Below are positions 1 through 64,000 of a stretch of 64,000 nucleotides of DNA, one piece after another (the stretch's first letter is position 1; each line of letters opens with the position of its first letter). The notes beneath the pieces were generated by a model. The model worked only from the letters and a program-made list of their open reading frames with translations, searched no databases and was not told where the DNA came from. The stretch is taken from positions 3,906,001-3,970,000 of the forward strand of contig NZ_JAPEOK010000001.1 of the NCBI RefSeq assembly GCF_026341515.1, read 5' to 3'. The DNA is from Streptomyces sp. NBC_00878 (GTDB taxonomy: Bacteria; Actinomycetota; Actinomycetes; Streptomycetales; Streptomycetaceae). A program made the position numbers and the translations under genes.

Positions 1-1224
1 CGACTGCTCGCCGTCCTCGCCGGAGTTGCCGGCGGCTATCGCGAAGAGGATGCCCTTCTCGGTGGACAGTTTGTTGACCTGGGCTTCCACCGGGTCCACC
101 TCGGGGGTGTCGCCGCCGCCCAGGCTGAGGTTGATGATGTCGGCGCCCTGCTCGGCCGCCCAGTCCATGCCCGCGATGATGCCCGAGTCGTCGCCGACGC
201 CGTCGTCGTCGAGCACCTTGGCGCTGAGCAGCTTGGCGCCCGGTGCGACGCCCTTGTACTTGCCGCCGGACTTGGCGCCCGTACCGGCCGCGATGGACGC
301 GACGTGGGTGCCGTGGCCGTTCTTGTCGGTCGCGTCGGGGGCGGTGGAGAAGTTCTTCGCGGCGACGACCTGGTCCTTGAGGTCCGGGTGGGTCGTGTCG
401 ACACCCGAGTCGAGGACGGCGATCCTGACGCCCTTGCCGTCGTATCCGGCGGCCCAGGCCTTGTCGGCGCCGATCTGCTTGACGGACCTGTCGAGGCTGG
501 CCTGGCGGACGCCGTCGAGCCATACGTGGGCGATGCCGGACGCGGTCCGCGCGGTGCCGCCCCGCGAGTCGGTGAGCGCGGACCAGAGGTCGGGCGCGTC
601 GGCCTTCGGTGTCAGCACCGCGTCCGCGTTCAGCGACTTGAGGGCCCGGCGGACCAAGGTGTCTCCGGCGTCGCGGACGTCCGCCTTCGCCGCCGAGGCC
701 GCACCGCGGTAGCCGACGATCAGCTTGAGGCCCTGCTTCTGGGCTCTGCGGTTGGCCGACTCGCTGAGCTCGGTGACGTCGAAGAGCCGCTGGTCGAGCG
801 TGCCGGTGGCGATCAGCCGCGCGGCGTCGGCCGGCACGACGAGCGTGTGTCCGTCGACGGTGCGGACCTGGACGGGTATCCGCTCACGGCCCTTGGCCCG
901 CTCCAGGCCGACGACACGGCCCTTGGCGTCGACGACCACGCGGTCGCCGGTGATCAGGGTGACCCGATGCTTGGGCGTGGTCGGTACGGCCGGGTCAGCA
1001 GCTGAGTGGACGGCCGATTCGACACCCGAGTCGAGGGCCGAGCCGACACCCGAGTCGACGGCCGAGCCGACAGCTGAGTCGACGGTCGAATCGGCAGCCG
1101 CGCCGACCCCCGCGCCGACGCCCGCGCGCTTCGCCCTCGCCTCCGCCGACGCCGGGCCGGTCGTTCCCGCCGCCAGGGCCACGGCCGCCGCGGTGGCGAT
1201 CGTGGCCGAGCAGGCTCTCTTCAC
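1..1224 (-). CDS. Secreted subtilisin-family (S8) serine protease, 3' end outside window
   Basis: Reading leftwards, the visible 408 codons encode a signal peptide (KRACSATIATAAAVALAAG), a short linker with degenerate DSAV/DSGV repeats (about residues 45-72), a pro-region, and the front of an S8 catalytic domain. The Asp motif VLDSGVD (near residue 270), the His motif NGHGTHVAS (near 304) and the oxyanion AAGNSG (near 398) are visible. The catalytic Ser lies beyond base 1. It is an exported endopeptidase by family. The GTG start at 1224 has GGGGGAG 14 nt upstream; an in-frame TTG at 1236 is an alternative with the same purine tract almost adjacent. The gene is downstream of, and co-directional with, the ABC exporter pair, but a hairpin at 1319-1347 separates them. 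Confidence 0.93.
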   Translation of the reverse strand, partial: MKRACSATIATAAAVALAAGTTGPASAEARAKRAGVGAGVGAAADSTVDSAVGSAVDSGVGSALDSGVESAVHSAADPAVPTTPKHRVTLITGDRVVVDAKGRVVGLERAKGRERIPVQVRTVDGHTLVVPADAARLIATGTLDQRLFDVTELSESANRRAQKQGLKLIVGYRGAASAAKADVRDAGDTLVRRALKSLNADAVLTPKADAPDLWSALTDSRGGTARTASGIAHVWLDGVRQASLDRSVKQIGADKAWAAGYDGKGVRIAVLDSGVDTTHPDLKDQVVAAKNFSTAPDATDKNGHGTHVASIAAGTGAKSGGKYKGVAPGAKLLSAKVLDDDGVGDDSGIIAGMDWAAEQGADIINLSLGGGDTPEVDPVEAQVNKLSTEKGILFAIAAGNSGEDGEQS

Positions 1225-1318
1225 TTGTCTGCGCAAGTCTCCCCCTGGAGCTGCAAGTTCCAGGACGAGCCCCCGCTCATCCGGCCAGGGAGCGTCCCGT
1301 ACGCATGCTCACGCGCGA

Positions 1319-1347
1319 CCCCCCGGAATACGCAGTATGCCGGGGGG
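1319..1347 (-). terminator. Hairpin terminator after the ABC exporter pair
   Basis: CCCCCCGGAATAC and GTATGCCGGGGGG face each other around GCA, with one A/G mismatch. The hairpin lies between the stop of the ABC ATPase gene and the protease start and probably ends the exporter transcript. No U-run follows, which is common in Streptomyces. Confidence 0.6.
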
Positions 1348-1376
1348 CCAACAGGTGCTCAATGGTGAGGCATCTG

Positions 1377-2060
1377 TCAGGAGTTCGCGTTTTCCTTCAC
1401 GGTGATCTTCCCCTTGCGGATCGTGGCGACCCGGGGGGCCTTTTTCGCGATCGCCGAGTCGTGCGTGACCATGATGAATGTGAGCCCGTGCTCCTTCCAC
1501 ATGGTTTCGAGTACGTCCATGATCTCGTCGCGCATGGACTCGTCGAGGTTTCCGGTCGGTTCGTCGGCGAGGAGCACCTTCGGCTGCTTGACCAGGGCAC
1601 GGGCGATCGCGACGCGCTGCTGCTGACCGCCGGACAACTCGGCCGGCAGATGCCCGAGCCGCTCGGCGAGCCCCACCGACTCCAGTGCCGCCGCGGCCCG
1701 TTCGCGCCGTTCCTTCGCCTTCACTTTCAGCGGTACGAGGGCGGTTTCCACGTTCTCCTGGGCGGTGAGCGTGGGAATGAGGTTGAAGCTCTGGAAGACG
1801 AAGCCGATGTTCTCGCTGCGTACGTTGGTGAGTTTGGTCTCGGACAGTTTGGCGAGGTCCGTGCCGTCGAGTTCGACACTTCCCGTGGTGGGCCGGTCGA
1901 GTCCGCCGAGCATTTGCAGCAGGGTGGACTTGCCGCCGCCGGTGGGGCCCTGGATGACCAGGCGGTCGCCGTCCCCGATGGTCAGGTCGACCCCGTCGAG
2001 CGCGTCGACGGTCTCCTTGCCCCGCTTGTAGCGCTTGGTGACGCCTCTGAGTTCGTACAT
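1377..2060 (-). CDS. ABC transporter ATP-binding protein, MacB/LolD type
   Basis: A 227-residue ATPase subunit, the usual length for this family. Visible motifs are Walker A (GPTGGGKST, near residue 38), Q-loop (FVFQSFN), signature (LSGGQQQRVAIARAL) and Walker B (KVLLADEPTGNLD), followed by the H-loop region (MVTHDSAIA). The GNLD after Walker B is typical of the MacB/FtsE/LolD class that works with FtsX-like permeases. The partner permease lies 76 bp upstream on the same strand, so the two form an exporter operon. The substrate cannot be read from sequence; related pairs export peptides, antibiotics or lipoproteins, or transmit mechanical signals to envelope enzymes. Confidence 0.95.
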   Translation of the reverse strand: MYELRGVTKRYKRGKETVDALDGVDLTIGDGDRLVIQGPTGGGKSTLLQMLGGLDRPTTGSVELDGTDLAKLSETKLTNVRSENIGFVFQSFNLIPTLTAQENVETALVPLKVKAKERRERAAAALESVGLAERLGHLPAELSGGQQQRVAIARALVKQPKVLLADEPTGNLDESMRDEIMDVLETMWKEHGLTFIMVTHDSAIAKKAPRVATIRKGKITVKENANS

Positions 2061-2136
2061 GGTGCAACTCCTGGGATATGTAAGGGGGTTGGCGCCCGCC
2101 GCGACGCGCGGCCGGGACGGGCACCGAGGCGGCGGG

Positions 2137-3615
2137 CTATTCGACGCGGCGCAGGGCGTCCGCCGGTCGCAGCCGGGAGGCGCGCCAGCCGCCGAAGGCG
2201 CCCGCGATCAGGCCGCCGGCGACGGCGAGGCCGACCGCGACGGCGATCGTGCTGAGGGCGACGGGCGCGGTCAGCGCCACGTCGAGGGCCTGGGACGCCG
2301 TCTGCCGGGCCGGGCCGCCCATGCCACCGCCGCCGCCCGGGCCACCGCCCCCGGGGCCGCCCAACGACGCGCCGGTGGAGCCGAGTTCGGCCTGGAGCGT
2401 CGGGCTGATGGCGGTGACTGCGTAGGCGCCGCCGAGGCCGAGCGCGATACCGAGGGCGCCGCCGACCAGGCCGTTGACGACGGCCTCGCCGACGACCTGC
2501 CGGGTGACCCGGCCGGACTTCCAGCCGAGCGCCTTGAGGGTGCCGAACTCCCGTACGCGGCGGGAGACGGCTGATGAGGTGAGCAGCCCGGCGACCAGGA
2601 ACGCGGCCACGAGCACCGCGATCGACAGCCACTTGCCCACGTTCGAGGCGAGGTCGGAGGCGGTGGAGAGGGAGCCGGAGACCGTGTCGGCGAGGTCGGC
2701 GGAGGTGGTGACGGTGGTGCCCGAGATGTTCTTCTGGATGGTCGACTTGACGGCGCTGATCTGCTGAGAGTCGGACGCCTTGACGTAGATCGTGGTGACC
2801 TTGTCCTTGGAGTCGCTGAGCGTCTGCGCCTGCTTGAGCGGGATGTAGAGGTTGGCCGCCGCGTCACCGCTGTCCGGCGTCGCGATGCCGATGACCTTGT
2901 ACTTGACGCTCTTGATGGTGACGGTGTCACCGACGGCGTACTTCTTCTCCTTGGCGTAGGACGCGTCGGCGACGACGACCTTGGCGTTGGTCTCGGAGGA
3001 GGTGAACGTCCGGCCGCTGGTGATCTTCGAGGAGGTCAGCGGGCCGAGCGCGGGCTTGGTGACGTCCGTGCCGTAGACGGAGTAGTTGTTGACGTCGAAG
3101 TCGGCGCCACCGCCCTCGACCCGGCCCTCCGGGGACTGCTGGGCGCCGGGTCCGCCGCCCTGCTGGTTGCCGCCGCCGCTCTGCTGGTCCTGCTGGAACT
3201 GGCCCTGGCGGAACTGGCCGCTGACCTTGACGACTTGGAGGCTGAGCCCGCCGACGGCGTCCGAGACACCGCTCTGCGTGCCGACCTTGGAGACCGTGCT
3301 CGTGGCCAGGGTCTGGAAGCCCTGCACCATGACGCGGTCGCTGCTCTGTTCTTCGTCGGAGTCGCTGCCCCGGGCGTCGAACTGGAAGCGCGGGCGTTCG
3401 CCCGTGCTCGACTGTGCCTGGGCCGCCTTGGTGACCGTCATGTCCGTGCCCAGTCCGTACAGCGACTGGAGGACCTTGCCCTGCGCCTTCTCCATGCCGG
3501 ACGACACGGAACTGACCACGATGACCAGGGCGATGCCCAGGGCGAGCCCGGAGGCGACGACGAGCGCCGCCTTTCTGCGGCGGCGCAGTTCGCGCCTCAG
3601 GTAGGTGAAGAACAT
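2137..3615 (-). CDS. FtsX/MacB-family ABC transporter permease
   Basis: A 492-residue membrane subunit with one N-terminal membrane segment (about residues 18-38), a large extracytoplasmic MacB-PCD-like domain (about 40-310), then three C-terminal segments forming the FtsX domain, with the typical sequence REFGTLKALGWKSGRVTRQV after the second segment. A long glycine-proline insert (GGPGGGGPGGGGG, about residues 415-430) sits in the last external loop, and Gln/Gly-rich stretches (GQFQQDQQSGGGNQQGGG) interrupt the periplasm-side domain. It is first in the operon with the ATPase at 1377-2060. The combination is the actinobacterial exporter type often controlled by a two-component system, but none is adjacent here. 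Confidence 0.93.
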   Translation of the reverse strand: MFFTYLRRELRRRRKAALVVASGLALGIALVIVVSSVSSGMEKAQGKVLQSLYGLGTDMTVTKAAQAQSSTGERPRFQFDARGSDSDEEQSSDRVMVQGFQTLATSTVSKVGTQSGVSDAVGGLSLQVVKVSGQFRQGQFQQDQQSGGGNQQGGGPGAQQSPEGRVEGGGADFDVNNYSVYGTDVTKPALGPLTSSKITSGRTFTSSETNAKVVVADASYAKEKKYAVGDTVTIKSVKYKVIGIATPDSGDAAANLYIPLKQAQTLSDSKDKVTTIYVKASDSQQISAVKSTIQKNISGTTVTTSADLADTVSGSLSTASDLASNVGKWLSIAVLVAAFLVAGLLTSSAVSRRVREFGTLKALGWKSGRVTRQVVGEAVVNGLVGGALGIALGLGGAYAVTAISPTLQAELGSTGASLGGPGGGGPGGGGGMGGPARQTASQALDVALTAPVALSTIAVAVGLAVAGGLIAGAFGGWRASRLRPADALRRVE

Positions 3616-3708
3616 GGCCGAAAGCTAGGGACACCGCGTGATGGCGGGATAAGGCCCGCATAAGAGAAGGATGAGAACACTGTGCGCGGCCGTGGAACCC
3701 TGTGAGAA

Positions 3709-3806
3709 CGCCGAGAGCGGCTGCCCGTACGACGCCGAGAGCGGCTGCCCGTACAACGCCGAGGGCGGCTGCCCGTACGCGTACTGGTACGGGCAGCCGC
3801 CCTCGG
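3709..3806. repeat. Three 24-bp tandem repeats ending in a 20-bp perfect inverted repeat
   Basis: Units of 24 bp lie at 3709-3732, 3733-3756 and 3757-3780 (core GAGCGGCTGCCCGTAC with small changes). The last unit is followed by its own reverse complement: arms 3759-3778 and 3787-3806, perfectly paired over 20 bp with an 8-base loop. The structure lies upstream of the ABC permease and downstream of the L,D-transpeptidase stop, where it can act as terminator of the latter. Both strands are open and would encode an 8-residue repeat, but no ribosome site or family match supports a gene. Confidence 0.85.
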
Positions 3807-3869
3807 GACGGAATACGTGCGGGTCGGATCGGATCCCGGTTCGGTCGGGTCGGGTCGGATCCGGTCGGC

Positions 3870-5120
3870 TCAGACGGCCGAACCGGCCTTCCACGCCGCC
3901 CAGTCCAGGTTCCAGCCGTTGAGGCCGTTGTCCGGGGCGATGGTCTTGTCGCCGGTGTTCCGCACGTCCACGACGTCACCGACGATCGAGTTGTTGTAGA
4001 ACCAGGCACCCTCGGTGTCCGGGTCGTTGGCGCCCTTGGTGTCGTTCAGGCCGACGCAGCCGTGGCTGGTGTTGACGCTGCCGAAGATCGAATCGGCGCC
4101 CCAGTAGTTGCCGTGGATGAACGTGCCGGAGCTCGACAGGCGGATGGCGTGCGGCACGTCCTTGATGTCGTACTCGCCCTTGCCGTCGTCGTCCGTGAAG
4201 CCCACGGTCGCGCCGTCCATGCGCGTCTCCTTGAACTTCTCCGACATCACCATCTTGCCCTGGTACGTCTTGTTCTCGGGCGAGCCGGCGGATATCGGGA
4301 TGGTCTTGATCGTCTTGCCGTCCTGGGTGACCTTCATGGTCTTGGTCTTGGCGTCGACGATGGAGACCTGGTTGCGGCCGATCTTGAAGGTGACCGTCTT
4401 CTGCTGCACGCCGTAGACACCGCTCGCGCCCTCGACACCGTCGAGCTTCAGCTTGAGGGTGACCGTGGAGTTGCCCTTCCAGTACTCCTCGGGTCGGAAG
4501 TCGAGCCGGTTGGCGCCGAACCAGTGGCCGACGACCTCCTGGCCGCTGCTGGAGGAGACGGTGATCCCCTTCTGCACGTCGGCCTTGTTGGTGATGGCCT
4601 TGTCGAAGTTGATCGAGACCGGCATGCCGACGCCGACGGTGGAGCCGTCCTCGGGCGTGAAGTTGCCGATGAAGCTGTTGGCCGGGGAGACCGTCGTGAA
4701 CGACGAGTTCTCGTGGGCGGCGCGGCCGTCGGCGTCCTTGGCCGACGCGGCGATCTTGTAGCCGGTGGCGCGCTCCAGCTGAGAGGTGGGCTTCCAGCTC
4801 TTCTTGTCCGCGGATATCTCACCCGCGACCGCCGTACCGGACGACGTCTTCATGGTCACGCTGGTCAGCGTGCCCTTGGTCACAGTGACGGCCGCGGCGC
4901 TGTTGATGGAGGCGTTGTCGGAGCCGTCCTTGGGCGTGATCTTGATCTGGGCCTCGGAGGACTTCTGGTCCGCCGCCTCGTCGACCTTGGACTGCGAGGT
5001 GCCGTCCCCGTCGCCCTTGGGGTCGTCGTCGCCGCCTCCGCTGCACGCAGAGAGCACCAGCACCCCGCCGAGCAGTGCGGACGCGACCGTCAGGCCCTTG
5101 CGCCGCTTACTGTCCGTCAT
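3870..5120 (-). CDS. Lipoprotein L,D-transpeptidase (YkuD) with Ig-like domains
   Basis: It makes or remodels 3-3 peptidoglycan cross-links on the outer face of the membrane. The 416-residue protein begins with a lipoprotein signal peptide ending in the lipobox LSAC followed by GGG and an acidic linker, then two bacterial Ig-like domains (about residues 60-260), then the YkuD domain with IHGNYWG and the catalytic SHGCVGLND near residue 345. Catalytic His and Cys are both present. The ATG at 5120 is chosen because GGAG lies 9 nt upstream; an in-frame ATG at 5135 is possible but has a weaker site. The architecture matches mycobacterial LdtMt2-type and the multiple Streptomyces Ldt enzymes. Confidence 0.95.
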   Translation of the reverse strand: MTDSKRRKGLTVASALLGGVLVLSACSGGGDDDPKGDGDGTSQSKVDEAADQKSSEAQIKITPKDGSDNASINSAAAVTVTKGTLTSVTMKTSSGTAVAGEISADKKSWKPTSQLERATGYKIAASAKDADGRAAHENSSFTTVSPANSFIGNFTPEDGSTVGVGMPVSINFDKAITNKADVQKGITVSSSSGQEVVGHWFGANRLDFRPEEYWKGNSTVTLKLKLDGVEGASGVYGVQQKTVTFKIGRNQVSIVDAKTKTMKVTQDGKTIKTIPISAGSPENKTYQGKMVMSEKFKETRMDGATVGFTDDDGKGEYDIKDVPHAIRLSSSGTFIHGNYWGADSIFGSVNTSHGCVGLNDTKGANDPDTEGAWFYNNSIVGDVVDVRNTGDKTIAPDNGLNGWNLDWAAWKAGSAV

Positions 5121-5337
5121 CACACGCTTCTCCATCGTTGCCGAATCCCCAGAAACCCCGAGAGCCCCCGTGACACTTGCCCACGCTACGACCGGTTCGT
5201 CCCGATCCACACCCTTCTCAGGTGTGGGGCACACCACGTCGATCGCTATCCGGCCACGCCGGATCGTCGTCGATCCGACCGGTGTGGCTGATGCCACTGG
5301 TGCGGGTGCCGGTCCCTGCGCCCCTTGAGACGACAAA

Positions 5338-5363
5338 ACCCGGGCGGCGGTTGCCGCCCGGGT
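5338..5363 (-). terminator. Intrinsic terminator of the small acidic gene
   Basis: Perfect 11-bp stem ACCCGGGCGGC / GCCGCCCGGGT with a 4-base loop. On the minus strand it is followed by TTTTGTC, a real U-tract. It ends transcription from the gene at 5385-5726 ahead of the L,D-transpeptidase promoter. Confidence 0.85.
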
Positions 5364-5384
5364 CACGATTCCCGCACAGCTGCC

Positions 5385-5726
5385 TCAGCCGACCACTTCT
5401 TCGTCGTCTCGTGCCTCATCATCCTCGTCGAGGTCCCAGTCCGGCGAATCGGGGTCGTACTCGATCTGCTCACTGCTCCAGGAAGCCTGCGCGAGTTCGA
5501 CCCCGGGCACCTCACTGACCAGGTCGAACGGGTCGACGAGATACGCGAGGGCCTCGGCAGTGTCTTCCGTCACTGTGCTCTCGGCGTGCGCCCGCTCGTC
5601 CGGCGCGACGTCGGGATCCTCGGCGACGCGCTCCAGCGCGGCCTTGGTGAGCGCGTTCTCGTCGTCGACCTCGACGACCAATTCCACGCGCAGTCGTACA
5701 AAACGTGATGTCTCAGGAGTGCTCAT
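5385..5726 (-). CDS. Conserved acidic protein of unknown function
   Basis: A 113-residue soluble protein beginning MSTPETSRFVRLRVELVVEV and ending in a very acidic tail (DWDLDEDDEARDDEE). I recognise it as a conserved Streptomyces hypothetical but know no function. The N-terminal half is predicted mixed alpha/beta with EVDDENALTKAALERVAED; there are no Cys residues, signal or membrane segments. It appears leaderless: TACGCT lies 7 nt before the ATG and there is no purine-rich ribosome site. It stands alone, with its own terminator at 5338-5363, divergent from the sortase-substrate gene. Confidence 0.8.
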   Translation of the reverse strand: MSTPETSRFVRLRVELVVEVDDENALTKAALERVAEDPDVAPDERAHAESTVTEDTAEALAYLVDPFDLVSEVPGVELAQASWSSEQIEYDPDSPDWDLDEDDEARDDEEVVG

Positions 5727-5836
5727 ACGTCGGAGCGTACGACTCTTCACCACCGTGACTTTCCCGTGACCCGCACCTTTCACTAACATCGGCCCACACG
5801 GCCAATTCGCCAGCGTCACAAGGGGATCGATATTCC

Positions 5837-6187
5837 GTGTCCGCACGTCGATCGTTGCTGACCGCCACCGCCGCGGGGACCCTCCTGGGTGCCCTGTGGT
5901 TCGTCCCGTCCGCCAACGCGACCGGGGACGGGACGGCGGAGCACAGAACACAGACAGCGACGACCACGACCCTGCGAACCGAGGCTGCGGCCGAGGCCAG
6001 GACCGAGACGTCCGAGGAGAGCTCGACGTCCGAGGGGAACTCGACCAAGTCTTCCGGCCAGGCACAACTGGCCGACACAGGAAGCTTCGACACGACCCCG
6101 TACGTGGTAGGTGGCACCCTTTTCCTGGGTCTGGGAGCCGGTTTCGTGGTGTATTCGGTACGCCGGGAGCGTACGACCCTGTACTGA
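5837..6187 (+). CDS. Small cell-wall-anchored protein with LADTG sorting signal
   Basis: 116 residues: signal peptide (RRSLLTATAAGTLLGALWF, cleavage after SANA), a Thr/Ser/Glu-rich unstructured middle, then the sorting signal LADTG near residue 79, a hydrophobic segment (VVGGTLFLGLGAGFVVYSV) and a positive tail RRER. LAxTG is the class E sortase motif used for chaplins and other Streptomyces surface proteins, so it is probably fixed to peptidoglycan by SrtE-type sortase. Start is GTG with AGGGG 11 nt upstream. The protein is too short and low in complexity to suggest an activity; a spacer or surface-decoration role is likely. Confidence 0.85.
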   Translation: MSARRSLLTATAAGTLLGALWFVPSANATGDGTAEHRTQTATTTTLRTEAAAEARTETSEESSTSEGNSTKSSGQAQLADTGSFDTTPYVVGGTLFLGLGAGFVVYSVRRERTTLY

Positions 6188-6235
6188 TGGTCTCCCTGCT
6201 GTTTCTCCACACCGCGTGCACAGGGAGCCGCCCAC

Positions 6236-8311
6236 GTGAAGATCACCTTCTTGCTGCACAACGCTTATGCCATCGGCGGCACGGTGCGCTCCACGCTCAA
6301 CCTCGCCGGTGCGCTGGCCACGCGGCATGACGTGGAGATCGTCTCGGTCTTCCGCAGCGAGGAGAGACCCGTACTAGGGGTGGACCGCAAGGTCCGTCTC
6401 GTCCCGCTCGTCGACGAACGCCCCGATGCGCCGACGTACGACGGCGGGAACCCGCTCATGGCGCGCTCCTCCACGGTCGTTCCGCCCACCGAGGTCCTCG
6501 CCCACCGCTACACCGAGCTCGCGGACGAGCGACTCCGCGACTTCCTCGACCGGACGGACGCGGACATCGTCGTCGCGACCCGCCCGGCCCTGGTGGTCTT
6601 CCTGGCCGAGCACGGCTCGCGCCGCTACGTGCGCGTAGGACAGGAGCACCTGTCGTACGACAACCACGTCCCGGGCGTACGCGCCGCGCAGAACGAGGCC
6701 ATCGCGCGCCTGGACGCCTTCGTCACCGTCTCCGCCCAGGACGCCGCCGACCACCGTATCCACCTGCCAGGGCTGAGCACGCGGATCCTCGACGTCCCGA
6801 ACGCCGCGCCCCGGCCGAAGGCCGAACGCTCCGACGTACAGGCCCCGTTAGTGGTCGCCGCGGGCCGGCTGACGCGGGTCAAGCGCTACGACCTGCTCAT
6901 CGAGGCCTTCGCCCGGGTCGTCGCGGTACGGCCTGAGTGGCGGCTGCGGATCTACGGTCAGGGTCCGGAACGGGCCCGCCTGCGCGCCGCCGTCGACGGG
7001 CTCCGCCTGAACGACCACGTGTTCCTCATGGGCCCCCACCCGAGGATGGAGACCGAGTGGGCCAAGGCCTCGGTCGCCGCCGTGAGTTCGGACTGGGAGT
7101 CCTTCGGCATGACGATCCTGGAGGCCATGCACGCCGGCGTCCCGGTGGTGGCCACCGACTGCCCGCACGGCCCCGGGGAGATCATCACCGACGGCTCCGA
7201 CGGACTGCTCGTACCGCCGGGAGACGCGGACGCGTTCGCGGCCGGGCTGCTGAAGCTCATCGAGAACGCGGACCAGCGTCGGCTGATGGGCGAGGCGGCC
7301 AGGAAGAGCGTTCAGCGGTTCGCTCCCGACACGATCGCGGACCAGTACGAGCAGCTGTTCGGCGAACTGCGCGAGGCCCGGGCCCCGATGGCGACAAAGG
7401 TCACACGCCAACTGCGCCGGACACTCGCCGCGCTGCTGCCCCGCGGCACGCGCTCCCGCCCCGTGGAAGCACCACAGACGGCCCCGCAGGCCGCTGAAGG
7501 CCAACCGCACGCCCTGCGCCCGACAGCCGACTGCACGACCGACTCGACCGGCGGCGTACGGATCGCGGTGAGCGCGTCAGGGGTGTCCGGCAAGGACCTC
7601 ACGCTGGTCCTACGTCACCGGCACGGCGACGACAACGAGACCCGCGTTCCGCTGGAACGCCCGAACGGCACGAACTCGCCCTGGACGGCGGACCTTTCCC
7701 TGCGTCGGCTCACCCTGGCGGAAGGCCGCTGGGACCTGTACGTCGAGCGCGCCGAGGACGGCGCACGGCGCCGGCTCAGGGCCGAACTGGTAGAGCAGCG
7801 CGGCCTGTTGAGCGCGAAACCGGCTCCGGGCAGCCCGTTCGCCTGGTGGATCCCGTACCCGACCAAGGCCGGCCATCTGGCGCTACGGACCTTCCACCGC
7901 CCGGCCCACGCGGAGGCCACCGCCCTCCGCACCGACGAGGGCTCCCTGTCCGTGGAAGGCACACTCCTAGGAGCCGCCCTTGGCGAGGGCGCGGCCCTGC
8001 TGGGCGTCTCCCGCGACGGCAGACCGTACGACTTCGAAACCCCGGCAACGCTCACGGGGGAACGAACGTTCCGGGCCGACATCACGACCCTGCCCCGCCC
8101 CACAGACACCGACAAGCCGCTGTGGGACGTCTTCCTACGCCCCACCGAGGCAGCCGCCCCGGTACGGGTGGGCCGCATCACGGACGACATGGTCGACCGC
8201 AAAACCACGACGAAGCACCCGAGCACGACCCTGACCACCCCAACGGGCACGTCAGTGCAGGCCAACTTCTTCTTCACGATCACGAACGACGTGGCGATCC
8301 GGGCTACTTGA
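6236..8311 (+). CDS. GT4-family glycosyltransferase with long C-terminal extension
   Basis: A 691-residue protein. The first about 400 residues are a GT-B fold: N-terminal NAYAIGGTVRSTLNLAGAL (Gly-rich acceptor-side loop), AAGRLTRVKRYDLLIEAF (start of the nucleotide-sugar domain) and SDWESFGMTILEAMHAGVPV containing the E-x7-E motif of the GT4 family. After about residue 420 comes an unrelated 270-residue region with Arg/Thr-rich linker and beta-rich segments that looks like a carbohydrate-binding or scaffold module, which I cannot name. No signal or membrane segment, so it is cytoplasmic. GTG start has GGGAG 8 nt upstream. Donor and acceptor are unknown; teichoic-acid or surface-glycan synthesis is plausible. 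Confidence 0.88.
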   Translation: MKITFLLHNAYAIGGTVRSTLNLAGALATRHDVEIVSVFRSEERPVLGVDRKVRLVPLVDERPDAPTYDGGNPLMARSSTVVPPTEVLAHRYTELADERLRDFLDRTDADIVVATRPALVVFLAEHGSRRYVRVGQEHLSYDNHVPGVRAAQNEAIARLDAFVTVSAQDAADHRIHLPGLSTRILDVPNAAPRPKAERSDVQAPLVVAAGRLTRVKRYDLLIEAFARVVAVRPEWRLRIYGQGPERARLRAAVDGLRLNDHVFLMGPHPRMETEWAKASVAAVSSDWESFGMTILEAMHAGVPVVATDCPHGPGEIITDGSDGLLVPPGDADAFAAGLLKLIENADQRRLMGEAARKSVQRFAPDTIADQYEQLFGELREARAPMATKVTRQLRRTLAALLPRGTRSRPVEAPQTAPQAAEGQPHALRPTADCTTDSTGGVRIAVSASGVSGKDLTLVLRHRHGDDNETRVPLERPNGTNSPWTADLSLRRLTLAEGRWDLYVERAEDGARRRLRAELVEQRGLLSAKPAPGSPFAWWIPYPTKAGHLALRTFHRPAHAEATALRTDEGSLSVEGTLLGAALGEGAALLGVSRDGRPYDFETPATLTGERTFRADITTLPRPTDTDKPLWDVFLRPTEAAAPVRVGRITDDMVDRKTTTKHPSTTLTTPTGTSVQANFFFTITNDVAIRAT

Positions 8312-8340
8312 CGCGCTTTCGAGCACAGGGCACGTCTTCA

Positions 8341-8445
8341 GGGGCGCGGGGCTGTGACATTGTGCGGCTCCTCCCCCACTCTCGGCTTCGCTCGAGCGGG
8401 GGGACCCCCATCGTGGGCGCGACAAGCCACATCGGACCCGCAGCC
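8341..8445. repeat. Dispersed intergenic element, copy 1 (interrupted)
   Basis: Begins GGGGCGCGGGGCTGTGACAT and ends GGGCGCGACAAGCCACA...ACCCGCAGCC, the same border sequences as the copies at 20641 and 25626. A 40-base module (CTCCCCCACTCTCGGCTTCG onward to GGGGGGACCCCC) is inserted in the centre and is present in reverse orientation at 31105-31144. It occupies the space between convergent genes. Confidence 0.8.
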
Positions 8446-8471
8446 GCCAACCCACATTCCCCGCCGAGCTG

Positions 8472-10049
8472 TCAGGCGGACCGACGCCCGCCCCCCTGGC
8501 CTCCACGCGCACGCGAAGAACCCGCACCACCACGCCCCCGCGAACCCCCACTGGTGCCGGCGCCGGACCGCGCCCCGGCGGGCGCCCCACGCCCACCACC
8601 ACCCCGCCGAGCCCGCGGCTGCGACTTCGGCTGAGCCTGCGCGGCAACCGGCTCCGGTACGGGAATGACCACAGGCACCCCGGACGGCTCCCGAGCCCCC
8701 GTGATCCGTACGAGCTCCTCGTCGCTGGACTTGATCCGAACCGTCCGCGGACTGATCCCGGCGTTGGCCATCAGCTGGGTCATCTCCCGCTTCTGCTCGG
8801 GAAGAACGAGCGTGACGACGCTCCCTGACTCCCCCGCGCGAGCGGTACGCCCGCCCCGGTGGAGATAGTCCTTGTGGTCGACCGGCGGATCGATGTTCAC
8901 GACGAGGTCGAGATCGTCGACGTGAATCCCGCGAGCGGCGACGTTCGTGGCGACGAGAGCGGTCACGAGCCCCGTCTTGAACTGGTCGAGGGTCCGGTTC
9001 CGCTGCGGCTGGGACCGTCCGCCGTGCAGCGCGGAGGCCCGCACACCGCTGGCCAGCAGCCGCTTGGCGAAGCGGTCGGCGGAGCGCTTGGTGTCGACGA
9101 AGAGGATCACGCGCCCGTCGCGCGCGGCGATCCGCATGGCGACGGCCTTCTTGTCGGTCTCGTCGGCGACGTGCAGCACGTGGTGCTCCATCGTCGTCAC
9201 CGCGCCCGCCGAGGGGTCGACGGAGTGCACGACGGGGTCCGTGAGGAACATCCGTACGAGCTTGTCGATGTTCTTGTCCAGGGTCGCGGAGAACAGCATC
9301 CGCTGCCCGTCCGGCTCGACCTGGTTGAGCAGCGCCGTGACCTGGGGCATGAACCCCATGTCGGCCATCTGGTCGGCCTCGTCGAGGACGGTGATGCCGA
9401 CCTGGGCGAGGGTGCAGTCGCCCCGGTCTATGAGGTCCTTGAGGCGCCCGGGCGTGGCCACGAGCACCTCGGCACCGCGTCGCAGCAGACCGGACTGCTT
9501 GCCGATGGAGAGCCCGCCGACAACGGTCGCGAGCCGCAGGTTCACGGCCGTGGCGTACGGCGTGAGCGCGTCGGTGACCTGCTGCGCGAGTTCGCGCGTG
9601 GGGACGAGGACGAGCGCGAGCGGCGCCTTGGGCTCGGCACGTCGGCCGGCCGTGCGGGCGAGCAGCGCGAGGCCGAAGGCGAGGGTCTTGCCCGAGCCGG
9701 TGCGGCCCCGGCCGAGGATGTCGCGCCCGGCGAGGGAGTTGGGGAGCGTCGCGCCCTGGATCGGGAACGGCTCGGTGACGCCCTGGGCGGTGAGGGTCTT
9801 GGTCAGTGCGGCCGGCATGTCCAGCGCGTCGAAGGACTCGACGGCGGGCAGCGCGGGCGTCAGCGTCTGCGGCAGGGTGAACTCCCGCGGCGCCGTCGAC
9901 TGCTGGGACGGCTTCTTGCGTACGTTCCTGGCGCCACCGTTCGCGGAAGCCGCCGGGGCTCCGCCGCGCGTGCCACGAGAACCGCGGGTACCCCGGGAAT
10001 TCGCCGGTCGTTTGCCGACGGGTCGTTCAGGATGTTCGGATCGAGTCAT
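8472..10049 (-). CDS. DEAD-box RNA helicase
   Basis: An ATP-dependent RNA remodelling enzyme of 525 residues. After a basic Gly/Arg-rich leader come the Q motif (EPFPIQGATLP), motif I (GRGRTGSGKT), PTRELAQQ, TPGR, the DEAD box (VLDEADQMADMGF), SAT (LFSATLDKN), then helicase domain 2 with ATNVAARGIH and HRGGRTARAGESG. The tail after residue 450 is a basic RGG-like region (RARRGGGGRGAPAG) expected to bind RNA. It lies directly downstream of a cold-shock protein on the same strand, separated by a strong hairpin, a pairing common in Streptomyces and consistent with low-temperature RNA unwinding. Confidence 0.95.
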   Translation of the reverse strand: MTRSEHPERPVGKRPANSRGTRGSRGTRGGAPAASANGGARNVRKKPSQQSTAPREFTLPQTLTPALPAVESFDALDMPAALTKTLTAQGVTEPFPIQGATLPNSLAGRDILGRGRTGSGKTLAFGLALLARTAGRRAEPKAPLALVLVPTRELAQQVTDALTPYATAVNLRLATVVGGLSIGKQSGLLRRGAEVLVATPGRLKDLIDRGDCTLAQVGITVLDEADQMADMGFMPQVTALLNQVEPDGQRMLFSATLDKNIDKLVRMFLTDPVVHSVDPSAGAVTTMEHHVLHVADETDKKAVAMRIAARDGRVILFVDTKRSADRFAKRLLASGVRASALHGGRSQPQRNRTLDQFKTGLVTALVATNVAARGIHVDDLDLVVNIDPPVDHKDYLHRGGRTARAGESGSVVTLVLPEQKREMTQLMANAGISPRTVRIKSSDEELVRITGAREPSGVPVVIPVPEPVAAQAQPKSQPRARRGGGGRGAPAGARSGAGTSGGSRGRGGAGSSRARGGQGGGRRSA

Positions 10050-10115
10050 GCTGGATCTGGAATTCCTTCCTGGGCCTCACGGTTACCCGTGTTCAAGAAC
10101 ACACGGACAGCACAA

Positions 10116-10149
10116 GCCGGGGCCCGCACCCGAAGGTGCGGGCCCCGGC
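10116..10149 (-). terminator. Terminator of the cold-shock gene
   Basis: Perfect 15-bp stem GCCGGGGCCCGCACC / GGTGCGGGCCCCGGC with a CGAA loop (TTCG on the transcribed RNA, an extra-stable tetraloop). It lies 22 bp after the cold-shock stop and before the helicase start, so helicase transcription depends on read-through or its own promoter. Confidence 0.85.
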
Positions 10150-10171
10150 TCGCGTGTTACGCGTCCCGGAA

Positions 10172-10375
10172 TTAGGCGGGGACGATGTTCTCCGCCTGCG
10201 GGCCCTTCTGACCCTGCGTGACGTCGAAGGAGACCTTCTGGCCCTCCTGCAGCTCACGGAAGCCCGAGGTGGCGATGTTCGAGTAGTGGGCGAAGACGTC
10301 GGCGCCGCCGCCGTCCTGCTCGATGAAGCCGAAGCCCTTTTCCGCGTTGAACCACTTCACGGTGCCAGTAGCCAT
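10172..10375 (-). CDS. Cold-shock domain protein
   Basis: 67 residues, the standard CspA length. RNP1 (KGFGFIEQ) and RNP2 (VFAHYSNI) are intact and the start [15 protein letters not shown] is the family consensus. It binds single-stranded RNA/DNA as an RNA chaperone or antiterminator. The ATG at 10375 has GGAG 7 nt upstream. A leader of over 100 bases containing a hairpin with a U-rich tail precedes it (see separate entry), and the promoter region is unusually AT-rich for this genome. The RNA helicase downstream on the same strand fits a joint role in RNA structure control. Confidence 0.97.
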
Positions 10376-10419
10376 GTCATTTCTCCAAGATAGGTGGCTC
10401 CCATCCGGAAATGACCGGA

Positions 10420-10458
10420 AAAACAAAACGCGCCTGAGAGAGGATTCCTTTCAGGCGC
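10420..10458 (-). promoter_or_regulatory. Attenuator-like hairpin in the cold-shock gene leader
   Basis: On the minus strand GCGCCTGA...TCAGGCGC (arms 10451-10458 and 10430-10437) is followed at once by GTTTTGTTTTT, the form of an intrinsic terminator, yet it sits upstream of the start codon. This suggests transcription attenuation or a temperature-responsive leader. The promoter would lie in the AT-rich tract around 10460-10500. Confidence 0.55.
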
Positions 10459-10613
10459 ACAAAGTTAATGGGTACCAAAAACGTTTCGTTAGAGACCCTA
10501 GCACAGTTTCCGACGGGGGCGTCGCAACGCGGCGGCGCCCCCGCTCTCGTACACCCGAAGGAACCCCGGAACCCCAGAAGTCCGAGGTCTGGAAGTCCGG
10601 AACCCCAAGGCCC

Positions 10614-12158
10614 CTACGCCAGCGGGCCCGTTACGGGTTCCACGGCCGCGACCAGGTGGCCGCCGCGTACGAAGGCGTCGGCGGCGGCCAGGTCCGGGGC
10701 GAGGAAGCGGTCCGGTCCCGGGCCCGCGACACCGGCGGCGCGGGCGGCGGAGATCGCGGCCTGCGAGGCGGGCGCCGGGGTGAGGCCCGTGCGCAGTTCG
10801 ACGGCCCGCGCGCCGGCGTACAGCTCGATGGCGACGATCCGCGTCAGGTGGTCGACGGCCGTACGGAGCTTGCGGGCGGCCGACCAGCCCATCGAGACGT
10901 GGTCCTCCTGCATGGCGGAGGACGGGATGGAGTCGGCGGAGGCCGGGACGGCGAGCCGCTTCATCTCGCTGACCAGGGCGGCCTGCGTGTACTGAGCGAT
11001 CATCAGGCCGGAGTCGACACCGGCGTCGTCCGCGAGGAACGGCGGCAGGCCGTGCGAGCGGTTCTTGTCGAGGAGCCGGTCCGTGCGGCGCTCGGTGATG
11101 GAGCCGAGGTCGGCGGCGGCGATGGCGAGGAAGTCCAGGACGTACGCGACGGGGGCGCCGTGGAAGTTGCCGTTCGACTCGACGCGGCCGTCGGGCAGGA
11201 CGACGGGGTTGTCGACGGCGGAGGCGAGTTCGCGGTCGGCGACCAGCCGGGCGTGGGCCATGGTGTCGCGGCCGGCGCCCGCGACCTGCGGGGCGCAGCG
11301 CACGGAGTACGCGTCCTGGACGCGGGGCGCGTCGTCCTGGTGGTGCCCGGTCAGCTCCGAACCCTTCAGCACGGCCAGCATGTTGGCGGCGCTGGCGGCC
11401 TGGCCCGGGTGGGGCCGGATGGCGTGCAGCTCGGGGGCGAGGACCCGGTCGGTCCCGAGGAGCGCTTCGAGGGAGAGGGCCGCGGTGATGTCGGCGGACT
11501 TGTAGAGGGTGTCGAGGTCGGCGAGGGCCATGACCAGCATGCCGAGCATGCCGTCGGTGCCGTTGAGGAGGGCCAGGCCCTCCTTCTCGCGCAGCTCGAC
11601 GGGTTCGATGCCGTGCGCGGCGAGGAGTTCACCGGCCGGGCGAATCGTTCCGTCCGGACCCTCGGCATCCCCCTCACCCATGAGCGTGAGGGCGCAGTGG
11701 GAGAGGGGCGCGAGGTCGCCGGAGCAGCCGAGGGAGCCGAACTCGTGGACGACCGGGGTGATACCGGCGTTGAGGATGTCGGCCATGGTCCGGGCGACGG
11801 ACGGACGGACGCCGGTATGCCCCGAGCACACGGTCTTCAGCCGCAGGAACATCAGGGCGCGGACGACCTCGCGCTCGACGTGCGGCCCCATTCCGGCGGC
11901 GTGCGACCGCACGATGTTGCGCTGCAGCTGGGCGCGCAGCTCGGGGCTGATGTGCCGGGTCGCGAGGGCTCCGAAGCCGGTGGAGACCCCGTACACGGGC
12001 TCCGGCTTGGCCGCCAGCGCGTCCACGATCTCGCGGGCCGCGGCGAGCGCGGACACCGCCTCGCCGGAGAGCTCGACCCGGGCGCCGCCGCGCGCCACGG
12101 CGAGAACGTCGGACGCGGTGACACCCGTCGTCCCCACCACCACAGTGTGCATATCCAT
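10614..12158 (-). CDS. hutH: Histidine ammonia-lyase
   Basis: Removes ammonia from L-histidine to give urocanate, the first step of histidine catabolism. 514 residues. The electrophilic MIO group forms from CSG in GSLGCSGDLAPLSH (near residue 145); most HutH proteins have ASG, whereas the Streptomyces enzyme uses CSG. Other family signatures are YGVSTGFGALA near residue 55, NPVVLPDG and GNFHG. The start MDMHTVVVG is chosen at 12158: TACGCT lies exactly 7 nt upstream and no ribosome site is visible, so the gene is probably leaderless. It stands alone without other hut genes, as in S. coelicolor. A GGGTCC/GGACCC hairpin at about 12210-12233 separates it from the gene upstream. Confidence 0.96.
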   Translation of the reverse strand: MDMHTVVVGTTGVTASDVLAVARGGARVELSGEAVSALAAAREIVDALAAKPEPVYGVSTGFGALATRHISPELRAQLQRNIVRSHAAGMGPHVEREVVRALMFLRLKTVCSGHTGVRPSVARTMADILNAGITPVVHEFGSLGCSGDLAPLSHCALTLMGEGDAEGPDGTIRPAGELLAAHGIEPVELREKEGLALLNGTDGMLGMLVMALADLDTLYKSADITAALSLEALLGTDRVLAPELHAIRPHPGQAASAANMLAVLKGSELTGHHQDDAPRVQDAYSVRCAPQVAGAGRDTMAHARLVADRELASAVDNPVVLPDGRVESNGNFHGAPVAYVLDFLAIAAADLGSITERRTDRLLDKNRSHGLPPFLADDAGVDSGLMIAQYTQAALVSEMKRLAVPASADSIPSSAMQEDHVSMGWSAARKLRTAVDHLTRIVAIELYAGARAVELRTGLTPAPASQAAISAARAAGVAGPGPDRFLAPDLAAADAFVRGGHLVAAVEPVTGPLA

Positions 12159-12257
12159 ATTCAGGAGCGTACGCAGTGAATGCCTCGGTGTCACTAGTGG
12201 GTGGCGGGTTGGGTCCTTACACACAGGACCCCACCGGGACGGACGGACGGGGCAGCC

Positions 12258-13400
12258 CTACCGACGACCGCGGAACCGCCGGCGTTCGGCCGCCGCGGGC
12301 GGGGGTGCGTCGGCGAGGCGTACGACGGGGTCGTCCGGCCCCTCGCGGCCCGCGACGACGGGCTTCGCGGCGCGTACGGCCTTGGCGCGGTACTGGGCCG
12401 CGTCGGCGAGGCGGAAGAGGCGGCGGGCGGAGCGGACGGGCCCGAGCGGGTCCTCGGTCGACGCGACCCCGCACGCGACACCCTCGCCGAGCTCCAACTC
12501 GGCGGCGCGGTGGCACAGTTCGTCGGCGACGCGGACGACCTCGTCGGCGGCCGGGCCCACGGCCAGCAGGCAGAACTCGTCGCCGCCGAGGCGGGCGGCG
12601 AGCGTGCCGGGCAGCATCGCGCCGCACAGCGAGAGGACGGACCCGAACCGTTCCAGGAGCCGGTCGCCGACGGCATGGCCCTGGGTGTCGTTGACGCGCT
12701 TGAGGCCGTTGAGGTCGCACACGACGAGACTCACGACCACGCCCTCGGCACGGTGGCGTTCGATGGCCTCGTCCAGCCGCATGTCCACGGCACGGCGGTT
12801 CGCGAGGCCGGTGAGCGCGTCGGTGAAGGCGAGGCGGCGGGCCTCCTCCAGACGTTCGGTCTGCGCGATCCCGGCGGCGACCACGGAGGCGAGGACGGTC
12901 GCGAAATCGGCGTCGGCGCGATCGAAGACGGGGGCTCCGGCAGGCCGGGCCACATACAACTCCCCCCAGGCCCGCCCGTGCAGGACGATCGGCGCGACGA
13001 CACAGCACCCGCGACCGCGCCTGCGCAGGGCGGCGACGCGCTGATGGCAGTACTCGGCGCGCCCCGTGGCCGGCCCGTCGGCCGTCTCCACCCAGGCGTT
13101 GGGTTCGCCGCCGCCGATCCAGAGTTCGTGCAGGAACTCGGTGATCTCCGGAAACTGGTGCACGGGGTATGCCTCGTCCTCCGGGAACTCCTCCTCGTCC
13201 CGGGCCCGCTCCCCCACGTTCGCCAGGACGCGCAGCCGCCCGAGCTCCCGCTCCCACACGGACAGCGCGGCGAAGCTCCCGCCGAGCGCCCGGCAGGCTC
13301 CGGCCGCCGCCGCGCGCCACGACTCCCGGGGGGCGTGCGCGGCGGCCATGCCCTGCGCCAGCGCCACCACGGCCCTCAATCGCACATCGTCACCGCCCAT
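12258..13400 (-). CDS. cdgE: GAF-GGDEF diguanylate cyclase
   Basis: Predicted to make cyclic di-GMP, the signal controlling Streptomyces development through BldD. 380 residues: an N-terminal GAF-like sensor (about 1-175) and a C-terminal GGDEF domain with intact ARLGGDEFCLLA (near residue 285) and DALTGLANRRA at its start. No RxxD autoinhibitory motif is visible ahead of GGDEF. No membrane segments, so the ligand is cytoplasmic. ATG 13400 is preceded by TAACCT at 6 nt, indicating a leaderless transcript; GTG 13403 is an alternative. The symbol rests on architecture and position beside hutH as I remember it in S. coelicolor, and is less sure than the function. Confidence 0.85.
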   Translation of the reverse strand: MGGDDVRLRAVVALAQGMAAAHAPRESWRAAAAGACRALGGSFAALSVWERELGRLRVLANVGERARDEEEFPEDEAYPVHQFPEITEFLHELWIGGGEPNAWVETADGPATGRAEYCHQRVAALRRRGRGCCVVAPIVLHGRAWGELYVARPAGAPVFDRADADFATVLASVVAAGIAQTERLEEARRLAFTDALTGLANRRAVDMRLDEAIERHRAEGVVVSLVVCDLNGLKRVNDTQGHAVGDRLLERFGSVLSLCGAMLPGTLAARLGGDEFCLLAVGPAADEVVRVADELCHRAAELELGEGVACGVASTEDPLGPVRSARRLFRLADAAQYRAKAVRAAKPVVAGREGPDDPVVRLADAPPPAAAERRRFRGRR

Positions 13401-13544
13401 CACTCCAGGTTAGGTAGTTTTGTATCGTTTTGGGACATCGGGGCGGCGAACAGGGGTCCGGGGCGGGGCTTTCTTTGGAGGCGGGCGGCTGGAATGATCG
13501 AAGTGCGGGAGTTAACCGGCGTTAACGTGGACCGGGAGGGTCTC

Positions 13545-14393
13545 ATGTCCGAGCAAGGCGCGGATCAGAGGGCGGATCAGAGCGCGGAACAGCGGGTGGA
13601 ACAGCGGTTCGGGGAGTACGTCGTGGTGCGGCGCCATGCCTCCTCGTACGTAGCGGAACTCGTCCTGGACCGGCCCAAGGCCATGAACGCGGTGTCGACG
13701 GAGATGGCCCGCTCGATCACCGCGGCGTGCGAGGCCCTGGCCGCGGACCGGGAGGTGCGGGCGGTCGTCCTCACCTCCACCCACGAGCGGGCCTTCTGCG
13801 TCGGCGCCGACCTGAAGGAGCGCAACTCCCTCACGGACGCCGAGCTGGTCCGTCAGCGTCCGGTGGCGCGGGCCGCGTACACCGGCGTACTGGAGCTGCC
13901 GATGCCCACCGTCGCCGCCGTGCACGGGTTCGCGCTGGGCGGTGGCTTCGAGCTGGCCCTGGCCTGCGATCTGATCGTGGCGGACGGTACGGCCGTGGTG
14001 GGGCTGCCCGAGGTGTCGGTCGGCGTCATTCCCGGGGGCGGGGGTACGCAGCTGCTGCCGCGGCGGGTGGGGGCGGCGCGGGCGGCCGAGTTGATCTTCT
14101 CGGCGCGGCGGGTGGAGGCGTCGGAGGCGCGGGAGCTGGGGCTGGTCGATGTCCTGGTCGCCGTGGGCGAGGACCGGGCGGAGGGGTTGGCGCTGGCCAC
14201 GCGTATCGCCGCGAACTCTCCGGTGGGGCTGCGGGCCGCGAAGCGGGCGCTGCGGCTTGGGCATGGGCTCGATCTCCGGACGGGCCTGGAGATCGAGGAC
14301 GCGGCGTGGCGTTCGGTCGCCTTTTCGGGGGACCGGGCGGAGGGAGTGGCGGCGTTCAACGAGAAGCGCCGGCCGGAGTGGCCTGGGGAGTAG
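13545..14393 (+). CDS. Enoyl-CoA hydratase/isomerase family protein
   Basis: A crotonase-fold enzyme of 282 residues acting on an acyl-CoA. The oxyanion-hole segments AFCVGADLKE and GFALGGGFELALACD are present. The Glu expected in the second catalytic position is seen in GLPEVSVGVIPGGGGTQ (GxPExxxGxxPGxGGT), consistent with hydratase activity. A 25-residue Gln/Glu/Arg-rich leader (ADQRADQSAEQRVEQR) precedes the domain. ATG 13545 has GGGAGGG 5 nt upstream; an in-frame ATG at 13494 lacks such a site. Divergent from cdgE. The CoA substrate cannot be specified from sequence. Confidence 0.92.
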   Translation: MSEQGADQRADQSAEQRVEQRFGEYVVVRRHASSYVAELVLDRPKAMNAVSTEMARSITAACEALAADREVRAVVLTSTHERAFCVGADLKERNSLTDAELVRQRPVARAAYTGVLELPMPTVAAVHGFALGGGFELALACDLIVADGTAVVGLPEVSVGVIPGGGGTQLLPRRVGAARAAELIFSARRVEASEARELGLVDVLVAVGEDRAEGLALATRIAANSPVGLRAAKRALRLGHGLDLRTGLEIEDAAWRSVAFSGDRAEGVAAFNEKRRPEWPGE

Positions 14394-14395
14394 TT

Positions 14396-14488
14396 TTTCG
14401 CCCCCGCCGCCCCTACCCATTCCTGTCACTTCTGGGGGCAGCGCCCCCGAGGCAGGGACGGGAATGGGTAGGGGCGGCGGGGGCGAAA
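14396..14488. repeat. Large palindrome, dispersed element type B copy 1
   Basis: Arms of 32 bases at 14396-14427 and 14457-14488 pair with one mismatch (TTTCGCCCCCGCCGCCCC onward). An inner GGGGGC-AGC-GCCCCC stem fills the centre. It starts 3 bases after the enoyl-CoA hydratase stop and presumably ends that transcript. The same outer arms bound a longer element at 30935-31169. Confidence 0.9.
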
Positions 14489-14645
14489 GAAACCCCCACG
14501 GACCCGCAACCACCCCCAAGCCGTCGGACAACTCCCCGTTCGGGTGACGGCCGACCCGACTCACCCCGAACCACCCCACCACCCACATAACCTGCGCACC
14601 GCGACACCGCGCCGGGGGCGAACTCGCATCGGGGAGGGGATCCAC

Positions 14646-15365
14646 ATGCCGAACACGGCAACGACGCAAGCAACCACGGCCACACCGGAGACAACACCAC
14701 CGGAGCCCGTCCTCGACCGCCCCCGCGGACGCCACCGCAAACCCCGCCCCCGCCGAACCCTGTTCGCGGTCGGCGGCCTCGCCCTGGCCGCGGGAGCCCT
14801 GAGCCTGCTCCGCATGACGCCCCAGCCCACCGGCGGAGGCACGGGCCTGGAGGCCTCGGACATCGACCCGAGTTCGGCCGGCGCCACGGAGGACACGGCG
14901 CAGGACGACGCGGGACCGGCGGCGGGAGACACACCCACGGCGAGCACGTCCCCCTCGGGAACGGCATCCACCTCAAAACCGAACGAACTCAGCGAGATCA
15001 ACAGGATCAACAACCCGAACGGGCCGAACGGATCGGCACCCCATGGATCACCAGGCGCACCGGGATCACCGGGATCACCAAGCGGAGCCACAGGCCCGAC
15101 CGGAATCCCAGGTCAGACAGGCACCCACTCGATCCTCAACCCCGCCCCCAACCCCTCCGGCGCCTTCCAGAGCATCCGCCCCATCACCAGCACCACCAAC
15201 CCACCCACCCGAGCAGGACGACAACCGGCGGCCCCTCGACCCCCCGCCGCCACACCCTCGGCCCCGGCTCCGGCGCCCTCCGGCGCATCCCAGAATCCCG
15301 CCCGCCCCGGCACAGGCCTGTGCGTACCGATCGTGGGCTTCTGCCTCGGCGGAAACGACGAGTAG
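14646..15365 (+). CDS. Membrane-anchored Pro/Gly-rich protein with collagen-like segment
   Basis: 239 residues of unknown function. After a charged cytoplasmic leader (RPRGRHRKPRPRRT) comes one membrane segment (LFAVGGLALAAGALSLL, about 42-58), then an extracytoplasmic disordered region. A run of Gly-X-Y triplets (GSPGAPGSPGSP, then GPTGIPGQTG) lies near residues 135-160, followed by Pro/Ala-rich linkers. The extreme C-terminus is different: GLCVPIVGFCLGGNDE, a hydrophobic stretch framed by two Cys that could form a small disulfide loop. ATG 14646 has GGGGAGGGG 6-9 nt upstream. It converges on cya. Nothing indicates enzymatic activity. Confidence 0.8.
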   Translation: MPNTATTQATTATPETTPPEPVLDRPRGRHRKPRPRRTLFAVGGLALAAGALSLLRMTPQPTGGGTGLEASDIDPSSAGATEDTAQDDAGPAAGDTPTASTSPSGTASTSKPNELSEINRINNPNGPNGSAPHGSPGAPGSPGSPSGATGPTGIPGQTGTHSILNPAPNPSGAFQSIRPITSTTNPPTRAGRQPAAPRPPAATPSAPAPAPSGASQNPARPGTGLCVPIVGFCLGGNDE

Positions 15366-15429
15366 GTCAGGTAGCAGACGAGTAGGTCAGGTAGCAGAGG
15401 ACGAGCAACCGCTGCCCACTGCGGCTCGT
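15358..15429. repeat. 20-bp tandem duplication over a stop codon, then a weak bidirectional hairpin
   Basis: ACGAGTAGGTCAGGTAGCAG occurs at 15358-15377 and again at 15378-15397; the first copy contains the stop codon of the collagen-like gene. It is followed by ACGAG-(CAA)-CCGC / GCGG-CTCGT (15401-15429), which ends at the last base of the convergent cya gene and may terminate both transcripts. Confidence 0.7.
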
Positions 15430-17267
15430 TAATGCGGCTGGTTGCTGCGCCGGCTCAGCAGCCACGGCTCGACCACGCCCAGCCCCCGCACCGCCCGCTG
15501 CCACATCGGCTGAAGCACGAAGCGGTACGCCGGCGGCTCCTCGCCCTCCTTCTCCGCGGCGGCGGCTTCCTCCGCAGCCGCGGCCTCGGAGGCGGGCGCG
15601 TCCCCTGTCCGCGTGACTTCCTCGGCGAACGCCCCGTCCACCAGGACGGCGTCCTTCGGGGCTATCGAGGTCAACCGGGACGCGAGGTTGACGGTCGTAC
15701 CGAAGACATCGCCCATACGGGTGGTCACCGTGCCGAAGGCGAGGCCGACGCGCAGCTCGGGCATGGTCTCGTCGTGGGCCATGGTCTCGATCAGGCGGAG
15801 CGCGATCTCGGCGGCGAGGCCCGCGTCGTCGGCCGCGTACAACACCTCGTCGCCCAGTGTCTTGATCAGGCGCCCGCCGTGCGCGGCCACCAGATCCGCC
15901 GCCGTGGTCTCGAAGGCCTCGACGAGTTCGCCCAGTTCCTCCTCCTCCATGCGGCGGGTCAGCCGCGTGAAGCCGACGAGATCGGCGAAGCCGACGGCCA
16001 GCCGGCGGTCGACCATCTCCTCGTCGTCCGCCGCCTGCACGACACGGCCGGTCGCGGCGGCGAGCTGGCGCCGCCAGACATAGACGAGGAACTCCTCCAG
16101 CTCGGGCAGGAGCAGCTCGACGAGGGGGTACGTGACCTCGGTGCGGGTCATGCCCGGTTCCGGGGGCTCGGTGAGGCCCTCCAGGAAGGAGTCGATCTGC
16201 CACTCGGCCAGCCGGGCGGTGGTCTGGCCGGTGGAACGGGCGACCTGGACCGCCATCGCCTCGCTCAGCAGCCCGGCCTCCACCAGACCGGAGAGCCGAC
16301 GCAGGGCGAGTACGTCGGCCTCTGTGAGCGCCTTGGCCTGCCCGATGTCCGCAAAGCCCATGGCGCGCCAGAACCGGGTGGCCAGCTCCACGGAGACGCC
16401 CGCGCTGCGGGCGGCCTGGAAGGGGGTGTAGCGGCGCTCGGCACCGAGGATGAGCTGTTCGAGGCGCAGGGCCAGCGGGTCATCCTCGGAGGCGGCGGCC
16501 TGCGCCTCAGCACGCTCCGACGCCTCACTCCGACCGGAACTCTCCGCCCCACGCGATCCCTCGCCCCGACCAGAGCTCTCCGCGCCACGCGATCCCTCGC
16601 CCCGGCCGGAGCTCTCCGCGCCACGCGACGCCTCGCCCCGCCCGGAACCCGCCGTCTCCGCCCCACGCGACGCCTCAGCCCGGCCCGAGCCAGAGGCCCC
16701 GCCCCCGCCCCCGCCCGGCACCTCAGGCCGACCTGACATCTCCGACCGACCCGGCGTACCCACCTCGCCCGACGCCCCAGCCCGGCCCGGCAAATCCGCC
16801 CTGCCCGACGCCTCCCACCGGCCGGGCATACGTGCCCGCCCCGACGCCTCAGCCCGATCCGGCGCCCCCGCCGCACCCGGCATCCCCGCCACACTCGACG
16901 GCTCCGCCCGGCCCAACGATCCCGCGTCACCCGACGATCCCGCGTCACCCGACGCCTCAGCCCGGCCCGGCGTCTCCGCCCGGCCCGGCGTCCCCGCCGC
17001 ACCCGACACCTCAGCGCCGCCCGACGGTCCCGCCTCGCCCGACGTACTCGCCCCGCCCATCGCCTCAGCCCGGCCCGGCGTCTCCGCCGTGCCCATTCCG
17101 CTTTGGCCGTTCTGCGCGTCCACTCGGTCTTGCTCCTCCACCCGCGCGTGCGCCTCGGCCCGATCGACCCGCGTGGCCGCCGTGTCGGCGACAGACCCGG
17201 CGGTACGCCCCGACTCACCGTCGGAGGCGGGGTTACCCGTGCCGGAGCCCGTGTCGTCGACAGTCAC
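15429..17267 (-). CDS. cya: Class III adenylate cyclase with long repetitive N-terminus
   Basis: Makes cAMP from ATP; in S. coelicolor Cya-derived cAMP controls spore germination and development with Crp. 612 residues. The C-terminal catalytic domain (about 415-585) has both metal Asp motifs, GFADLVGFTRLT and KTLGDEVLYA, and NLASRLTS for the transition state. A helical regulatory domain with RYTPFQAARSAGVSVE and TEADVLALRRLSGL precedes it (about 260-410). Residues about 20-255 are low complexity: heptad-like GRAEASG units and three 12-residue SRGAESSGRGEG units encoded by 36-bp repeats at about 16530-16660. That extension makes the protein roughly 230 residues longer than I remember for S. 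coelicolor Cya. GTG start with GGAAGG 9 nt upstream. Confidence 0.9.
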   Translation of the reverse strand: MTVDDTGSGTGNPASDGESGRTAGSVADTAATRVDRAEAHARVEEQDRVDAQNGQSGMGTAETPGRAEAMGGASTSGEAGPSGGAEVSGAAGTPGRAETPGRAEASGDAGSSGDAGSLGRAEPSSVAGMPGAAGAPDRAEASGRARMPGRWEASGRADLPGRAGASGEVGTPGRSEMSGRPEVPGGGGGGASGSGRAEASRGAETAGSGRGEASRGAESSGRGEGSRGAESSGRGEGSRGAESSGRSEASERAEAQAAASEDDPLALRLEQLILGAERRYTPFQAARSAGVSVELATRFWRAMGFADIGQAKALTEADVLALRRLSGLVEAGLLSEAMAVQVARSTGQTTARLAEWQIDSFLEGLTEPPEPGMTRTEVTYPLVELLLPELEEFLVYVWRRQLAAATGRVVQAADDEEMVDRRLAVGFADLVGFTRLTRRMEEEELGELVEAFETTAADLVAAHGGRLIKTLGDEVLYAADDAGLAAEIALRLIETMAHDETMPELRVGLAFGTVTTRMGDVFGTTVNLASRLTSIAPKDAVLVDGAFAEEVTRTGDAPASEAAAAEEAAAAEKEGEEPPAYRFVLQPMWQRAVRGLGVVEPWLLSRRSNQPH

Positions 17268-17504
17268 GCCTGCTGCCCTTCCGATCTGCCGCGGTCAGGT
17301 ATCGACCGGCCTCAACTCTACGGCAGGTGTGCTCTGGCTCACTCCGGACCGGCGAGGCCGAACGACCCATGACCCCTACTCACGCGTACGACCGGCTGCT
17401 CGCTCCCTCTCGTACGACGCGCGCGCCCTCCACGCTCACCACCAGGCACGAAGTGCCCCGCAGACCCTCGCAGGCTCTCGCAGACAACCCGCCGGGCGCG
17501 CCCC

Positions 17505-18443
17505 TCACCGGCCCCCCGCGTCTCCCGCGTCTCCCGCATCCCCCGTGCCCCCCGCCTGCCGCAGATGCACGATGTCCCCCGCCCCCACGGGCTGCTGCAC
17601 GCCCTCCGCCGTCGCCAGGACCAAGCGCCCGTCGCCGTCCACGGCCACCGCCTCCCCGGTGATCGACTTTCCGCCGGGCAGCTCGGCCCGTACGACCCTG
17701 CCGAGGGTGGCGCATCCGGCGGCGTACGTCTCCTGGAGGCCGGACGCGGCAGGGTCGCCGCCCGCATGCCGCCATTTCTCGTACCACTGTTCGAGAGAGC
17801 GGAGGACGGCCCGCAGCACCGTGTCACGGTCCGTGGTCGTCGCTCCCGCGAGGGCGAGTGAACCGGCACCCGGCACGGGCAGCTCGTCCTCGCGGAGCGT
17901 GACGTTGATGCCGATGCCGACGACGACCGCGTCGGACGATGCACGCTCGGCGAGGATGCCGCCGGTCTTGCGTTCCTGGCCGTCCACGGTGACCAGCAGG
18001 TCGTTGGGCCACTTGAGAGCCGTGTCGACCCCGGCCGCCCTGGAGAGCCCCGTCGCGACCGCGACCCCGGTGAGCAGCGGCAGCCAGCCCCAGCGCTCGA
18101 CGGGCACCCCGGTGGGCTTCAGGAGGACGGAGACGAAGAGGCCCGAGCGGGCGGGCGCCGTCCACTGGCGGTCGAGGCGCCCCCGTCCGGCGTTCTGCTC
18201 CTCCGCGACGAGGACCGCGCCCTCGTCCGCCTTGCCCTCCGCGGCGCGGGCGACGAGGTCGGAGTTGGTGGACCCGGTCGCGGCCACCACGTCGAGGGAA
18301 CTCCACAGTCCGCCGTCTCGCACCAGGGCCCGGCGCAGGGAGGCGGCGTTGAGGGGAGGCCGGCCGAGGTCGGACCAGCGGCTCGGCCCCGGCTCACCCG
18401 GCTCGTTGGACGGGTTTCCTTGTGCACCTGGTGGCGTCGTCAT
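17505..18443 (-). CDS. birA: Biotin--[acetyl-CoA-carboxylase] ligase
   Basis: Attaches biotin to the lysine of carboxyl-carrier domains through biotinyl-AMP. 312 residues. The ligase signature NAGRGRLDRQW lies near residue 95, followed by SVLLKPTG and the KWPNDLLV motif. There is no N-terminal DNA-binding HTH, so it is a pure ligase rather than a repressor. ATG 18443 has GGGTGGGT 6 nt upstream. It diverges from pccB and lies near accA2, whose EAMKME lysine is the expected substrate, so supply of active carboxylase is encoded in one region. A fragment resembling a transposon end occupies its upstream region (18458-18525). Confidence 0.93.
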   Translation of the reverse strand: MTTPPGAQGNPSNEPGEPGPSRWSDLGRPPLNAASLRRALVRDGGLWSSLDVVAATGSTNSDLVARAAEGKADEGAVLVAEEQNAGRGRLDRQWTAPARSGLFVSVLLKPTGVPVERWGWLPLLTGVAVATGLSRAAGVDTALKWPNDLLVTVDGQERKTGGILAERASSDAVVVGIGINVTLREDELPVPGAGSLALAGATTTDRDTVLRAVLRSLEQWYEKWRHAGGDPAASGLQETYAAGCATLGRVVRAELPGGKSITGEAVAVDGDGRLVLATAEGVQQPVGAGDIVHLRQAGGTGDAGDAGDAGGR

Positions 18444-18457
18444 GCAACCCACCCTAG

Positions 18458-18525
18458 GTTTGACATCCTCCGCCCCGCAGAAGGGGACGGATTCCAGCCC
18501 TGACGGGCTGAGGTTCACGGGCGCT
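18458..18525 (-). mobile_element. Solo end resembling an IS200/IS605-IS1341 (TnpB) right end
   Basis: On the minus strand: AGCCCGTCAGGGCT hairpin, then GGAATCCGTCCCC-TTCTGC-GGGGCGGAGGATGTCAA. GGAATCC followed by a GC hairpin and GAGGATGTCAA is how right ends of TnpB-carrying IS elements commonly finish; in those elements this is also the 3' part of the guide RNA. No transposase or TnpB reading frame is nearby, so this would be a decayed or miniature element. It sits in the birA-pccB intergenic space. Identified by eye only. Confidence 0.45.
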
Positions 18526-18766
18526 CAACCACTCTCGTGACGTCACCCCTCCGGCGTGTCCCGCCGCGACGCGCTGATCTTACAACCCGCAAAGGGAAGG
18601 GGAGTGTGGTAAACGCCGCACTGCCGAACGGTATGCCCGCCATTACGCTACGGATGAGTAGCCAACCCCCCTTCTGAGCACCGTTCAGCACGTCTCAGCA
18701 CTTCACCGTCACCTCACGTCACCTCACCCTCACGTCCCCACTGAGCAGGCAGGGAGCCGCGTCCCG

Positions 18767-20365
18767 ATGTCCGAGCCGGAACAGCAGCACGAGATCGACA
18801 TCCACACCACCGCGGGCAAGCTCGCGGATCTGCGGCGCCGCATCGACGAGGCGACGCACGCCGGCTCGGCACGTGCCGTCGAAAAGCAGCACGCCAAGGG
18901 CAAGTTGACGGCTCGTGAGCGGATCGAACTGCTGCTGGACGAGGGCTCCTTCGTGGAGTTCGACGAGTTCGCGCAGCACCGCTCGACGGACTTCGGACTG
19001 GCGGACAACCGCCCGTACGGCGACGGGGTCGTGACCGGCTACGGCACGGTGGACGGCCGCCCGGTCGCCGTGTTCTCCCAGGACTTCACGGTCTTCGGCG
19101 GCGCCCTCGGCGAGGTCTACGGCCAGAAGATCATGAAGGTGATGGACTTCGCGCTGAAGACCGGCTGTCCGGTCATCGGCATCAACGACTCGGGCGGCGC
19201 CCGGATCCAGGAGGGCGTCTCGGCGCTCGGCATGTACGGCGAGATCTTCCGCCGCAACACCCACGCCTCGGGCGTGATTCCGCAGATCAGCCTGGTCGTC
19301 GGCCCCTGCGCGGGTGGCGCCGTCTACTCCCCCGCGATCACCGACTTCACGGTGATGGTCGACCAGACCTCGCACATGTTCATCACCGGTCCCGACGTCA
19401 TCAAGACGGTCACCGGCGAGGACGTCGGCTTCGAGGAACTGGGCGGCGCGCGCACGCACAACGCGGTGTCGGGCGTGGCCCATCACATGGCGGGCGACGA
19501 GAAGGACGCGATCGAGTACGTCAAGTCGCTGCTGTCCTACCTCCCGTCGAACAACCTCAGCGAGCCGCCCGCCTTCCCGGAGGAGGCGGACCTGACCCTG
19601 ACGGACGAGGACCGCGAGCTCGACACGCTGATCCCGGACAGCGCGAACCAGCCGTACGACATGCACACGGTCCTCGAACACGTCCTGGACGACGCCGAGT
19701 TCTTCGAGACCCAGCCGCTGTTCGCGCCGAACATCCTCACCGGCTTCGGCCGGGTCGAGGGCCAACCGGTGGGCCTCGTCGCCAACCAGCCGATGCAGTT
19801 CGCGGGCTGCCTCGACATCGACGCGAGCGAGAAGGCGGCCCGCTTCGTCCGCACCTGCGACGCCTTCAACGTCCCCGTCATCACGTTCGTGGACGTCCCC
19901 GGCTTCCTCCCCGGCGTCGACCAGGAGCACACGGGCATCATCCGCAGAGGCGCGAAGCTGATCTACGCGTACGCGGAGGCCACGGTCCCGCTCATCACGG
20001 TCATCACCCGCAAGGCCTTCGGCGGGGCGTACGACGTCATGGGCTCCAAGCACCTGGGTGCCGATCTCAACCTCGCCTGGCCGACCGCCCAGATCGCCGT
20101 GATGGGCGCGCAGGGCGCGGTGAACATCCTGCACCGCCGCACCATCGCCGGGGTCCCGGACGACGAGCAGGAAGCCACCCGGGCCCGCCTGATCCAGGAG
20201 TACGAGGACACGCTCCTCAACCCCTACACGGCGGCCGAGCGCGGCTACATCGACGGCGTGATCCTGCCGTCCGACACCCGCTCCCACGTCGTACGCGGCC
20301 TGCGCTCGCTGCGTACGAAGCGGGAGTCCCTGCCGCCGAAGAAGCACGGCAACATCCCGCTGTAG
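18767..20365 (+). CDS. pccB: Propionyl-CoA carboxylase beta subunit (carboxyltransferase)
   Basis: Transfers CO2 from carboxybiotin to acyl-CoA, giving methylmalonyl-CoA for polyketides and propionate metabolism. 532 residues with two crotonase-like carboxyltransferase domains. The oxyanion Gly pairs are in [26 protein letters not shown] and [14 protein letters not shown]. The residue in GGAYD (Asp423 here) corresponds to Asp422 of S. coelicolor PccB, which sets preference for propionyl-CoA; acetyl-preferring relatives carry Ile or Cys. The start ATG has GGGAG upstream. pccE follows 56 bp later, and AccA2 at 23786 supplies the biotin carboxylase/BCCP half. Confidence 0.96.
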
Positions 20366-20421
20366 AACGCCGGCCGAGAGTGTCGAGAATTGAGAATCAA
20401 GAGTCGAGAGCGGGAACGATC

Positions 20422-20628
20422 ATGATCAAGGTCGTACGGGGCAATCCGACCCCCGAGGAGCTGGCCGCCGCACTGGCGGTGGTCCAGGCCCGCGCCGCGG
20501 CGGCGGCAACCGCCCCGCCCGGCGCGACACAGGAACGAGCAGCCTGGTCCGACCCATCCAGAGTGGCCCAGAGACGCCTGCCCACCCCGGGCCCACGCAC
20601 ATGGGCCCGCACCTTCTGGCCCGGTTAA
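20422..20628 (+). CDS. pccE: Acyl-CoA carboxylase epsilon subunit
   Basis: A 68-residue Ala-rich helical protein (PEELAAALAVVQARAAAAAT) with the typical MIKVVRGNPTPEELAA start. In Streptomyces the small epsilon subunit joins the AccA2 hexamer to the beta hexamer and raises activity. It lies 56 bp after pccB on the same strand and is followed by a terminator. The C-terminus ends in a Trp-containing segment (RTWARTFWPG). It is found only in actinobacterial complexes. Confidence 0.93.
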   Translation: MIKVVRGNPTPEELAAALAVVQARAAAAATAPPGATQERAAWSDPSRVAQRRLPTPGPRTWARTFWPG

Positions 20629-20631
20629 GGA

Positions 20632-20713
20632 GCGCCCCCTGAGGGGCGCGGGGCTGTGACATATGCGGCTCCGCCGCGTGGGCGCGACAAGCCACAGCGC
20701 ACCCGCAGTCAAA
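20632..20713. repeat. Terminator hairpin and dispersed intergenic element copy 2
   Basis: GCGCCCC-CTGA-GGGGCGC (20632-20649) ends the pccB-pccE transcript. It merges into the dispersed element GGGCGCGGGGCTGTGACATA...GGGCGCGACAAGCCACA, which overlaps by a few bases the 3' end of the convergent SGNH hydrolase gene. Confidence 0.8.
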
Positions 20714-21839
20714 GAACGGCGGCAACGACTTCGGCCATCACCGCGTACCCGGCATCATTCGGGTGCAAGTGATCGCCGAAGTCGTACGCACCCCGCAGCA
20801 CATCCGGCGAGGCGGGATCACCCAGCGCCCGGTGGAGATCGGCGACCACGTCGTACTCCCCCGAGCAACGAATCCATTCGTTCAGCTCATGACTCACCTT
20901 CGCCGCCCGCTCCCCCCAGTGGTCAGACCCCCCGAAAGGCAGCAGGGTCGCCCCCACGACCCGCACCCCCCGCTCCCGGGCCTGCCGTATCAACTCCCGG
21001 TGCCCCGCGATGAGTTCACCCACTTCCACCCGCGGCGCGGGCCGATACGTGGGCTGTTCGTCCGTCTCGCTGAAGCCGATGTCGTTGAGCCCCAGCAGAA
21101 CGACAAGCGTGTCGACGCCCGCGAGCGCGAACACGTCCCGCTCGACACGCCGGACGCCCTTCTCCCCGTACCAGGCCGAGTCGTTGAGCAGCAGGTTCCC
21201 GCCGATGCCCGCGTTGAGAACGGGCCGCCGCGTGCGCTCGGCGAGGGCGTCGGACCAGCGCCGGTTCGCGCCCGGCGTGGACCCGAACCCGTCGGTGATC
21301 GAGTCGCCGAACAGGGCGACGGCGTCCGTACGCCCCGCGGAGACGTCGACGCCGGACAGGAAGTACCAGGATTCACTGACCTCGTCGAAGGCCTCGCCCC
21401 CGGTGTCCTCCAGGAGATCGCCCGCGCCCCGGTAGCTGGTGGTGAAGGCCTGCGCATGGAAGGTCGCGGGTCCGGTGACGGCGTCCAGATGAAGGGTGAC
21501 CGTCACCGAATCGCCTGATTCCAGGGCGAGTTCGGCCGCATCGCCGATGATCTCCCCGCGCGCCGGGACGTCGGCGGACGCGGACCCCGCGAAGGTGAGC
21601 CGCCGGACCGAGTCCGGCCGCACGGCGGCTCCGCGGGCCGTACGGGCGACCGTCGCCCCCGCGATCCGCAGCGGCGAGGTCCCGTACGCGTTCGAGAGGC
21701 GGATACGGACCCGGTCGCCGCCCGCGCCGAGGCTGACGACCTGACGCAGGGACTGCCGCCAGAAGCCCTCCTGCGACCAGTTCGGCGTGAAGCCCGTACT
21801 GGGCGACTGGGGCGAGGCGGTCCAGGCGGTGGTGAACAC
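20709..21839 (-). CDS. SGNH/GDSL-family esterase or lipase
   Basis: 376 residues in two parts: an N-terminal beta-sandwich-like domain (about 1-150) and a C-terminal SGNH hydrolase domain. Catalytic blocks are ALFGDSITDG (Ser nucleophile), GIGGNLLL (oxyanion Gly), LLGLNDIG (oxyanion Asn) and DHLHPNDAG (Asp-x-x-His). No signal peptide is evident, so it is probably cytoplasmic or leaderless-exported. The first segment FTTAWTASPQSPS is characteristic of the GDSL branch with this N-terminal domain. The GTG start at 21839 has GGAAGGG 7 nt upstream. The natural ester substrate is unknown. Confidence 0.9.
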   Translation of the reverse strand: MFTTAWTASPQSPSTGFTPNWSQEGFWRQSLRQVVSLGAGGDRVRIRLSNAYGTSPLRIAGATVARTARGAAVRPDSVRRLTFAGSASADVPARGEIIGDAAELALESGDSVTVTLHLDAVTGPATFHAQAFTTSYRGAGDLLEDTGGEAFDEVSESWYFLSGVDVSAGRTDAVALFGDSITDGFGSTPGANRRWSDALAERTRRPVLNAGIGGNLLLNDSAWYGEKGVRRVERDVFALAGVDTLVVLLGLNDIGFSETDEQPTYRPAPRVEVGELIAGHRELIRQARERGVRVVGATLLPFGGSDHWGERAAKVSHELNEWIRCSGEYDVVADLHRALGDPASPDVLRGAYDFGDHLHPNDAGYAVMAEVVAAVL

Positions 21840-21939
21840 GACACATCCCTTCCTAATGGGATCAGAGTCCCTTTAGTTACGCCGGGAACGGTAGCAGGGA
21901 GGCGAGCTCTAATGAAACCCCAGGCCCTTTTAGTCAAGA

Positions 21940-21955
21940 TGAGTACGCGTACTCA
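21940..21955. promoter_or_regulatory. 16-bp perfect palindrome TGAGTACGCGTACTCA
   Basis: A perfect dyad of two 8-base halves, in the short divergent region between the SGNH hydrolase and the mmpB-like gene, 37 bases before the latter. Its form is that of an operator for a dimeric regulator. No known Streptomyces consensus that I recall matches it. Confidence 0.55.
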
Positions 21956-21991
21956 GGCGTCCGGGACCGCACCGGAGTCACGATCGTTCGC

Positions 21992-22120
21992 ATGCTGTGG
22001 TCCGACCCGGAGAACGAGCCGCCGAAGGAACTGCGCGACATGCAGGACATGTTGCGGCGGCTGGGCGTTCTCCTGGCGCTGGCAGCGGTGCTCGCGATGA
22101 TCGTGCTCGGCGTGATGTGA
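21992..22120 (+). CDS. mmpB: Small single-pass membrane protein, MmpB-like
   Basis: A 42-residue peptide: a charged Pro-rich head ([18 protein letters not shown]) followed by a basic hinge (LRRLG) and one hydrophobic helix of about 17 residues to the C-terminus. I recognise the head as that of the Streptomyces morphogenic membrane protein MmpB family, a short conserved protein linked to colony development. It stops 32 bases before maf. A GGAG lies 15 nt before the ATG, which is long; no other in-frame ATG/GTG/TTG exists upstream within the open frame. A 16-bp palindrome lies just upstream. Confidence 0.7.
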
Positions 22121-22152
22121 GGCCCCCGCGGCCCCGCCGATACCCTGGCCGC

Positions 22153-22773
22153 ATGACTGATCAGCCACTCCGCCGACTCGTCCTCGCCTCCCAGTCCCCC
22201 GCCCGGCTCGGGCTGCTGCGCCAGGCCGGACTCACCCCCGAGGTCATCGTCAGCGGGGTCGACGAGGACGCCGTGACCGCCCCGACCCCCGCGGAGCTGG
22301 CGCTCGCGCTGGCCGAGGCGAAGGCGTCCGTGGTGGCGGCGAAGCCGGAGGTCAAGGGCGCCCTGGTGATCGGCTGCGACTCGGTGCTCGAACTGGACGG
22401 CGTGGCGTACGGCAAGCCCGCCGACACCGAGGAGGCGACCGCGCGCTGGAAGGCGATGCGCGGCCGGGCGGGCACGCTGCAGACCGGCCACTGCGTCTGG
22501 GACACGGCGGCCGGACGGTATGCCTCGGGGGTCGCCTCCACCGTGGTCCGCTTCGGCGAGCCGAGCGACGCCGAGATCGCCGCGTACGTGGCGTCGGGCG
22601 AGCCCCTCCACGTCGCCGGGGCGTTCACGCTCGACGGCCGCTCGGCCCCGTTCATCGACGGCATCGACGGCAGCCACGGCAACGTGATCGGGATCTCGCT
22701 GTCGTTGGTACGCCGTCTGCTGGCCGAACTGGGCGTCGGAATCACGGAGTTGTGGACATCGAGCGAAGCGTGA
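22153..22773 (+). CDS. maf: Maf-family nucleoside triphosphate pyrophosphatase
   Basis: 206 residues. Hydrolyses non-canonical or m5U/pseudouridine triphosphates to monophosphates and has been linked to septum inhibition. Motifs are [16 protein letters not shown] at the start, [18 protein letters not shown] (catalytic acid), KP for the base contact, and [20 protein letters not shown]. The ATG at 22153 is preceded by TACCCT at exactly 6 nt with no ribosome site, so it is probably leaderless. It lies between mmpB and a convergent membrane-protein gene, in the usual Streptomyces position beside accA2. Confidence 0.93.
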
Positions 22774-22810
22774 CGGGACGCGGAAGCGGAAGCGGAAGCG
22801 GGACGGGCGG

Positions 22811-23374
22811 TCAGGAGGTCGAGGGCGTCGGAGGCGGTATGACCGGCGTTCCGCCATTGCCGCCACCCGCGACACCACCATCCGTGGCGCCGCCACCCGT
22901 GGCACCACCGTCCGGCTTGGCGTCGTCCAGGCCCGCGTCGGAGGCGGCGGCACCGCCCTGACGGTCGTACGTCATGAAGATGAGCACGATCAGGCCGAGC
23001 ACCACCATCATGAAGGCGAACGCGCCCCAGCCCACCAGGCCGACCGTGAACGCGCCGAGCAGGGCGTGCACCACCGCGGCGCTGAACAGCAGGATGCGGC
23101 CGAGGCCGGCGGGGGCTCGGTCGCGCAGGCCGACGCGCAGCGCGACGACACCGCAGAGCGCGAAGTAGAGGCCGAAGAGCAGGCCCGCGACCTTCGAGGA
23201 CATGGACATCACGTCGGGGTCGAGCCCCGCCAGGGACATGTCCTGCCGGTCGACGACGACCCCCATGAACCAGTTGACCAACGCGATGCCGATCGCCTCC
23301 ACGAAGAGCACGATCGCGGTCACCCACGCCACCGGTCTGCGGACCACCGGTCCCCACCCACTTTCGACTGCCAC
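22811..23374 (-). CDS. Four-helix integral membrane protein, function unknown
   Basis: 187 residues with four hydrophobic segments (about 17-38, 62-82, 90-110 and 114-136) and a Gly/Ala/Pro-rich cytoplasmic tail (GGATGGGATDGGVAGGGNGG, ending in PPPTPSTS). I recognise it as a conserved Streptomyces protein located between maf and accA2, but no function is known. There are no catalytic motifs. GTG start with only a weak ribosome site (GAGCGG). The last 50 codons are low complexity and encoded by near-repeats of GGCGCCACGGATGGTGG type. Confidence 0.8.
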   Translation of the reverse strand: MAVESGWGPVVRRPVAWVTAIVLFVEAIGIALVNWFMGVVVDRQDMSLAGLDPDVMSMSSKVAGLLFGLYFALCGVVALRVGLRDRAPAGLGRILLFSAAVVHALLGAFTVGLVGWGAFAFMMVVLGLIVLIFMTYDRQGGAAASDAGLDDAKPDGGATGGGATDGGVAGGGNGGTPVIPPPTPSTS

Positions 23375-23785
23375 TCGATTGCCGCTCGATCAAGACTGCT
23401 GTTACCTCAAGTGCTCCCACCCGCCGCCCGACCACCGCCCCTCAACGGGGCCCTTCGGGCCGCAGACTTTCTTCAGCAGCGTGCACGCTACTAACGGGTA
23501 AACCGCGGGACAAGGGATCTGCGGCGGGCAAAGATTCATTGGGCCATTCGTAGGGACTCCACAAAGAAACGCGGTGGGCGGCAGCACGCTCTCACAGAGA
23601 CCTTGCCCACATCGGAGGGCTAGGGTTCTTGGGAAGCCCCCTGCGTACCGCGGTGCGACAAGGGATTTCGTGGGCGAGCAGGCCTCGTATCACGCTCCGT
23701 GTGGGCAAGCTCACCACCGGGGACGGGTCGATACGTCGTGTCGGCAGTCCCTAAACTCGGCTTGTTTCAAGGAGAGGGAGCCAAC
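23375..23785. other. 411-bp intergenic region upstream of accA2
   Basis: No gene or strong hairpin recognised. It holds the divergent promoters of the membrane-protein gene and accA2, with less GC than the surrounding coding DNA. GGGCTAGGGTTCTTGG near 23620 contains a possible TAGGGT -10 element for accA2, which would leave a leader of about 155 bases. Confidence 0.5.
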
Positions 23786-25558
23786 GTGCGCAAGGTGTTG
23801 ATCGCCAACCGTGGCGAAATCGCTGTCCGTGTCGCCCGGGCGTGCCGAGACGCCGGTATCGCGAGCGTGGCGGTGTACGCCGAGCCGGACCGGGACGCAC
23901 TGCATGTGCGGGCCGCCGACGAGGCGTTCGCGCTGGGCGGTGACACCCCCGCGACCAGCTACCTCGACATGGCCAAGGTGCTGCAGGCGGCCAAGGATTC
24001 CGGGGCAGACGCGATCCACCCCGGGTACGGCTTCCTTTCCGAGAACGCCGACTTCGCGCAGGCGGTCCTGGATGCCGGGCTGATCTGGATCGGCCCGCCC
24101 GCGCAGGCCATCCGCGACCTCGGCGACAAGGTGGCGGCCCGCCACATCGCCCAGCGCGCCGGTGCCCCGCTGGTGGCGGGTACGCCGGATCCGGTGTCGG
24201 GCGCCGAGGAGGTCGTGGCCTTCGCCGAGGAGCACGGCCTGCCGATCGCCATCAAGGCGGCCTTCGGCGGCGGCGGCCGCGGCCTGAAGGTGGCCCGCAC
24301 CCTCGACGAGGTCCCGGAACTGTACGACTCGGCCGTCCGCGAGGCCGTCGCCGCGTTCGGCCGGGGCGAGTGCTTCGTCGAGCGCTACCTCGACAAGCCC
24401 CGCCACGTCGAGACCCAGTGCCTGGCCGACTCCCACGGCAACGTGGTCGTCGTCTCGACGCGTGACTGCTCGCTGCAGCGCCGGCACCAGAAGCTGGTCG
24501 AGGAGGCCCCGGCGCCGTTCCTGTCCGAGGCCCAGAACGCCGAGCTGTACGCCGCCTCCAAGGCGATCCTCAAGGAGGCCGGTTACGTCGGCGCGGGCAC
24601 GGTGGAGTTCCTGGTCGGTACCGACGGCACGATCTCCTTCCTGGAGGTCAACACCCGCCTTCAGGTGGAGCACCCGGTGACCGAGGAGGTCGCCGGTATC
24701 GACCTGGTCCGCGAGATGTTCCGTATCGCCGACGGCGAGGAACTGGGCTACGGCGACCCGGAACTGCGCGGCCACTCCTTCGAGTTCCGCATCAACGGTG
24801 AGGACCCGGGCCGGGGCTTCCTGCCCGCTCCCGGCACGGTGACCACGTTCGCGCCGCCGTCCGGCCCCGGTGTCCGGCTGGACGCGGGTGTCGAGACCGG
24901 CTCGGTCATCGGCCCGGCCTGGGACTCCCTCCTCGCCAAGCTGATCGTCACCGGCGCCACCCGCGAGCAGGCCCTTCAGCGGGCCTCCCGCGCGCTCGCC
25001 GAGTTCACCGTCGAGGGCATGGCGACCGCCATCCCCTTCCACCGCGCGGTGGTCACCGACCCGGCGTTCGCTCCCGAGCTCACCGGCTCCGGCGACCCGT
25101 TCACGATCCACACCCGCTGGATCGAGACCGAGTTCGTCAACGAGATCAAGCCCTTCGCGGCCCCCACGGACACCGAGGTGGAGGACGAGCCGGGCCGCGA
25201 GACGGTCGTCGTCGAGGTCGGCGGCAAGCGCCTGGAAGTCTCGCTGCCCATCTCGCTGGGCATGTCGCTGGCCCGCACCGGCCTCGCGGCGGGCGCCAAG
25301 CCGAAGCGCCGCGCGGCCAAGAAGTCCGGCCCGGTCGCCTCCGGCGACACCCTCGCCTCCCCCATGCAGGGCACCATCGTCAAGGTCGCCGTCGAGGAGG
25401 GCCAGGAGGTCAAGGAGGGCGACCTGGTCGTCGTCCTGGAGGCCATGAAGATGGAACAGCCCCTCAACGCCCACCGCTCGGGCACCGTCAAGGCCCTGGC
25501 CGCCGAGGTCGGCGCCTCCGTCACCTCCGGCGCCGTCATCTGCGAAATCAAGGATTGA
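23786..25558 (+). CDS. accA2: Acyl-CoA carboxylase alpha chain (biotin carboxylase + BCCP)
   Basis: 590 residues, the length I recall for S. coelicolor AccA2. It carboxylates its own biotin with ATP and bicarbonate and serves AccB and PccB. Domains: biotin carboxylase N-domain ([20 protein letters not shown]), ATP-grasp with [14 protein letters not shown], catalytic HPVTEEV and NTRLQVEH region, and a C-terminal biotinyl domain with [11 protein letters not shown], biotin on Lys555. The linker around residue 500 is Ala/Lys-rich ([12 protein letters not shown]). GTG 23786 is chosen because AAGGAGAGGGAG stands just upstream. A strong terminator follows. Confidence 0.97.
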
Positions 25559-25574
25559 CCCCCACACACCGTCC

Positions 25575-25694
25575 CGAGGCGCCCGGCAGACAGGCTTAGC
25601 CTGTCTGCCGGGCGCCTCGCCCTTTAGGGGCGCGGGGCTGTGACATATGCGGCTCCGCCGCGTGGGCGCGACCAGCCACACACAACCCGCAGCC
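25575..25694. repeat. accA2 terminator followed by dispersed intergenic element copy 3
   Basis: A 22-base arm (CGAGGCGCCCGGCAGACAGG...) pairs perfectly with 25598-25619 around a single T, giving a very stable terminator. From 25626 the dispersed element GGGGCGCGGGGCTGTGACAT...GGGCGCGACCAGCCACA...AACCCGCAG begins, nearly identical to copy 2 at 20641. Confidence 0.85.
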
Positions 25695-25772
25695 CCCGGA
25701 CGACAGCAATGGGGCAGACGAAACGGGCATCGGGCAACCACATCCCGACCCCCGGCACGCAGGAGAGGCTAG

Positions 25773-26348
25773 GTGAATCACATGGCCAAGCCACCGGCAG
25801 GCCTGCGCGCCGACGCACGCCGCAACCACGACCGGCTGGTCTCGGAGGCACGGACCACGTTCGCGGAGTACGGCGCGGACGCGTCCCTGGAAGACGTGGC
25901 CCGCCGGGCCGGCGTCGGCATCGGCACGCTGTACCGGCACTTCCCGAACCGGCACGCCCTGCTGAGCGCGGTCTTCTCGGACGCGGTGAGCGATCTGCTG
26001 GACCGCTCGCGCGAACTGCTCGACGACCCGCACCCGTGCACGGCGCTCGTGACGTGGCTGCGCGCCATCATCACCCATGCGGGTGAGTACCGCGGTCTGT
26101 CGCGTGCGCTCATGACGGCCTCGCACGACGACACCTCGGAACTCGCCCGGTGCAGCGGTCCGATGCGGGAGGCGGGCAGCGCCCTGCTCGCCCGGGCACA
26201 GCAAGCGGGCGCCGTACGCCCCGATGTCTCCATCGGCGACCTGCTCCAACTGACCAACGCGATCGCGCTGGCCGCCGAAGAGACCCCGGGCGACCCGGAG
26301 TTGGCCGACCGCCTGCTGACACTGACGCTACGGGGCCTCAAGGCCTGA
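25773..26348 (+). CDS. TetR-family transcriptional regulator
   Basis: 191 residues. The N-terminal HTH is typical: SLEDVARRAGVGIGTLYRHFPNRHALL (about 35-61), with the TLYRHF recognition helix. The ligand domain (SHDDTSELARCSGPMREAG) resembles the SbtR-type C-terminal domain. GTG 25773 is favoured because AGGAG lies 7-8 nt upstream; ATG three codons later lies too far from it. No gene is divergent or operonic with it, so its target is not evident. Such regulators often repress a neighbouring exporter or oxidoreductase gene; the only nearby candidates are on the other strand. Confidence 0.93.
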   Translation: MNHMAKPPAGLRADARRNHDRLVSEARTTFAEYGADASLEDVARRAGVGIGTLYRHFPNRHALLSAVFSDAVSDLLDRSRELLDDPHPCTALVTWLRAIITHAGEYRGLSRALMTASHDDTSELARCSGPMREAGSALLARAQQAGAVRPDVSIGDLLQLTNAIALAAEETPGDPELADRLLTLTLRGLKA

Positions 26349-26386
26349 CGCCCCGACACGTACGTACCGCCGACCTGCACCTTCAC

Positions 26387-26422
26387 ACCTGCACCTGCAC
26401 CTGCACCTGCACCTGCACCTGC
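26387..26422. repeat. Six tandem ACCTGC hexamers
   Basis: Perfect (ACCTGC)6 in the space between the convergent TetR and DeoR genes, with another single unit at 26373. It is a simple repeat prone to slippage, outside any supported gene. Confidence 0.9.
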
Positions 26423-26507
26423 GTTCTGCCGCGAACGCGGTACCTGACGTACGAACTGGACCGTCGTCCGTCAGAGCCGACCGGCCGCCAACGGCCTCGG
26501 TGGCCCG

Positions 26508-27476
26508 TCAGCGTCGGCGCAGGTCCGCGACCCGTGCCCGCTCGCTCTGGGGCTGTTCCCGTTCCCCCACAACCGCGGCCGCACTGCGCAACTGCGGGCT
26601 TCCACCGGGGACCTGACCCCGCCTGGGGCCGGGCAGCGGCATGTCCCGGCGTGGCGGCTGACGCCCCGCCGGGACCGTATCCCCGCCCTCACCGCCGGCT
26701 CCGGCCACCGCGATCTGTACGCCCTGGTCTGCCAGGGCCTGCAGTTCGGTGCCCGCGCGGTCGTCGTGGGCGGGCGGCTCGTCGGTGACGAGCCGGGTGA
26801 TGACGTCGGTCGGCACGGTCTGGAACATCGTGTCGGTGCCGAGCTTGGTGTGGTCGGCGAGGACGACGACCTCGCCGGCCGCCTGCACCAGCGCGCGGTC
26901 GACGGACGCCGACAGCATGTTGGAGGTGGACAGACCGCGCTCGGCGGTCAGTCCACTCCCCGACAGGAAGGCCCGGGAGACCCGCAGCCCCTGGAGGGAC
27001 TGCTCGGCCCCGCTGCCGACCAGGGCGTAGTTGGAGCCGCGCAGGGTGCCGCCGGTCATCACGACCTCCACGCGGTTGGCGTGGGCCAGCGCCTGGGCCA
27101 CCAGCAGGGAGTTGGTGACGACGGTCAGACCGGGAACCCGCGCGAGCCGGCGGGCCAGCTCCTGTGTCGTGGTTCCCGCCCCCACCACAATGGCCTCGCC
27201 CTCTTCGACGAGACTTGCGGCGAGATCGGCGATGGCCGTCTTCTCGGCGGTCGCGAGATGAGACTTCTGCGGAAAGCCGGACTCCCGCGTGAACCCGCCC
27301 GGCAATACCGCACCGCCATGCCGGCGGTCGAGGAGTCCTTCTGCCTCCAGTGCGCGCACGTCCCGCCGTACGGTCACTTCGGAGGTCTGGACGACGCGGG
27401 CGAGCTCACGGAGCGACACGGCCCCATTCGCTCGCACCATTTCGAGGATCAATTGGCGACGTTCTGCAGCGAACAC
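26508..27476 (-). CDS. DeoR-family transcriptional regulator
   Basis: 322 residues. The N-terminal HTH is the DeoR signature (RRQLILEMVRANGAVSLREL, then TSEVTVRRDVRALEAEGLL). The middle is the DeoRC sugar-phosphate sensor with VVGAGTTTQELARRL, VVTNSLLVA and VLADHTKLG. The family senses phosphorylated sugars or nucleosides. A 60-residue Arg/Pro/Gln-rich tail after about residue 255 (TVPAGRQPPRRDMPLPGP) is outside the family domain and is disordered. GTG start. It lies 2.6 kb from punA and may sense a (deoxy)ribose phosphate, but its operator is not shown by the sequence. Confidence 0.92.
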   Translation of the reverse strand: MFAAERRQLILEMVRANGAVSLRELARVVQTSEVTVRRDVRALEAEGLLDRRHGGAVLPGGFTRESGFPQKSHLATAEKTAIADLAASLVEEGEAIVVGAGTTTQELARRLARVPGLTVVTNSLLVAQALAHANRVEVVMTGGTLRGSNYALVGSGAEQSLQGLRVSRAFLSGSGLTAERGLSTSNMLSASVDRALVQAAGEVVVLADHTKLGTDTMFQTVPTDVITRLVTDEPPAHDDRAGTELQALADQGVQIAVAGAGGEGGDTVPAGRQPPRRDMPLPGPRRGQVPGGSPQLRSAAAVVGEREQPQSERARVADLRRR

Positions 27477-27666
27477 GAAACTGACAGTAACCCCAACGAC
27501 CGTCTGCTTTCAGCAGTTTGCGCCGAATAACAGAAGTTGTTCGCACGGTGGGGCACGAAGTGGTATACGGGCCTAATCGCCACGCCTATGCCGTACGAAT
27601 GGTCGGCGACTCCCCGTCACCAAATGCCCCACGATCCCGTGACCAGCGGGGAATCGCCTTTCGGCG

Positions 27667-29115
27667 TCAGGACTCGCCCTCGGTCTTGCGGGTGTGCAGC
27701 TGCCGCGCGACCTCGGCGATCGAGCCCGACAGGGACGGGTACACGGTGAAGGCGTTCGCGATCTGTTCGACGGTCAGGTTGTTGTCGACGGCGAGCGAGA
27801 TCGGGTGGATGAGTTCCGAGGCGCGCGGCGAGACGACCACACCGCCGACGACGATACCGGTGCCCGGGCGGCAGAAGATCTTCACGAAGCCGTCGCGGAT
27901 GCCCTGCATCTTGGCGCGCGGATTGCGCAGCAGGGGCAGCTTCACGACCCGGGCGTCGATGACGCCGCCGTCGACGTCCGCCTGGGAGTAGCCGACGGTG
28001 GCGATCTCGGGGTCGGTGAAGACGTTCGACGACACCGTCTTCAGGTTCAGCGGGGCGACCGCGTCACCCAGGAAGTGGTACATGGCGATCCGGCCCTGCA
28101 TCGCGGCCACGGAGGCGAGGGCGAAGACACCGGTCACGTCACCGGCCGCGTACACGCCCGGGGCGGTGGTCCTGGAGACCTTGTCGGTCCAGATGTGCCC
28201 GGACTCCTGGACCTTGACGCCGGCCTCTTCGAGACCCATGCCCTGGCTGTTCGGGATGGCGCCGACGGCCATCAGACAGTGCGAGCCGGTGATGACGCGG
28301 CCGTCGGCGAGCGTCACCTCGACGCGGTCGCCGACGCGCTTGGCGGACGCGGCGCGCGAGCGGGCCATGACGTTCATCCCGCGCCGCCGGAACACGTCCT
28401 CCAGGACGGCCGCCGCGTCCGGGTCCTCGCCCGGCAGCACGCGGTCGCGGCTGGAGACGAGCGTGACGCGCGAGCCGAGCGCCTGGTAGGCACCGGCGAA
28501 CTCGGCACCGGTCACACCGGACCCGACGACGATGAGCTCCTCGGGCAGCTCGTCGAGGTCGTAGACCTGGGTCCAGTTGAGGATCCGCTCCCCGTCCGGC
28601 TGCGCGTCGGGCAGCTCGCGGGGATGCCCGCCGGTGGCGATGAGCACGGCGTCGGCGAGGAGGGTCTCCTCGCTGCCGTCGGCGGCCCGGACGACGACCT
28701 TGCGCGACCCGTCCAGGGCCTGCATGCCTTCGAGCCGTGCGCGGCCCCGCAGCACGCGGGCACCCGCGCGCGTCACCGAGGCGGTGATGTCGTGCGACTG
28801 GGCGAGCGCGAGCCGCTTCACACGACGGTTGACCTTGCCGAGGTCGACACCGACGACCCGCGCGGGCGTATCGATGTGAGGAGTGTCATCGGCGACGATG
28901 ATCCCCAGCTCCTCGTACGACGAATCGAAGGTGGTCATCACCTCGGCCGTCGCGATCAGGGTCTTCGACGGCACGCAGTCGGTGAGCACCGACGCACCGC
29001 CCAGACCGTCGCAGTCGACGACGGTCACCTCCGCGCCGAGCTGGGCGGCCACCAGGGCCGCCTCGTATCCGCCGGGTCCGCCGCCAATGATCACGATCCG
29101 AGTCACGTACTCCAT
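27667..29115 (-). CDS. lpdA: LpdA-like NAD(P)H:quinone dehydrogenase (flavoprotein)
   Basis: 482 residues of the pyridine nucleotide-disulfide oxidoreductase fold: FAD site IVIIGGGPGGYEAAL, NAD(P) site IVVGSGVTGAEFAGAY, FAD-closing YAAGDVTGVFALASVA and a C-terminal dimer domain. The redox-active pair of true lipoamide dehydrogenases (CxxxxC) is broken: GGASVLTDCVPSK keeps only one Cys. The C-terminal His-Glu pair is also not apparent. This matches M. tuberculosis LpdA (Rv3303c), a quinone reductase rather than a lipoamide dehydrogenase. ATG 29115 is used; GTG 29106 has a better-spaced GGGAG and may be the true start. Confidence 0.9.
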   Translation of the reverse strand: MEYVTRIVIIGGGPGGYEAALVAAQLGAEVTVVDCDGLGGASVLTDCVPSKTLIATAEVMTTFDSSYEELGIIVADDTPHIDTPARVVGVDLGKVNRRVKRLALAQSHDITASVTRAGARVLRGRARLEGMQALDGSRKVVVRAADGSEETLLADAVLIATGGHPRELPDAQPDGERILNWTQVYDLDELPEELIVVGSGVTGAEFAGAYQALGSRVTLVSSRDRVLPGEDPDAAAVLEDVFRRRGMNVMARSRAASAKRVGDRVEVTLADGRVITGSHCLMAVGAIPNSQGMGLEEAGVKVQESGHIWTDKVSRTTAPGVYAAGDVTGVFALASVAAMQGRIAMYHFLGDAVAPLNLKTVSSNVFTDPEIATVGYSQADVDGGVIDARVVKLPLLRNPRAKMQGIRDGFVKIFCRPGTGIVVGGVVVSPRASELIHPISLAVDNNLTVEQIANAFTVYPSLSGSIAEVARQLHTRKTEGES

Positions 29116-29266
29116 TCTCCCGCACGCCTCAAGGTGCTTCCGCCCCGGGGGGCGCCGACGGGCTGCCGACGGGTGCCCCATGGGCCGCCCATGGGGCAGG
29201 GATCACGGAATCCCGGTGCTCCGGTTACGGGAGAGGCGTACGCGTTCGCTGCCGTACTCTCGATCC

Positions 29267-29704
29267 ATGTCGCTCTACGCCGCGTACGCCGGCAATCTCG
29301 ACCCGCGGCTCATGACGCGCCGCGCTCCGCACTCGCCGCTGCGCGCCACGGGGTGGCTGAACGGCTGGCGGCTGACGTTCGGCGGCGAGCACATGGGCTG
29401 GGAGGGCGCACTGGCCACCATCGTCGAGGCCCCGCGCTCGCAGGTCTTCGTCGCCCTGTACGACATCGCGCCCCCGGACGAGGAGTCCATGGACCGCTGG
29501 GAGGGCGTCGGCCTGGACGTCTACCGGCGGATGCGGGTACGGATCCACACGCTGGAGGGCGAGGAGGCGGCGTGGGTGTACGTCCTCAACGGCTACGAGG
29601 GAGGGCTCCCCTCGGCCCGCTACCTCGGCGAGATCGCGGACGCGGCGGAATCGGCGGGGGCCCCGCACGACTACGTGATGGAGCTGCGCAAGCGCCCTTG
29701 CTGA
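29267..29704 (+). CDS. Gamma-glutamylcyclotransferase-fold protein
   Basis: 145 residues. The substrate-binding loop YAAYAGNLDP corresponds to the YGSN-type motif of the GGCT/AIG2 family, although the Ser of YGxN is replaced by an Ala-Gly context. The catalytic Glu is not obvious; GEHMGWEGALATIVEA and YDIAPPDEESMDRWEG surround the usual site. It may therefore be cyclotransferase-like without that activity. TACTCT lies 6 nt before the ATG with no ribosome site, so the gene is probably leaderless. Divergent from lpdA. Confidence 0.8.
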   Translation: MSLYAAYAGNLDPRLMTRRAPHSPLRATGWLNGWRLTFGGEHMGWEGALATIVEAPRSQVFVALYDIAPPDEESMDRWEGVGLDVYRRMRVRIHTLEGEEAAWVYVLNGYEGGLPSARYLGEIADAAESAGAPHDYVMELRKRPC

Positions 29705-30071
29705 CGGCCTCGCCGACCGCGGCGCCCTCGGAGGGCTTGACGGCCGCGGATGGCTCGACGGCCGGGGAAGGCTTGACGTCTCGGCTGACTTGACGGCCGC
29801 GGAAGGCTTTACGCCCTCGACTGGCTCGTCGGCCTCGGAAGGCTCGACGGTCGGGGAAGGCTTGACGTCTCGGCTGACTTGACGGCCGCGGATGCCTCGA
29901 CGGTCTCGGATGGCCTGACCGACTCAGCTGGCTCGACGGCCGCGGAAGGCTTGGCGGTCCCGGGTGGCTTGATGGCTTCGGAGGTCTTGACGGTTTCGGC
30001 GACCCCGGTCGCCCTCGGCGACCTTGGCGGAAACAACAAGACAACGATCGCAATCCGGTGACCATCACCAT
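29705..30071. repeat. Degenerate minisatellite region with a 92-bp spaced duplication
   Basis: About 350 bases composed of variants of GGCTTGACGGCCGCGGAA. A longer stretch from GGCTCGACGGCCGGGGAAGG to the next GACTTGACGGCCGCGGA starts near 29750 and again near 29842 with one change. Both strands are open in places, but no start signal, codon bias or family match supports a gene. It lies between the cyclotransferase-like gene and the punA promoter. Confidence 0.75.
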
Positions 30072-30108
30072 CTACGCGCGTAGGCCCGGACCGGCTACCC
30101 TCGTGCGC
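30072..30108 (+). promoter_or_regulatory. punA leaderless promoter with CTACGCGCGTAG operator
   Basis: Palindrome CTACGCGCGTAG at 30072-30083, then -10 element TACCCT at 30096-30101, then 7 bases and the GTG start. With transcription starting at the GTG, the palindrome covers -37 to -26, overlapping the -35 region, a repressor-type position. The same palindrome precedes deoC and add. Confidence 0.75.
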
Positions 30109-30933
30109 GTGAACGCATCTCTTCTTCCGGACGACATCCAGGGCGACCCGTACGCCGCCGCCGACGCCGCCGCCGCGCGCGTACGGGAACTGACGGGCGC
30201 CGAGACCCACGACGTCGCCCTCGTGATGGGCTCCGGCTGGGCACCGGCCGCGGACGCCCTCGGCGACCCCGCGGCCGACTTCCAGGTCACCGAGCTGCCC
30301 GGTTTCCCGCCGCCGGCGGTCGAGGGCCACGGCGGCAAGGTCCGCTCGTACCAGATCGGCGACAAGCGCGCGCTCGTGTTCCTGGGCCGCACGCACTTCT
30401 ACGAGGGCCGCGGTGTCGCCGCCGTCGCCCACGGCGTCCGTACGGCCGTGGCCGCCGGCTGCAAGACGATCGTGCTGACCAATGGCTGCGGGGGGCTGCG
30501 CGAAGGCATGCGTCCCGGGCAGCCGGTCCTGATCAGCGACCACATCAACCTGACGGCGGCGTCGCCGATCGTCGGCGCGAACTTCGTCGATCTGACGGAT
30601 CTGTACTCGCCGCGGTTGCGGGCGCTGTGCAAGGAGATCGACGGGACGCTTGAGGAAGGGGTGTACGCGCAGTTCCCCGGGCCGCACTACGAGACGCCTG
30701 CGGAGATTCGGATGGCGCGGGTCATCGGGGCGGATCTGGTGGGAATGTCGACGACGCTCGAGGCGATCGCCGCGCGTGAGGCGGGGGCGGAGGTGCTCGG
30801 TATCTCGCTGGTCACGAATCTCGCCGCGGGGATGACGGGCGAGCCCCTCAACCACGAGGAGGTCCTCCAGGCGGGCCGCGACTCGGCCACGCGGATGGGG
30901 GCGTTGCTGACCCAGGTCCTGGATCGGCTGTAG
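30109..30933 (+). CDS. punA: Purine-nucleoside phosphorylase (trimeric type)
   Basis: Splits purine (deoxy)nucleosides with phosphate into base and (deoxy)ribose 1-phosphate. 274 residues, typical of the trimeric class. Phosphate- and base-site motifs: [59 protein letters not shown] and VTNLAAGM. An Asn in NLAAGM at the base contact indicates 6-oxopurine preference. The GTG start at 30109 is placed by the leaderless promoter (TACCCT, 7 nt). The next gene, 296 bases on and beyond a large repeat, is a mutase that could interconvert the ribose phosphates. Confidence 0.95.
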
Positions 30934-30934
30934 G

Positions 30935-31169
30935 TTTCTCGCCCCCGCCGCCCCTACCCATTCCCGTCACTACTCGGGGGCCAGCCCCCCGAACCCCCCG
31001 CTCCGCAAACGCCGGAGGGGCTGATCTTCAGCCCGTCCGGCGTTTGAGGACGAGGCCGTTCAGGCCGATACGGGGGTCTGGGGGCGGAGCCCCCAGAAAG
31101 GACGGTGGGGGTCCCCCCGCTCGAGCGAAGCCGAGAGTGGGGGAGGGTAGGGGCGGCGGGGGCGAGAAA
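30935..31169. repeat. Composite palindromic element, type B copy 2
   Basis: Outer arms of 24 bases (30935-30958 and 31146-31169, TTTCTCGCCCCCGCCGCCCC onward) are shared with the 14396-14488 palindrome. Inside are AAACGCCGGA-GGGGCTGA-tct-TCAGCCC-g-TCCGGCGTTT, CTGGGGGC-GGA-GCCCCCAG, and at 31105-31144 the module also found reversed at 8374-8412. The whole unit sits between punA and the mutase gene and probably terminates punA. Confidence 0.88.
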
Positions 31170-31229
31170 CCGGGTACACAGGACGCCAGGACTCCAGGAC
31201 ACCAGGACAAAGAGAGAGGTTGACCCGAC

Positions 31230-32870
31230 GTGCAGGACGGACTCATCGCGCGGGCCAAGGCCTGGCTGGCCGAGGACCCCGACGCGGAAACCCGTGAGGA
31301 ACTCGCCAAGCTGATCGACGCCGAGGACACCGCGGAGCTCACCGCACGCTTCAGCGGCACCCTCCAGTTCGGCACAGCGGGCCTGCGCGGCGAACTCGGC
31401 GCGGGCCCGATGCGCATGAACCGCGCGGTCGTCATCCGCGCCGCCGCGGGCCTCGCCGCGTATCTCAAGGCGAAGGGACAGACGGACGGCCTCGTCGTCG
31501 TCGGCTACGACGCCCGCCACAAGTCCGCCGACTTCGCCCGCGACACGGCGGCGGTCATGACCGGCGCCGGCCTGCGCGCGGCCGTACTCCCCCGTCCCCT
31601 CCCCACGCCCGTACTCGCGTACGCCATAAGGCATTTGGGCGCGGTGGCGGGCGTGGAAGTGACGGCCAGCCACAATCCCCCGCGCGACAACGGTTACAAG
31701 GTCTACCTCGGCGACGGCTCCCAGATCGTGCCCCCGGTGGACGCCGAGATCGCCGCGGAGATCGCCGCGATCGCGAGCCTGGCCGACGTCCCCCGTCCGG
31801 ACAGCGGCTGGGAGACCCTCGACGACGGCGTCCTGGACGCCTATCTGGCCCGTACGGACGCGGTTCTGGCCGCCGGCTCCCCGCGTACCGCCCGCACGGT
31901 CTACACGGCCATGCACGGCGTCGGCAAGGAGACGCTCCTCGCGGCCTTCGCCCGTGCCGGTTTCCCGGAACCGGTCCTCGTCGCCGAACAGGCCGAGCCC
32001 GACCCGGACTTCCCCACCGTCGCCTTCCCCAACCCGGAAGAGCCCGGCGCGATGGACCTCGCCTTCGCGAAGGCCCGTGAGACCGACCCCGACCTGATCA
32101 TCGCGAACGACCCGGACGCGGACCGCTGCGCGGCGGCGGTGAAAGACGACCGGGACGGCGGTCACTGGCGCATGCTGCGCGGTGACGAGGTGGGTGCGCT
32201 GCTCGCCGAGCACCTCGTCCGCCGTGGCGCGCGGGGCACGTTCGCGGAGTCGATCGTCTCGTCCTCCCTTCTGGGCCGGATCGCCGGGAAGGCGGGCCTC
32301 GCGTACGAGGAGACGCTGACGGGCTTCAAGTGGATCGCCCGGGTGGAGGGCCTGCGGTACGGCTACGAGGAGGCGCTGGGCTACTGCGTCGACCCCGAGG
32401 GCGTACGGGACAAGGACGGCATCACGGCGGCCCTCCTGATCACGGAACTGGCCTCGGAGCTGAAGTCCGAGGGCCGTACCCTCCTCGATCTCCTCGACGA
32501 CCTCGCGGTCGAGCACGGGCTGCACGCCACGGACCAGCTCTCGGTCCGCGTGGACGATCTGTCCCTCATCTCGGACGCGATGCGCCGGCTGCGCGAGCAA
32601 CCGCCCACGCTGCTCGCGGGCCTGTCCGTCACGAAGGCCGAGGACCTGACGAAGGGCACGGACACGCTCCCGCCCACGGACGGCCTGCGCTACACGCTGG
32701 ACGGCGCCCGCGTCATCGTCCGCCCGAGCGGTACGGAGCCGAAGCTGAAGTGCTACCTGGAGGTCGTGGTCCCGGTGGGCACCCACGCCGGCCTCCCGGC
32801 GGCCCGCGCGAAGGCGACGGAGCTGTTGGCGGCGATCAAGCGGGATCTCGCGGCGGCAGCCGGTATCTGA
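31230..32870 (+). CDS. Phospho-sugar mutase, PGM2/phosphopentomutase-like
   Basis: 546 residues of the alpha-D-phosphohexomutase fold. The phosphoserine loop is TASHNPPRDN, the metal loop NDPDADRC, the sugar loop GYEEALGYCV and the phosphate loop RPSGTEPKLK. The sugar loop resembles the PGM2 group (EEAIGY), whose human member acts mainly as a phosphopentomutase, rather than the GEESGH of glucose enzymes. Placed right after punA, it probably converts (deoxy)ribose 1-phosphate to the 5-phosphate for DeoC, replacing DeoB. It was labelled phosphomannomutase in older annotations. GTG start with GAGAGAGG about 10 nt upstream. Confidence 0.88.
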   Translation: MQDGLIARAKAWLAEDPDAETREELAKLIDAEDTAELTARFSGTLQFGTAGLRGELGAGPMRMNRAVVIRAAAGLAAYLKAKGQTDGLVVVGYDARHKSADFARDTAAVMTGAGLRAAVLPRPLPTPVLAYAIRHLGAVAGVEVTASHNPPRDNGYKVYLGDGSQIVPPVDAEIAAEIAAIASLADVPRPDSGWETLDDGVLDAYLARTDAVLAAGSPRTARTVYTAMHGVGKETLLAAFARAGFPEPVLVAEQAEPDPDFPTVAFPNPEEPGAMDLAFAKARETDPDLIIANDPDADRCAAAVKDDRDGGHWRMLRGDEVGALLAEHLVRRGARGTFAESIVSSSLLGRIAGKAGLAYEETLTGFKWIARVEGLRYGYEEALGYCVDPEGVRDKDGITAALLITELASELKSEGRTLLDLLDDLAVEHGLHATDQLSVRVDDLSLISDAMRRLREQPPTLLAGLSVTKAEDLTKGTDTLPPTDGLRYTLDGARVIVRPSGTEPKLKCYLEVVVPVGTHAGLPAARAKATELLAAIKRDLAAAAGI

Positions 32871-32910
32871 AGACCCGGCGGATGCCCGACGGGGGTCGCA
32901 CCATCACGGC

Positions 32911-32982
32911 CCCCATCGCGGCCTCGATCGCGGTCCCCATCGCGGCCTCGATCGCGGTCCCCATCGCGGCCTCCATCACGGA
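32911..32982. repeat. Three 24-bp tandem repeats
   Basis: CCCCATCGCGGCCTCGATCG units at 32911-32934 and 32935-32958 are identical and a third (32959-32982) has three changes. They lie 40 bases after the mutase stop and contain overlapping ATCGCG/CGCGAT dyads. No gene is supported; the convergent membrane-protein gene ends at 33072. Confidence 0.88.
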
Positions 32983-33071
32983 CCTCTGTCGGACATACCG
33001 GTCAGCGGCGAGGCGTCAGAGGCCGGACCGGCTCTCCACCTCGCGCTCTGGGTCTCGCACTCTCGCTCTCC

Positions 33072-34733
33072 TCAGCCCCACACCACCAGCACCGCCGCCC
33101 ACACCAGCGCCAGCAGCACGGCCAACGGCCAGAGCGGACGGCCGCGTTCGGGTGCGGTGCTCTCGCCGGTGGGCCGCAGCGCGGGGTCCGTACGCATGGC
33201 CGTGAGCTCGGCCGCCAGCGCGTCGTACGGATGGACCAGGCCCTGGCGTCGCTCGAACCACGCCCAGCGCGGCGCCGCGACCGACCAGTCGTCGCCCCGC
33301 CAGCGGAGCTTCAGTTCGAAGGACCGGCGGCGTACGGAGCGAATGTCGTCCCAGGGAACGTGCTGCGGGCCGCGCAGCCCGGTGACCCACAGACCCGAGC
33401 GGTCGGCGGTGATGCGCCAGGCGAGTTTCACGGGGACGCGGGCGGCACCGTAGAGACCGAGGGCCAGGACGGCGGCCAGCTCCCAGATCGGCCGGCCGGA
33501 GTCCGTGAACCAGACCCAGCACATCCAGACACCCCACTGCACGAGCAGCGCGGCCGCCAGCCAGTCCAGCCAGCCCGCACGCCACCGGCGTACCGGGACG
33601 GGCGGCCGGTCCACGACCAACTCCCGTGCCTGCTCCTCCAGTTGACGACTCTGCGCCGCCCGGGCCTGCTCCTTGGCGACCCGCCTCATGCCCGCGCTCG
33701 CCGACAGCGGCCGGACCGGCCCCGCCGACCACTCCGTCAGCGGCGGCTGGTCCGGGTCCTCGTCGGCGCTGACGATCACGAGCTCGGCGCCGTCGAAGGG
33801 AGCGCCGTAGAGGACGGCCTCGCGGACGGGCCCGGGGGTGTCGTCGTTCACGGCGTCGAGAAGCCGCTCCAGCTCCTCGTGATCCGCTGCGGCGTCTTCG
33901 TCGTCCTCGTCGTCCTCGTCGTCGTCCGGCTCCTCACCGTCGTGCGACGTCAGGTCCACCGTGAAGAGGGGGCGCACCGCGGCGAGGTCGTCGGCCGCGT
34001 ACACCTCCGTGGTGCCCTGGGCGTCGTCGCGTACGAGGACGCGCAGGACGGGCGCGGGGGTCCGGCGCAGGGCGAGGGCCCGGTGCCGGCCCAGCCACGC
34101 CGAGACGAGGGCGGTCAGGGCGAGCCCGGCGAGGTAGAAGGCCATGACCCAGGAACCGCGTTCGTCGTCGACCGTGCCCCACAGGCCCGCGGTGGCGCCG
34201 GTGAGCACGCCGAGCCCGAGCACCACGAGACCGAGCGGAAGCAGGAACCGGCCGCGCCGCACCACGGCGTCCGCGCCCGGGATCCGTGCCGTACCGTCCC
34301 CGGCGGCCTCCAGCGCCTGTTCGAGCTGACCGCCGCGAGCCCGCAGGCGTACGGCGACGGCGGCCCAGGTGACCACCACGACGAACGCCACGACACCGGT
34401 CACGACCCACGGCAGCGACCGCGCCTCCAGCGCGAGCGCCAGCAGCAGGACGGGCGCCCCGGCCCAGACCAGCTCGGGCCGTGCGAGCACCCACAGGACG
34501 TACACCGCGAACGCCGCCGCGACGAACGGCCACAGCCCGCCGAGCATCGCGGCCCAGGCGCCCACGCACAGCGCGAACGTGGTCACGGCTCCCGCGATCG
34601 ACCTGCGCACCCGCAGGAACGTCCAGCGCGGCGGCAACGCGGCCGACCAGCCCGCCGCCCGCCCGGCCGACCAGTCCCGGCAGCCGTCGGGTATCGCGGC
34701 CACGGGCAGTCGCAGCGGCTCGTCGTACGACAC
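33072..34733 (-). CDS. Large multi-pass membrane protein, function unknown
   Basis: 553 residues. N-terminal pairs of membrane helices (about 45-90, 95-130), another set near 165-215, an acidic cytoplasmic stretch (EEPDDDEDDEDDEDAAAD, about 265-285), then a helical linker, two more helices (about 385-430), a PH-like segment (WRITADRSGLWVTGLRGPQ) and a final C-terminal anchor (LWPLAVLLALVWAAVLVVW). No catalytic motifs are recognised. GTG 34733 is selected because AGGAG lies 5 nt upstream. The next gene upstream on the same strand also encodes a PH-domain membrane protein, so they may act together at the membrane. Confidence 0.85.
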   Translation of the reverse strand: MSYDEPLRLPVAAIPDGCRDWSAGRAAGWSAALPPRWTFLRVRRSIAGAVTTFALCVGAWAAMLGGLWPFVAAAFAVYVLWVLARPELVWAGAPVLLLALALEARSLPWVVTGVVAFVVVVTWAAVAVRLRARGGQLEQALEAAGDGTARIPGADAVVRRGRFLLPLGLVVLGLGVLTGATAGLWGTVDDERGSWVMAFYLAGLALTALVSAWLGRHRALALRRTPAPVLRVLVRDDAQGTTEVYAADDLAAVRPLFTVDLTSHDGEEPDDDEDDEDDEDAAADHEELERLLDAVNDDTPGPVREAVLYGAPFDGAELVIVSADEDPDQPPLTEWSAGPVRPLSASAGMRRVAKEQARAAQSRQLEEQARELVVDRPPVPVRRWRAGWLDWLAAALLVQWGVWMCWVWFTDSGRPIWELAAVLALGLYGAARVPVKLAWRITADRSGLWVTGLRGPQHVPWDDIRSVRRRSFELKLRWRGDDWSVAAPRWAWFERRQGLVHPYDALAAELTAMRTDPALRPTGESTAPERGRPLWPLAVLLALVWAAVLVVWG

Positions 34734-35096
34734 ATGCACTCCTGGATCACGTGGGATGGCCGGTGGTGACACCGGCGCAGGCACAGGTGGTGACAGTAGC
34801 GACCGAGCGCCCCTGCGCGGACCGCCCGGCCACCTTCGCCACCACCGAGGTACCGCCCTCTCGTACGGCCGGACGCGCCCATCGCCTCAAACGGGCGGGG
34901 ACGTCGAGCCACGAAATGCCATACGAAGCCTCACCAATTCACGAGAACCGAGCACGCGCCCCGGGCGCCCCCGCCCCAGCCGACGTCGACGACCTCAGCG
35001 GGCCCCGCCCCTCCCCCGGCGCTCTCAGCCCATCCGGTCTCACCGACCTCGCCGGTGACACCGACCTCGCTGGTGGCGCAGGTGGCGCAGGTGGAG
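34734..35096. other. 363-bp intergenic region, no gene seen
   Basis: Contains upstream sequence of the large membrane-protein gene and the 3' flank of the PH-domain gene. Near 35045-35096 there are short imperfect repeats (GACCTCGCCGGTGACACC, GGTGGCGCA twice). I see no convincing ORF, hairpin or RNA. Confidence 0.5.
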
Positions 35097-35771
35097 TCAG
35101 CCCACCGCGAGCAGAATCGCCAGCAGCACGGCACCGGCCACCGCCGGCGCCACGATCTCGTACGCCCACCGCACCGACACGTCGCCCTGTGCCCTCGGGT
35201 CCTTGCCCCGGGCCTCCAGCAGCTCGCGCAGCTCGTGCATGGTCTGGTCGGCCTGGGCGCGTACGGGTCCGGCGGGTCCGGTGGTCACCGCCGCGGGATG
35301 GCGCTGCTGACCGCCGCGGGCGGCGTCCGCGGCCCCGCGGCTCTCCCCACGCGCCTCCCGCCGGGCGGCCCTCTTGCGGGCCCGCAGCGAGACGGGCACG
35401 GCCCACACCTGGTACTTGGTGCCGGAGGTGTCGAGCACCTCGTTGGAATAGCCCGACTTGAACGTCTCCACCGTCCCCCAGGGCAGCACGATCACCCGGA
35501 AGGGGTTACGGATACGCAGCCGCTGCTCGTTGGCGTAGACGGCGGGACGCAGGGTGAACGCGGCGACCAGCGGGACCAGGAAGATCAGCGAGGCCAGCGC
35601 CACCCACGGCGTACGTCCCTCACCGGTGACCAGGGCGTCGATTCCGAGCCAGCCCACGATCGCGAGCAGCAGCACACCGCCCGCGATACCGGAGGGCGAC
35701 CGGTAGACCCGGTCCTTGAACTGGGGATCCGGTGCGTCCGGTGCGGATGGCTGATGGTCCGGGGTCGTCAT
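35097..35771 (-). CDS. PH-domain membrane protein
   Basis: 224 residues. Two N-terminal membrane helices (about 26-45 and 52-75), a bacterial PH domain of the PF10756 type (LRPAVYANEQRLRIRNPFRVIVLPWGTVE, split around residue 80-105), a basic Ala/Arg-rich helix (RARKRAARREARGESRG) and one C-terminal membrane segment (APAVAGAVLLAILLAVG). Function unknown; such proteins are widespread in actinobacteria beside other membrane genes. ATG at 35771 (MTTPDHQPS). It marks the last core-type gene before the accessory region at 36 kb. Confidence 0.87.
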   Translation of the reverse strand: MTTPDHQPSAPDAPDPQFKDRVYRSPSGIAGGVLLLAIVGWLGIDALVTGEGRTPWVALASLIFLVPLVAAFTLRPAVYANEQRLRIRNPFRVIVLPWGTVETFKSGYSNEVLDTSGTKYQVWAVPVSLRARKRAARREARGESRGAADAARGGQQRHPAAVTTGPAGPVRAQADQTMHELRELLEARGKDPRAQGDVSVRWAYEIVAPAVAGAVLLAILLAVG

Positions 35772-36008
35772 GGCCCCGATTCTGCCCGACGCGCTCCGGG
35801 GCCGATTTCCAGCACCCGCACGTGGCCTTTGCCAATCGGCTGGGCGATGGGCCCCCGCCTGCCCCGAACCGCACTTGATCGGCCGCGGCACCTCGCCAAG
35901 ACCGCGGACTGCCTCAGCCTGGCGGATGCCGGCGAGACCGCCGGACGAGAGCTCGATACGGCCACCCGCGGCCGGCGGGAGGCTGCGACAGGGTGAGGGA
36001 TCCGGCGC

Positions 36009-36578
36009 TCAGTACAGCCAGCGTCGCAGAACCCGCGTCACGGTCGGCATGACCAGGTAGGTCATCAACCCTCCTATCAGCACGTTGGTAATGACGTTGG
36101 TCAAGTAGAACGACCAGGATCGCGGCACCCATGCCATCTCGAGCGGGATGATGACCGCCGTCAGCCCGTAGACAGCACCGATGGTCACCAGTGCCATCTT
36201 CCACTTCTTCGGTGGCGGTAACGCGGGAGCTTCACTGATGGAGAACCACGTTTCCATCCCGGTCGCAGCCTGGCGCTGCGAGGTCGAGAACGCGTCTGCC
36301 TCGGCTGAGAGTGCATGGCGAATATCGGAGTCCTCCCACGCCCGGAGAGATTCCTGGTCGGTAAAGCGGTGAACGAGCCGGAAGACGTTCGACTTACCGG
36401 GCGTCGGGGCGAGCACTGCCGTCCCAAGGTTGTTGGGGAACTTCTCGGCAGCGTTGATCAGCCGCACCAGCCAGTGCTTGTAGTCGTCCTCGCGCCCGGG
36501 ATGGACGGTGCGGGTAATCATCACGGAAGCCGGATCGGACTGCACGGCTTCGACCGATTGGCCTGTTTCGATCGGCAT
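36009..36578 (-). CDS. Antibiotic-biosynthesis-monooxygenase-fold protein with two membrane helices
   Basis: 189 residues. The first about 110 form an ABM/dimeric alpha-beta barrel domain (VMITRTVHPGREDDYKHWLV, NVFRLVHRFTDQESLRAWEDS), the fold of small cofactor-free monooxygenases and heme-degrading proteins. The last 65 residues contain two membrane helices (ALVTIGAVYGLTAVIIPL and FYLTNVITNVLIGGLMTYLV). The same fusion is found in a group of membrane proteins of unknown role. ATG with GGAG 8 nt upstream. Fewer Gly/Ala codons and more Asn/Lys/Ile than neighbours suggest transfer. First gene of the putative aromatic-metabolism island. Confidence 0.85.
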   Translation of the reverse strand: MPIETGQSVEAVQSDPASVMITRTVHPGREDDYKHWLVRLINAAEKFPNNLGTAVLAPTPGKSNVFRLVHRFTDQESLRAWEDSDIRHALSAEADAFSTSQRQAATGMETWFSISEAPALPPPKKWKMALVTIGAVYGLTAVIIPLEMAWVPRSWSFYLTNVITNVLIGGLMTYLVMPTVTRVLRRWLY

Positions 36579-36927
36579 CTCACCTGCTCCTGTTCTCCAA
36601 CGGGTAACTGCTGCGGCACGTGCAAGGCGCGCCGGGCCGTTGTTGGGCCGCGCCGCGCTCCACCGTGCTTGGCCGGTCGGCCGGCGATCTGGGCCCTGGT
36701 ATCGGATGTGGTCGGACTACGGAGCCTTCAATTTCGTCTCACCGGTGGGGATCCGGCTCAGGGAAGACCGGTCGGCGCGGTTGCGGGACCGGCGAAGGCC
36801 GGGGTCGAGGCGACATGCTCGGGGCGGACGACCCGCAGACTGCCGTCGGCGTGGTCGGAGGCACTCCTTGGCGCGAGGACGGCCGGACGCCTTCGGGCTC
36901 GCTCGGGTCACGCCGCGCCTGTGGCGA
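36579..36927. other. 349-bp intergenic region, no gene seen
   Basis: Between the ABM protein gene and the aldehyde dehydrogenase stop. Several short frames are open but lack start signals and family resemblance. I see no strong hairpin. It may be residue of a decayed gene. Confidence 0.4.
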
Positions 36928-38433
36928 TCAGCCGAAGTAGTGGCGCGGAGTGCGCTGGACGCTGATCCAGTGAACGGTGGTGAACTCCTCCAGAACCCAC
37001 TGACCGCCGAACCGGCCCAGCCCCGAGTCCTTCTCGCCGCCGAAGGCCACGTGTGCTTCGCCCTCGGGTGAGGCATCGTTCACGTGGGTCATGCCGGCCT
37101 CGATCTGCTGGGCGAAGACCACACCGCGGTCGAGGTCGCCCGTGAAGACCGCGCTGGACAGCCCGTAGTCGGTGGCGTTGGCGATCCGAAGCGCGTCAGC
37201 CTCGTCCTCAGCGCGGATGATCGTGATGACCGGGCCGAACACCTCTTCGGCGGCGGTCGGGGTCTCGTTGTCACCGACGATGATCTGCGGGGGCAGCAGC
37301 AGCCCGGAAGGTCCCGTGGGCTCACCGCCGAGGATGTGCTTCGCGCCGGACTGGCGGGCCCGCTCCAGTTTGTCGAGGATGCCGTCCAGTTGACGACGGT
37401 TGATGACCGGACCGATGAACGTCGACGGGTCGGCGGGGTTGCCGACCGGCAACGACCGCACCTTCTCGACGAACCGGTCGACGAACCGGTCGAAGATCGG
37501 CGCCTCGACGATGAGGCGGTTGCCGGACATGCAGATCTGACCCTGGTGGTGGAAAGCCGAGAAGGCCGCACCGTCCACCGCCTGGTCGAGATCGGCGTCC
37601 GCGAGGACCACGATGGGGGCGTTGCCGCCGAGCTCGAGAGCCATCCGCTTGATTCCGGCCTTGCGGGTGATGCCCCTGCCGACGTTGGTGGAGCCGGTGA
37701 ACGAGATGAACCTCGGGATCGGGCTGGTGGTGATGGCGTCGCCGACCGCTCCGGCGTCCTCGCGGGCATGGGTGACGACCTGCAGGACTCCCGCGGGCAC
37801 GCCGGCCTCCTCGAACACCTTGGCCAGGAAGAGACCGCCGGTGACGGGGCTTTCCTCGGAGGGCTTGAGCACCACCGAGTTCCCCAGCGCGATGGCCGGT
37901 GCCACCGACCGGGTCGTGAGGTTCAGCGGGAAGTTCCAGGGGCTGATCACGGCGATGACCCCCAACGGGGCCCGGTAGACGCGGTTCTCCTTACCGGGAA
38001 TGTCGGACGGAAGGATCTGCCCGGTGACGTGGTAGGACATCGACGCGGCCTCGTAGACCTCTCCGCGGGCAACCTCCCACTCCACCGTGGCCTTGCCGAC
38101 GGTGGATCCGACCTCGCGGACGGACCAGTCGATGAACTCCTGCTTGCGGGCGGTGAGGATGTCGCCGGCTGTTCGCATCACCTGTGCGCGCAGGCCCGGA
38201 CTCGTCTTCGCCCAGTCACGCTGAGCGTCCCTGGCGGTCTCCAGCGCCTCCTGCACATCCCGCACGGTGGCCCGTGCGATGGGGGTGATGCTGTGGCCCG
38301 TCCAGGGGTCGAGGTCGTCGGTGTACTGGCCCGCTCCGCCGGAACGCCACATCCCGCCCACGTAGAGGGTGTCGAAGCCCTCATAGCGGACGTTGGCATC
38401 TATCGGCGATCCGACGGTGGGGGTCGTGGTCAT
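36928..38433 (-). CDS. Benzaldehyde/vanillin-type aldehyde dehydrogenase
   Basis: NAD(P)-dependent oxidation of an aldehyde to acid. 501 residues with a complete ALDH fold: VISPWNFPLNLTTRS, KPSEESPVTGG, FTGSTNVGRGI, MALELGGNAPIVV (general base Glu) and HHQGQICMSGNRL (catalytic Cys), then EEVFGPVITI and SGLGRFGGQWVLEEFT. The overall pattern, including HHQGQICMS, is that of aromatic aldehyde (salicylaldehyde, benzaldehyde, vanillin) dehydrogenases. ATG 38433 has GGGAAGG 7 nt upstream. It is divergent from a MarR gene whose inverted repeat CCATATGGAA-GTT-TTCCATATGG lies in the shared promoter. Confidence 0.9.
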   Translation of the reverse strand: MTTTPTVGSPIDANVRYEGFDTLYVGGMWRSGGAGQYTDDLDPWTGHSITPIARATVRDVQEALETARDAQRDWAKTSPGLRAQVMRTAGDILTARKQEFIDWSVREVGSTVGKATVEWEVARGEVYEAASMSYHVTGQILPSDIPGKENRVYRAPLGVIAVISPWNFPLNLTTRSVAPAIALGNSVVLKPSEESPVTGGLFLAKVFEEAGVPAGVLQVVTHAREDAGAVGDAITTSPIPRFISFTGSTNVGRGITRKAGIKRMALELGGNAPIVVLADADLDQAVDGAAFSAFHHQGQICMSGNRLIVEAPIFDRFVDRFVEKVRSLPVGNPADPSTFIGPVINRRQLDGILDKLERARQSGAKHILGGEPTGPSGLLLPPQIIVGDNETPTAAEEVFGPVITIIRAEDEADALRIANATDYGLSSAVFTGDLDRGVVFAQQIEAGMTHVNDASPEGEAHVAFGGEKDSGLGRFGGQWVLEEFTTVHWISVQRTPRHYFG

Positions 38434-38457
38434 GATGTCGCCTTCCCGGGTGGTCAA

Positions 38458-38485
38458 CCATATGGAAGTTTTCCATATGGAAGTT
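38458..38485. promoter_or_regulatory. MarR operator between aldehyde dehydrogenase and marR
   Basis: CCATATGGAA (38458-38467), GTT, TTCCATATGG (38471-38480): a perfect 10-bp inverted repeat, and the 13-mer CCATATGGAAGTT is also repeated directly at 38458 and 38473. The AT-rich dyad stands out in this GC-rich genome and is 22 bases upstream of the dehydrogenase start. Confidence 0.8.
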
Positions 38486-38539
38486 AGGATACTGCTTGTG
38501 CCGCCGTTTTTCCCAGACTTGACGGCTAGGCTCGGGCCC

Positions 38540-39040
38540 ATGACCACGCGCCGCACTCGCGACATCGTCGACACTCTGGGGTTGCTGTTCGAGGCGTCGA
38601 GATATCTGGAGCTGCGGGTCACCGCGGACATCGAGCACGAGACAGGTTTGCCCGCGAAGTGGTTCGAGACCCTGATCCGGTTGCGCCGCAGCCCCGAGGG
38701 AACAGCCCGGATGGCTGAGATCGCCGCCCGCGTCTTCCTCCCGCCGAGCAGCTTCAGCCGACTGGTGGATCAGATGGAGTCCGCGGGCCTGGTCAGCCGC
38801 GCACCCGACCCGTCGCACAGACGGGCCACGCTGGTGCGCGTGGAGTCGGCCGGAGAACGCGCCCTCGACGACGCCTTGGGCGCCTGCGTCACGAGCGGCC
38901 GGCGGCACATGGTCGATCTGCTGACCGACGACGAGCTCGACCAGCTCGAGCGGATCACCCACAGGCTCAGGGACGCGAACCAGCCTGGGCGGTGGCCAGA
39001 ACGGGAGACCCGGCACCGGCCGCCGGCGAATTCATCGTGA
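38540..39040 (+). CDS. MarR-family regulator of the aldehyde dehydrogenase
   Basis: 166 residues with a winged helix: TGLPAKWFETLIRLRRSPEG, MAEIAARVFLPPSSFSRLVD as recognition helix and SHRRATLVRVESAG as wing. MarR proteins are usually dimeric repressors released by aromatic ligands. ATG 38540 has TAGGCT at 7 nt, so it is likely leaderless. The divergent gene is the aromatic aldehyde dehydrogenase, and the dyad in between is its probable site, giving autoregulation as well. The C-terminal tail (GRWPERETRHRPPANSS) is disordered. Confidence 0.9.
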   Translation: MTTRRTRDIVDTLGLLFEASRYLELRVTADIEHETGLPAKWFETLIRLRRSPEGTARMAEIAARVFLPPSSFSRLVDQMESAGLVSRAPDPSHRRATLVRVESAGERALDDALGACVTSGRRHMVDLLTDDELDQLERITHRLRDANQPGRWPERETRHRPPANSS

Positions 39041-39058
39041 TTCTCGCCGGCCACTACG

Positions 39059-39231
39059 GTCTCGGGTGGTCTCGGGTGGTCTCGGGTGGTCTCGGGTGGT
39101 CTCGGTCTCGGGTGGCCTCGGTCTCCGGTGGCCTCGGGTGGCCTCGGTCTCGGGTGGCCTCGGTCTCGGGTGGCCTCGGTCTCGGGTGGCCTCGGTCTCG
39201 GGTGGCCTCGGTCTCGGGTGGCCTCGGGTAG
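39059..39231. repeat. VNTR: 10-bp and 16-bp CTCGGGTGG repeats
   Basis: Four perfect 10-bp units CTCGGGTGGT (39061-39100) followed by about six 16-bp units CCTCGGTCTCGGGTGG, with one variant (CTCCGG). It begins 18 bases past the MarR stop. No spacers, so not a CRISPR array. Both strands are open because 10- and 16-bp units avoid stops; no coding signal is present. Confidence 0.92.
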
Positions 39232-39340
39232 TCCTCGCCACCGCCATCCTCGACCGGCCCCTCCATCACTGCGAAGGGGGTCGACGGCCAGGCGGAGTCG
39301 GTACCCGCGGTGGCCGGCGTCGCGGATGCCCGGCGGGAGA

Positions 39341-40531
39341 TCAACGACCGGGATCCCTGCCAGCCCCGGGCCCCCGGAAGGGGCGAGGATCTGACAGGCC
39401 GTGAACGGCCGGCGGCCGGCTGACGGCTGAAGCGGGCGGATGAGATGCGGGGGCGGGCTCGGGGTGCTCCGCGGACCCCGCGGCCGTCGGGGGGTGGCGG
39501 ACCGGGTGCGTTGCCAGGATGGCGATCACGGCAGCAGCCACCCCTATCGCGGTCTCCGCACCACGGTCGATCAGCAGGGTGGGCAACGGCGCCCCCTCCC
39601 CGACGAGCGCCATGCCGATGGTCATCGGGGTGAGGAACAACAGAGCGCCGGCATAGTTTCGGGCCGCCAGCATCTCCGTGCAGGCCATCAGGGCCACCAA
39701 CACGACCAACAGAACCGTCTGGCTCATGCGGATCTGAAACAGCAAGCCGGCGGGCGCGATGCCGGCGATGGTGCCGACGAAGCGGTGACCGGCGCGCGAG
39801 ATCTGCGCGTAAGTGGTGGCTCCGACGATCGGGGCGATAGCGGAGACCATGGCCCAATAGGGCCGGTCGAGACCGAAGGCGGCCGCGGTCAGTCCGGCCG
39901 CGAGAGCGGCCAGCAGGCACGCGAGGGCCTGAACGGCGATGACGGGATTGCGCAGCCGTGCCGGGACCGGCGTGTTCGTGTCGCTCGGATGCGTGATCGG
40001 GGAGTCCAACGCGGTCACGGCAAGCACTGTCGCCGCGGACGCCGCCGAGACGGCGAGCGCGATCAGGACACTCGACCGGGTTCCGTCGGGGAGGCTGGCG
40101 CACACGGCCAGCGCGAACACGAAGAAGAGAGCACCGGGCGGGTTCCATTGGAGGATGTCCGCTACCGCCGCGGCTGCGGCGGCGATGACCGCGGTGCAGA
40201 CCACGAGGACCCACGGGGCAACGCTCGCTGTGGCCAGCGCCGCCCCGGCGACGATCAGCAGCACTTGGGCGACCGCGACCTGGCACTGAATGCGAAGTCG
40301 CACTCCGGGCGGGCGTCGGCGTCCATAGATGGAGACGGTCGCAGTCAGGAGTGCGTAGGCCGACCAGTCCTGGTGGCCCATGGCACAGAGCACGATGACG
40401 GGCAGGAGCGCCGAGATCGCCAGGCGGATCGCGACACGGTGAGCCCCGGCGTGCGGGCCGAGCCGCACCAGGTCGACCGGATACGGGATCGCTTCGCCGG
40501 CCCGAAGCCGCGGCTGAGAGTCCGATGACAC
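39341..40531 (-). CDS. FUSC/aromatic-acid-exporter-type membrane protein
   Basis: 396 residues with ten or so hydrophobic segments in two sets of about five (residues 30-165 and 215-345). The FUSC-like core HRVAIRLAISALLPVIVL and DRPYWAMVSAIAPIVGATTYA, with the repeated GTIAGI.PAG block, resembles the AaeB/ArAE family that exports aromatic carboxylic acids. A Pro/His-rich tail ends the protein. GTG 40531 has AAGGGG 8 nt upstream; GTG 40540 is an alternative. Divergent from a second MarR gene with an inverted repeat in the shared promoter. It would relieve the cell of acids made by the neighbouring dehydrogenase. Confidence 0.8.
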   Translation of the reverse strand: MSSDSQPRLRAGEAIPYPVDLVRLGPHAGAHRVAIRLAISALLPVIVLCAMGHQDWSAYALLTATVSIYGRRRPPGVRLRIQCQVAVAQVLLIVAGAALATASVAPWVLVVCTAVIAAAAAAVADILQWNPPGALFFVFALAVCASLPDGTRSSVLIALAVSAASAATVLAVTALDSPITHPSDTNTPVPARLRNPVIAVQALACLLAALAAGLTAAAFGLDRPYWAMVSAIAPIVGATTYAQISRAGHRFVGTIAGIAPAGLLFQIRMSQTVLLVVLVALMACTEMLAARNYAGALLFLTPMTIGMALVGEGAPLPTLLIDRGAETAIGVAAAVIAILATHPVRHPPTAAGSAEHPEPAPASHPPASAVSRPPAVHGLSDPRPFRGPGAGRDPGR

Positions 40532-40561
40532 GCCTTCCACCCCTTCCTTGACAGAGAAAAG

Positions 40562-40599
40562 TACTTCGCCAGCTAGGTTATTCCTTAGCCAGCGAAGTA
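40562..40599. promoter_or_regulatory. MarR operator between the FUSC exporter gene and marR
   Basis: TACTTCGC (40562-40569) and GCGAAGTA (40592-40599) pair perfectly; inside, CAGCTAGG and CCTTAGCCA extend the symmetry with mismatches. It lies 9 bases before the regulator start and about 30 before the exporter start, so binding would block both. Confidence 0.75.
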
Positions 40600-40609
40600 T
40601 ATTGGGGGT

Positions 40610-41140
40610 GTGGCAGACGCGATTGACATCATTCGAGCGCAGTGGGCGGCGGCAGAGCCGGATGTGGACACCAGTCCGGCAGAGGTCGTCGTTCGCGTGC
40701 TGCGCATCGCCCGAATCCTGCAGCGGCGCAGCGATGAGGAGCTGGAGCGACTCGGGGTGACCCGCGCCGAGTTCGACATCATCTCCTTGCTGTTCCGAGC
40801 CGGAAGACCGGTCAGCCCGACGGAGATCTCCGACCAGTTGTGGACGTCGGGAGCCGGGACCACCAAGCGGTTGCACAAGCTCACCGACACGGGCCTCGTC
40901 GTCCGCGTCCCGAACCCGGAGGACGGCCGCAGCACGCTGGTGCAGGCGACCGATGCCGCCAGGGAGCGGCTGTTGCCGATCCTCCACGAGCTGACCCGCT
41001 TCGAGGGGGAGATCCTCGACCGGCTGGGAGACTCCCGGGACTCGGTGATCGGCGCGCTCCGGACCCTGCTGGCCGCGGTCGACGACGACCATGACCGGCT
41101 GACCGGGCAGCCGCTTCTGCCCACCGGCCGCCCGACGTAA
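40610..41140 (+). CDS. MarR-family regulator of the exporter
   Basis: 176 residues. Winged-helix region LGVTRAEFDIISLLFRAG, SPTEISDQLWTSGAGTTKRL (recognition helix) and PEDGRSTLVQATDAARERL (wing). The first 35 residues form the dimer helix. GTG 40610 follows GGGGGTG closely. It is unrelated in detail to the MarR at 38540: the recognition helices differ and so do the two operators, so the exporter and the dehydrogenase probably answer to different ligands or concentrations. Confidence 0.9.
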   Translation: MADAIDIIRAQWAAAEPDVDTSPAEVVVRVLRIARILQRRSDEELERLGVTRAEFDIISLLFRAGRPVSPTEISDQLWTSGAGTTKRLHKLTDTGLVVRVPNPEDGRSTLVQATDAARERLLPILHELTRFEGEILDRLGDSRDSVIGALRTLLAAVDDDHDRLTGQPLLPTGRPT

Positions 41141-41329
41141 GCCGACGGACGTCGCAGCCGACAGACGCTGCAGCCGGCTGCCCGCCCGGACGAAGGACAA
41201 CCCCGTCGCGCAACCCCGTCGCGCGATGACTCCGCCTCAGCCCCGCTCCCGGCCGGCGCGGGGGCCGGACGACTCTGCCGCCCCGGGCCCCTGCTCACGT
41301 GCCATTTCCCACCAGCGAAAGGAACGTCC

Positions 41330-42424
41330 ATGGTCGCCGTCACCGCCGCGGTTCTGCGCGGCACGGGCTCCCCGTTCACCTTCGAGGAGCTTGAACTGTC
41401 GCCCCCGCGGTCGGACGAGATCCTCGTCAAACTGTCCTCAAGCGGGCTGTGTCACACCGATCTGGCTTTCGCGCACGGAGACATGCCGGCTCCCACTCCC
41501 GTAGTCCTCGGACACGAGGGCGCCGGAATCGTTGTCGAGACCGGCTCAGCCGTGACGGACTTCGAAGTCGGCGACCGCGTCGCCGTCTCCTTCGCCTCCT
41601 GCGGCCGCTGCCCCATGTGCCTCGCCGGGAAGGAGGCGTACTGCGCCATCTTCGAGCCGTTGAACTTCGGAGGCGCACGGGAGGACGGGTCCACGACGCT
41701 GACCGCCGCCGACGGCTCGGTGGTCCACGGCAGCTTCTTCGGCCAGTCCTCGTTCGCCACCCACGCGCTCATCTCCGCCCGCAACGCGGTGAAGATCCCC
41801 GAGGCTGTCGACCTCGACCTGACCGGGCCGCTGGGCTGCGGCATCCAGACCGGAGCGGGCGGAATCATCAACGCGCTGAAGGTCGGAGCCGGCAACAGCG
41901 TGATCGTTTCCGGTACCGGGGCGGTGGGACTGTCGGCCGTGATGGCCGCCAAAGCGGTGGGCGCGACCACGATCATCGCCGTCGACGTGCTGGAACCGCG
42001 TCTCGACCTCGCTCGCGAGTTGGGCGCCACCCATGCGGTCAACGGCAGCGAGGAGGATGCCGTGGCCCACATCAAGGAGATCACCGCCGGGGGTGCCGAC
42101 TTCGCCCTCGACACCACAGGCGTGCCCAGTGTGATCCTCAACGACATCAACGCGGTCACGTTCGGCGGCACCATCGGCCTGGTCGCCATCGGACCGAGCA
42201 CCGCCACCATCCCGATTCCCGCGATCACCGGGAAGACCATCCGCCACATCAGCGAGGGAGATTCCGTACCGCAGGTGTTCATCCCCCGGCTGATCTCCCT
42301 CTACCGGCAAGGTGCCTTCCCGTTCGACAGGCTCATCACCACCTACCCGTTCAAGAATCTCGATCACGCCATAGCCGATACACGTTCCGGCGCAGCCGTA
42401 AAGGCCGTGCTCATGTTTGATTAG
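41330..42424 (+). CDS. Zinc-dependent aryl-alcohol-type dehydrogenase
   Basis: 364 residues of the MDR superfamily. Catalytic zinc ligands: SSGLCHTDLAF (Cys), LGHEGAGIVV (His-Glu) and PLGCGIQTGAGG (Cys). The structural zinc loop CGRCPMCLAGKEAYC carries four Cys. The NAD site is VSGTGAVGLSAVMAA followed by Asp (IIAVDVLEPR), which selects NAD over NADP. The set with PLGCGIQTG is typical of benzyl-alcohol (XylB-like) dehydrogenases, giving aldehyde for the enzyme at 36928. ATG has GAAAGGAA 6-7 nt upstream. A strong hairpin (42437-42474) terminates it at the island's right edge. Confidence 0.9.
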   Translation: MVAVTAAVLRGTGSPFTFEELELSPPRSDEILVKLSSSGLCHTDLAFAHGDMPAPTPVVLGHEGAGIVVETGSAVTDFEVGDRVAVSFASCGRCPMCLAGKEAYCAIFEPLNFGGAREDGSTTLTAADGSVVHGSFFGQSSFATHALISARNAVKIPEAVDLDLTGPLGCGIQTGAGGIINALKVGAGNSVIVSGTGAVGLSAVMAAKAVGATTIIAVDVLEPRLDLARELGATHAVNGSEEDAVAHIKEITAGGADFALDTTGVPSVILNDINAVTFGGTIGLVAIGPSTATIPIPAITGKTIRHISEGDSVPQVFIPRLISLYRQGAFPFDRLITTYPFKNLDHAIADTRSGAAVKAVLMFD

Positions 42425-42436
42425 CAGCGCCGTCGA

Positions 42437-42474
42437 CCCCGCGTCCGGGCGGTTCCCCACGCGCGGACGCGGGG
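42437..42474 (+). terminator. Terminator after the alcohol dehydrogenase
   Basis: Perfect 11-bp stem CCCCGCGTCCG / CGGACGCGGGG around a 16-base loop, starting 12 bases after the stop codon. Confidence 0.8.
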
Positions 42475-42614
42475 CGCCCGGCCGAACCGTTCCGTCGCTT
42501 CACGCCACCGCCGGCAGGTGCGGCGGGGGCGAAACCCGCATCCACCTGCGCACCCACACATCCAGACCCGCCCCCGAACGCAGACCTACACCCACCCCCA
42601 GGGCTGTACAGCCG

Positions 42615-42639
42615 CTACGCGCGTAGATATGCTCGTCTA
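42615..42639 (+). promoter_or_regulatory. deoC leaderless promoter with CTACGCGCGTAG operator
   Basis: Palindrome at 42615-42626, -10 element TATGCT at 42628-42633, six bases, then GTG 42640. With initiation at the GTG the palindrome covers -25 to -14, inside the promoter spacer. Confidence 0.78.
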
Positions 42640-43602
42640 GTGACCATGTCCACCACCGCATCCGCCGCACCCGCATTCACGGACGTGACCGCGTCCAACA
42701 GCACGCTGCGCCGCTTCCTCCACGGGCTGCCCGGCGTCGACACGGTCGGGCTGGAGGCGCGTGCCGCCTCGCTCGGCACGCGTTCCATCAAGACGACCGC
42801 GAAGGCGTACGCCATCGACCTCGCCATCTCGATGGTCGACCTGACGACGCTCGAAGGCGCGGACACCCCGGGCAAGGTCCGGGCGCTCGGCGCCAAGGCC
42901 GTCCGCCCCGACCCCACGGACCGTACGACCCCGACGACGGCCGCCGTCTGCGTCTACCCCGACATGGTGGCCACCGCCAAGGAGGCCGTCGCCGGCTCCG
43001 GCGTGAAGGTCGCCTCCGTCGCGACCGCCTTCCCGGCCGGCCGCACCGCGCTCGACGTGAAGCTGGCCGACGTGCGGGACGCCGTCGCCGCGGGCGCCGA
43101 CGAGATCGACATGGTCATCGACCGCGGGGCGTTCCTCGCGGGCAACTACCTGAAGGTGTACGACGAGATCGTCGCCGTGAAGGAGACCTCGGGCGCCGCC
43201 CGCCTGAAGGTCATCTTCGAGACCGGCGAGCTGTCGACGTACGACAACATCCGGCGCGCGAGCTGGCTCGGCATGCTGGCGGGCGCGGACTTCATCAAGA
43301 CCTCGACGGGCAAGGTCGCCGTCAACGCGACGCCCCCGAACACCCTCCTCATGCTGGAGGCCGTCCGTGACTTCCGCGCGCAGACCGGGGTACAGGTCGG
43401 CGTGAAGCCCGCCGGCGGCATCCGCACCTCCAAGGACGCCATCAAGTTCCTGGTCCTGGTCAACGAGACCGCGGGCGAGGACTGGCTGGACAACCACTGG
43501 TTCCGCTTCGGCGCGTCCTCACTTCTGAACGACCTGCTGATGCAGCGTCAGAAGCTGGCCACCGGCCGCTACTCCGGCCCCGACTACGTGACGGTGGACT
43601 GA
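42640..43602 (+). CDS. deoC: Deoxyribose-phosphate aldolase
   Basis: Cleaves 2-deoxyribose 5-phosphate to acetaldehyde and glyceraldehyde 3-phosphate. 320 residues, class I aldolase TIM barrel. The Schiff-base Lys is in GADFIKTSTGKVAVNAT, the second Lys and phosphate loop in GVKPAGGIRTSKDAI, and the acid Asp in ADEIDMVIDRGAF. An N-terminal Ser/Thr/Ala leader of about 20 residues precedes the fold. The GTG start is set by TATGCT 6 nt upstream (ATG 42646 is the other option). Two aldehyde-dehydrogenase genes follow, six bases and then an 8-base overlap away, so one operon can oxidise the acetaldehyde made here. Confidence 0.96.
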   Translation: MTMSTTASAAPAFTDVTASNSTLRRFLHGLPGVDTVGLEARAASLGTRSIKTTAKAYAIDLAISMVDLTTLEGADTPGKVRALGAKAVRPDPTDRTTPTTAAVCVYPDMVATAKEAVAGSGVKVASVATAFPAGRTALDVKLADVRDAVAAGADEIDMVIDRGAFLAGNYLKVYDEIVAVKETSGAARLKVIFETGELSTYDNIRRASWLGMLAGADFIKTSTGKVAVNATPPNTLLMLEAVRDFRAQTGVQVGVKPAGGIRTSKDAIKFLVLVNETAGEDWLDNHWFRFGASSLLNDLLMQRQKLATGRYSGPDYVTVD

Positions 43603-43608
43603 TCCAAC

Positions 43609-45069
43609 ATGGCATCCACACCCGCATCCACATCTGCGTCCGCTTTTGAGTACGCACCGGCTCCCGAGTCCCGCTCGGTCGTCGACATCGCGCCTTCCTA
43701 CGGCCTGTTCATCGACGGCGAGTTCACCGAGGCCGCCGACGGCAGGGTCTTCAAGACCGTCTCCCCCGCCACCGAAGAGGTCCTCTCCGAGATCGCCCAG
43801 GCGGGCGAGGCGGACGTCGACCTCGCGGTGGCAGCCGCCCGCAGGGCCTTCGGCACGTGGTCCGCGCTCCCCGGCTCCGAGCGCGCCAAGTACCTGTTCC
43901 GCATCGCCCGGATCATCCAGGAACGCTCCCGCGAGCTCGCCGTCCTCGAAACCCTCGACAACGGCAAGCCCATCAAGGAGACGAGGGACGCCGACCTCCC
44001 CCTGGTCGCCGCGCACTTCTTCTACTACGCGGGCTGGGCCGACAAGCTCGACCACGCCGGCTTCGGCGCGAACCCGCGCCCCCTCGGCGTCGCGGGCCAG
44101 GTCATCCCCTGGAACTTCCCGCTCCTGATGCTGGCCTGGAAGATCGCCCCGGCGCTCGCGACCGGCAACACGGTCGTACTCAAGCCCGCCGAGACGACCC
44201 CCCTCTCCGCCCTCTTCTTCGCGGACATCTGCCGCCAGGCGGGCCTGCCGAAGGGCGTCGTCAACATCCTTCCGGGATACGGCGACACGGGCGCGGCCCT
44301 CGTCGGGCACCCGGACGTGAACAAGGTGGCCTTCACCGGCTCCACGGCGGTCGGCAAGGCCATCGCGCGCCAGGTGGCGGGCACGAGGAAGAAGGTCACG
44401 CTCGAACTCGGCGGCAAGGGCGCGAACATCGTCTTCGACGACGCCCCCATCGACCAGGCCGTCGAGGGCATCGTCTCCGGCATCTTCTTCAACCAGGGCC
44501 AGGTCTGCTGCGCGGGCTCCCGGCTCCTGGTCCAGGAGTCGATCCAGGACGAGCTGCTGGACTCCCTGAAGCGACGGCTCGCGACCCTGCGCCTCGGCGA
44601 CCCGCTCGACAAGAACACGGACATCGGCGCCATCAACTCCGCCGAACAGCTCTCGCGCATCACCACGCTCGTCGAACAGGGCGAGGCCGAGGGCGCCGAG
44701 CGCTGGTCCCCCGCCTGCGAACTCCCCTCCGCCGGCTACTGGTTCGCCCCGACGCTCTTCACGAACGTCACCCAGGCGCACACCATCGCCCGCGACGAGA
44801 TCTTCGGCCCGGTCCTGTCCGTCCTCACCTTCCGCACCCCGGACGAGGCGGTCGCCAAGGCCAACAACAGCCAGTACGGCCTCTCCGCGGGCATCTGGAC
44901 GGAGAAGGGCTCCCGGATCCTGGCCGTCGCGAACAAGCTGCGCGCGGGCGTCGTCTGGTCCAACACGTTCAACAAGTTCGACCCGACGTCGCCGTTCGGC
45001 GGCTACAAGGAGTCGGGCTTCGGCCGCGAGGGCGGTCGCCACGGCCTGGAGGCGTACCTCGATGTCTGA
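43609..45069 (+). CDS. Aldehyde dehydrogenase (deoC operon, catalytic)
   Basis: 486 residues with the full ALDH fold: GQVIPWNFPLLMLAWKIAPA, KPAETTPLSALFF, FTGSTAVGKAI, LELGGKGANIVF (Glu base) and FNQGQVCCAGSRL (catalytic Cys pair), EIFGPVLSV and SPFGGYKESGFGREGG. It starts six bases after deoC, so coupled translation is likely. The expected substrate is acetaldehyde from DeoC, giving acetate. An N-terminal Ser/Thr/Ala-rich leader (ASTPASTSASAF) is similar in composition to that of DeoC. The last 8 bases overlap the start of the next gene. Confidence 0.92.
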   Translation: MASTPASTSASAFEYAPAPESRSVVDIAPSYGLFIDGEFTEAADGRVFKTVSPATEEVLSEIAQAGEADVDLAVAAARRAFGTWSALPGSERAKYLFRIARIIQERSRELAVLETLDNGKPIKETRDADLPLVAAHFFYYAGWADKLDHAGFGANPRPLGVAGQVIPWNFPLLMLAWKIAPALATGNTVVLKPAETTPLSALFFADICRQAGLPKGVVNILPGYGDTGAALVGHPDVNKVAFTGSTAVGKAIARQVAGTRKKVTLELGGKGANIVFDDAPIDQAVEGIVSGIFFNQGQVCCAGSRLLVQESIQDELLDSLKRRLATLRLGDPLDKNTDIGAINSAEQLSRITTLVEQGEAEGAERWSPACELPSAGYWFAPTLFTNVTQAHTIARDEIFGPVLSVLTFRTPDEAVAKANNSQYGLSAGIWTEKGSRILAVANKLRAGVVWSNTFNKFDPTSPFGGYKESGFGREGGRHGLEAYLDV

Positions 45070-46015
45070 GAAGCCCAAGAACACCGAGAAGCCGAAGAAC
45101 ACCGAAAAGGCGGAGCAGCAGCGCCTGAGCGTCTTCAAGACCTACAAGCTGTACGTCGGGGGCAAGTTCCCCCGCAGCGAGAGCGGCCGGGTGTACGAGG
45201 TGACCGACACAAAGGGCGAGTGGCTGGCCAACGCGCCACTCTCCTCCCGCAAGGACGCCCGTGACGCGGTCGTCGCCGCCCGCAAGGCCTTCGGCGGCTG
45301 GTCCGGCGCGACCGCGTACAACCGCGGCCAGGTCCTCTACCGCGTCGCCGAGATGCTGGAGGGCCGCAGGGACCAGTTCGTACGGGAGGTCGCGGAGGCG
45401 GAGGGCCTGTCGCCCTCGAAGAAATCAGACACGGTGAAGGCGGCCGCGATCGTGGACGCGGCCATCGACCGCTGGGTCTGGTACGCGGGCTGGACCGACA
45501 AGATCGCCCAGGTCGTGGGCGGCGGCAATCCGGTCGCGGGCCCGTACTTCAACCTCTCCACTCCCGAGCCGACGGGTGTGGTGACGGTCCTGGCCCCCCA
45601 GGATTCGCCGTTCCTCGGTCTGGTCTCGGTGATCGCCCCGGTGATCGCGACCGGCAACACGGTGATCGTGATCGCGAGCGAGAAGTCCCCTCTCCCGGCG
45701 CTGTCGCTGGGCGAGGTACTGGCCACCTCCGACGTGCCGGGCGGTGTCGTCAACATCCTGTCCGGCCGTACGGCGGAGATCGCGGCCCCGCTGGCCGCGC
45801 ACCAGGACGTCAACGCGATCGACCTCGCGGGCGCCGACGACGTACTCGCGAAGGAACTGGAGGTCGCGGCCGCGGACAACCTCAAGCGGGTCGTCCGTCC
45901 ACAGGCTGTGGATTACTCCGTGACACCGGGCCTCGAACGCCTGACGGCCTTCCTGGAGACGAAGACGGTCTGGCACCCGACGGGCGCACTGGGCGCCTCC
46001 GGCTCGTCGTACTGA
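45062..46015 (+). CDS. Cysteine-free aldehyde-dehydrogenase-like pseudoenzyme
   Basis: 317 residues covering only the N-terminal coenzyme-binding part of an ALDH. It has YKLYVGGKFPRSESGR, DARDAVVAARKAFGGW, then LAPQDSPFLGLVSVIAPVIA where PWNFPL would stand, and stops after a shortened region with no catalytic domain. There is no Cys anywhere, so it cannot use the ALDH mechanism. The start is a tandem repeat EKPKNTEKPKNTEK. It overlaps the preceding true ALDH by 8 bases (translational coupling), which suggests a partner subunit of that enzyme. A similar pair follows deoC in other Streptomyces as I recall, so it is conserved rather than a random truncation. Confidence 0.85.
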   Translation: MSEKPKNTEKPKNTEKAEQQRLSVFKTYKLYVGGKFPRSESGRVYEVTDTKGEWLANAPLSSRKDARDAVVAARKAFGGWSGATAYNRGQVLYRVAEMLEGRRDQFVREVAEAEGLSPSKKSDTVKAAAIVDAAIDRWVWYAGWTDKIAQVVGGGNPVAGPYFNLSTPEPTGVVTVLAPQDSPFLGLVSVIAPVIATGNTVIVIASEKSPLPALSLGEVLATSDVPGGVVNILSGRTAEIAAPLAAHQDVNAIDLAGADDVLAKELEVAAADNLKRVVRPQAVDYSVTPGLERLTAFLETKTVWHPTGALGASGSSY

Positions 46016-46129
46016 GGGGCCACCGCGCTCGTCGTACTGGCAGCCACCGTGCCCGTCGCGTACCGACGTCCGCCGCGCCCGTCGTACTGACGGGCCACCG
46101 TCCGTCGTGCCGACGGCCGCCGAAGACGG

Positions 46130-46172
46130 GAGAGCCGCGCTTCCCCTCCGTCCGGGGGAGGCGCGGCTCTCT
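46130..46172. terminator. Bidirectional terminator between the deoC operon and a secreted protein gene
   Basis: GAGAGCCGCGC (46130-46140) pairs with GCGCGGCTCTC, extended by CCCCTCC/GGGGGAGG with small mismatches. It separates two convergent genes and can serve both. Confidence 0.75.
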
Positions 46173-46235
46173 CTTCGGCCTTCGCACGGATCGCCGCCGC
46201 ACAACGGGACGCCGTACTACGGGCTGTCGCACGGC

Positions 46236-46637
46236 TCAGCGCAGCAAGCCCGTCGCCGGGCCCAGTACCGGAACGGCGCCCAGCGACTGGGCCTGGGCCA
46301 CCGGTGCCGTCAGCGTGGTCGTCGCCAGCGGCGGGAAGTCGGCGACCTGCGTGGCGAGTCCGTTGTCGAGGGGGTCGACACCCGTGCCGGCCAGCGGGTT
46401 GGGCTTCAGTCCCGCGACCGGCCCGGTCACATGGCCCACGGTCCCGGTCGGCGCCTGGACGCCCGCCTGCGGGTCGATGTCGCCCACCGAGGTGGGCCGG
46501 GTGCGGACCCCGTCCACGGCGGGGCCGGTGGCCGCGGCCACCGAGGTAGCGCCCGCGCCCACCGCGATGCCCGCGGTCGTGAGGGCCAGCAACACGCGCC
46601 GGGCGGTCGGGTTCTGGGAGTCCGAGAGTCGTGCCAT
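46236..46637 (-). CDS. Small secreted protein, function unknown (1)
   Basis: 133 residues. A signal peptide (RRVLLALTTAGIAVGAGATSVAAA) is followed by a low-complexity mature part rich in Gly, Pro, Val and Thr with short hydrophobic blocks (GPVAGLKPNPLAGTGVDPLDNG, split by prolines). It ends GAVPVLGPATGLLR. No Cys. I know no function. It resembles in design, and in its GxLP/PLAG blocks, the secreted protein at 52934-53287 on the other side of the afsQ region. Start ATG 46637. Confidence 0.8.
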   Translation of the reverse strand: MARLSDSQNPTARRVLLALTTAGIAVGAGATSVAAATGPAVDGVRTRPTSVGDIDPQAGVQAPTGTVGHVTGPVAGLKPNPLAGTGVDPLDNGLATQVADFPPLATTTLTAPVAQAQSLGAVPVLGPATGLLR

Positions 46638-46764
46638 GGCTGCTGCCGCCTTCTGCCGCGCAAAGTAATCAGGTTGACACTAAGGGTAGTTGAGGTGTGA
46701 TGCCCACTCCAAAAGCGACCCGCGGGGTCGGCCGGGGACGCGCGATACGTCAGACTGGTGACTC

Positions 46765-47412
46765 GTGAGTTCCCATCTCCCGAATTCCGCGACAACCGCC
46801 CGCGTCGTGCTGCTGTGCGGCCCCTCCGGCTCCGGCAAGTCCCTGGTCGCGGCCCGCTCCGGCCTTCCGGTGCTGCGGCTCGACGACTTCTACAAAGAGG
46901 GCGACGACCCGACGCTGCCGCAGGTGGCGGGGAGTTCGGACATCGACTGGGACCACCCGCTGTCCTGGGACGCGGACGCCGCCGTCGCGGCGATATCGGA
47001 GCTGTGCCGGACGGGGCGTACGAGCGTTCCGATGTACGACATCGCCCTGAGCGCGCGCAGCGGTGAGGAGACCGTCGCCATCGAGGGAGCGTCGGCCTTC
47101 ATCGCGGAGGGCATCTTCGCCGCGGAGATCGTGGCGCGGTGCCGCGAGGCCGGAGTGCTCGCCGACGCGCTGTGTCTCAACCGCGGGGCGGTGGCCACGT
47201 TCCGGCGGCGGTTCCTGCGGGATCTGCGGGAGGGGCGCAAGTCCGTGCCGTTCCTGCTGCGTCGCGGCTGGCGGCTGATGCGGGCCGAGCGGTCGATCGT
47301 GGCCCGGCAGACCGCGCTCGGCGCGTACCCCTGCGACAAGGCCGAGGCCCTGGACCGGCTGGCCGCGGCGGCAGCCGGGCACCACGCGGCACCACGCCCG
47401 ACAACGGCGTAG
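46765..47412 (+). CDS. Uridine-kinase-like P-loop kinase
   Basis: 215 residues. P-loop CGPSGSGKSLVAARSG, then LRLDDFYKEGDDPTLP (DDFY is the uridine kinase motif), DWDHPLSWD (substrate loop) and YDIALSARSG. The lid region (RRRFLRDLREGRKS) is Arg-rich. It probably phosphorylates uridine/cytidine or a related nucleoside, in keeping with the nucleoside genes around it, but the family also includes non-nucleoside kinases. GTG start without a clear ribosome site; CAGACT at 8 nt suggests a short or missing leader. Confidence 0.87.
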   Translation: MSSHLPNSATTARVVLLCGPSGSGKSLVAARSGLPVLRLDDFYKEGDDPTLPQVAGSSDIDWDHPLSWDADAAVAAISELCRTGRTSVPMYDIALSARSGEETVAIEGASAFIAEGIFAAEIVARCREAGVLADALCLNRGAVATFRRRFLRDLREGRKSVPFLLRRGWRLMRAERSIVARQTALGAYPCDKAEALDRLAAAAAGHHAAPRPTTA

Positions 47413-47842
47413 CGACGACGGCGTGGGGACGACGGCGTGGCGACGACATCACCGGCGGCGCGGAAGCAAGTGCCGTAACCAGCGCGCACACGATGCGCAC
47501 GGGACGGCGCACCCGACGGCACACGCGAAACGACGGCACACACGAAAGAAGGTCCAAACAGACCCCCCGGTCTGTCTGGACCCGCTCTCGTTTCCCCGTG
47601 ATCCCCCGCGGTCCCCCGTGACCCCGTTGGTTCCCCCCGGTAGTGCTCCCCCGTGCTGTCCGCCGCCTCCCCCCGGAGTGGCGAACATTCTCCGTCCGTC
47701 GCCTCCCCCGAAGTGACGGACACCCTTTGCCCGCCGGCTCCCCCCGGAGCGGCGAACGCCTTGCTTGCCCGCCGCCTCCCCCGAAGCGACGAACATCCTG
47801 CCCGCCGCCTCCCCCCGGAGTGGCGGACATCCCCCGCAGCCT
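47413..47842. repeat. 430-bp non-coding region with five 33-37-bp repeats
   Basis: A hairpin GTCCA-AACAGACC-CCCC-GGTCTGT-CTGGAC (47551-47580) follows the kinase gene and looks like its terminator. From about 47660 to 47833 five degenerate units CCGCCGCCTCCCCCCGGAGT-GGCGAACAT follow in tandem, each able to form a small stem. No gene is supported. Confidence 0.75.
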
Positions 47843-48604
47843 TCAGGCGACAAGCTCCCCGAAGGACTCCTCCTCGTCACGGCCGAAGCTGAGGACCTGG
47901 TCCTCGCGCATCCGGCGGAGCGACCGCCAGATGCTGGACTTCACCGTGCCGACACTGATGTCGAGGATCTCAGCGATCTCCGGGTCCGTGCGGCCCTCGT
48001 AGTAGCGGAGGACCAGCATGGTGCGCTGGAGTTCGGGCAGCCGGGCGAGCGCCTGCCACAGAACGGCGCGCAGCTCGGTGCCGCGCATCGCGTCCGTGTC
48101 GCCGGCCGTCTCCGGCAGCTCCTCGGTCGGGTACTCGTTCAGCTTGCGGCGGCGCCACGCGCTGATGTGCAGATTGGTCATCGTGCGGCGGAGGTAGCCC
48201 CCGACCGCGGCCTTGTCGCTGATCCGGTCCCAGGCTCGGTAGGTCGAGAACAGTGCGCTCTGCAGCAGGTCCTCGGCCTCGAAGCGGTCACCGGTCAGGT
48301 GGTAGGCGGTTGCGTACAGGGAGGCGCGGCGCTCCTGGACGTAGGCGGTGAACTCCGCCTCCGACGCCGAACGACGCTCCCCCGAGCCCTCCCCGTACGC
48401 TGCCCCCGTTCCCCCGTGGGCAACCCCCGTGTTGCTTCCCCCCACCTGCGCGTCAACCACCGTCATGTACGACCCGGTGTGCTGACGCCCGGTGCCGCGA
48501 GCGCACCCCCGCCCGCTCACGGCACCGGACTTCTCCGTGCTCCTCGTGACGTCGTGGAGACGCGTGACAACTGCGCCAGTGTTGGTGCTGTGCAGCGTGT
48601 TCAT
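47843..48604 (-). CDS. sigQ: ECF sigma factor SigQ
   Basis: 253 residues. Sigma region 2 (AYHLTGDRFEAEDLLQSALF, then YRAWDRISD) and region 4 (LPELQRTMLVLRYYEGRTDP, GISVGTVKSSIWRSL-type helix as DISVGTVKSSI) are intact; there is no SnoaL domain. It is of the SigE-type ECF group. About 70-90 N-terminal residues precede region 2 and are low in structure. ATG 48604 is used since GGGGGG lies upstream; ATG 48466 (MTVVDAQVGG) would give a shorter protein. SigQ is divergent from afsQ1/afsQ2 and in S. coelicolor is activated by AfsQ1 and opposes its output; the shared promoter carries an AfsQ1 box. Confidence 0.93.
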   Translation of the reverse strand: MNTLHSTNTGAVVTRLHDVTRSTEKSGAVSGRGCARGTGRQHTGSYMTVVDAQVGGSNTGVAHGGTGAAYGEGSGERRSASEAEFTAYVQERRASLYATAYHLTGDRFEAEDLLQSALFSTYRAWDRISDKAAVGGYLRRTMTNLHISAWRRRKLNEYPTEELPETAGDTDAMRGTELRAVLWQALARLPELQRTMLVLRYYEGRTDPEIAEILDISVGTVKSSIWRSLRRMREDQVLSFGRDEEESFGELVA

Positions 48605-48699
48605 CTCGCGCCCCCCGTCGTGGAGTTCCGGTTCTGCGGTGCTTCCTTGCCTGTGACGAAAAGCTTGCCGGGGCCACTTCATGACGGTGTCCCCCGACT

Positions 48700-48715
48700 G
48701 TCACAGACCTGTCAC
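48700..48715. promoter_or_regulatory. AfsQ1 binding site (GTnAC-n6-GTnAC)
   Basis: GTCAC-AGACCT-GTCAC matches the published AfsQ1 consensus exactly; another GTCAC follows near 48730. It is located in the sigQ-afsQ1 intergenic region, 96 bases before the assigned sigQ start. Confidence 0.8.
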
Positions 48716-48867
48716 AGGGGTTCAGCCCAGTCACCTCACAGACCGATCACAGAGAAGCGTCGTACGGCTACTCATCCGGCACCTGTTCCCCCTACTCGTA
48801 CGCGGGACATGTGTGGGAGCGCTCCAACAGTCGATACACCGCCACGTCATGGGACAGAATGACGTCC

Positions 48868-49545
48868 GTGCCTTCCCTGTTGCTGATCGAGGACGACGAC
48901 GCCATCCGGACGGCCCTGGAGCTCTCTCTGACGCGCCAGGGACACCGGGTGGCCACCGCTGCCACCGGCGAGGACGGTCTGAAGCTGTTGCGTGAGCAGC
49001 GGCCGGATCTGATCGTCCTCGACGTGATGCTGCCCGGCATCGACGGCTTCGAGGTGTGCCGACGCATTCGGCGCACCGACCAGCTGCCGATCATCCTGCT
49101 GACCGCACGCAGTGACGACATCGACGTCGTCGTCGGACTGGAGTCCGGCGCCGACGACTATGTCGTGAAACCCGTGCAGGGGCGGGTGCTCGACGCCCGG
49201 ATCCGGGCCGTGCTGCGCCGCGGCGAGCGCGAGGCGAACGACGCGGCGACGTTCGGTTCGCTGGTCATCGACCGCGCGGCGATGACCGTGACGAAGAACG
49301 GCGAGGATCTCCAACTGACGCCCACCGAGCTGCGGCTGCTCCTGGAACTGAGCCGGCGGCCCGGACAGGCGCTGTCCCGCCAGCAGTTGCTGCGGCTGGT
49401 GTGGGAGCACGACTACCTCGGCGACTCGCGGCTCGTCGACGCGTGTGTGCAGCGGCTGCGCGCGAAGGTGGAGGACGTGCCGTCGTCCCCCACCTTGATC
49501 CGTACCGTCCGGGGTGTCGGCTACCGGCTGGACAATCCTCAGTGA
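48868..49545 (+). CDS. afsQ1: Response regulator AfsQ1
   Basis: 225 residues, as in S. coelicolor. OmpR-type: receiver (PSLLLIEDDDAIRTALELSL) with phosphoacceptor Asp52 in LIVLDVMLPG, LLTAR and VVKPVQ; then winged helix (LTPTELRLLLELSRRPGQAL, DYLGDSRLVDACVQRLRAKV). It activates antibiotic clusters and sigQ and represses nitrogen assimilation under glutamate-rich conditions. GTG 48868 gives the known length; CAGAAT 7 nt upstream suggests a leaderless start. The stop overlaps the afsQ2 start by four bases. Confidence 0.96.
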   Translation: MPSLLLIEDDDAIRTALELSLTRQGHRVATAATGEDGLKLLREQRPDLIVLDVMLPGIDGFEVCRRIRRTDQLPIILLTARSDDIDVVVGLESGADDYVVKPVQGRVLDARIRAVLRRGEREANDAATFGSLVIDRAAMTVTKNGEDLQLTPTELRLLLELSRRPGQALSRQQLLRLVWEHDYLGDSRLVDACVQRLRAKVEDVPSSPTLIRTVRGVGYRLDNPQ

Positions 49546-51143
49546 CCAAACCGCAGGACAAGCTCCGCGGCTGGGCCGCGGCGCGCAAGAGGATACTGGC
49601 GGGTCTGCGCTTCACCAGCCTGCGGCTGCGCCTGGTCGTGGTGTTCGGGCTGGTCGCGCTCACCGCCGCCGTGTCGGCGTCCGGGATCGCGTACTGGCTC
49701 AACCGCGAGGCCGTGCTCACCCGTACGCAGGACGCGGTGCTCGGCGACTTCGAGCAGGCGATGCAGACCCGCGCCAGCACGCTGAGGCCGCATCCCACGC
49801 GGGGGGAACTGCAGCGCGCCGCCGGGCAGATGGCGAACAGCAGCCAGCGCTTCAGCGTGCTGCTGCTCGCTGAGGACGAGAACGGCAAGACCGTGCGCGG
49901 GAACTCCGACCTGGACACCTTCACGCTGGAGGACGTACCGAAGTCCCTCCAGAAGGCGGTGAACAAGGAGCAGGAGATCTCCTCGAACAACAAGTACACC
50001 TACCACCTGTACTGGCAGCGGATAGTCCAGGGCGACAAGCCGTATCTCGTGGGCGGCGCGAAGGTGATCGGCGGCGGGCCGACCGGCTACATGCTCAAGT
50101 CGCTGGAGCCGGAGGCGAAGGACCTCAACTCCCTGGCCTGGTCGCTGGGGATCGCGACCGGGCTCGCGCTGATCGGCTCGGCGCTGCTCGCGCAGGCCGC
50201 CGCGACGACCGTACTGAAGCCGGTGCACCGGCTGGGCACCGCGGCCCGGCGGCTCGGCGAGGGCAAGCTGGACACCCGGCTGCGGGTGTCGGGCACGGAC
50301 GAACTCGCCGATCTGTCACGGACGTTCAACCGCACCGCGGAGTCGCTGGAGAAACGGGTCGAGGACATGAGCGCCCGCGAGCAGGCTTCCCGGCGGTTCG
50401 TGGCGGACATGTCGCACGAGCTGCGGACGCCGCTGACCGCGATCACGGCCGTGACCGAGGTGCTGGAGGAGGAGCTCGACGCGGAGACCGGCAGCGTCGA
50501 CCCGATGATCGAGCCCGCGGTCCGGCTCGTCGTCAGCGAGACCCGGCGGCTGAACAACCTCGTGGAGAACCTCATGGAGGTCACCCGCTTCGACGCGGGC
50601 ACGGCCCGGCTCGTCCTCGACAACGTCGACATCGTCGACCAGATCACCGCGTGCATCGACGCGCGGGCCTGGCTGGACGCGGTGGACCTGGACGCCGAGC
50701 GCGGCCTCATGGCGCTCGTCGACCCGCGCCGCCTGGACGTGATCATGGCGAACCTGATCGGCAACGCCCTCAAGCACGGCGGCTCCCCGGTGCGCGTGTG
50801 CGTGCGCGACGAGGGCAATGACCTGGTCATCGAGGTCCAGGACCACGGTCCCGGCATCCCGGAGGACGTCCTGCCGCACGTCTTCGACCGCTTCTACAAG
50901 GCGAGCGCCTCCCGGCCGCGTTCCGAGGGCAGCGGCCTCGGCCTGTCCATCGCCCTGGAGAACGCCCATATCCACGGCGGTGAGATCACCGCCACGAACT
51001 CGCCCAAGGGCGGCGCCGTCTTCACCCTGCGGCTGCCGCGCGACGCCTCGGAGCTCCGGGACCCCGACAGCCCTGACAGCCCCGAGAACGCCGTGCACGC
51101 GGACCCGGCCGACGTCGGCGACCGCACCGAGGGGGGCGCGTGA
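49542..51143 (+). CDS. afsQ2: Sensor histidine kinase AfsQ2
   Basis: 533 residues. Two membrane helices (about 28-48 and 198-218) enclose a sensor domain of about 145 residues outside the membrane; then HAMP (TVLKPVHRLGTAARRLGEG), DHp with ADMSHELRTPLTAI (phosphorylated His) and ATPase domain with NLIGNALKHG, DHGPGI and GSGLGLSI. It phosphorylates AfsQ1. GTG 49542 overlaps the afsQ1 stop (GTGA), so translation is coupled. The 30-residue tail (SDSPENAVHADPADVG type) is disordered. Confidence 0.96.
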   Translation: MTKPQDKLRGWAAARKRILAGLRFTSLRLRLVVVFGLVALTAAVSASGIAYWLNREAVLTRTQDAVLGDFEQAMQTRASTLRPHPTRGELQRAAGQMANSSQRFSVLLLAEDENGKTVRGNSDLDTFTLEDVPKSLQKAVNKEQEISSNNKYTYHLYWQRIVQGDKPYLVGGAKVIGGGPTGYMLKSLEPEAKDLNSLAWSLGIATGLALIGSALLAQAAATTVLKPVHRLGTAARRLGEGKLDTRLRVSGTDELADLSRTFNRTAESLEKRVEDMSAREQASRRFVADMSHELRTPLTAITAVTEVLEEELDAETGSVDPMIEPAVRLVVSETRRLNNLVENLMEVTRFDAGTARLVLDNVDIVDQITACIDARAWLDAVDLDAERGLMALVDPRRLDVIMANLIGNALKHGGSPVRVCVRDEGNDLVIEVQDHGPGIPEDVLPHVFDRFYKASASRPRSEGSGLGLSIALENAHIHGGEITATNSPKGGAVFTLRLPRDASELRDPDSPDSPENAVHADPADVGDRTEGGA

Positions 51144-51808
51144 TGTTCGGACGACATGCATGGGGCGTACGCCGGACGCGTGCGGCCTCCGCACGGGGCC
51201 GCCGGACGCGTGCGGCTCGTCTCGTGCTCGCCGTGCCGTTGCTGGCCGTGGCCCTCGCCGGGTGCGGGATCCGGGCGACGGAGGTGCCGACCGACTTCGG
51301 TCCCGCGCCCTCCCGGGTGCCGTGCACGCTGACCGCCCCCGACATCGGTACGCAGTCCTCGCGCGGGATCCTCGTCCAGGTCTTCCTGCTCTGCTCCTCG
51401 CAGCTGGCGCCGGTGGACCGGACCGTGCGCATCGGGGCCGGACCGGCGGACACGGACCGCGTACGGGGCGCGCAGGCGCTCCTCGACGAGCTCTCCGAGC
51501 CGCCGTCGGACGCCGAGCAGCAGGCGAACTACACGACGAGCGTGCCGGACGGCCTGACGGTGAACGGCCCGAACCGCGGCGACCCGGACGACACCCTGCG
51601 TCTGAGCACCCGGCCCACGGACCTGTCGTCGTACGCGCTCGCCCAGATCATCTGCACGTTCAGCGACTCGGCGGCCGCCGCCGACGGCGCCATGGTCACA
51701 CTCGGCGGGCCCGGTACGGACACCCCGCGCCGCTACGAGTGCACGGAGGCGGTGCGCTCCCGCCCGGGCACGGAGACCCCGCCGCAGACGGAGACCGAGG
51801 GGACCTGA
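51140..51808 (+). CDS. Lipoprotein of the afsQ operon
   Basis: 222 residues. Arg-rich start, signal peptide ending in lipobox LAGC (near residue 42), then a domain with SRVPCTLTAPDIGTQSSRGI, QVFLLCSSQLAPVDRT and LAQIICTFSDSAAAADG; the design and position recall GerMN-like lipoproteins encoded beside sensor kinases. Three Cys in the mature part (besides the lipid-bearing Cys) may form disulfides. The GTG at 51140 overlaps the afsQ2 stop, so the gene is the third member of the operon. It probably aids or modulates sensing by AfsQ2 at the outer membrane face; this role is inferred from context only. Confidence 0.87.
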   Translation: MMFGRHAWGVRRTRAASARGRRTRAARLVLAVPLLAVALAGCGIRATEVPTDFGPAPSRVPCTLTAPDIGTQSSRGILVQVFLLCSSQLAPVDRTVRIGAGPADTDRVRGAQALLDELSEPPSDAEQQANYTTSVPDGLTVNGPNRGDPDDTLRLSTRPTDLSSYALAQIICTFSDSAAAADGAMVTLGGPGTDTPRRYECTEAVRSRPGTETPPQTETEGT

Positions 51809-51976
51809 GCTTCCCGGCCAAGCCCCCGCCAGGCCTCCGTCAAGCCCCCGCCAGACCCCTGTCAGGTCCCCGCCAGGCCTCCACCGGGCCCCCTCTGTGG
51901 CGCACGCCTCACCCGTGCAGGCCAAGCGCCGCCGTCACACGGAACCGATCCTGCCGGTGGCAGCGTCTTGGGTGGC

Positions 51977-52543
51977 GTGCAGCGTCAAGGCTCGGACGGC
52001 AGCAGCGCCGTGATCCGCTTCCGTGCGACGGGGAGTGTCCTCCTCGTCGCACATCTCGCGCTCGTTGCCTGGTGCACGCTGCGGCCCCTGGACGTGCCCT
52101 GGGTGAGCGCCGCGAACCTGCGTCCGTTCGCGAGTATCCGGGCCGATCTGGCGCTGGGCCCCGAGGCCGCCGCCCGCGCCATCGGCAAGGGCCTGCTGCT
52201 GCTCGCCCCGCTGGGTGTCCTGCTGCCCCTGGCGGGCGGCAGACTCGCCGTCTCCCCGCTGCTGTCCCTGCTGCGTACGGTCGCCGCCGGCGCCCTGCTC
52301 TCGCTGGGCATCGAGCTCCTGCAGACCGGGGTGCCCGGGCAGGTCGTGGATGTCGACTCGCTGCTGCTGAACACCGTGGGCGTGGCACTGGCCCACGTCG
52401 CCGTGGTGCCCGCCGCCCGGGCCGTACTGCGCCACCGGGCCGAGATGCTGCGCCGGGCCGCCGCCCTCCGCCGGAAGGAAGCGTCCGAGGAGACGACTCA
52501 GGGTCGGACCCCGACGATTCCCAGGGTCGGGATCGCCCCGTAG
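51977..52543 (+). CDS. VanZ-like family membrane protein
   Basis: 188 residues with four membrane segments and the VanZ features TLRPLDVPWVSAANLRPFAS, SLGIELLQTGVPGQVVDVD and LLNTVGVALAH. The conserved E-LLQ and DVDSLLLNT motifs are in place. VanZ confers low teicoplanin resistance in enterococci; most relatives have unknown roles in envelope biology. A charged C-terminal tail (RHRAEMLRRAAALRRKEAS) faces the cytoplasm. GTG 51977 with GGGTGGC close upstream is preferred to the TTG at 51968. Confidence 0.88.
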   Translation: MQRQGSDGSSAVIRFRATGSVLLVAHLALVAWCTLRPLDVPWVSAANLRPFASIRADLALGPEAAARAIGKGLLLLAPLGVLLPLAGGRLAVSPLLSLLRTVAAGALLSLGIELLQTGVPGQVVDVDSLLLNTVGVALAHVAVVPAARAVLRHRAEMLRRAAALRRKEASEETTQGRTPTIPRVGIAP

Positions 52544-52637
52544 AGCGACGCTTTGCCCCCTTCGGATCCGTAGCGTTGACGACAGATGAGGCAGCCACAG
52601 GGGAAGCCTCGGACCGACGCTCACGAAGGAGCCGTTC

Positions 52638-52844
52638 ATGAACCGCCTTGCCCGCCCCACCGACGGCCGGATGATCGGCGGAGTGTGCGCCGCGCTGGCT
52701 CGGCGCTTCGGCACCTCCGCGACCACGATGCGGGTGATCTTCCTGGTGTCCTGCCTGCTGCCTGGCCCGCAGTTCCTGCTCTACATAGCGCTGTGGATCC
52801 TGTTCCCCTCCGAGGACAAGGCCACCACCCGTACCGCTTGGTGA
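52638..52844 (+). CDS. PspC-domain small membrane protein
   Basis: 68 residues. PspC domain: LARPTDGRMIGGVCAALARR followed by FGTSATTMRVIFLVS and a hydrophobic helix ending in LYIALWILFPSED, all typical. PspC proteins sense envelope stress or toxin-like membrane disturbance; a lone 68-residue form is common in Streptomyces. AAGGAG lies 7 nt before the ATG. A perfect terminator (52864-52904) follows 20 bases after the stop. Confidence 0.93.
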   Translation: MNRLARPTDGRMIGGVCAALARRFGTSATTMRVIFLVSCLLPGPQFLLYIALWILFPSEDKATTRTAW

Positions 52845-52863
52845 CGCGCTCCGCACGCACAGA

Positions 52864-52904
52864 CGCCGATGGGGCGCACCCGAGCGGGGTGCGCCCCATC
52901 GGCG
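52864..52904 (+). terminator. Terminator after the PspC gene
   Basis: Perfect 18-bp stem CGCCGATGGGGCGCACCC / GGGTGCGCCCCATCGGCG with a GAGCG loop, between convergent genes; it may serve both. Confidence 0.9.
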
Positions 52905-52933
52905 CGTACGAGGGTGGCGCCCAGGTGCCGGAC

Positions 52934-53287
52934 TCAGCCCAGCGGAATCCCGTTCACCGGCTGGCCGTGCGTGGGCAGGCCCTGGGGCGGCAGGCCCCCG
53001 AGCAGACCGGCGGCCGGCGCGGCCGGACCCTCGGCGAGGGGATTCGCGACGGCCGGCTGGGCGGCGGCGAGGCCGCTGCCGAGCGCGTTCTCACCCTGGG
53101 CGACCGACTCACCGGCGCCGGGCAGGGTCTTGGTGACCCCGTCCACCGGCAGCGTGCTGGTGGCGGTGGAGAGCACCGAGGTGGCGTCCGGAACCGCCGG
53201 GGCCGCGTTGGCGGCACCCGCGCCCGCGGCGGCGAAGGCGGCACCGAGAGCGGCGACACCGAGGGTCTTGGCAGCAGACTGCTTCAT
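52934..53287 (-). CDS. Small secreted protein, function unknown (2)
   Basis: 117 residues. Signal peptide (MKQSAAKTLGVAALGAAFAA, cleavage near ANAAPA), then a mature part rich in Ala, Pro, Gly and Val with blocks STLPVDGVTKTLPGAGESV and PLAEGPAAPAAGLLGGLPP. No Cys, no domain known. ATG 53287 with AAGGA upstream. It resembles the secreted protein at 46236-46637. Abundant small exported proteins of this type are found in Streptomyces culture fluids and cell walls, but I know no function. Confidence 0.82.
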   Translation of the reverse strand: MKQSAAKTLGVAALGAAFAAAGAGAANAAPAVPDATSVLSTATSTLPVDGVTKTLPGAGESVAQGENALGSGLAAAQPAVANPLAEGPAAPAAGLLGGLPPQGLPTHGQPVNGIPLG

Positions 53288-53412
53288 CTTCGTCCTTGCA
53301 TGCTGTGACGGGGATTGGAGCGGTCCGAAACGGTAATCACGTGCGAGCTCGCGCCGCAAACATCGAAAAACGGCCGAGTCGTCATCACCCGGCCGCTTCC
53401 CGTACCTCTTCT

Positions 53413-54579
53413 TCAGCCCTCTTCGCTCACAGAACCGCTGGTGGAAGCGGTTTGCTGGAACAGCCATTCGGACTTCAGCTCGGCATAACCGGGCTTGATG
53501 ACGTCATTGATCATGGCCAGTCGTTCATCGAAAGGAATGAATGCTGATTTCATCGCATTGACTGTGAACCACTGCATGTCGTCGAGCGAATAACCGAAAG
53601 CGTCGACAAGGTGCTCGAATTCCCGGGTCATGCTGGTGCCGGACATCAGACGGTTGTCGGTGTTCACGGTCGCCCGGAAGTGCAGCCGCCGCAGCAGCCC
53701 GATGGGGTGCTCGGCGTACGAGTCGGCGGCGCCCGTCTGGAGGTTGGAACTGGGGCACAGCTCCAGCGGGATCCGCTTGTCGCGCACGTACGAGGCGAGG
53801 CGGCCGAGCTTCACGGAGCCGTCCTCGTGGACCTGGATGTCGTCGATGATGCGCACGCCGTGGCCGAGCCGGTCGGCGCCGCACCACTGGAGCGCCTGCC
53901 AGATGGAGGGGAGTCCGAAGGCCTCGCCCGCGTGGATCGTGAAGTGGTTGTTCTCCCGCTTCAGATACTCGAAGGCGTCGAGGTGACGGGTGGGCGGGAA
54001 GCCGGCCTCGGCGCCCGCGATGTCGAAGCCGACCACTCCGCTATTGGGGCCGGGGCCGCGGTAGCGGTTGGCGAGTTCGGCGATCTCCAGGGAGCGGGCC
54101 GCGTGCCGCATGGCGGTCAGCAGGGCGCCGACCCGGATCCGGTGACCGTCCTCGCGGGCCCGCCGCTCACCTTCCCGGAAGCCCTCGTTGACGGCCTCGA
54201 CGACCTCTTCGAGGGTGAGCCCGGCGTCGAGGTGCTGCTCGGGCGCGTACCGCACCTCGGCGTAGACGACGCCGTCCTGGGCGAGGTCCTCGGCGCACTC
54301 GGCGGCGACACGGACGAGCGCCTCGCGGGTCTGCATGACGGCACAGGTGTGCGCGAAGGTCTCCAAGTACCGCTCCAGTGACCCGGAGTCGGCGGCCTCC
54401 CGGAACCAGATGCCGAGCTTGCCGGGGTCGGTCTCGGGGAGATTGGCATAGCCCGTGTCGCGGGCCAGGTCGACGATCGTCCCGGGGCGCAGGCCCCCGT
54501 CGAGGTGATCGTGCAGAAGGACCTTCGGCGCCTGGCGGATCTGCTCCGAACTCGGAGTGTTCTTGGTCTGGCTCGTCAT
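53413..54579 (-). CDS. add: Adenosine deaminase
   Basis: Deaminates (deoxy)adenosine to (deoxy)inosine for PunA. 388 residues, TIM-barrel amidohydrolase. Zinc and catalytic motifs: [12 protein letters not shown] (His-x-His), [10 protein letters not shown] (His, Glu), [10 protein letters not shown] (His) and [15 protein letters not shown] (Asp; the usual DDP is DNR here). Start ATG 54579 has TAGGGT at 6 nt and is probably leaderless, with the CTACGCGCGTAG palindrome just beyond. The last about 25 residues ([19 protein letters not shown]) are Ser-rich. Confidence 0.94.
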
Positions 54580-54607
54580 CTCCGCACCCTAACGCCTACG
54601 CGCGTAG
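54580..54607 (-). promoter_or_regulatory. add leaderless promoter with CTACGCGCGTAG operator
   Basis: Reading the minus strand: palindrome (54607-54596), 4 bases, -10 element TAGGGT (54591-54586), 6 bases, ATG. With initiation at the ATG, the palindrome covers -28 to -17. This is the third occurrence in the window in the same context. Confidence 0.78.
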
Positions 54608-54692
54608 ATCGCCTGTTGTGAGGAACCGTCGATACCCAATGGTGACCGTGCGGACGGATGGCGTACAGCATGGCTTCTGACACTGTTCTGTC

Positions 54693-55454
54693 ATGGCACA
54701 GCAAGCGACGCCGGTTCGCACGGCCCGGCTCGGGCGGGCACTCGGTACGGAACCGACGGCGGTGAGCGGTGTGGTGCTGCTGTTGCCGGGCGGCGAGGAG
54801 GCCTCGGCCCGCAGACCGTCACCGATGCTGGCGACCGCGTCCGTACGGGCGTTGGGGCGCCGGCTCACCCGCGCGGGGCGGGACGAGGGGCTGGTCGTGC
54901 ACGTGGTGCACTACCGGTTCCGGGGCTGGAACGGTGCGGAGGCGCATCTGGCGCGGGATGCCTCATGGGCCGCGGACGAGGTCGTACGGCGGTACGGGGA
55001 CGTGCCCGTGTGTCTCGCGGGGGTGGACATGGGCGGGCGGGCCGCGCTGCGCGCCGGTGGCCACCCCGCCGTCAACTCCGTGCTGGCGTTGTCCCCTTGG
55101 CTGCCCGAGGAGGATGTCGCCGCGCCGCCCGAACCGGTGAAGCAGCTCGTGGGGCGGCGGGTGCTGATCGTGCACGGCACGAACGACGAGCGGACCGATC
55201 CCGAGCTGTCGTTCCGGCTGGCGGCCCGGGCGAAGAAGGCGAACCGGGACATCTGCCGGTTCGAGGTGCACTCCGACGGGCATGCGTTGCACGCGTTTCG
55301 CGATGAGGTGTTCGCATTGGCGGAGGATTTTGTGATGGGGGCGTTGTTCGGGCGGCCTTTCGCCCGGCCCGTGGAGGATGCGCTTGCGGCTCCGCCGCCG
55401 TTGGGGTTGCGTATGCCGCTTGCCTCCGGATTTGGGCGGTCCCTTCGCCGTTGA
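54693..55454 (+). CDS. Alpha/beta-hydrolase-fold protein with Asp at the nucleophile elbow
   Basis: 253 residues. The fold is recognisable from VVLLLPGGEEASARRPS (oxyanion loop), VHVVHYRFRGWNG, the elbow VCLAGVDMGGRAALRAGG, LALSPWLPEED, VLIVHGTNDERTDPEL (acid Asp) and HSDGHALHAF (catalytic His). The elbow has GVDMGG where Ser hydrolases have GxSxG. Asp there is the nucleophile of haloalkane dehalogenases and epoxide hydrolases, yet the rest is like dienelactone-type enzymes. Divergent from add; start ATG without clear ribosome site. Substrate unknown. Confidence 0.82.
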   Translation: MAQQATPVRTARLGRALGTEPTAVSGVVLLLPGGEEASARRPSPMLATASVRALGRRLTRAGRDEGLVVHVVHYRFRGWNGAEAHLARDASWAADEVVRRYGDVPVCLAGVDMGGRAALRAGGHPAVNSVLALSPWLPEEDVAAPPEPVKQLVGRRVLIVHGTNDERTDPELSFRLAARAKKANRDICRFEVHSDGHALHAFRDEVFALAEDFVMGALFGRPFARPVEDALAAPPPLGLRMPLASGFGRSLRR

Positions 55455-55471
55455 TGGCTGGGGCCCCGGGG

Positions 55472-55530
55472 GTGTGCGGGTTCGTTGTGGCTGGTCGCGC
55501 AGTTCCCCGCGCCCCTGAAGGGCCGCCCTC
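55472..55530. repeat. Dispersed intergenic element copy 4 (inverted, divergent)
   Basis: GTGCGGGTTCGTTGTGGCTG GTCGCGCAGTTCCCCGCGCC CCTGAAGGG: the reverse complement of the border sequences of copies 1-3 (GGGGCGCGGGG..., GCGCGAC.AGCCAC, ACCCGCA) with the centre shortened. It lies between the hydrolase gene and the convergent LysR gene. Confidence 0.75.
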
Positions 55531-55531
55531 G

Positions 55532-56482
55532 TCACTCTGGGAGCAAGGTTCCCCTCTTTGACAGTAGGAACTTCTTGAAGGCTGCCACGGGAGGCGTGTC
55601 CGGGTGACCGTCCAGCCAGGCCACGCCGATTTCTCTTGCCGCTCTTGGGGCTGTGACCGTCAGTTCCACAACTCCTGGGCGGGGTACCGCCGGTGGGGGC
55701 AGGAGGGCTACGCCCAGGCCCGCTGCCACCAGGCCCCGCAGTGTTTCCGCCTCCTCTCCCTCGAACGCCACCCTTGGGCGGAAGCCCGCCTGTTGGCAGA
55801 GGTCGTCGGTGATGCGGCGGAGGCCGTAGCCGGGTTCCAGGGTGACGAAGGTTTCGTCGGCGGCCTCGGCCAGGCGGATGCGGCGGCGGGAGGCGAGGCG
55901 GTGGTCCGCGGGGACGACCAGGCGGAGTTTCTGTTCGTCGAGGCGGCGGGCCACGAGGTCGGGGGCGTCCGGGACGGGGGACGTGAGACAGAGGTCCAGT
56001 TCGCCGGAGCGCAGGCCCTCGATCATGGCCTCGCCGTAGTTCTGGACGAGGCTGAAGCGGACCCGGGGGTGGTCGGCGCGGAAGGCGCGGATCAGGCCGG
56101 GGACCGTCTCGGAGCCCATCGTGTGCAGGAAGCCGAAGGCGACCTTGCCGGTGGCCGGGTCGGCGTCGGCGCGTACCTCGTCGGCGGCCCGCTCGATCTC
56201 GGCGAGGGCTCGCTCGACCGAGGCGAGGAACGTGCGGCCGGCCGGAGTGAGGGAGACCGTGCGGCCACTGCGGGCGAACAGGTCCACGCCCAGGTCCTGT
56301 TCCAGGCGGACCATCGCGCGGGACAGCGTCGACTGCGGGACCTGCATCTCGTGTGCGGCCCGCGTGACGTGCTCGGTACGGGCGACGCCGGCGAAGTACG
56401 CGAGGCGTGGGGCGAGAATCGCGACGATGTCTTCTGTGTCACTGGACGGTGACAGGCGGGTCTCTGACCTCTGCTGATGCAT
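55532..56482 (-). CDS. LysR-family transcriptional regulator
   Basis: 316 residues. HTH region LAYFAGVARTEHVTRAAHEM and QVPQSTLSRAMVRLEQDLGV, then the effector-binding domain (VAFGFLHTMGSETVPGLIR; LPPPAVPRPGVVELT). It is divergent from an MFS transporter gene with 65 bases between the starts, the normal layout for a LysR activator/repressor and its target; TCCATGCATTGGA near 56502-56514 is a candidate T-n11-A-type site. ATG 56482 is used; GTG 56485 with CATAAT at 7 nt may be a leaderless start. Confidence 0.92.
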   Translation of the reverse strand: MHQQRSETRLSPSSDTEDIVAILAPRLAYFAGVARTEHVTRAAHEMQVPQSTLSRAMVRLEQDLGVDLFARSGRTVSLTPAGRTFLASVERALAEIERAADEVRADADPATGKVAFGFLHTMGSETVPGLIRAFRADHPRVRFSLVQNYGEAMIEGLRSGELDLCLTSPVPDAPDLVARRLDEQKLRLVVPADHRLASRRRIRLAEAADETFVTLEPGYGLRRITDDLCQQAGFRPRVAFEGEEAETLRGLVAAGLGVALLPPPAVPRPGVVELTVTAPRAAREIGVAWLDGHPDTPPVAAFKKFLLSKRGTLLPE

Positions 56483-56547
56483 CACGGGAACGATTATGAC
56501 GATTCCATGCATTGGACGGATGAGGGAGAGGGTTTTAGGTTCGAAAC

Positions 56548-57855
56548 ATGCCTTCCGCAAGTACCGAGGCGCCCGCCACCGTGGGCGCCTCCGCAGCCAC
56601 CATCGTTCGCTCCGAAGCCGCTCCCGTCGCAGCCGTCGCCGTCGACTCCCGTATGACCCCGGGCGGGCCCGGCTACCGCCGGATGAGCCTCGCGCTCTTC
56701 CTCGCGGGTGTCGCGACCTTCGCGCTCCTCTACTCCACACAGGCCCTGCTGCCGCTGATCTCCGGCGACTTCGGGGTCACCGCGAGCACGGCGAGCTGGA
56801 CGGTGTCGGCGGCGACCGGTGCGCTGGCACTGTTCGTCCTGCCGCTGAGCGCGGTGTCGGAGCGGTTCGGCCGTCGCACGGTGATGACGGCGTCCCTGGC
56901 GATCGCGGTGACCGTCGGACTGCTGGTGCCCTTCGCCCCTTCGGTCGGCTGGCTGATCGGGCTGCGGGCGGTACAGGGTGCGGCGCTGGCCGGGCTGCCC
57001 GCCTCGGCGACCGCGTATCTGGCGGAGGAAGTCCGGCCGAAGGCGCTGATCACCGCGATCGGCCTGTTCGTGGCGGGCAACAGCGTCGGCGGTATGAGCG
57101 GCAGGGTCATCACCGGCTGGGTCGCGCAGGAGTGGGGCTGGCGGGTCGCCGTCGGGACCATCGGACTGCTCGCGGTGGGCTGCGCGGTGGCCTTCCGGCT
57201 GCTGCTCCCGGCGCCGAAGCACTTCAAGGCCGGTTCGCTGCGGCCCACGGTGCTGGCCCGTACGGTCCGCGGCCACCTCGCGAACCCGCTGCTGTGCAGG
57301 CTGTACGCGATCGGCGCGCTGTTCATGACCGTGTTCGGCGCCGTCTACACGGTGATCGGCTACCGCCTCACGGACGCCCCGTTCTCGCTGCCGCAGGGCA
57401 TCATCGGCTCGGTCTTCCTCGTCTACCTGGTCGGCACGGTCTCGGCCTCGACGGCCGGGAAGCTGGTGGGCCGGCTCGGGCGGCGGGGCTCGCTGTACCT
57501 GGCGGGCGGTACGACGACCGCGGGTCTGCTGATCTCGCTGGCGGACTCCCTGCCGCTGGTGCTGCTCGGCCTGGTACTGATCACCGCGGGCTTCTTCGCG
57601 GGCCACGCGGTCGCGTCCTCCTCGGTCAGCCACACCGCCAAGGAGGGCCGCGCACAGGCCTCCGCGCTCTACCAGTCCGCCTACTACCTGGGCTCCAGCG
57701 CGGGCGGCACGCTCGGCGCGATCGCCTTCCACTCCGGCGGCTGGGCCGGGACGGTGGCACTCGGGCTGCTGGCGGTGATCGGGGTCGTGACGATCACGGT
57801 GGTCGGCTCGCACGCGGCGCGGGCGCAGCGCCGCCTGGTGGCCGTACACCACTGA
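56548..57855 (+). CDS. MFS transporter, YnfM-like
   Basis: 435 residues, 12 predicted helices. Motif A variant PLSAVSERFGRRTVMTASL between helices 2 and 3; LLYSTQALLPLISGDFGVT in helix 1 is typical of the YnfM/arabinose-efflux-like subgroup; the repeat motif in the second half is GKLVGRLGRRGSLYL. About 45 disordered residues precede helix 1. TAGGTT lies 6 nt before the ATG, so it is probably leaderless. The divergent LysR gene is the likely regulator. Substrate unknown; family members export sugars or drugs. Confidence 0.92.
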   Translation: MPSASTEAPATVGASAATIVRSEAAPVAAVAVDSRMTPGGPGYRRMSLALFLAGVATFALLYSTQALLPLISGDFGVTASTASWTVSAATGALALFVLPLSAVSERFGRRTVMTASLAIAVTVGLLVPFAPSVGWLIGLRAVQGAALAGLPASATAYLAEEVRPKALITAIGLFVAGNSVGGMSGRVITGWVAQEWGWRVAVGTIGLLAVGCAVAFRLLLPAPKHFKAGSLRPTVLARTVRGHLANPLLCRLYAIGALFMTVFGAVYTVIGYRLTDAPFSLPQGIIGSVFLVYLVGTVSASTAGKLVGRLGRRGSLYLAGGTTTAGLLISLADSLPLVLLGLVLITAGFFAGHAVASSSVSHTAKEGRAQASALYQSAYYLGSSAGGTLGAIAFHSGGWAGTVALGLLAVIGVVTITVVGSHAARAQRRLVAVHH

Positions 57856-57958
57856 AGACATCGCGGGCGCACGGCGAACGCACCGAGGGCACACCACGGG
57901 CGCACCGCGGGCGCACCGCGGGTCGGCTTTCGAATATCGGCGAGCTTTCGAACATACG

Positions 57959-57996
57959 GGTGCAGGTCGGGACGACAAACTGTCCTGACCTGCACC
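57959..57996. terminator. Terminator after the MFS gene
   Basis: GGTGCAGGTC-g-GGAC...GTCC-t-GACCTGCACC with an 8-base loop, then TTTTCC. It follows a short GC-rich stretch with ACCGCGGGCGC repeats and separates the transporter from the sigma factor gene. Confidence 0.8.
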
Positions 57997-58106
57997 TTTT
58001 CCGTCTCGGGGAGCCATTGTCAGTGGGCTGCGGTAGCTTCCGAGGTGCCGGCATCGCAACGGTGCGGTGAAGGTGACGACGAACATGCCACAGGGGTGGG
58101 TTGGCC

Positions 58107-59114
58107 ATGAGCGACGGTACGGCGACGGTGGAGGACCTCGACGTCCGGCTTGAGAAGCACCGGGTCGAGTTGACGGGGTACTGCTACCGAATGCTCGGCT
58201 CGTCCTTCGAGGCGGAGGACGCGGTCCAGGACACACTGGTGCGCGCCTGGCGCAGCTACGACAAGTTCGAGGGCCGCTCCTCGATGCGCTCGTGGCTGTA
58301 CCGGATCGCGACGAACGTATGCCTGGACATGCTGACGGCGGGCAACAAGCGGGCCCGCCCGGTGGACCTGACGGACTCGACCCCGCTCGCGCAGGCGGCA
58401 CTGACCCCGCGCCCGGACAACACCTGGCTGGAGCCGATGCCGGACGCGCGCGTGCTGCCGACGGTCGCCGACCCGGCGGAGGCCGCCGTCGCCAAGGAGT
58501 CGGTGCGCCTCGCCTTCATGGCCGCCCTGCAGCAACTGCCGCCCAAGCAGCGGGCCGTGCTCATCCTGCGCGAGGTCCTCGCGTGGAAGGCGAGCGAGGT
58601 CGCCGAGCTGCTCGGCACGACGGTCGCCTCGGTCAACAGCGCGCTCCAGCGGGCCCGGGCGACGCTCGCCGAGAGCGACAGCGCCGCGGCCCGTGCCGCC
58701 ACGTCCGACCCGCTGGACGAGGAGCAGCAGAAGCTCCTGGAGCGCTATGTGGCGGCCTTCGAGGGGTACGACATGACGGCACTCACGGCACTGCTGCACG
58801 AGGACGCCGTGATGACGATGCCGCCGTTCGACCTGTGGCTGACCGGCCCCGAGGACATCACGGGCTTCATGACGACGCTCGGGGCGCCCTGTGCGAACTC
58901 GCACCTGGTACCGGTCGCGGTGAACGGCCTGCCGGGCTTCGCCCAGTACAAGCCGGATCCGGAGACGGGTGGCTACACGGCGTGGGCGGTGCAGGTCCTG
59001 GAGACGTCAGAAGGCCGGATCACCGGGTTCCACTGCTTCCTCGACACGAAGCGGTGGTTCCCGCTGTTCGGGCTGCCCCTCAACCTCGAAGAGGAGGCCG
59101 ACAAGAGCGAGTAG
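58107..59114 (+). CDS. ECF sigma factor with C-terminal SnoaL-like domain
   Basis: 335 residues. Region 2 (CYRMLGSSFEAEDAVQDTLV, RAWRSYDKFEGRSSMRSWLY) and region 4 (LPPKQRAVLILREVLAWKAS, LGTTVASVNSALQRARATL) are intact. After residue 215 comes a SnoaL-like domain (LLERYVAAFEGYDMTALTAL, DAVMTMPPFDLWLTGPED). The arrangement is that of the SigG/SigX5 group (TIGR02960-like), where the C-terminal domain replaces a separate anti-sigma factor. ATG 58107 has GGGGTGGG upstream. Its 3' end overlaps by 108 bases the antisense STAS gene. Confidence 0.93.
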   Translation: MSDGTATVEDLDVRLEKHRVELTGYCYRMLGSSFEAEDAVQDTLVRAWRSYDKFEGRSSMRSWLYRIATNVCLDMLTAGNKRARPVDLTDSTPLAQAALTPRPDNTWLEPMPDARVLPTVADPAEAAVAKESVRLAFMAALQQLPPKQRAVLILREVLAWKASEVAELLGTTVASVNSALQRARATLAESDSAAARAATSDPLDEEQQKLLERYVAAFEGYDMTALTALLHEDAVMTMPPFDLWLTGPEDITGFMTTLGAPCANSHLVPVAVNGLPGFAQYKPDPETGGYTAWAVQVLETSEGRITGFHCFLDTKRWFPLFGLPLNLEEEADKSE

Positions 59115-59393
59115 CGCACGCAGGGCGGAGTCCGGATCGCGCAGTCTGATCCGTCCTCCGGCGCGACGGGCGGCGAGCTGCATCCTGGCGAGCGCGTCGA
59201 CGGTGGTCAGACCTGGTGGTCCGAGACCGGCGACATCGCAGACCACGACCCCGGCTCTGCTGCTCTCCAGCCGCGCGCGCACGTCCTCGCACAGCCTCGG
59301 CACCTCGTCTCGGGCGACGGGGCCGGGCAGTACGAGTACGGCAGGTGTCATGGCGTCCACGACCGGTAGACCGGACGGCGACACGGAACTCAT
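59007..59393 (-). CDS. STAS-domain protein (anti-anti-sigma type)
   Basis: 128 residues. STAS-like pattern: TPAVLVLPGPVARDEVPRLC, SRAGVVVCDVAGLGPPGLTT (strand-loop of the phosphorylated Ser/Thr region), VDALARMQLAARRAGGRIRL and LRALLALVGLLFEVEGQ. It is of the short actinobacterial class found away from spoIIAA operons. The start is uncertain: ATG 59393 or ATG 59351. Its last 36 codons are read antisense to the end of the ECF sigma factor gene, so mRNAs of the two are complementary for 108 bases. That may let one limit the other. Confidence 0.78.
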   Translation of the reverse strand: MSSVSPSGLPVVDAMTPAVLVLPGPVARDEVPRLCEDVRARLESSRAGVVVCDVAGLGPPGLTTVDALARMQLAARRAGGRIRLRDPDSALRALLALVGLLFEVEGQPEQREPPLRVEEAVEPGDPAF

Positions 59394-59554
59394 CGCTGCC
59401 CGCTCACAGAACACGAAGCCGAGGTAGCGCAAGGTCACATTGACCTGGTCGTGGCCTGCCCCAGAGGGTTCGGCGTATGCCCCACGAATCGGCACCCGTC
59501 CGACCGATTACGGTGGTGGCGCCCCGCAGAAGAAGGCGCCCACCGCCACGTCCC

Positions 59555-60139
59555 TCAGTCGATGGGGAACTCTCTGGTGTCGATGGCGAGGTCGAAAGGA
59601 GCGGGCAACTTGATGGTCTCGCCGAACTTGGCGACGCTCAGGGGGCGGTAGACGTCGCCCTGCGGTTCTCCGTAGAGCGTCGCGGTGGGGCCTTCGGGGG
59701 CCCAGCGGTCGACGAGAAGGTACAGAGGAATGCCTGCGGTGGCGTAGGCGGCGGGCTTGCTGATGCGGTCGTGGCGGGCGTTGGACTTGGAGGTGACCTC
59801 GACGACGAGTTCGGCGAGGGCTGCCGGAATGTGGGTGTCGGTTTCCGCGTCCTCCCGGACAGGGGCCACCACGATGTCCGGGATGAGCATACCCAGACGC
59901 GATGGCACGGCGATGGCCAATGTCTGGAAGACCTCCCAGTCCTCGGGGATCACTGAGTAGAGGCGGCGCTGGATGCGTGCCGCGATCACGTTATGGCGGT
60001 ACGCGGGAGCAGGTGACACGGTGATGATCCCCTCAATGATCTCCACCTTGCTGCCCTCGGGCCATTCCATCTCCTCCCAGAACCGGACAAGGTCGTCCCA
60101 GTTCCGGTCGGGCTCCTGGCTCACGGTGAGTGCGCTCAT
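59555..60139 (-). CDS. Uma2-family (DUF820) restriction-endonuclease-fold protein
   Basis: 194 residues. The PD-(D/E)xK core is visible as YRHNVIAARIQRRL, PDIVVAP (Asp) and ELVVEVTSKSNARHD (E-x-K-like E.TSKS), followed by KPAAYATAGIPLYLLVDR. Uma2 proteins are abundant in actinobacteria and cyanobacteria; their biological role is unknown, though nuclease activity and spread as orphan elements have been proposed. ATG 60139 with GAGA upstream. It lies downstream of deoA but in the same direction, 139 bases on, and does not look like part of that operon. Confidence 0.9.
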   Translation of the reverse strand: MSALTVSQEPDRNWDDLVRFWEEMEWPEGSKVEIIEGIITVSPAPAYRHNVIAARIQRRLYSVIPEDWEVFQTLAIAVPSRLGMLIPDIVVAPVREDAETDTHIPAALAELVVEVTSKSNARHDRISKPAAYATAGIPLYLLVDRWAPEGPTATLYGEPQGDVYRPLSVAKFGETIKLPAPFDLAIDTREFPID

Positions 60140-60278
60140 GGCGGTCTCCTATCGGTGCGTCACCGATCCCAGCATGCCGAACGGGACCAGTGCAGGTCCA
60201 CCGATCCCGTTCACCCGTACGAGGGCCCCTGACATCAGCGGCCTCCGGCCTCGGGCCAGGTCAGGTCGGTCAGGTCGG

Positions 60279-61571
<1,293 letters not shown>

Positions 61572-61644
61572 GGCTTTCCTTCCGAAGTGCAGCGGCCCCT
61601 CCCGGTGCCCTGGAGGCACGCGACGCGGAGGGGCCGACCGTGAA

Positions 61645-62061
61645 TTACTTGCGGAGATGCCCCGGCCCGAAGGCCTGCGGCAGCATCTCCGAGAGCGGCA
61701 GGATCCCGGCAGGGGTATCCATGATCAGATCCGGGCCGCCGAACTCGTACAGCAGCTGGCGGCAGCGGCCGCACGGTACGAGGATCTCGCCGCGGCGGTC
61801 CACGCAGGTGAAGTGCGTGAGGCGGCCGCCCCCGGTGTTGTGGAGCTGCGAGACCAGACCGCACTCGGCGCACAGCCCGACCCCGTACGAGGCGTTCTCG
61901 ACGTTGCACCCGGAGATCACCCGGCCGTCGTCGACCAGCGCCGCGACGCCGACCGGATAGCCCGAATACGGGGCGTACGCGCGGGACATGGCCTCGCGGG
62001 CCACCTCCCGCAGGGCCTGCCAGTCGACCTCGGCCGCGGATCCGGTTTCGGCGGACGTCAC
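61645..62061 (-). CDS. cdd: Cytidine deaminase
   Basis: Converts (deoxy)cytidine to (deoxy)uridine, feeding DeoA. 138 residues, the homotetrameric class. Motifs: AYAPYSGYPVGVAAL, GCNVENASYGVGLCAEC (catalytic Glu is in CAE; zinc Cys) and PCGRCRQLLYEF (two zinc Cys). GTG 62061 overlaps the stop of the upstream permease gene (GTGA), so translation is coupled. It is part of permease-permease-cdd-deoA, a complete pyrimidine nucleoside uptake and breakdown operon. Confidence 0.96.
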   Translation of the reverse strand: MTSAETGSAAEVDWQALREVAREAMSRAYAPYSGYPVGVAALVDDGRVISGCNVENASYGVGLCAECGLVSQLHNTGGGRLTHFTCVDRRGEILVPCGRCRQLLYEFGGPDLIMDTPAGILPLSEMLPQAFGPGHLRK

Positions 62062-63323
62062 GTGCCCTGCCCCCGCCGGTACGGCATGCCGTCCGCCTTC
62101 GGCATCCGCAGCCGCTGGGCGGACAGCGAGAGGACGAGCAGCGTGATGACGTACGGCGTCGCGGAGACGACCTGGTTCGGCACCACGTCGGTGAGCGCGT
62201 ACCAGGTGAACATCAGCACGCCGACGGCGAAGGTGATCACGGCGGGCACGTACTTCTTCCTGACCAGCAGCCAGATCGCGCCGATGGCCAGCAGTATGGC
62301 GCCGAGCAGCAGCAGCGCGTGGACGTTCTCGGCGCCGCCGCGGAGGTTGAGGCTGTCGGTGTAGCCGAACAGGCCCGCGCCGAGGGCGAGTCCGCCCGGC
62401 ATCCAGTTGCCGAAGATCATCGCGGCGAGACCGATGTAGCCGCGACCGCTGGTCTGGCCCTCCAGGTAGAAGGGGTTGGCGACGGTGGAGAGGAAGACAC
62501 CGCCGAGGCCCGCCAGACCGCCGGAGATGATCACGGCCAGGTACTTGTACCTGTAGACGTTGACGCCGAGCGACTCGGCCGCGACCGGGTTCTCGCCGCA
62601 GGACCGCAGCCGCAGGCCGAAGGCCGTGCGCCACAGGATCCACCAGGTGGCCGGGATCAGCGCGACGGCGATCAGGGTCAGCCAGGAGACGTTGGTGACC
62701 AGACCGCCGAGCAGACCCGCGAGGTCCGAGATGAAGAACCAGCCCTTGTCGTTGAGGTCGACGAGCGCGTCGGACAGTCCTGGCACCGTGAAGTCGCCGA
62801 TCGACTCGACCGGCGGGGACTGCTTGGCCGAGCCGCCCTGGACGCCCTCGAAGGCGAGCGGGGCAAGGTAGCGGGTGATGCCGAGGGCCAGGATGTTGAT
62901 GGCCACACCGGAGACGATGTGGTTGACGTTGAAGGTGACCGTGACGATCGCGTGCAGCAGACCGCCGAGGCAGCCGCCGATGATGCCGATGATGACGCCG
63001 TTCCACGGGCCCCACTGGTAGCCGGCCCAGGCGCCGAACCAGGTGCCGAAGATCATCATGCCTTCGAGGCCGATGTTGACGACGCCCGCGCGCTCGGCCC
63101 ACAGGCCGCCGAGACCGGCCAGGCCGATCGGGACGGCCAGTTCGAGCGCGGTGGACATCTGGCTGACGTTGGTGATGCCGTCGGCGCCGGTGATGATGCG
63201 GACGAGCGAGGTCAGCGCCAGGCCGCCCGCGATGACCAGCAGCAGGACGGGCCAGGTCAGCCGACGGCTGGTGGGCACCGCGGGCTGCAGCGAGGGCTGG
63301 TTGAGGTCGGTCACGGTGGTCAT
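62058..63323 (-). CDS. Nucleoside ABC transporter permease (NupQ-like)
   Basis: 421 residues, about ten membrane helices, of the branched-chain-amino-acid/ribose permease family (PF02653). PIGLAGLGGLWAERAGVVNIG with LEGMM is the mark of the BmpA-type nucleoside permeases; RSCGENPVAAESLGVNVYRYKY is the EAA-like ATPase contact and ALGAGLFGYTDSLNLRGG follows. ATG 63323 overlaps the upstream permease stop (ATGA) and has GGAGG 12 nt upstream. The transporter would take up nucleosides; the lipoprotein and ATPase partners should be past the right edge. Confidence 0.93.
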   Translation of the reverse strand: MTTVTDLNQPSLQPAVPTSRRLTWPVLLLVIAGGLALTSLVRIITGADGITNVSQMSTALELAVPIGLAGLGGLWAERAGVVNIGLEGMMIFGTWFGAWAGYQWGPWNGVIIGIIGGCLGGLLHAIVTVTFNVNHIVSGVAINILALGITRYLAPLAFEGVQGGSAKQSPPVESIGDFTVPGLSDALVDLNDKGWFFISDLAGLLGGLVTNVSWLTLIAVALIPATWWILWRTAFGLRLRSCGENPVAAESLGVNVYRYKYLAVIISGGLAGLGGVFLSTVANPFYLEGQTSGRGYIGLAAMIFGNWMPGGLALGAGLFGYTDSLNLRGGAENVHALLLLGAILLAIGAIWLLVRKKYVPAVITFAVGVLMFTWYALTDVVPNQVVSATPYVITLLVLSLSAQRLRMPKADGMPYRRGQGT

Positions 63324-64000
63324 CGTCCGGCCACCTCCTTCTTGGTGTTGTTGTCGGAGGTGGCGCCGAGGACGTGGCCCGCCGCGAGTTCCGCGCCGAC
63401 GCGGCGCTGCTGGCGGCGCAGACCCCATTCGCGTACGGCCTCGTACGAGACGACGACCGCGATCACGATCAGGCCCTGCATGATGACCGCGATCTCCTTG
63501 TCGTACCCGTGGAAGTCGAGCTCGGGCGAGGCCTTGTCCAGCCAGGCCCAGAGGAGGGCCGCGAAGGCGATGCCCGTCGGGCTGTTGCGGCCGAGCAGGG
63601 CGATGCCGATGCCGAGGAAGCCGATGCCGGTCGGGAAGTTGAGGCTGTAGGTGTGCGTGTCGCCGAGCAGGATCGGCAGGCCCGCGAGGCCGGCCAGACC
63701 GCCGGAGAGCAGCATGGCGGTGAGCACCATGCGCTTGGGGTTCACGCCGCTGGCCGCGGCGGCCGACTCGGAGGCGCCCGAGGCGCGCAGGTCGAAGCCG
63801 AAGCGGGTGCGGTTGAGGACGACCCAGTAGCCGATGCCGAGCAGCACCGCGAGGATCACGAGGCCGTAGATCTCGCCGGCGTCGCCCATGTCGAAGCCGG
63901 GGACCCAGCCGGACTCCTTCATCTCGCCGGTGGTGTTGTTGTTGCCGACCTTGACGCCGAAGACGTTGGGCAGCCAGAAGTAGGCGATGACGGAGGTCGC
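63320..64000 (-). CDS. Nucleoside ABC transporter permease (NupP-like), 5' end outside window
   Basis: The last 226 codons are visible. Frame is open from base 64000 through VIAYFWLPNVFGVKVGNNNT to the stop at 63320, so the start lies to the right of the window. Helices and the contact loop FGFDLRASGASESAAAASGVN (split over this region) and GDTHTYSLNFPTGIGFLGIG identify it as the first of the two PF02653 nucleoside permeases. It overlaps the next permease by four bases. Together with it, cdd and deoA it makes up the nucleoside operon. Confidence 0.92.
   Translation of the reverse strand, partial: ATSVIAYFWLPNVFGVKVGNNNTTGEMKESGWVPGFDMGDAGEIYGLVILAVLLGIGYWVVLNRTRFGFDLRASGASESAAAASGVNPKRMVLTAMLLSGGLAGLAGLPILLGDTHTYSLNFPTGIGFLGIGIALLGRNSPTGIAFAALLWAWLDKASPELDFHGYDKEIAVIMQGLIVIAVVVSYEAVREWGLRRQQRRVGAELAAGHVLGATSDNNTKKEVAGR

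Follow-up and report, generated by a model that had tools for sequence, protein, structure and literature searches.

Are the genes for nucleoside breakdown in Streptomyces sp. NBC_00878 held together by a short palindrome that serves as a common operator? The question is raised by a locus in which, according to an initial annotation, one identical 12-bp palindrome, CTACGCGCGTAG, stands ahead of punA, deoC and add. The window, that is, the whole stretch analysed here, comprises 64,000 nt (GCF_026341515.1, contig NZ_JAPEOK010000001.1, positions 3,906,001 to 3,970,000 of the forward strand). A search of the entire window returned exact copies at 30072-30083, 42615-42626 and 54596-54607, confirming all three positions. 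The word marks a real, family-wide nucleoside regulon, which is ordinary in kind and unusually clean. We consider it a candidate operator, quite probably that of a single repressor dedicated to taking up and breaking down nucleosides and used across the Streptomycetaceae. For nucleoside recycling in this antibiotic-rich family, neither an operator nor a regulator was described in the literature searched; a near-invariant 12-bp word is a ready bait for finding its reader and gives a clean target list.

Position of the palindrome in the window and the genome

The three copies differ in their placement relative to the promoter elements. At punA (30109-30933, plus strand; purine-nucleoside phosphorylase, TIGR01698, 341.9 bits versus a cut-off of 302.6), the word spans positions -37 to -26 from the GTG start codon (30109; start codon as +1). 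It covers the -35 position and lies 12 nt before the -10-like box TACCCT (30096-30101, plus strand), which is followed after 7 nt by the GTG; this layout is kept in the punA rows of relatives. At deoC (42640-43602, plus strand; deoxyribose-phosphate aldolase, TIGR00126, 176.9 bits versus a cut-off of 117.3), the word (-25 to -14 from the GTG at 42640) is contained in the 17-bp spacer between the -35-like box TGTACA (42605-42610, plus strand) and the -10-like box TATGCT (42628-42633, plus strand). The latter box, 6 nt before the GTG and 1 nt after the word, is kept in the deoC rows of relatives. The add gene (53413-54579, minus strand; adenosine deaminase, NF006847, 640 bits versus a cut-off of 412) starts with the ATG at 54579 and has the word at -28 to -17, 4 nt before the -10-like box TAGGGT (54586-54591, minus strand), which lies 6 nt before the ATG. 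Both the TAnnnT boxes 6 to 7 nt before the starts and the location of the palindrome between -37 and -14 had been described correctly in the initial annotation. Since the -10 boxes end so close to the start codons, the punA, deoC and add transcripts are likely leaderless, judging from sequence.

The claim that the window holds no other copy is valid for the exact word. When up to two mismatches were allowed, a single additional match appeared at 49456, within response-regulator/kinase genes. The resulting count of four is at chance level (mean of shuffled sequences, 4.52), and thus only exact copies are informative. In the 11.12-Mb genome, CTACGCGCGTAG occurs five times exactly and the reversed control word once, with 1.26 exact copies of CTACGCGCGTAG expected from base composition. 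Random scatter across the genome, which would speak against a regulon, was not seen: four of the five exact copies fall inside 36,091 bases. The fourth of them, at C1:3972152 (window coordinate 66152, 2.2 kb past the right edge), precedes the predicted start of a nucleoside ABC-transporter ATPase gene by approximately 76 nt, as anticipated for the permease operon beyond the edge. The permease genes adjoin at the right end of the window, where a permease of a nucleoside-type ABC transporter (PF02653) is encoded at 62058-63428 on the minus strand. The fifth copy, at 4.62 Mb, is intragenic in a LacI-type ORF and is probably there by chance.

Two bmp genes, neighbours just past the window (window coordinates 67612 and 68939; L016:4113 and L016:5440), carry the variant CTACGCGCGTTA. 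In each case, the second half of the word merges with a TAATCT-like -10 box, which would explain why this half is asymmetric. The thymidine phosphorylase gene deoA (60279-61571, minus strand; NF004490) has no CTACGCGCGTAG in its 129 upstream bases, the best match there having four mismatches.

At one mismatch, there was no genome-wide excess of CTACGCGCGTAG (27 sites, including the 5 exact ones, versus 39 for the control). Gene models, made with a purpose-written script rather than a standard gene finder, were used to inspect nine of the 22 one-mismatch sites. One site, ATACGCGCGTAG (L023:9097), lies approximately 48 nt upstream of a gene resembling 2',3'-cyclic-nucleotidase/5'-nucleotidase. 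Another, CTACGCGGGTAG (L026:9338), precedes an apparent cluster that we take, from its sequence, to be purS-purQ-purL, and it is followed by a further CTACGTG half-site. In genome G227, the exact word (L167:9923), also followed by a CTACGTG half-site, stands upstream of an apparent cluster to which we assign the same names on the same assumption.

Conservation and regulon membership in relatives

All 101 sampled genomes of the genus contain CTACGCGCGTAG, with 385 copies in total (2 to 6 per genome) versus 57 copies of the control word. Within the family, the word was found in 149 of 150 genomes and in 16 of 17 genera; the sole exception, genome G398, has a one-mismatch word in the deoC region. 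The family was taken as Streptomycetaceae from its named relatives, which are mostly Streptomyces and also Kitasatospora, Yinghuangia, Actinacidiphila, Wenjunlia and Streptantibioticus. In two other family genera, CTACGCGCATAG precedes punA (4/4 loci). In a sample of the class, all 28 members of the genus had the word, and at least one copy was present in 10 of 268 other genomes. A hidden regulon outside the family was considered and rejected: in genome G184, the sole non-family genome of this sample with three copies, none lies directly upstream of a nucleoside salvage gene recognised with crude gene models.

Two sister families possess punA/deoC-type clusters of similar gene order, and in the eight loci analysed (L258-L265) these clusters contain neither the DeoR-type gene found at 26508 in the window nor CTACGCGCGTAG within one mismatch. 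In six of the eight, accA2- and Lpd-type genes were seen without this gene between them. Single exact copies occur in 3 of 15 sister-family genomes, two of them inside an ORF that is presumably IMP-dehydrogenase-like, judging from its sequence, and one at no recognised gene.

To assign targets, sequences adjoining 66 exact copies from 17 of the 28 genus genomes in the class sample were used in tblastn. Of these copies, 17 belong to deoC, 17 to punA, 16 to add and 11 to the transporter ATPase; altogether, 61 of 66 are at one of these four targets. This is the enrichment before nucleoside genes predicted in the initial annotation. The remaining copies were found at a second adenosine deaminase gene (two), a HAD-type hydrolase gene (one) and a purQ-type cluster (one), or had no assignment (one). 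The predicted conservation before orthologues was likewise borne out, with the word before punA and before deoC in 17/17 genomes each and an exact copy in 57 of the 58 named loci in which the add upstream region is present; the alternative outcome, absence in front of these orthologues, did not occur.

A set of 80 named loci around deoA contained 105 exact copies of CTACGCGCGTAG and no copy of the control word. The upstream region of the transporter is present in 76 named loci, of which 47 have the exact word, 21 have the one-mismatch word CTACGCGTGTAG and 8 have no site within two mismatches. The bmp region is present in 74, and in all 74 CTACGCGCGTTA precedes bmp and merges with a -10-like box. 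At deoA, 27 of the 80 loci have CTATGCGCGTAG, one has a different one-mismatch word, three have a word with two mismatches, and 49 have no site within two mismatches. A shared-operator regulon is recognised by one site before functionally linked units, and here this site precedes punA, deoC, add and the ATPase gene as the exact word and the bmp genes as a variant; it is also kept at orthologous promoters of other species.

The second adenosine deaminase gene harbors CTACGCGCGTAG within its own codons 3 to 6. This placement pattern matches in 22 of 199 genus genomes, all 22 in that gene, the number referring to word-bearing copies (L345-L366; also L165, L166, L168 and L169). The codons imposed by the word are rare in the rest of these genes (GCT, 13 of 1080 Ala codons; GTA, 5 of 717 Val codons).

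Two individual copies were noted for their layout. In genome G095 (L164:9171), an exact copy before a HAD-type hydrolase gene is arranged as at add, with the word, 4 nt, TACCCT, 6 nt and ATG. In genome G328 (L144:1501), an exact copy fills the 17-bp spacer between CTGACA and TAGGCT, and no target was recognised.

Mode of action

Placement within the spacer, over the -35 position, at the -10 box and in the early coding region suits a repressor better than an activator, suggesting that the site serves repression. When nucleosides are absent, RNA polymerase would be blocked by a dimer occupying the word, which lies in the spacer or overlaps the -35/-10 region at punA, deoC and add, at the bmp genes for binding proteins and at the ABC-transporter operon. 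Incoming nucleosides would give rise to a metabolite that releases the dimer, a phosphorylated pentose being the natural guess. The repressor-operator reading is supported by the conservation in 101/101 genus and 149/150 family genomes, by the 385 copies versus 57 of the control, by the target counts in the 17 genomes and in the named loci, and by the word in codons 3 to 6 of the second adenosine deaminase gene, where it uses codons rare in these genes. It is weakened by the intragenic copy in an unrelated gene of NBC_00878 (one of five), the lack of a genome-wide one-mismatch excess, the one copy of 66 without an assigned gene, and the transporter (8/76) and deoA (49/80) loci without a site.

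An activator site is improbable. The punA copy is located where some activators bind (-37 to -26), but what speaks against activation is the location of the word at deoC, add, bmp and the second adenosine deaminase gene, namely in the spacer, overlapping the -10 box or early in the coding sequence. That the word arose by chance, or is a fixed promoter element to which no dedicated regulator belongs, is barely conceivable. In DNA of this composition, GC-rich palindromes form readily, and the window count at two mismatches is what chance gives; however, chance was rejected on the basis of the genome count, the near-complete conservation in genus and family and the 61 of 66 copies at nucleoside targets, and the word is rare outside the family. 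A fixed promoter element was rejected because the distance between the word and the -10 box differs between genes (1, 4 and 12 nt in deoC, add and punA). The BldD box is the odd-length motif TNACNC(A/T)GNGTNA; it was dismissed by inspection, the word being even-symmetric and without a central A/T.

Candidate readers and fine structure of the word

Which protein reads the putative repressor site? The best single candidate, suggested in the initial annotation and still a tentative one, is the DeoR-type regulator encoded at 26508-27476 on the minus strand, which combines a DeoR-type helix-turn-helix (PF08220) with a DeoRC sensor domain (PF00455). In this reading, which falls somewhat short of an even chance, the gene joined the pun/deo cluster when the family arose, and its product senses a pentose phosphate. 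One orthologue is present in each of 61 family genomes (61/61). The nearest exact CTACGCGCGTAG is 2.1 to 3.3 kb away in the 16 genomes with both coordinates on one contig; in genome G434, orthologue and exact copy are on different contigs. The window also has a TetR-type gene next to 26508; five loci from three other genera of the family do not contain it. Gene and word are both missing from the eight sister-family clusters, and in 14 sister-family genomes no homologue exceeds 45% identity. Among solved structures, the only sequence match was 7L6L, a deoxyribose operon repressor.

Several observations count against this candidate. Orthologues exist in 12 of 137 non-family genomes of the class, and in nine of nine examined the recognition helix SEVTVRRD is the same; the nine loci analysed have other neighbours and no CTACGCGCGTAG within one mismatch. 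As a separate lead, a search near outgroup DeoR-type loci for a palindrome resembling CTACGCGCGTAG led nowhere. The score with the NCBIfam DeoR model (73.6 bits versus a cut-off of 244) places the protein outside the E. coli DeoR subfamily. Its own promoter lacks the word, unlike the promoters of some DeoR members, which carry the same operator as their targets. Instead, it has a different conserved block of approximately 70 nt (window 27477-27550, minus strand), with 81% mean identity versus 51% further upstream in 30 family genomes (L171-L201). The block contains two AACTnCTG words, AACTTCTGTTA and AACTGCTGAAA, which are 20 bp apart and do not resemble the operator; apparently, the block is the control region of the DeoR-type gene itself. 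SCO4920 is presumably the counterpart of the gene at 26508. In the excerpt of PMC3224704, SCO4920 is the centre of a co-expression module with bldN, and its expression follows that of bldN rather than that of nucleoside genes, which also speaks against the candidate. SCO4920 is listed among regulators in the excerpt of a glucose-repression study (PMC4848846).

The chance that the word is read by another regulator from elsewhere in the genome, such as one of the LacI type, is slightly below even. The flanks extend CTACGCGCGTAG towards a 14-bp ideal, TCTACGCGCGTAGA, with GCGC at its centre, and LacI-type sites are often palindromes of approximately 14 bp centred on CG, as is the word with its flanks. 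The points against the DeoR-type protein also favour such a regulator, but no LacI-type gene was found in the regulon or tied to the word.

The set resembles the DeoR regulon of E. coli, which comprises deoCABD and nupG, in that one palindromic site serves deoxyribose-phosphate aldolase, nucleoside phosphorylases and nucleoside uptake, and in that a DeoR-type gene lies within the cluster. It differs in its unrelated operator (CTACGCGCGTAG versus TGTTAGAATTCTAACA), in also including adenosine deaminase and, together with its bmp genes, an ABC importer, in the distribution of the genes over several promoters rather than in one operon, and in that the reader here is a candidate. The LacI-type regulator CebR binds the operator TGGGAGCGCTCCCA, which shares the 14-bp symmetry centred on GCGC; the half-site is different, and no LacI-type gene was tied to our word. 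According to the excerpt of PMC9430930, NupR of Bacillus thuringiensis belongs to the GntR/HutC family and regulates nucleoside permease genes; regulation mainly of nucleoside transport is common to both systems, while organism and regulator family differ.

The initial annotation knew of no description of this operator, and we found none in the literature searched, which covered main texts and few subscription journals, so that absence from print is unproven. CTACGCGCGTAG together with Streptomyces gave no match. The bare string matched only DNA crystal structures and Caulobacter GapR work, and the 10-base core with Streptomyces only phage TelN work, in the excerpts returned. No Streptomyces nucleoside regulator was described in the searched texts, including the excerpt of PMC6627660.

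The outer bases of the 14-bp ideal are distributed unevenly. The named loci contain 105 exact copies, with T..G flanks in 58, G..A in 32 and G..C in 10; T..A flanks occur in none. Both outer bases (T..A) are present in 27 of 27 CTATGCGCGTAG copies versus 0 of 21 CTACGCGTGTAG copies. By these counts, operators are typically one or two steps away from TCTACGCGCGTAGA; affinity tuning is one reading of this distance, and shared ancestry of each promoter is another. In a broader scenario, which we regard as unlikely in its entirety, operator and reader arose together at the family origin, with the arrival of the DeoR-type gene in the pun/deo cluster, and the word has been nearly invariant since. 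Copies would stay approximately one base short of TCTACGCGCGTAGA, keeping the whole set inducible, and the accessory adenosine deaminase gene would have its operator at the beginning of its own coding sequence. The exact and CTATGCGCGTAG copies fit this scenario, but the CTACGCGTGTAG copies do not, and copies at one promoter share ancestry. Since the gene cluster is present in the sister families and the word is not, the word offers a way to date the birth of the regulon.
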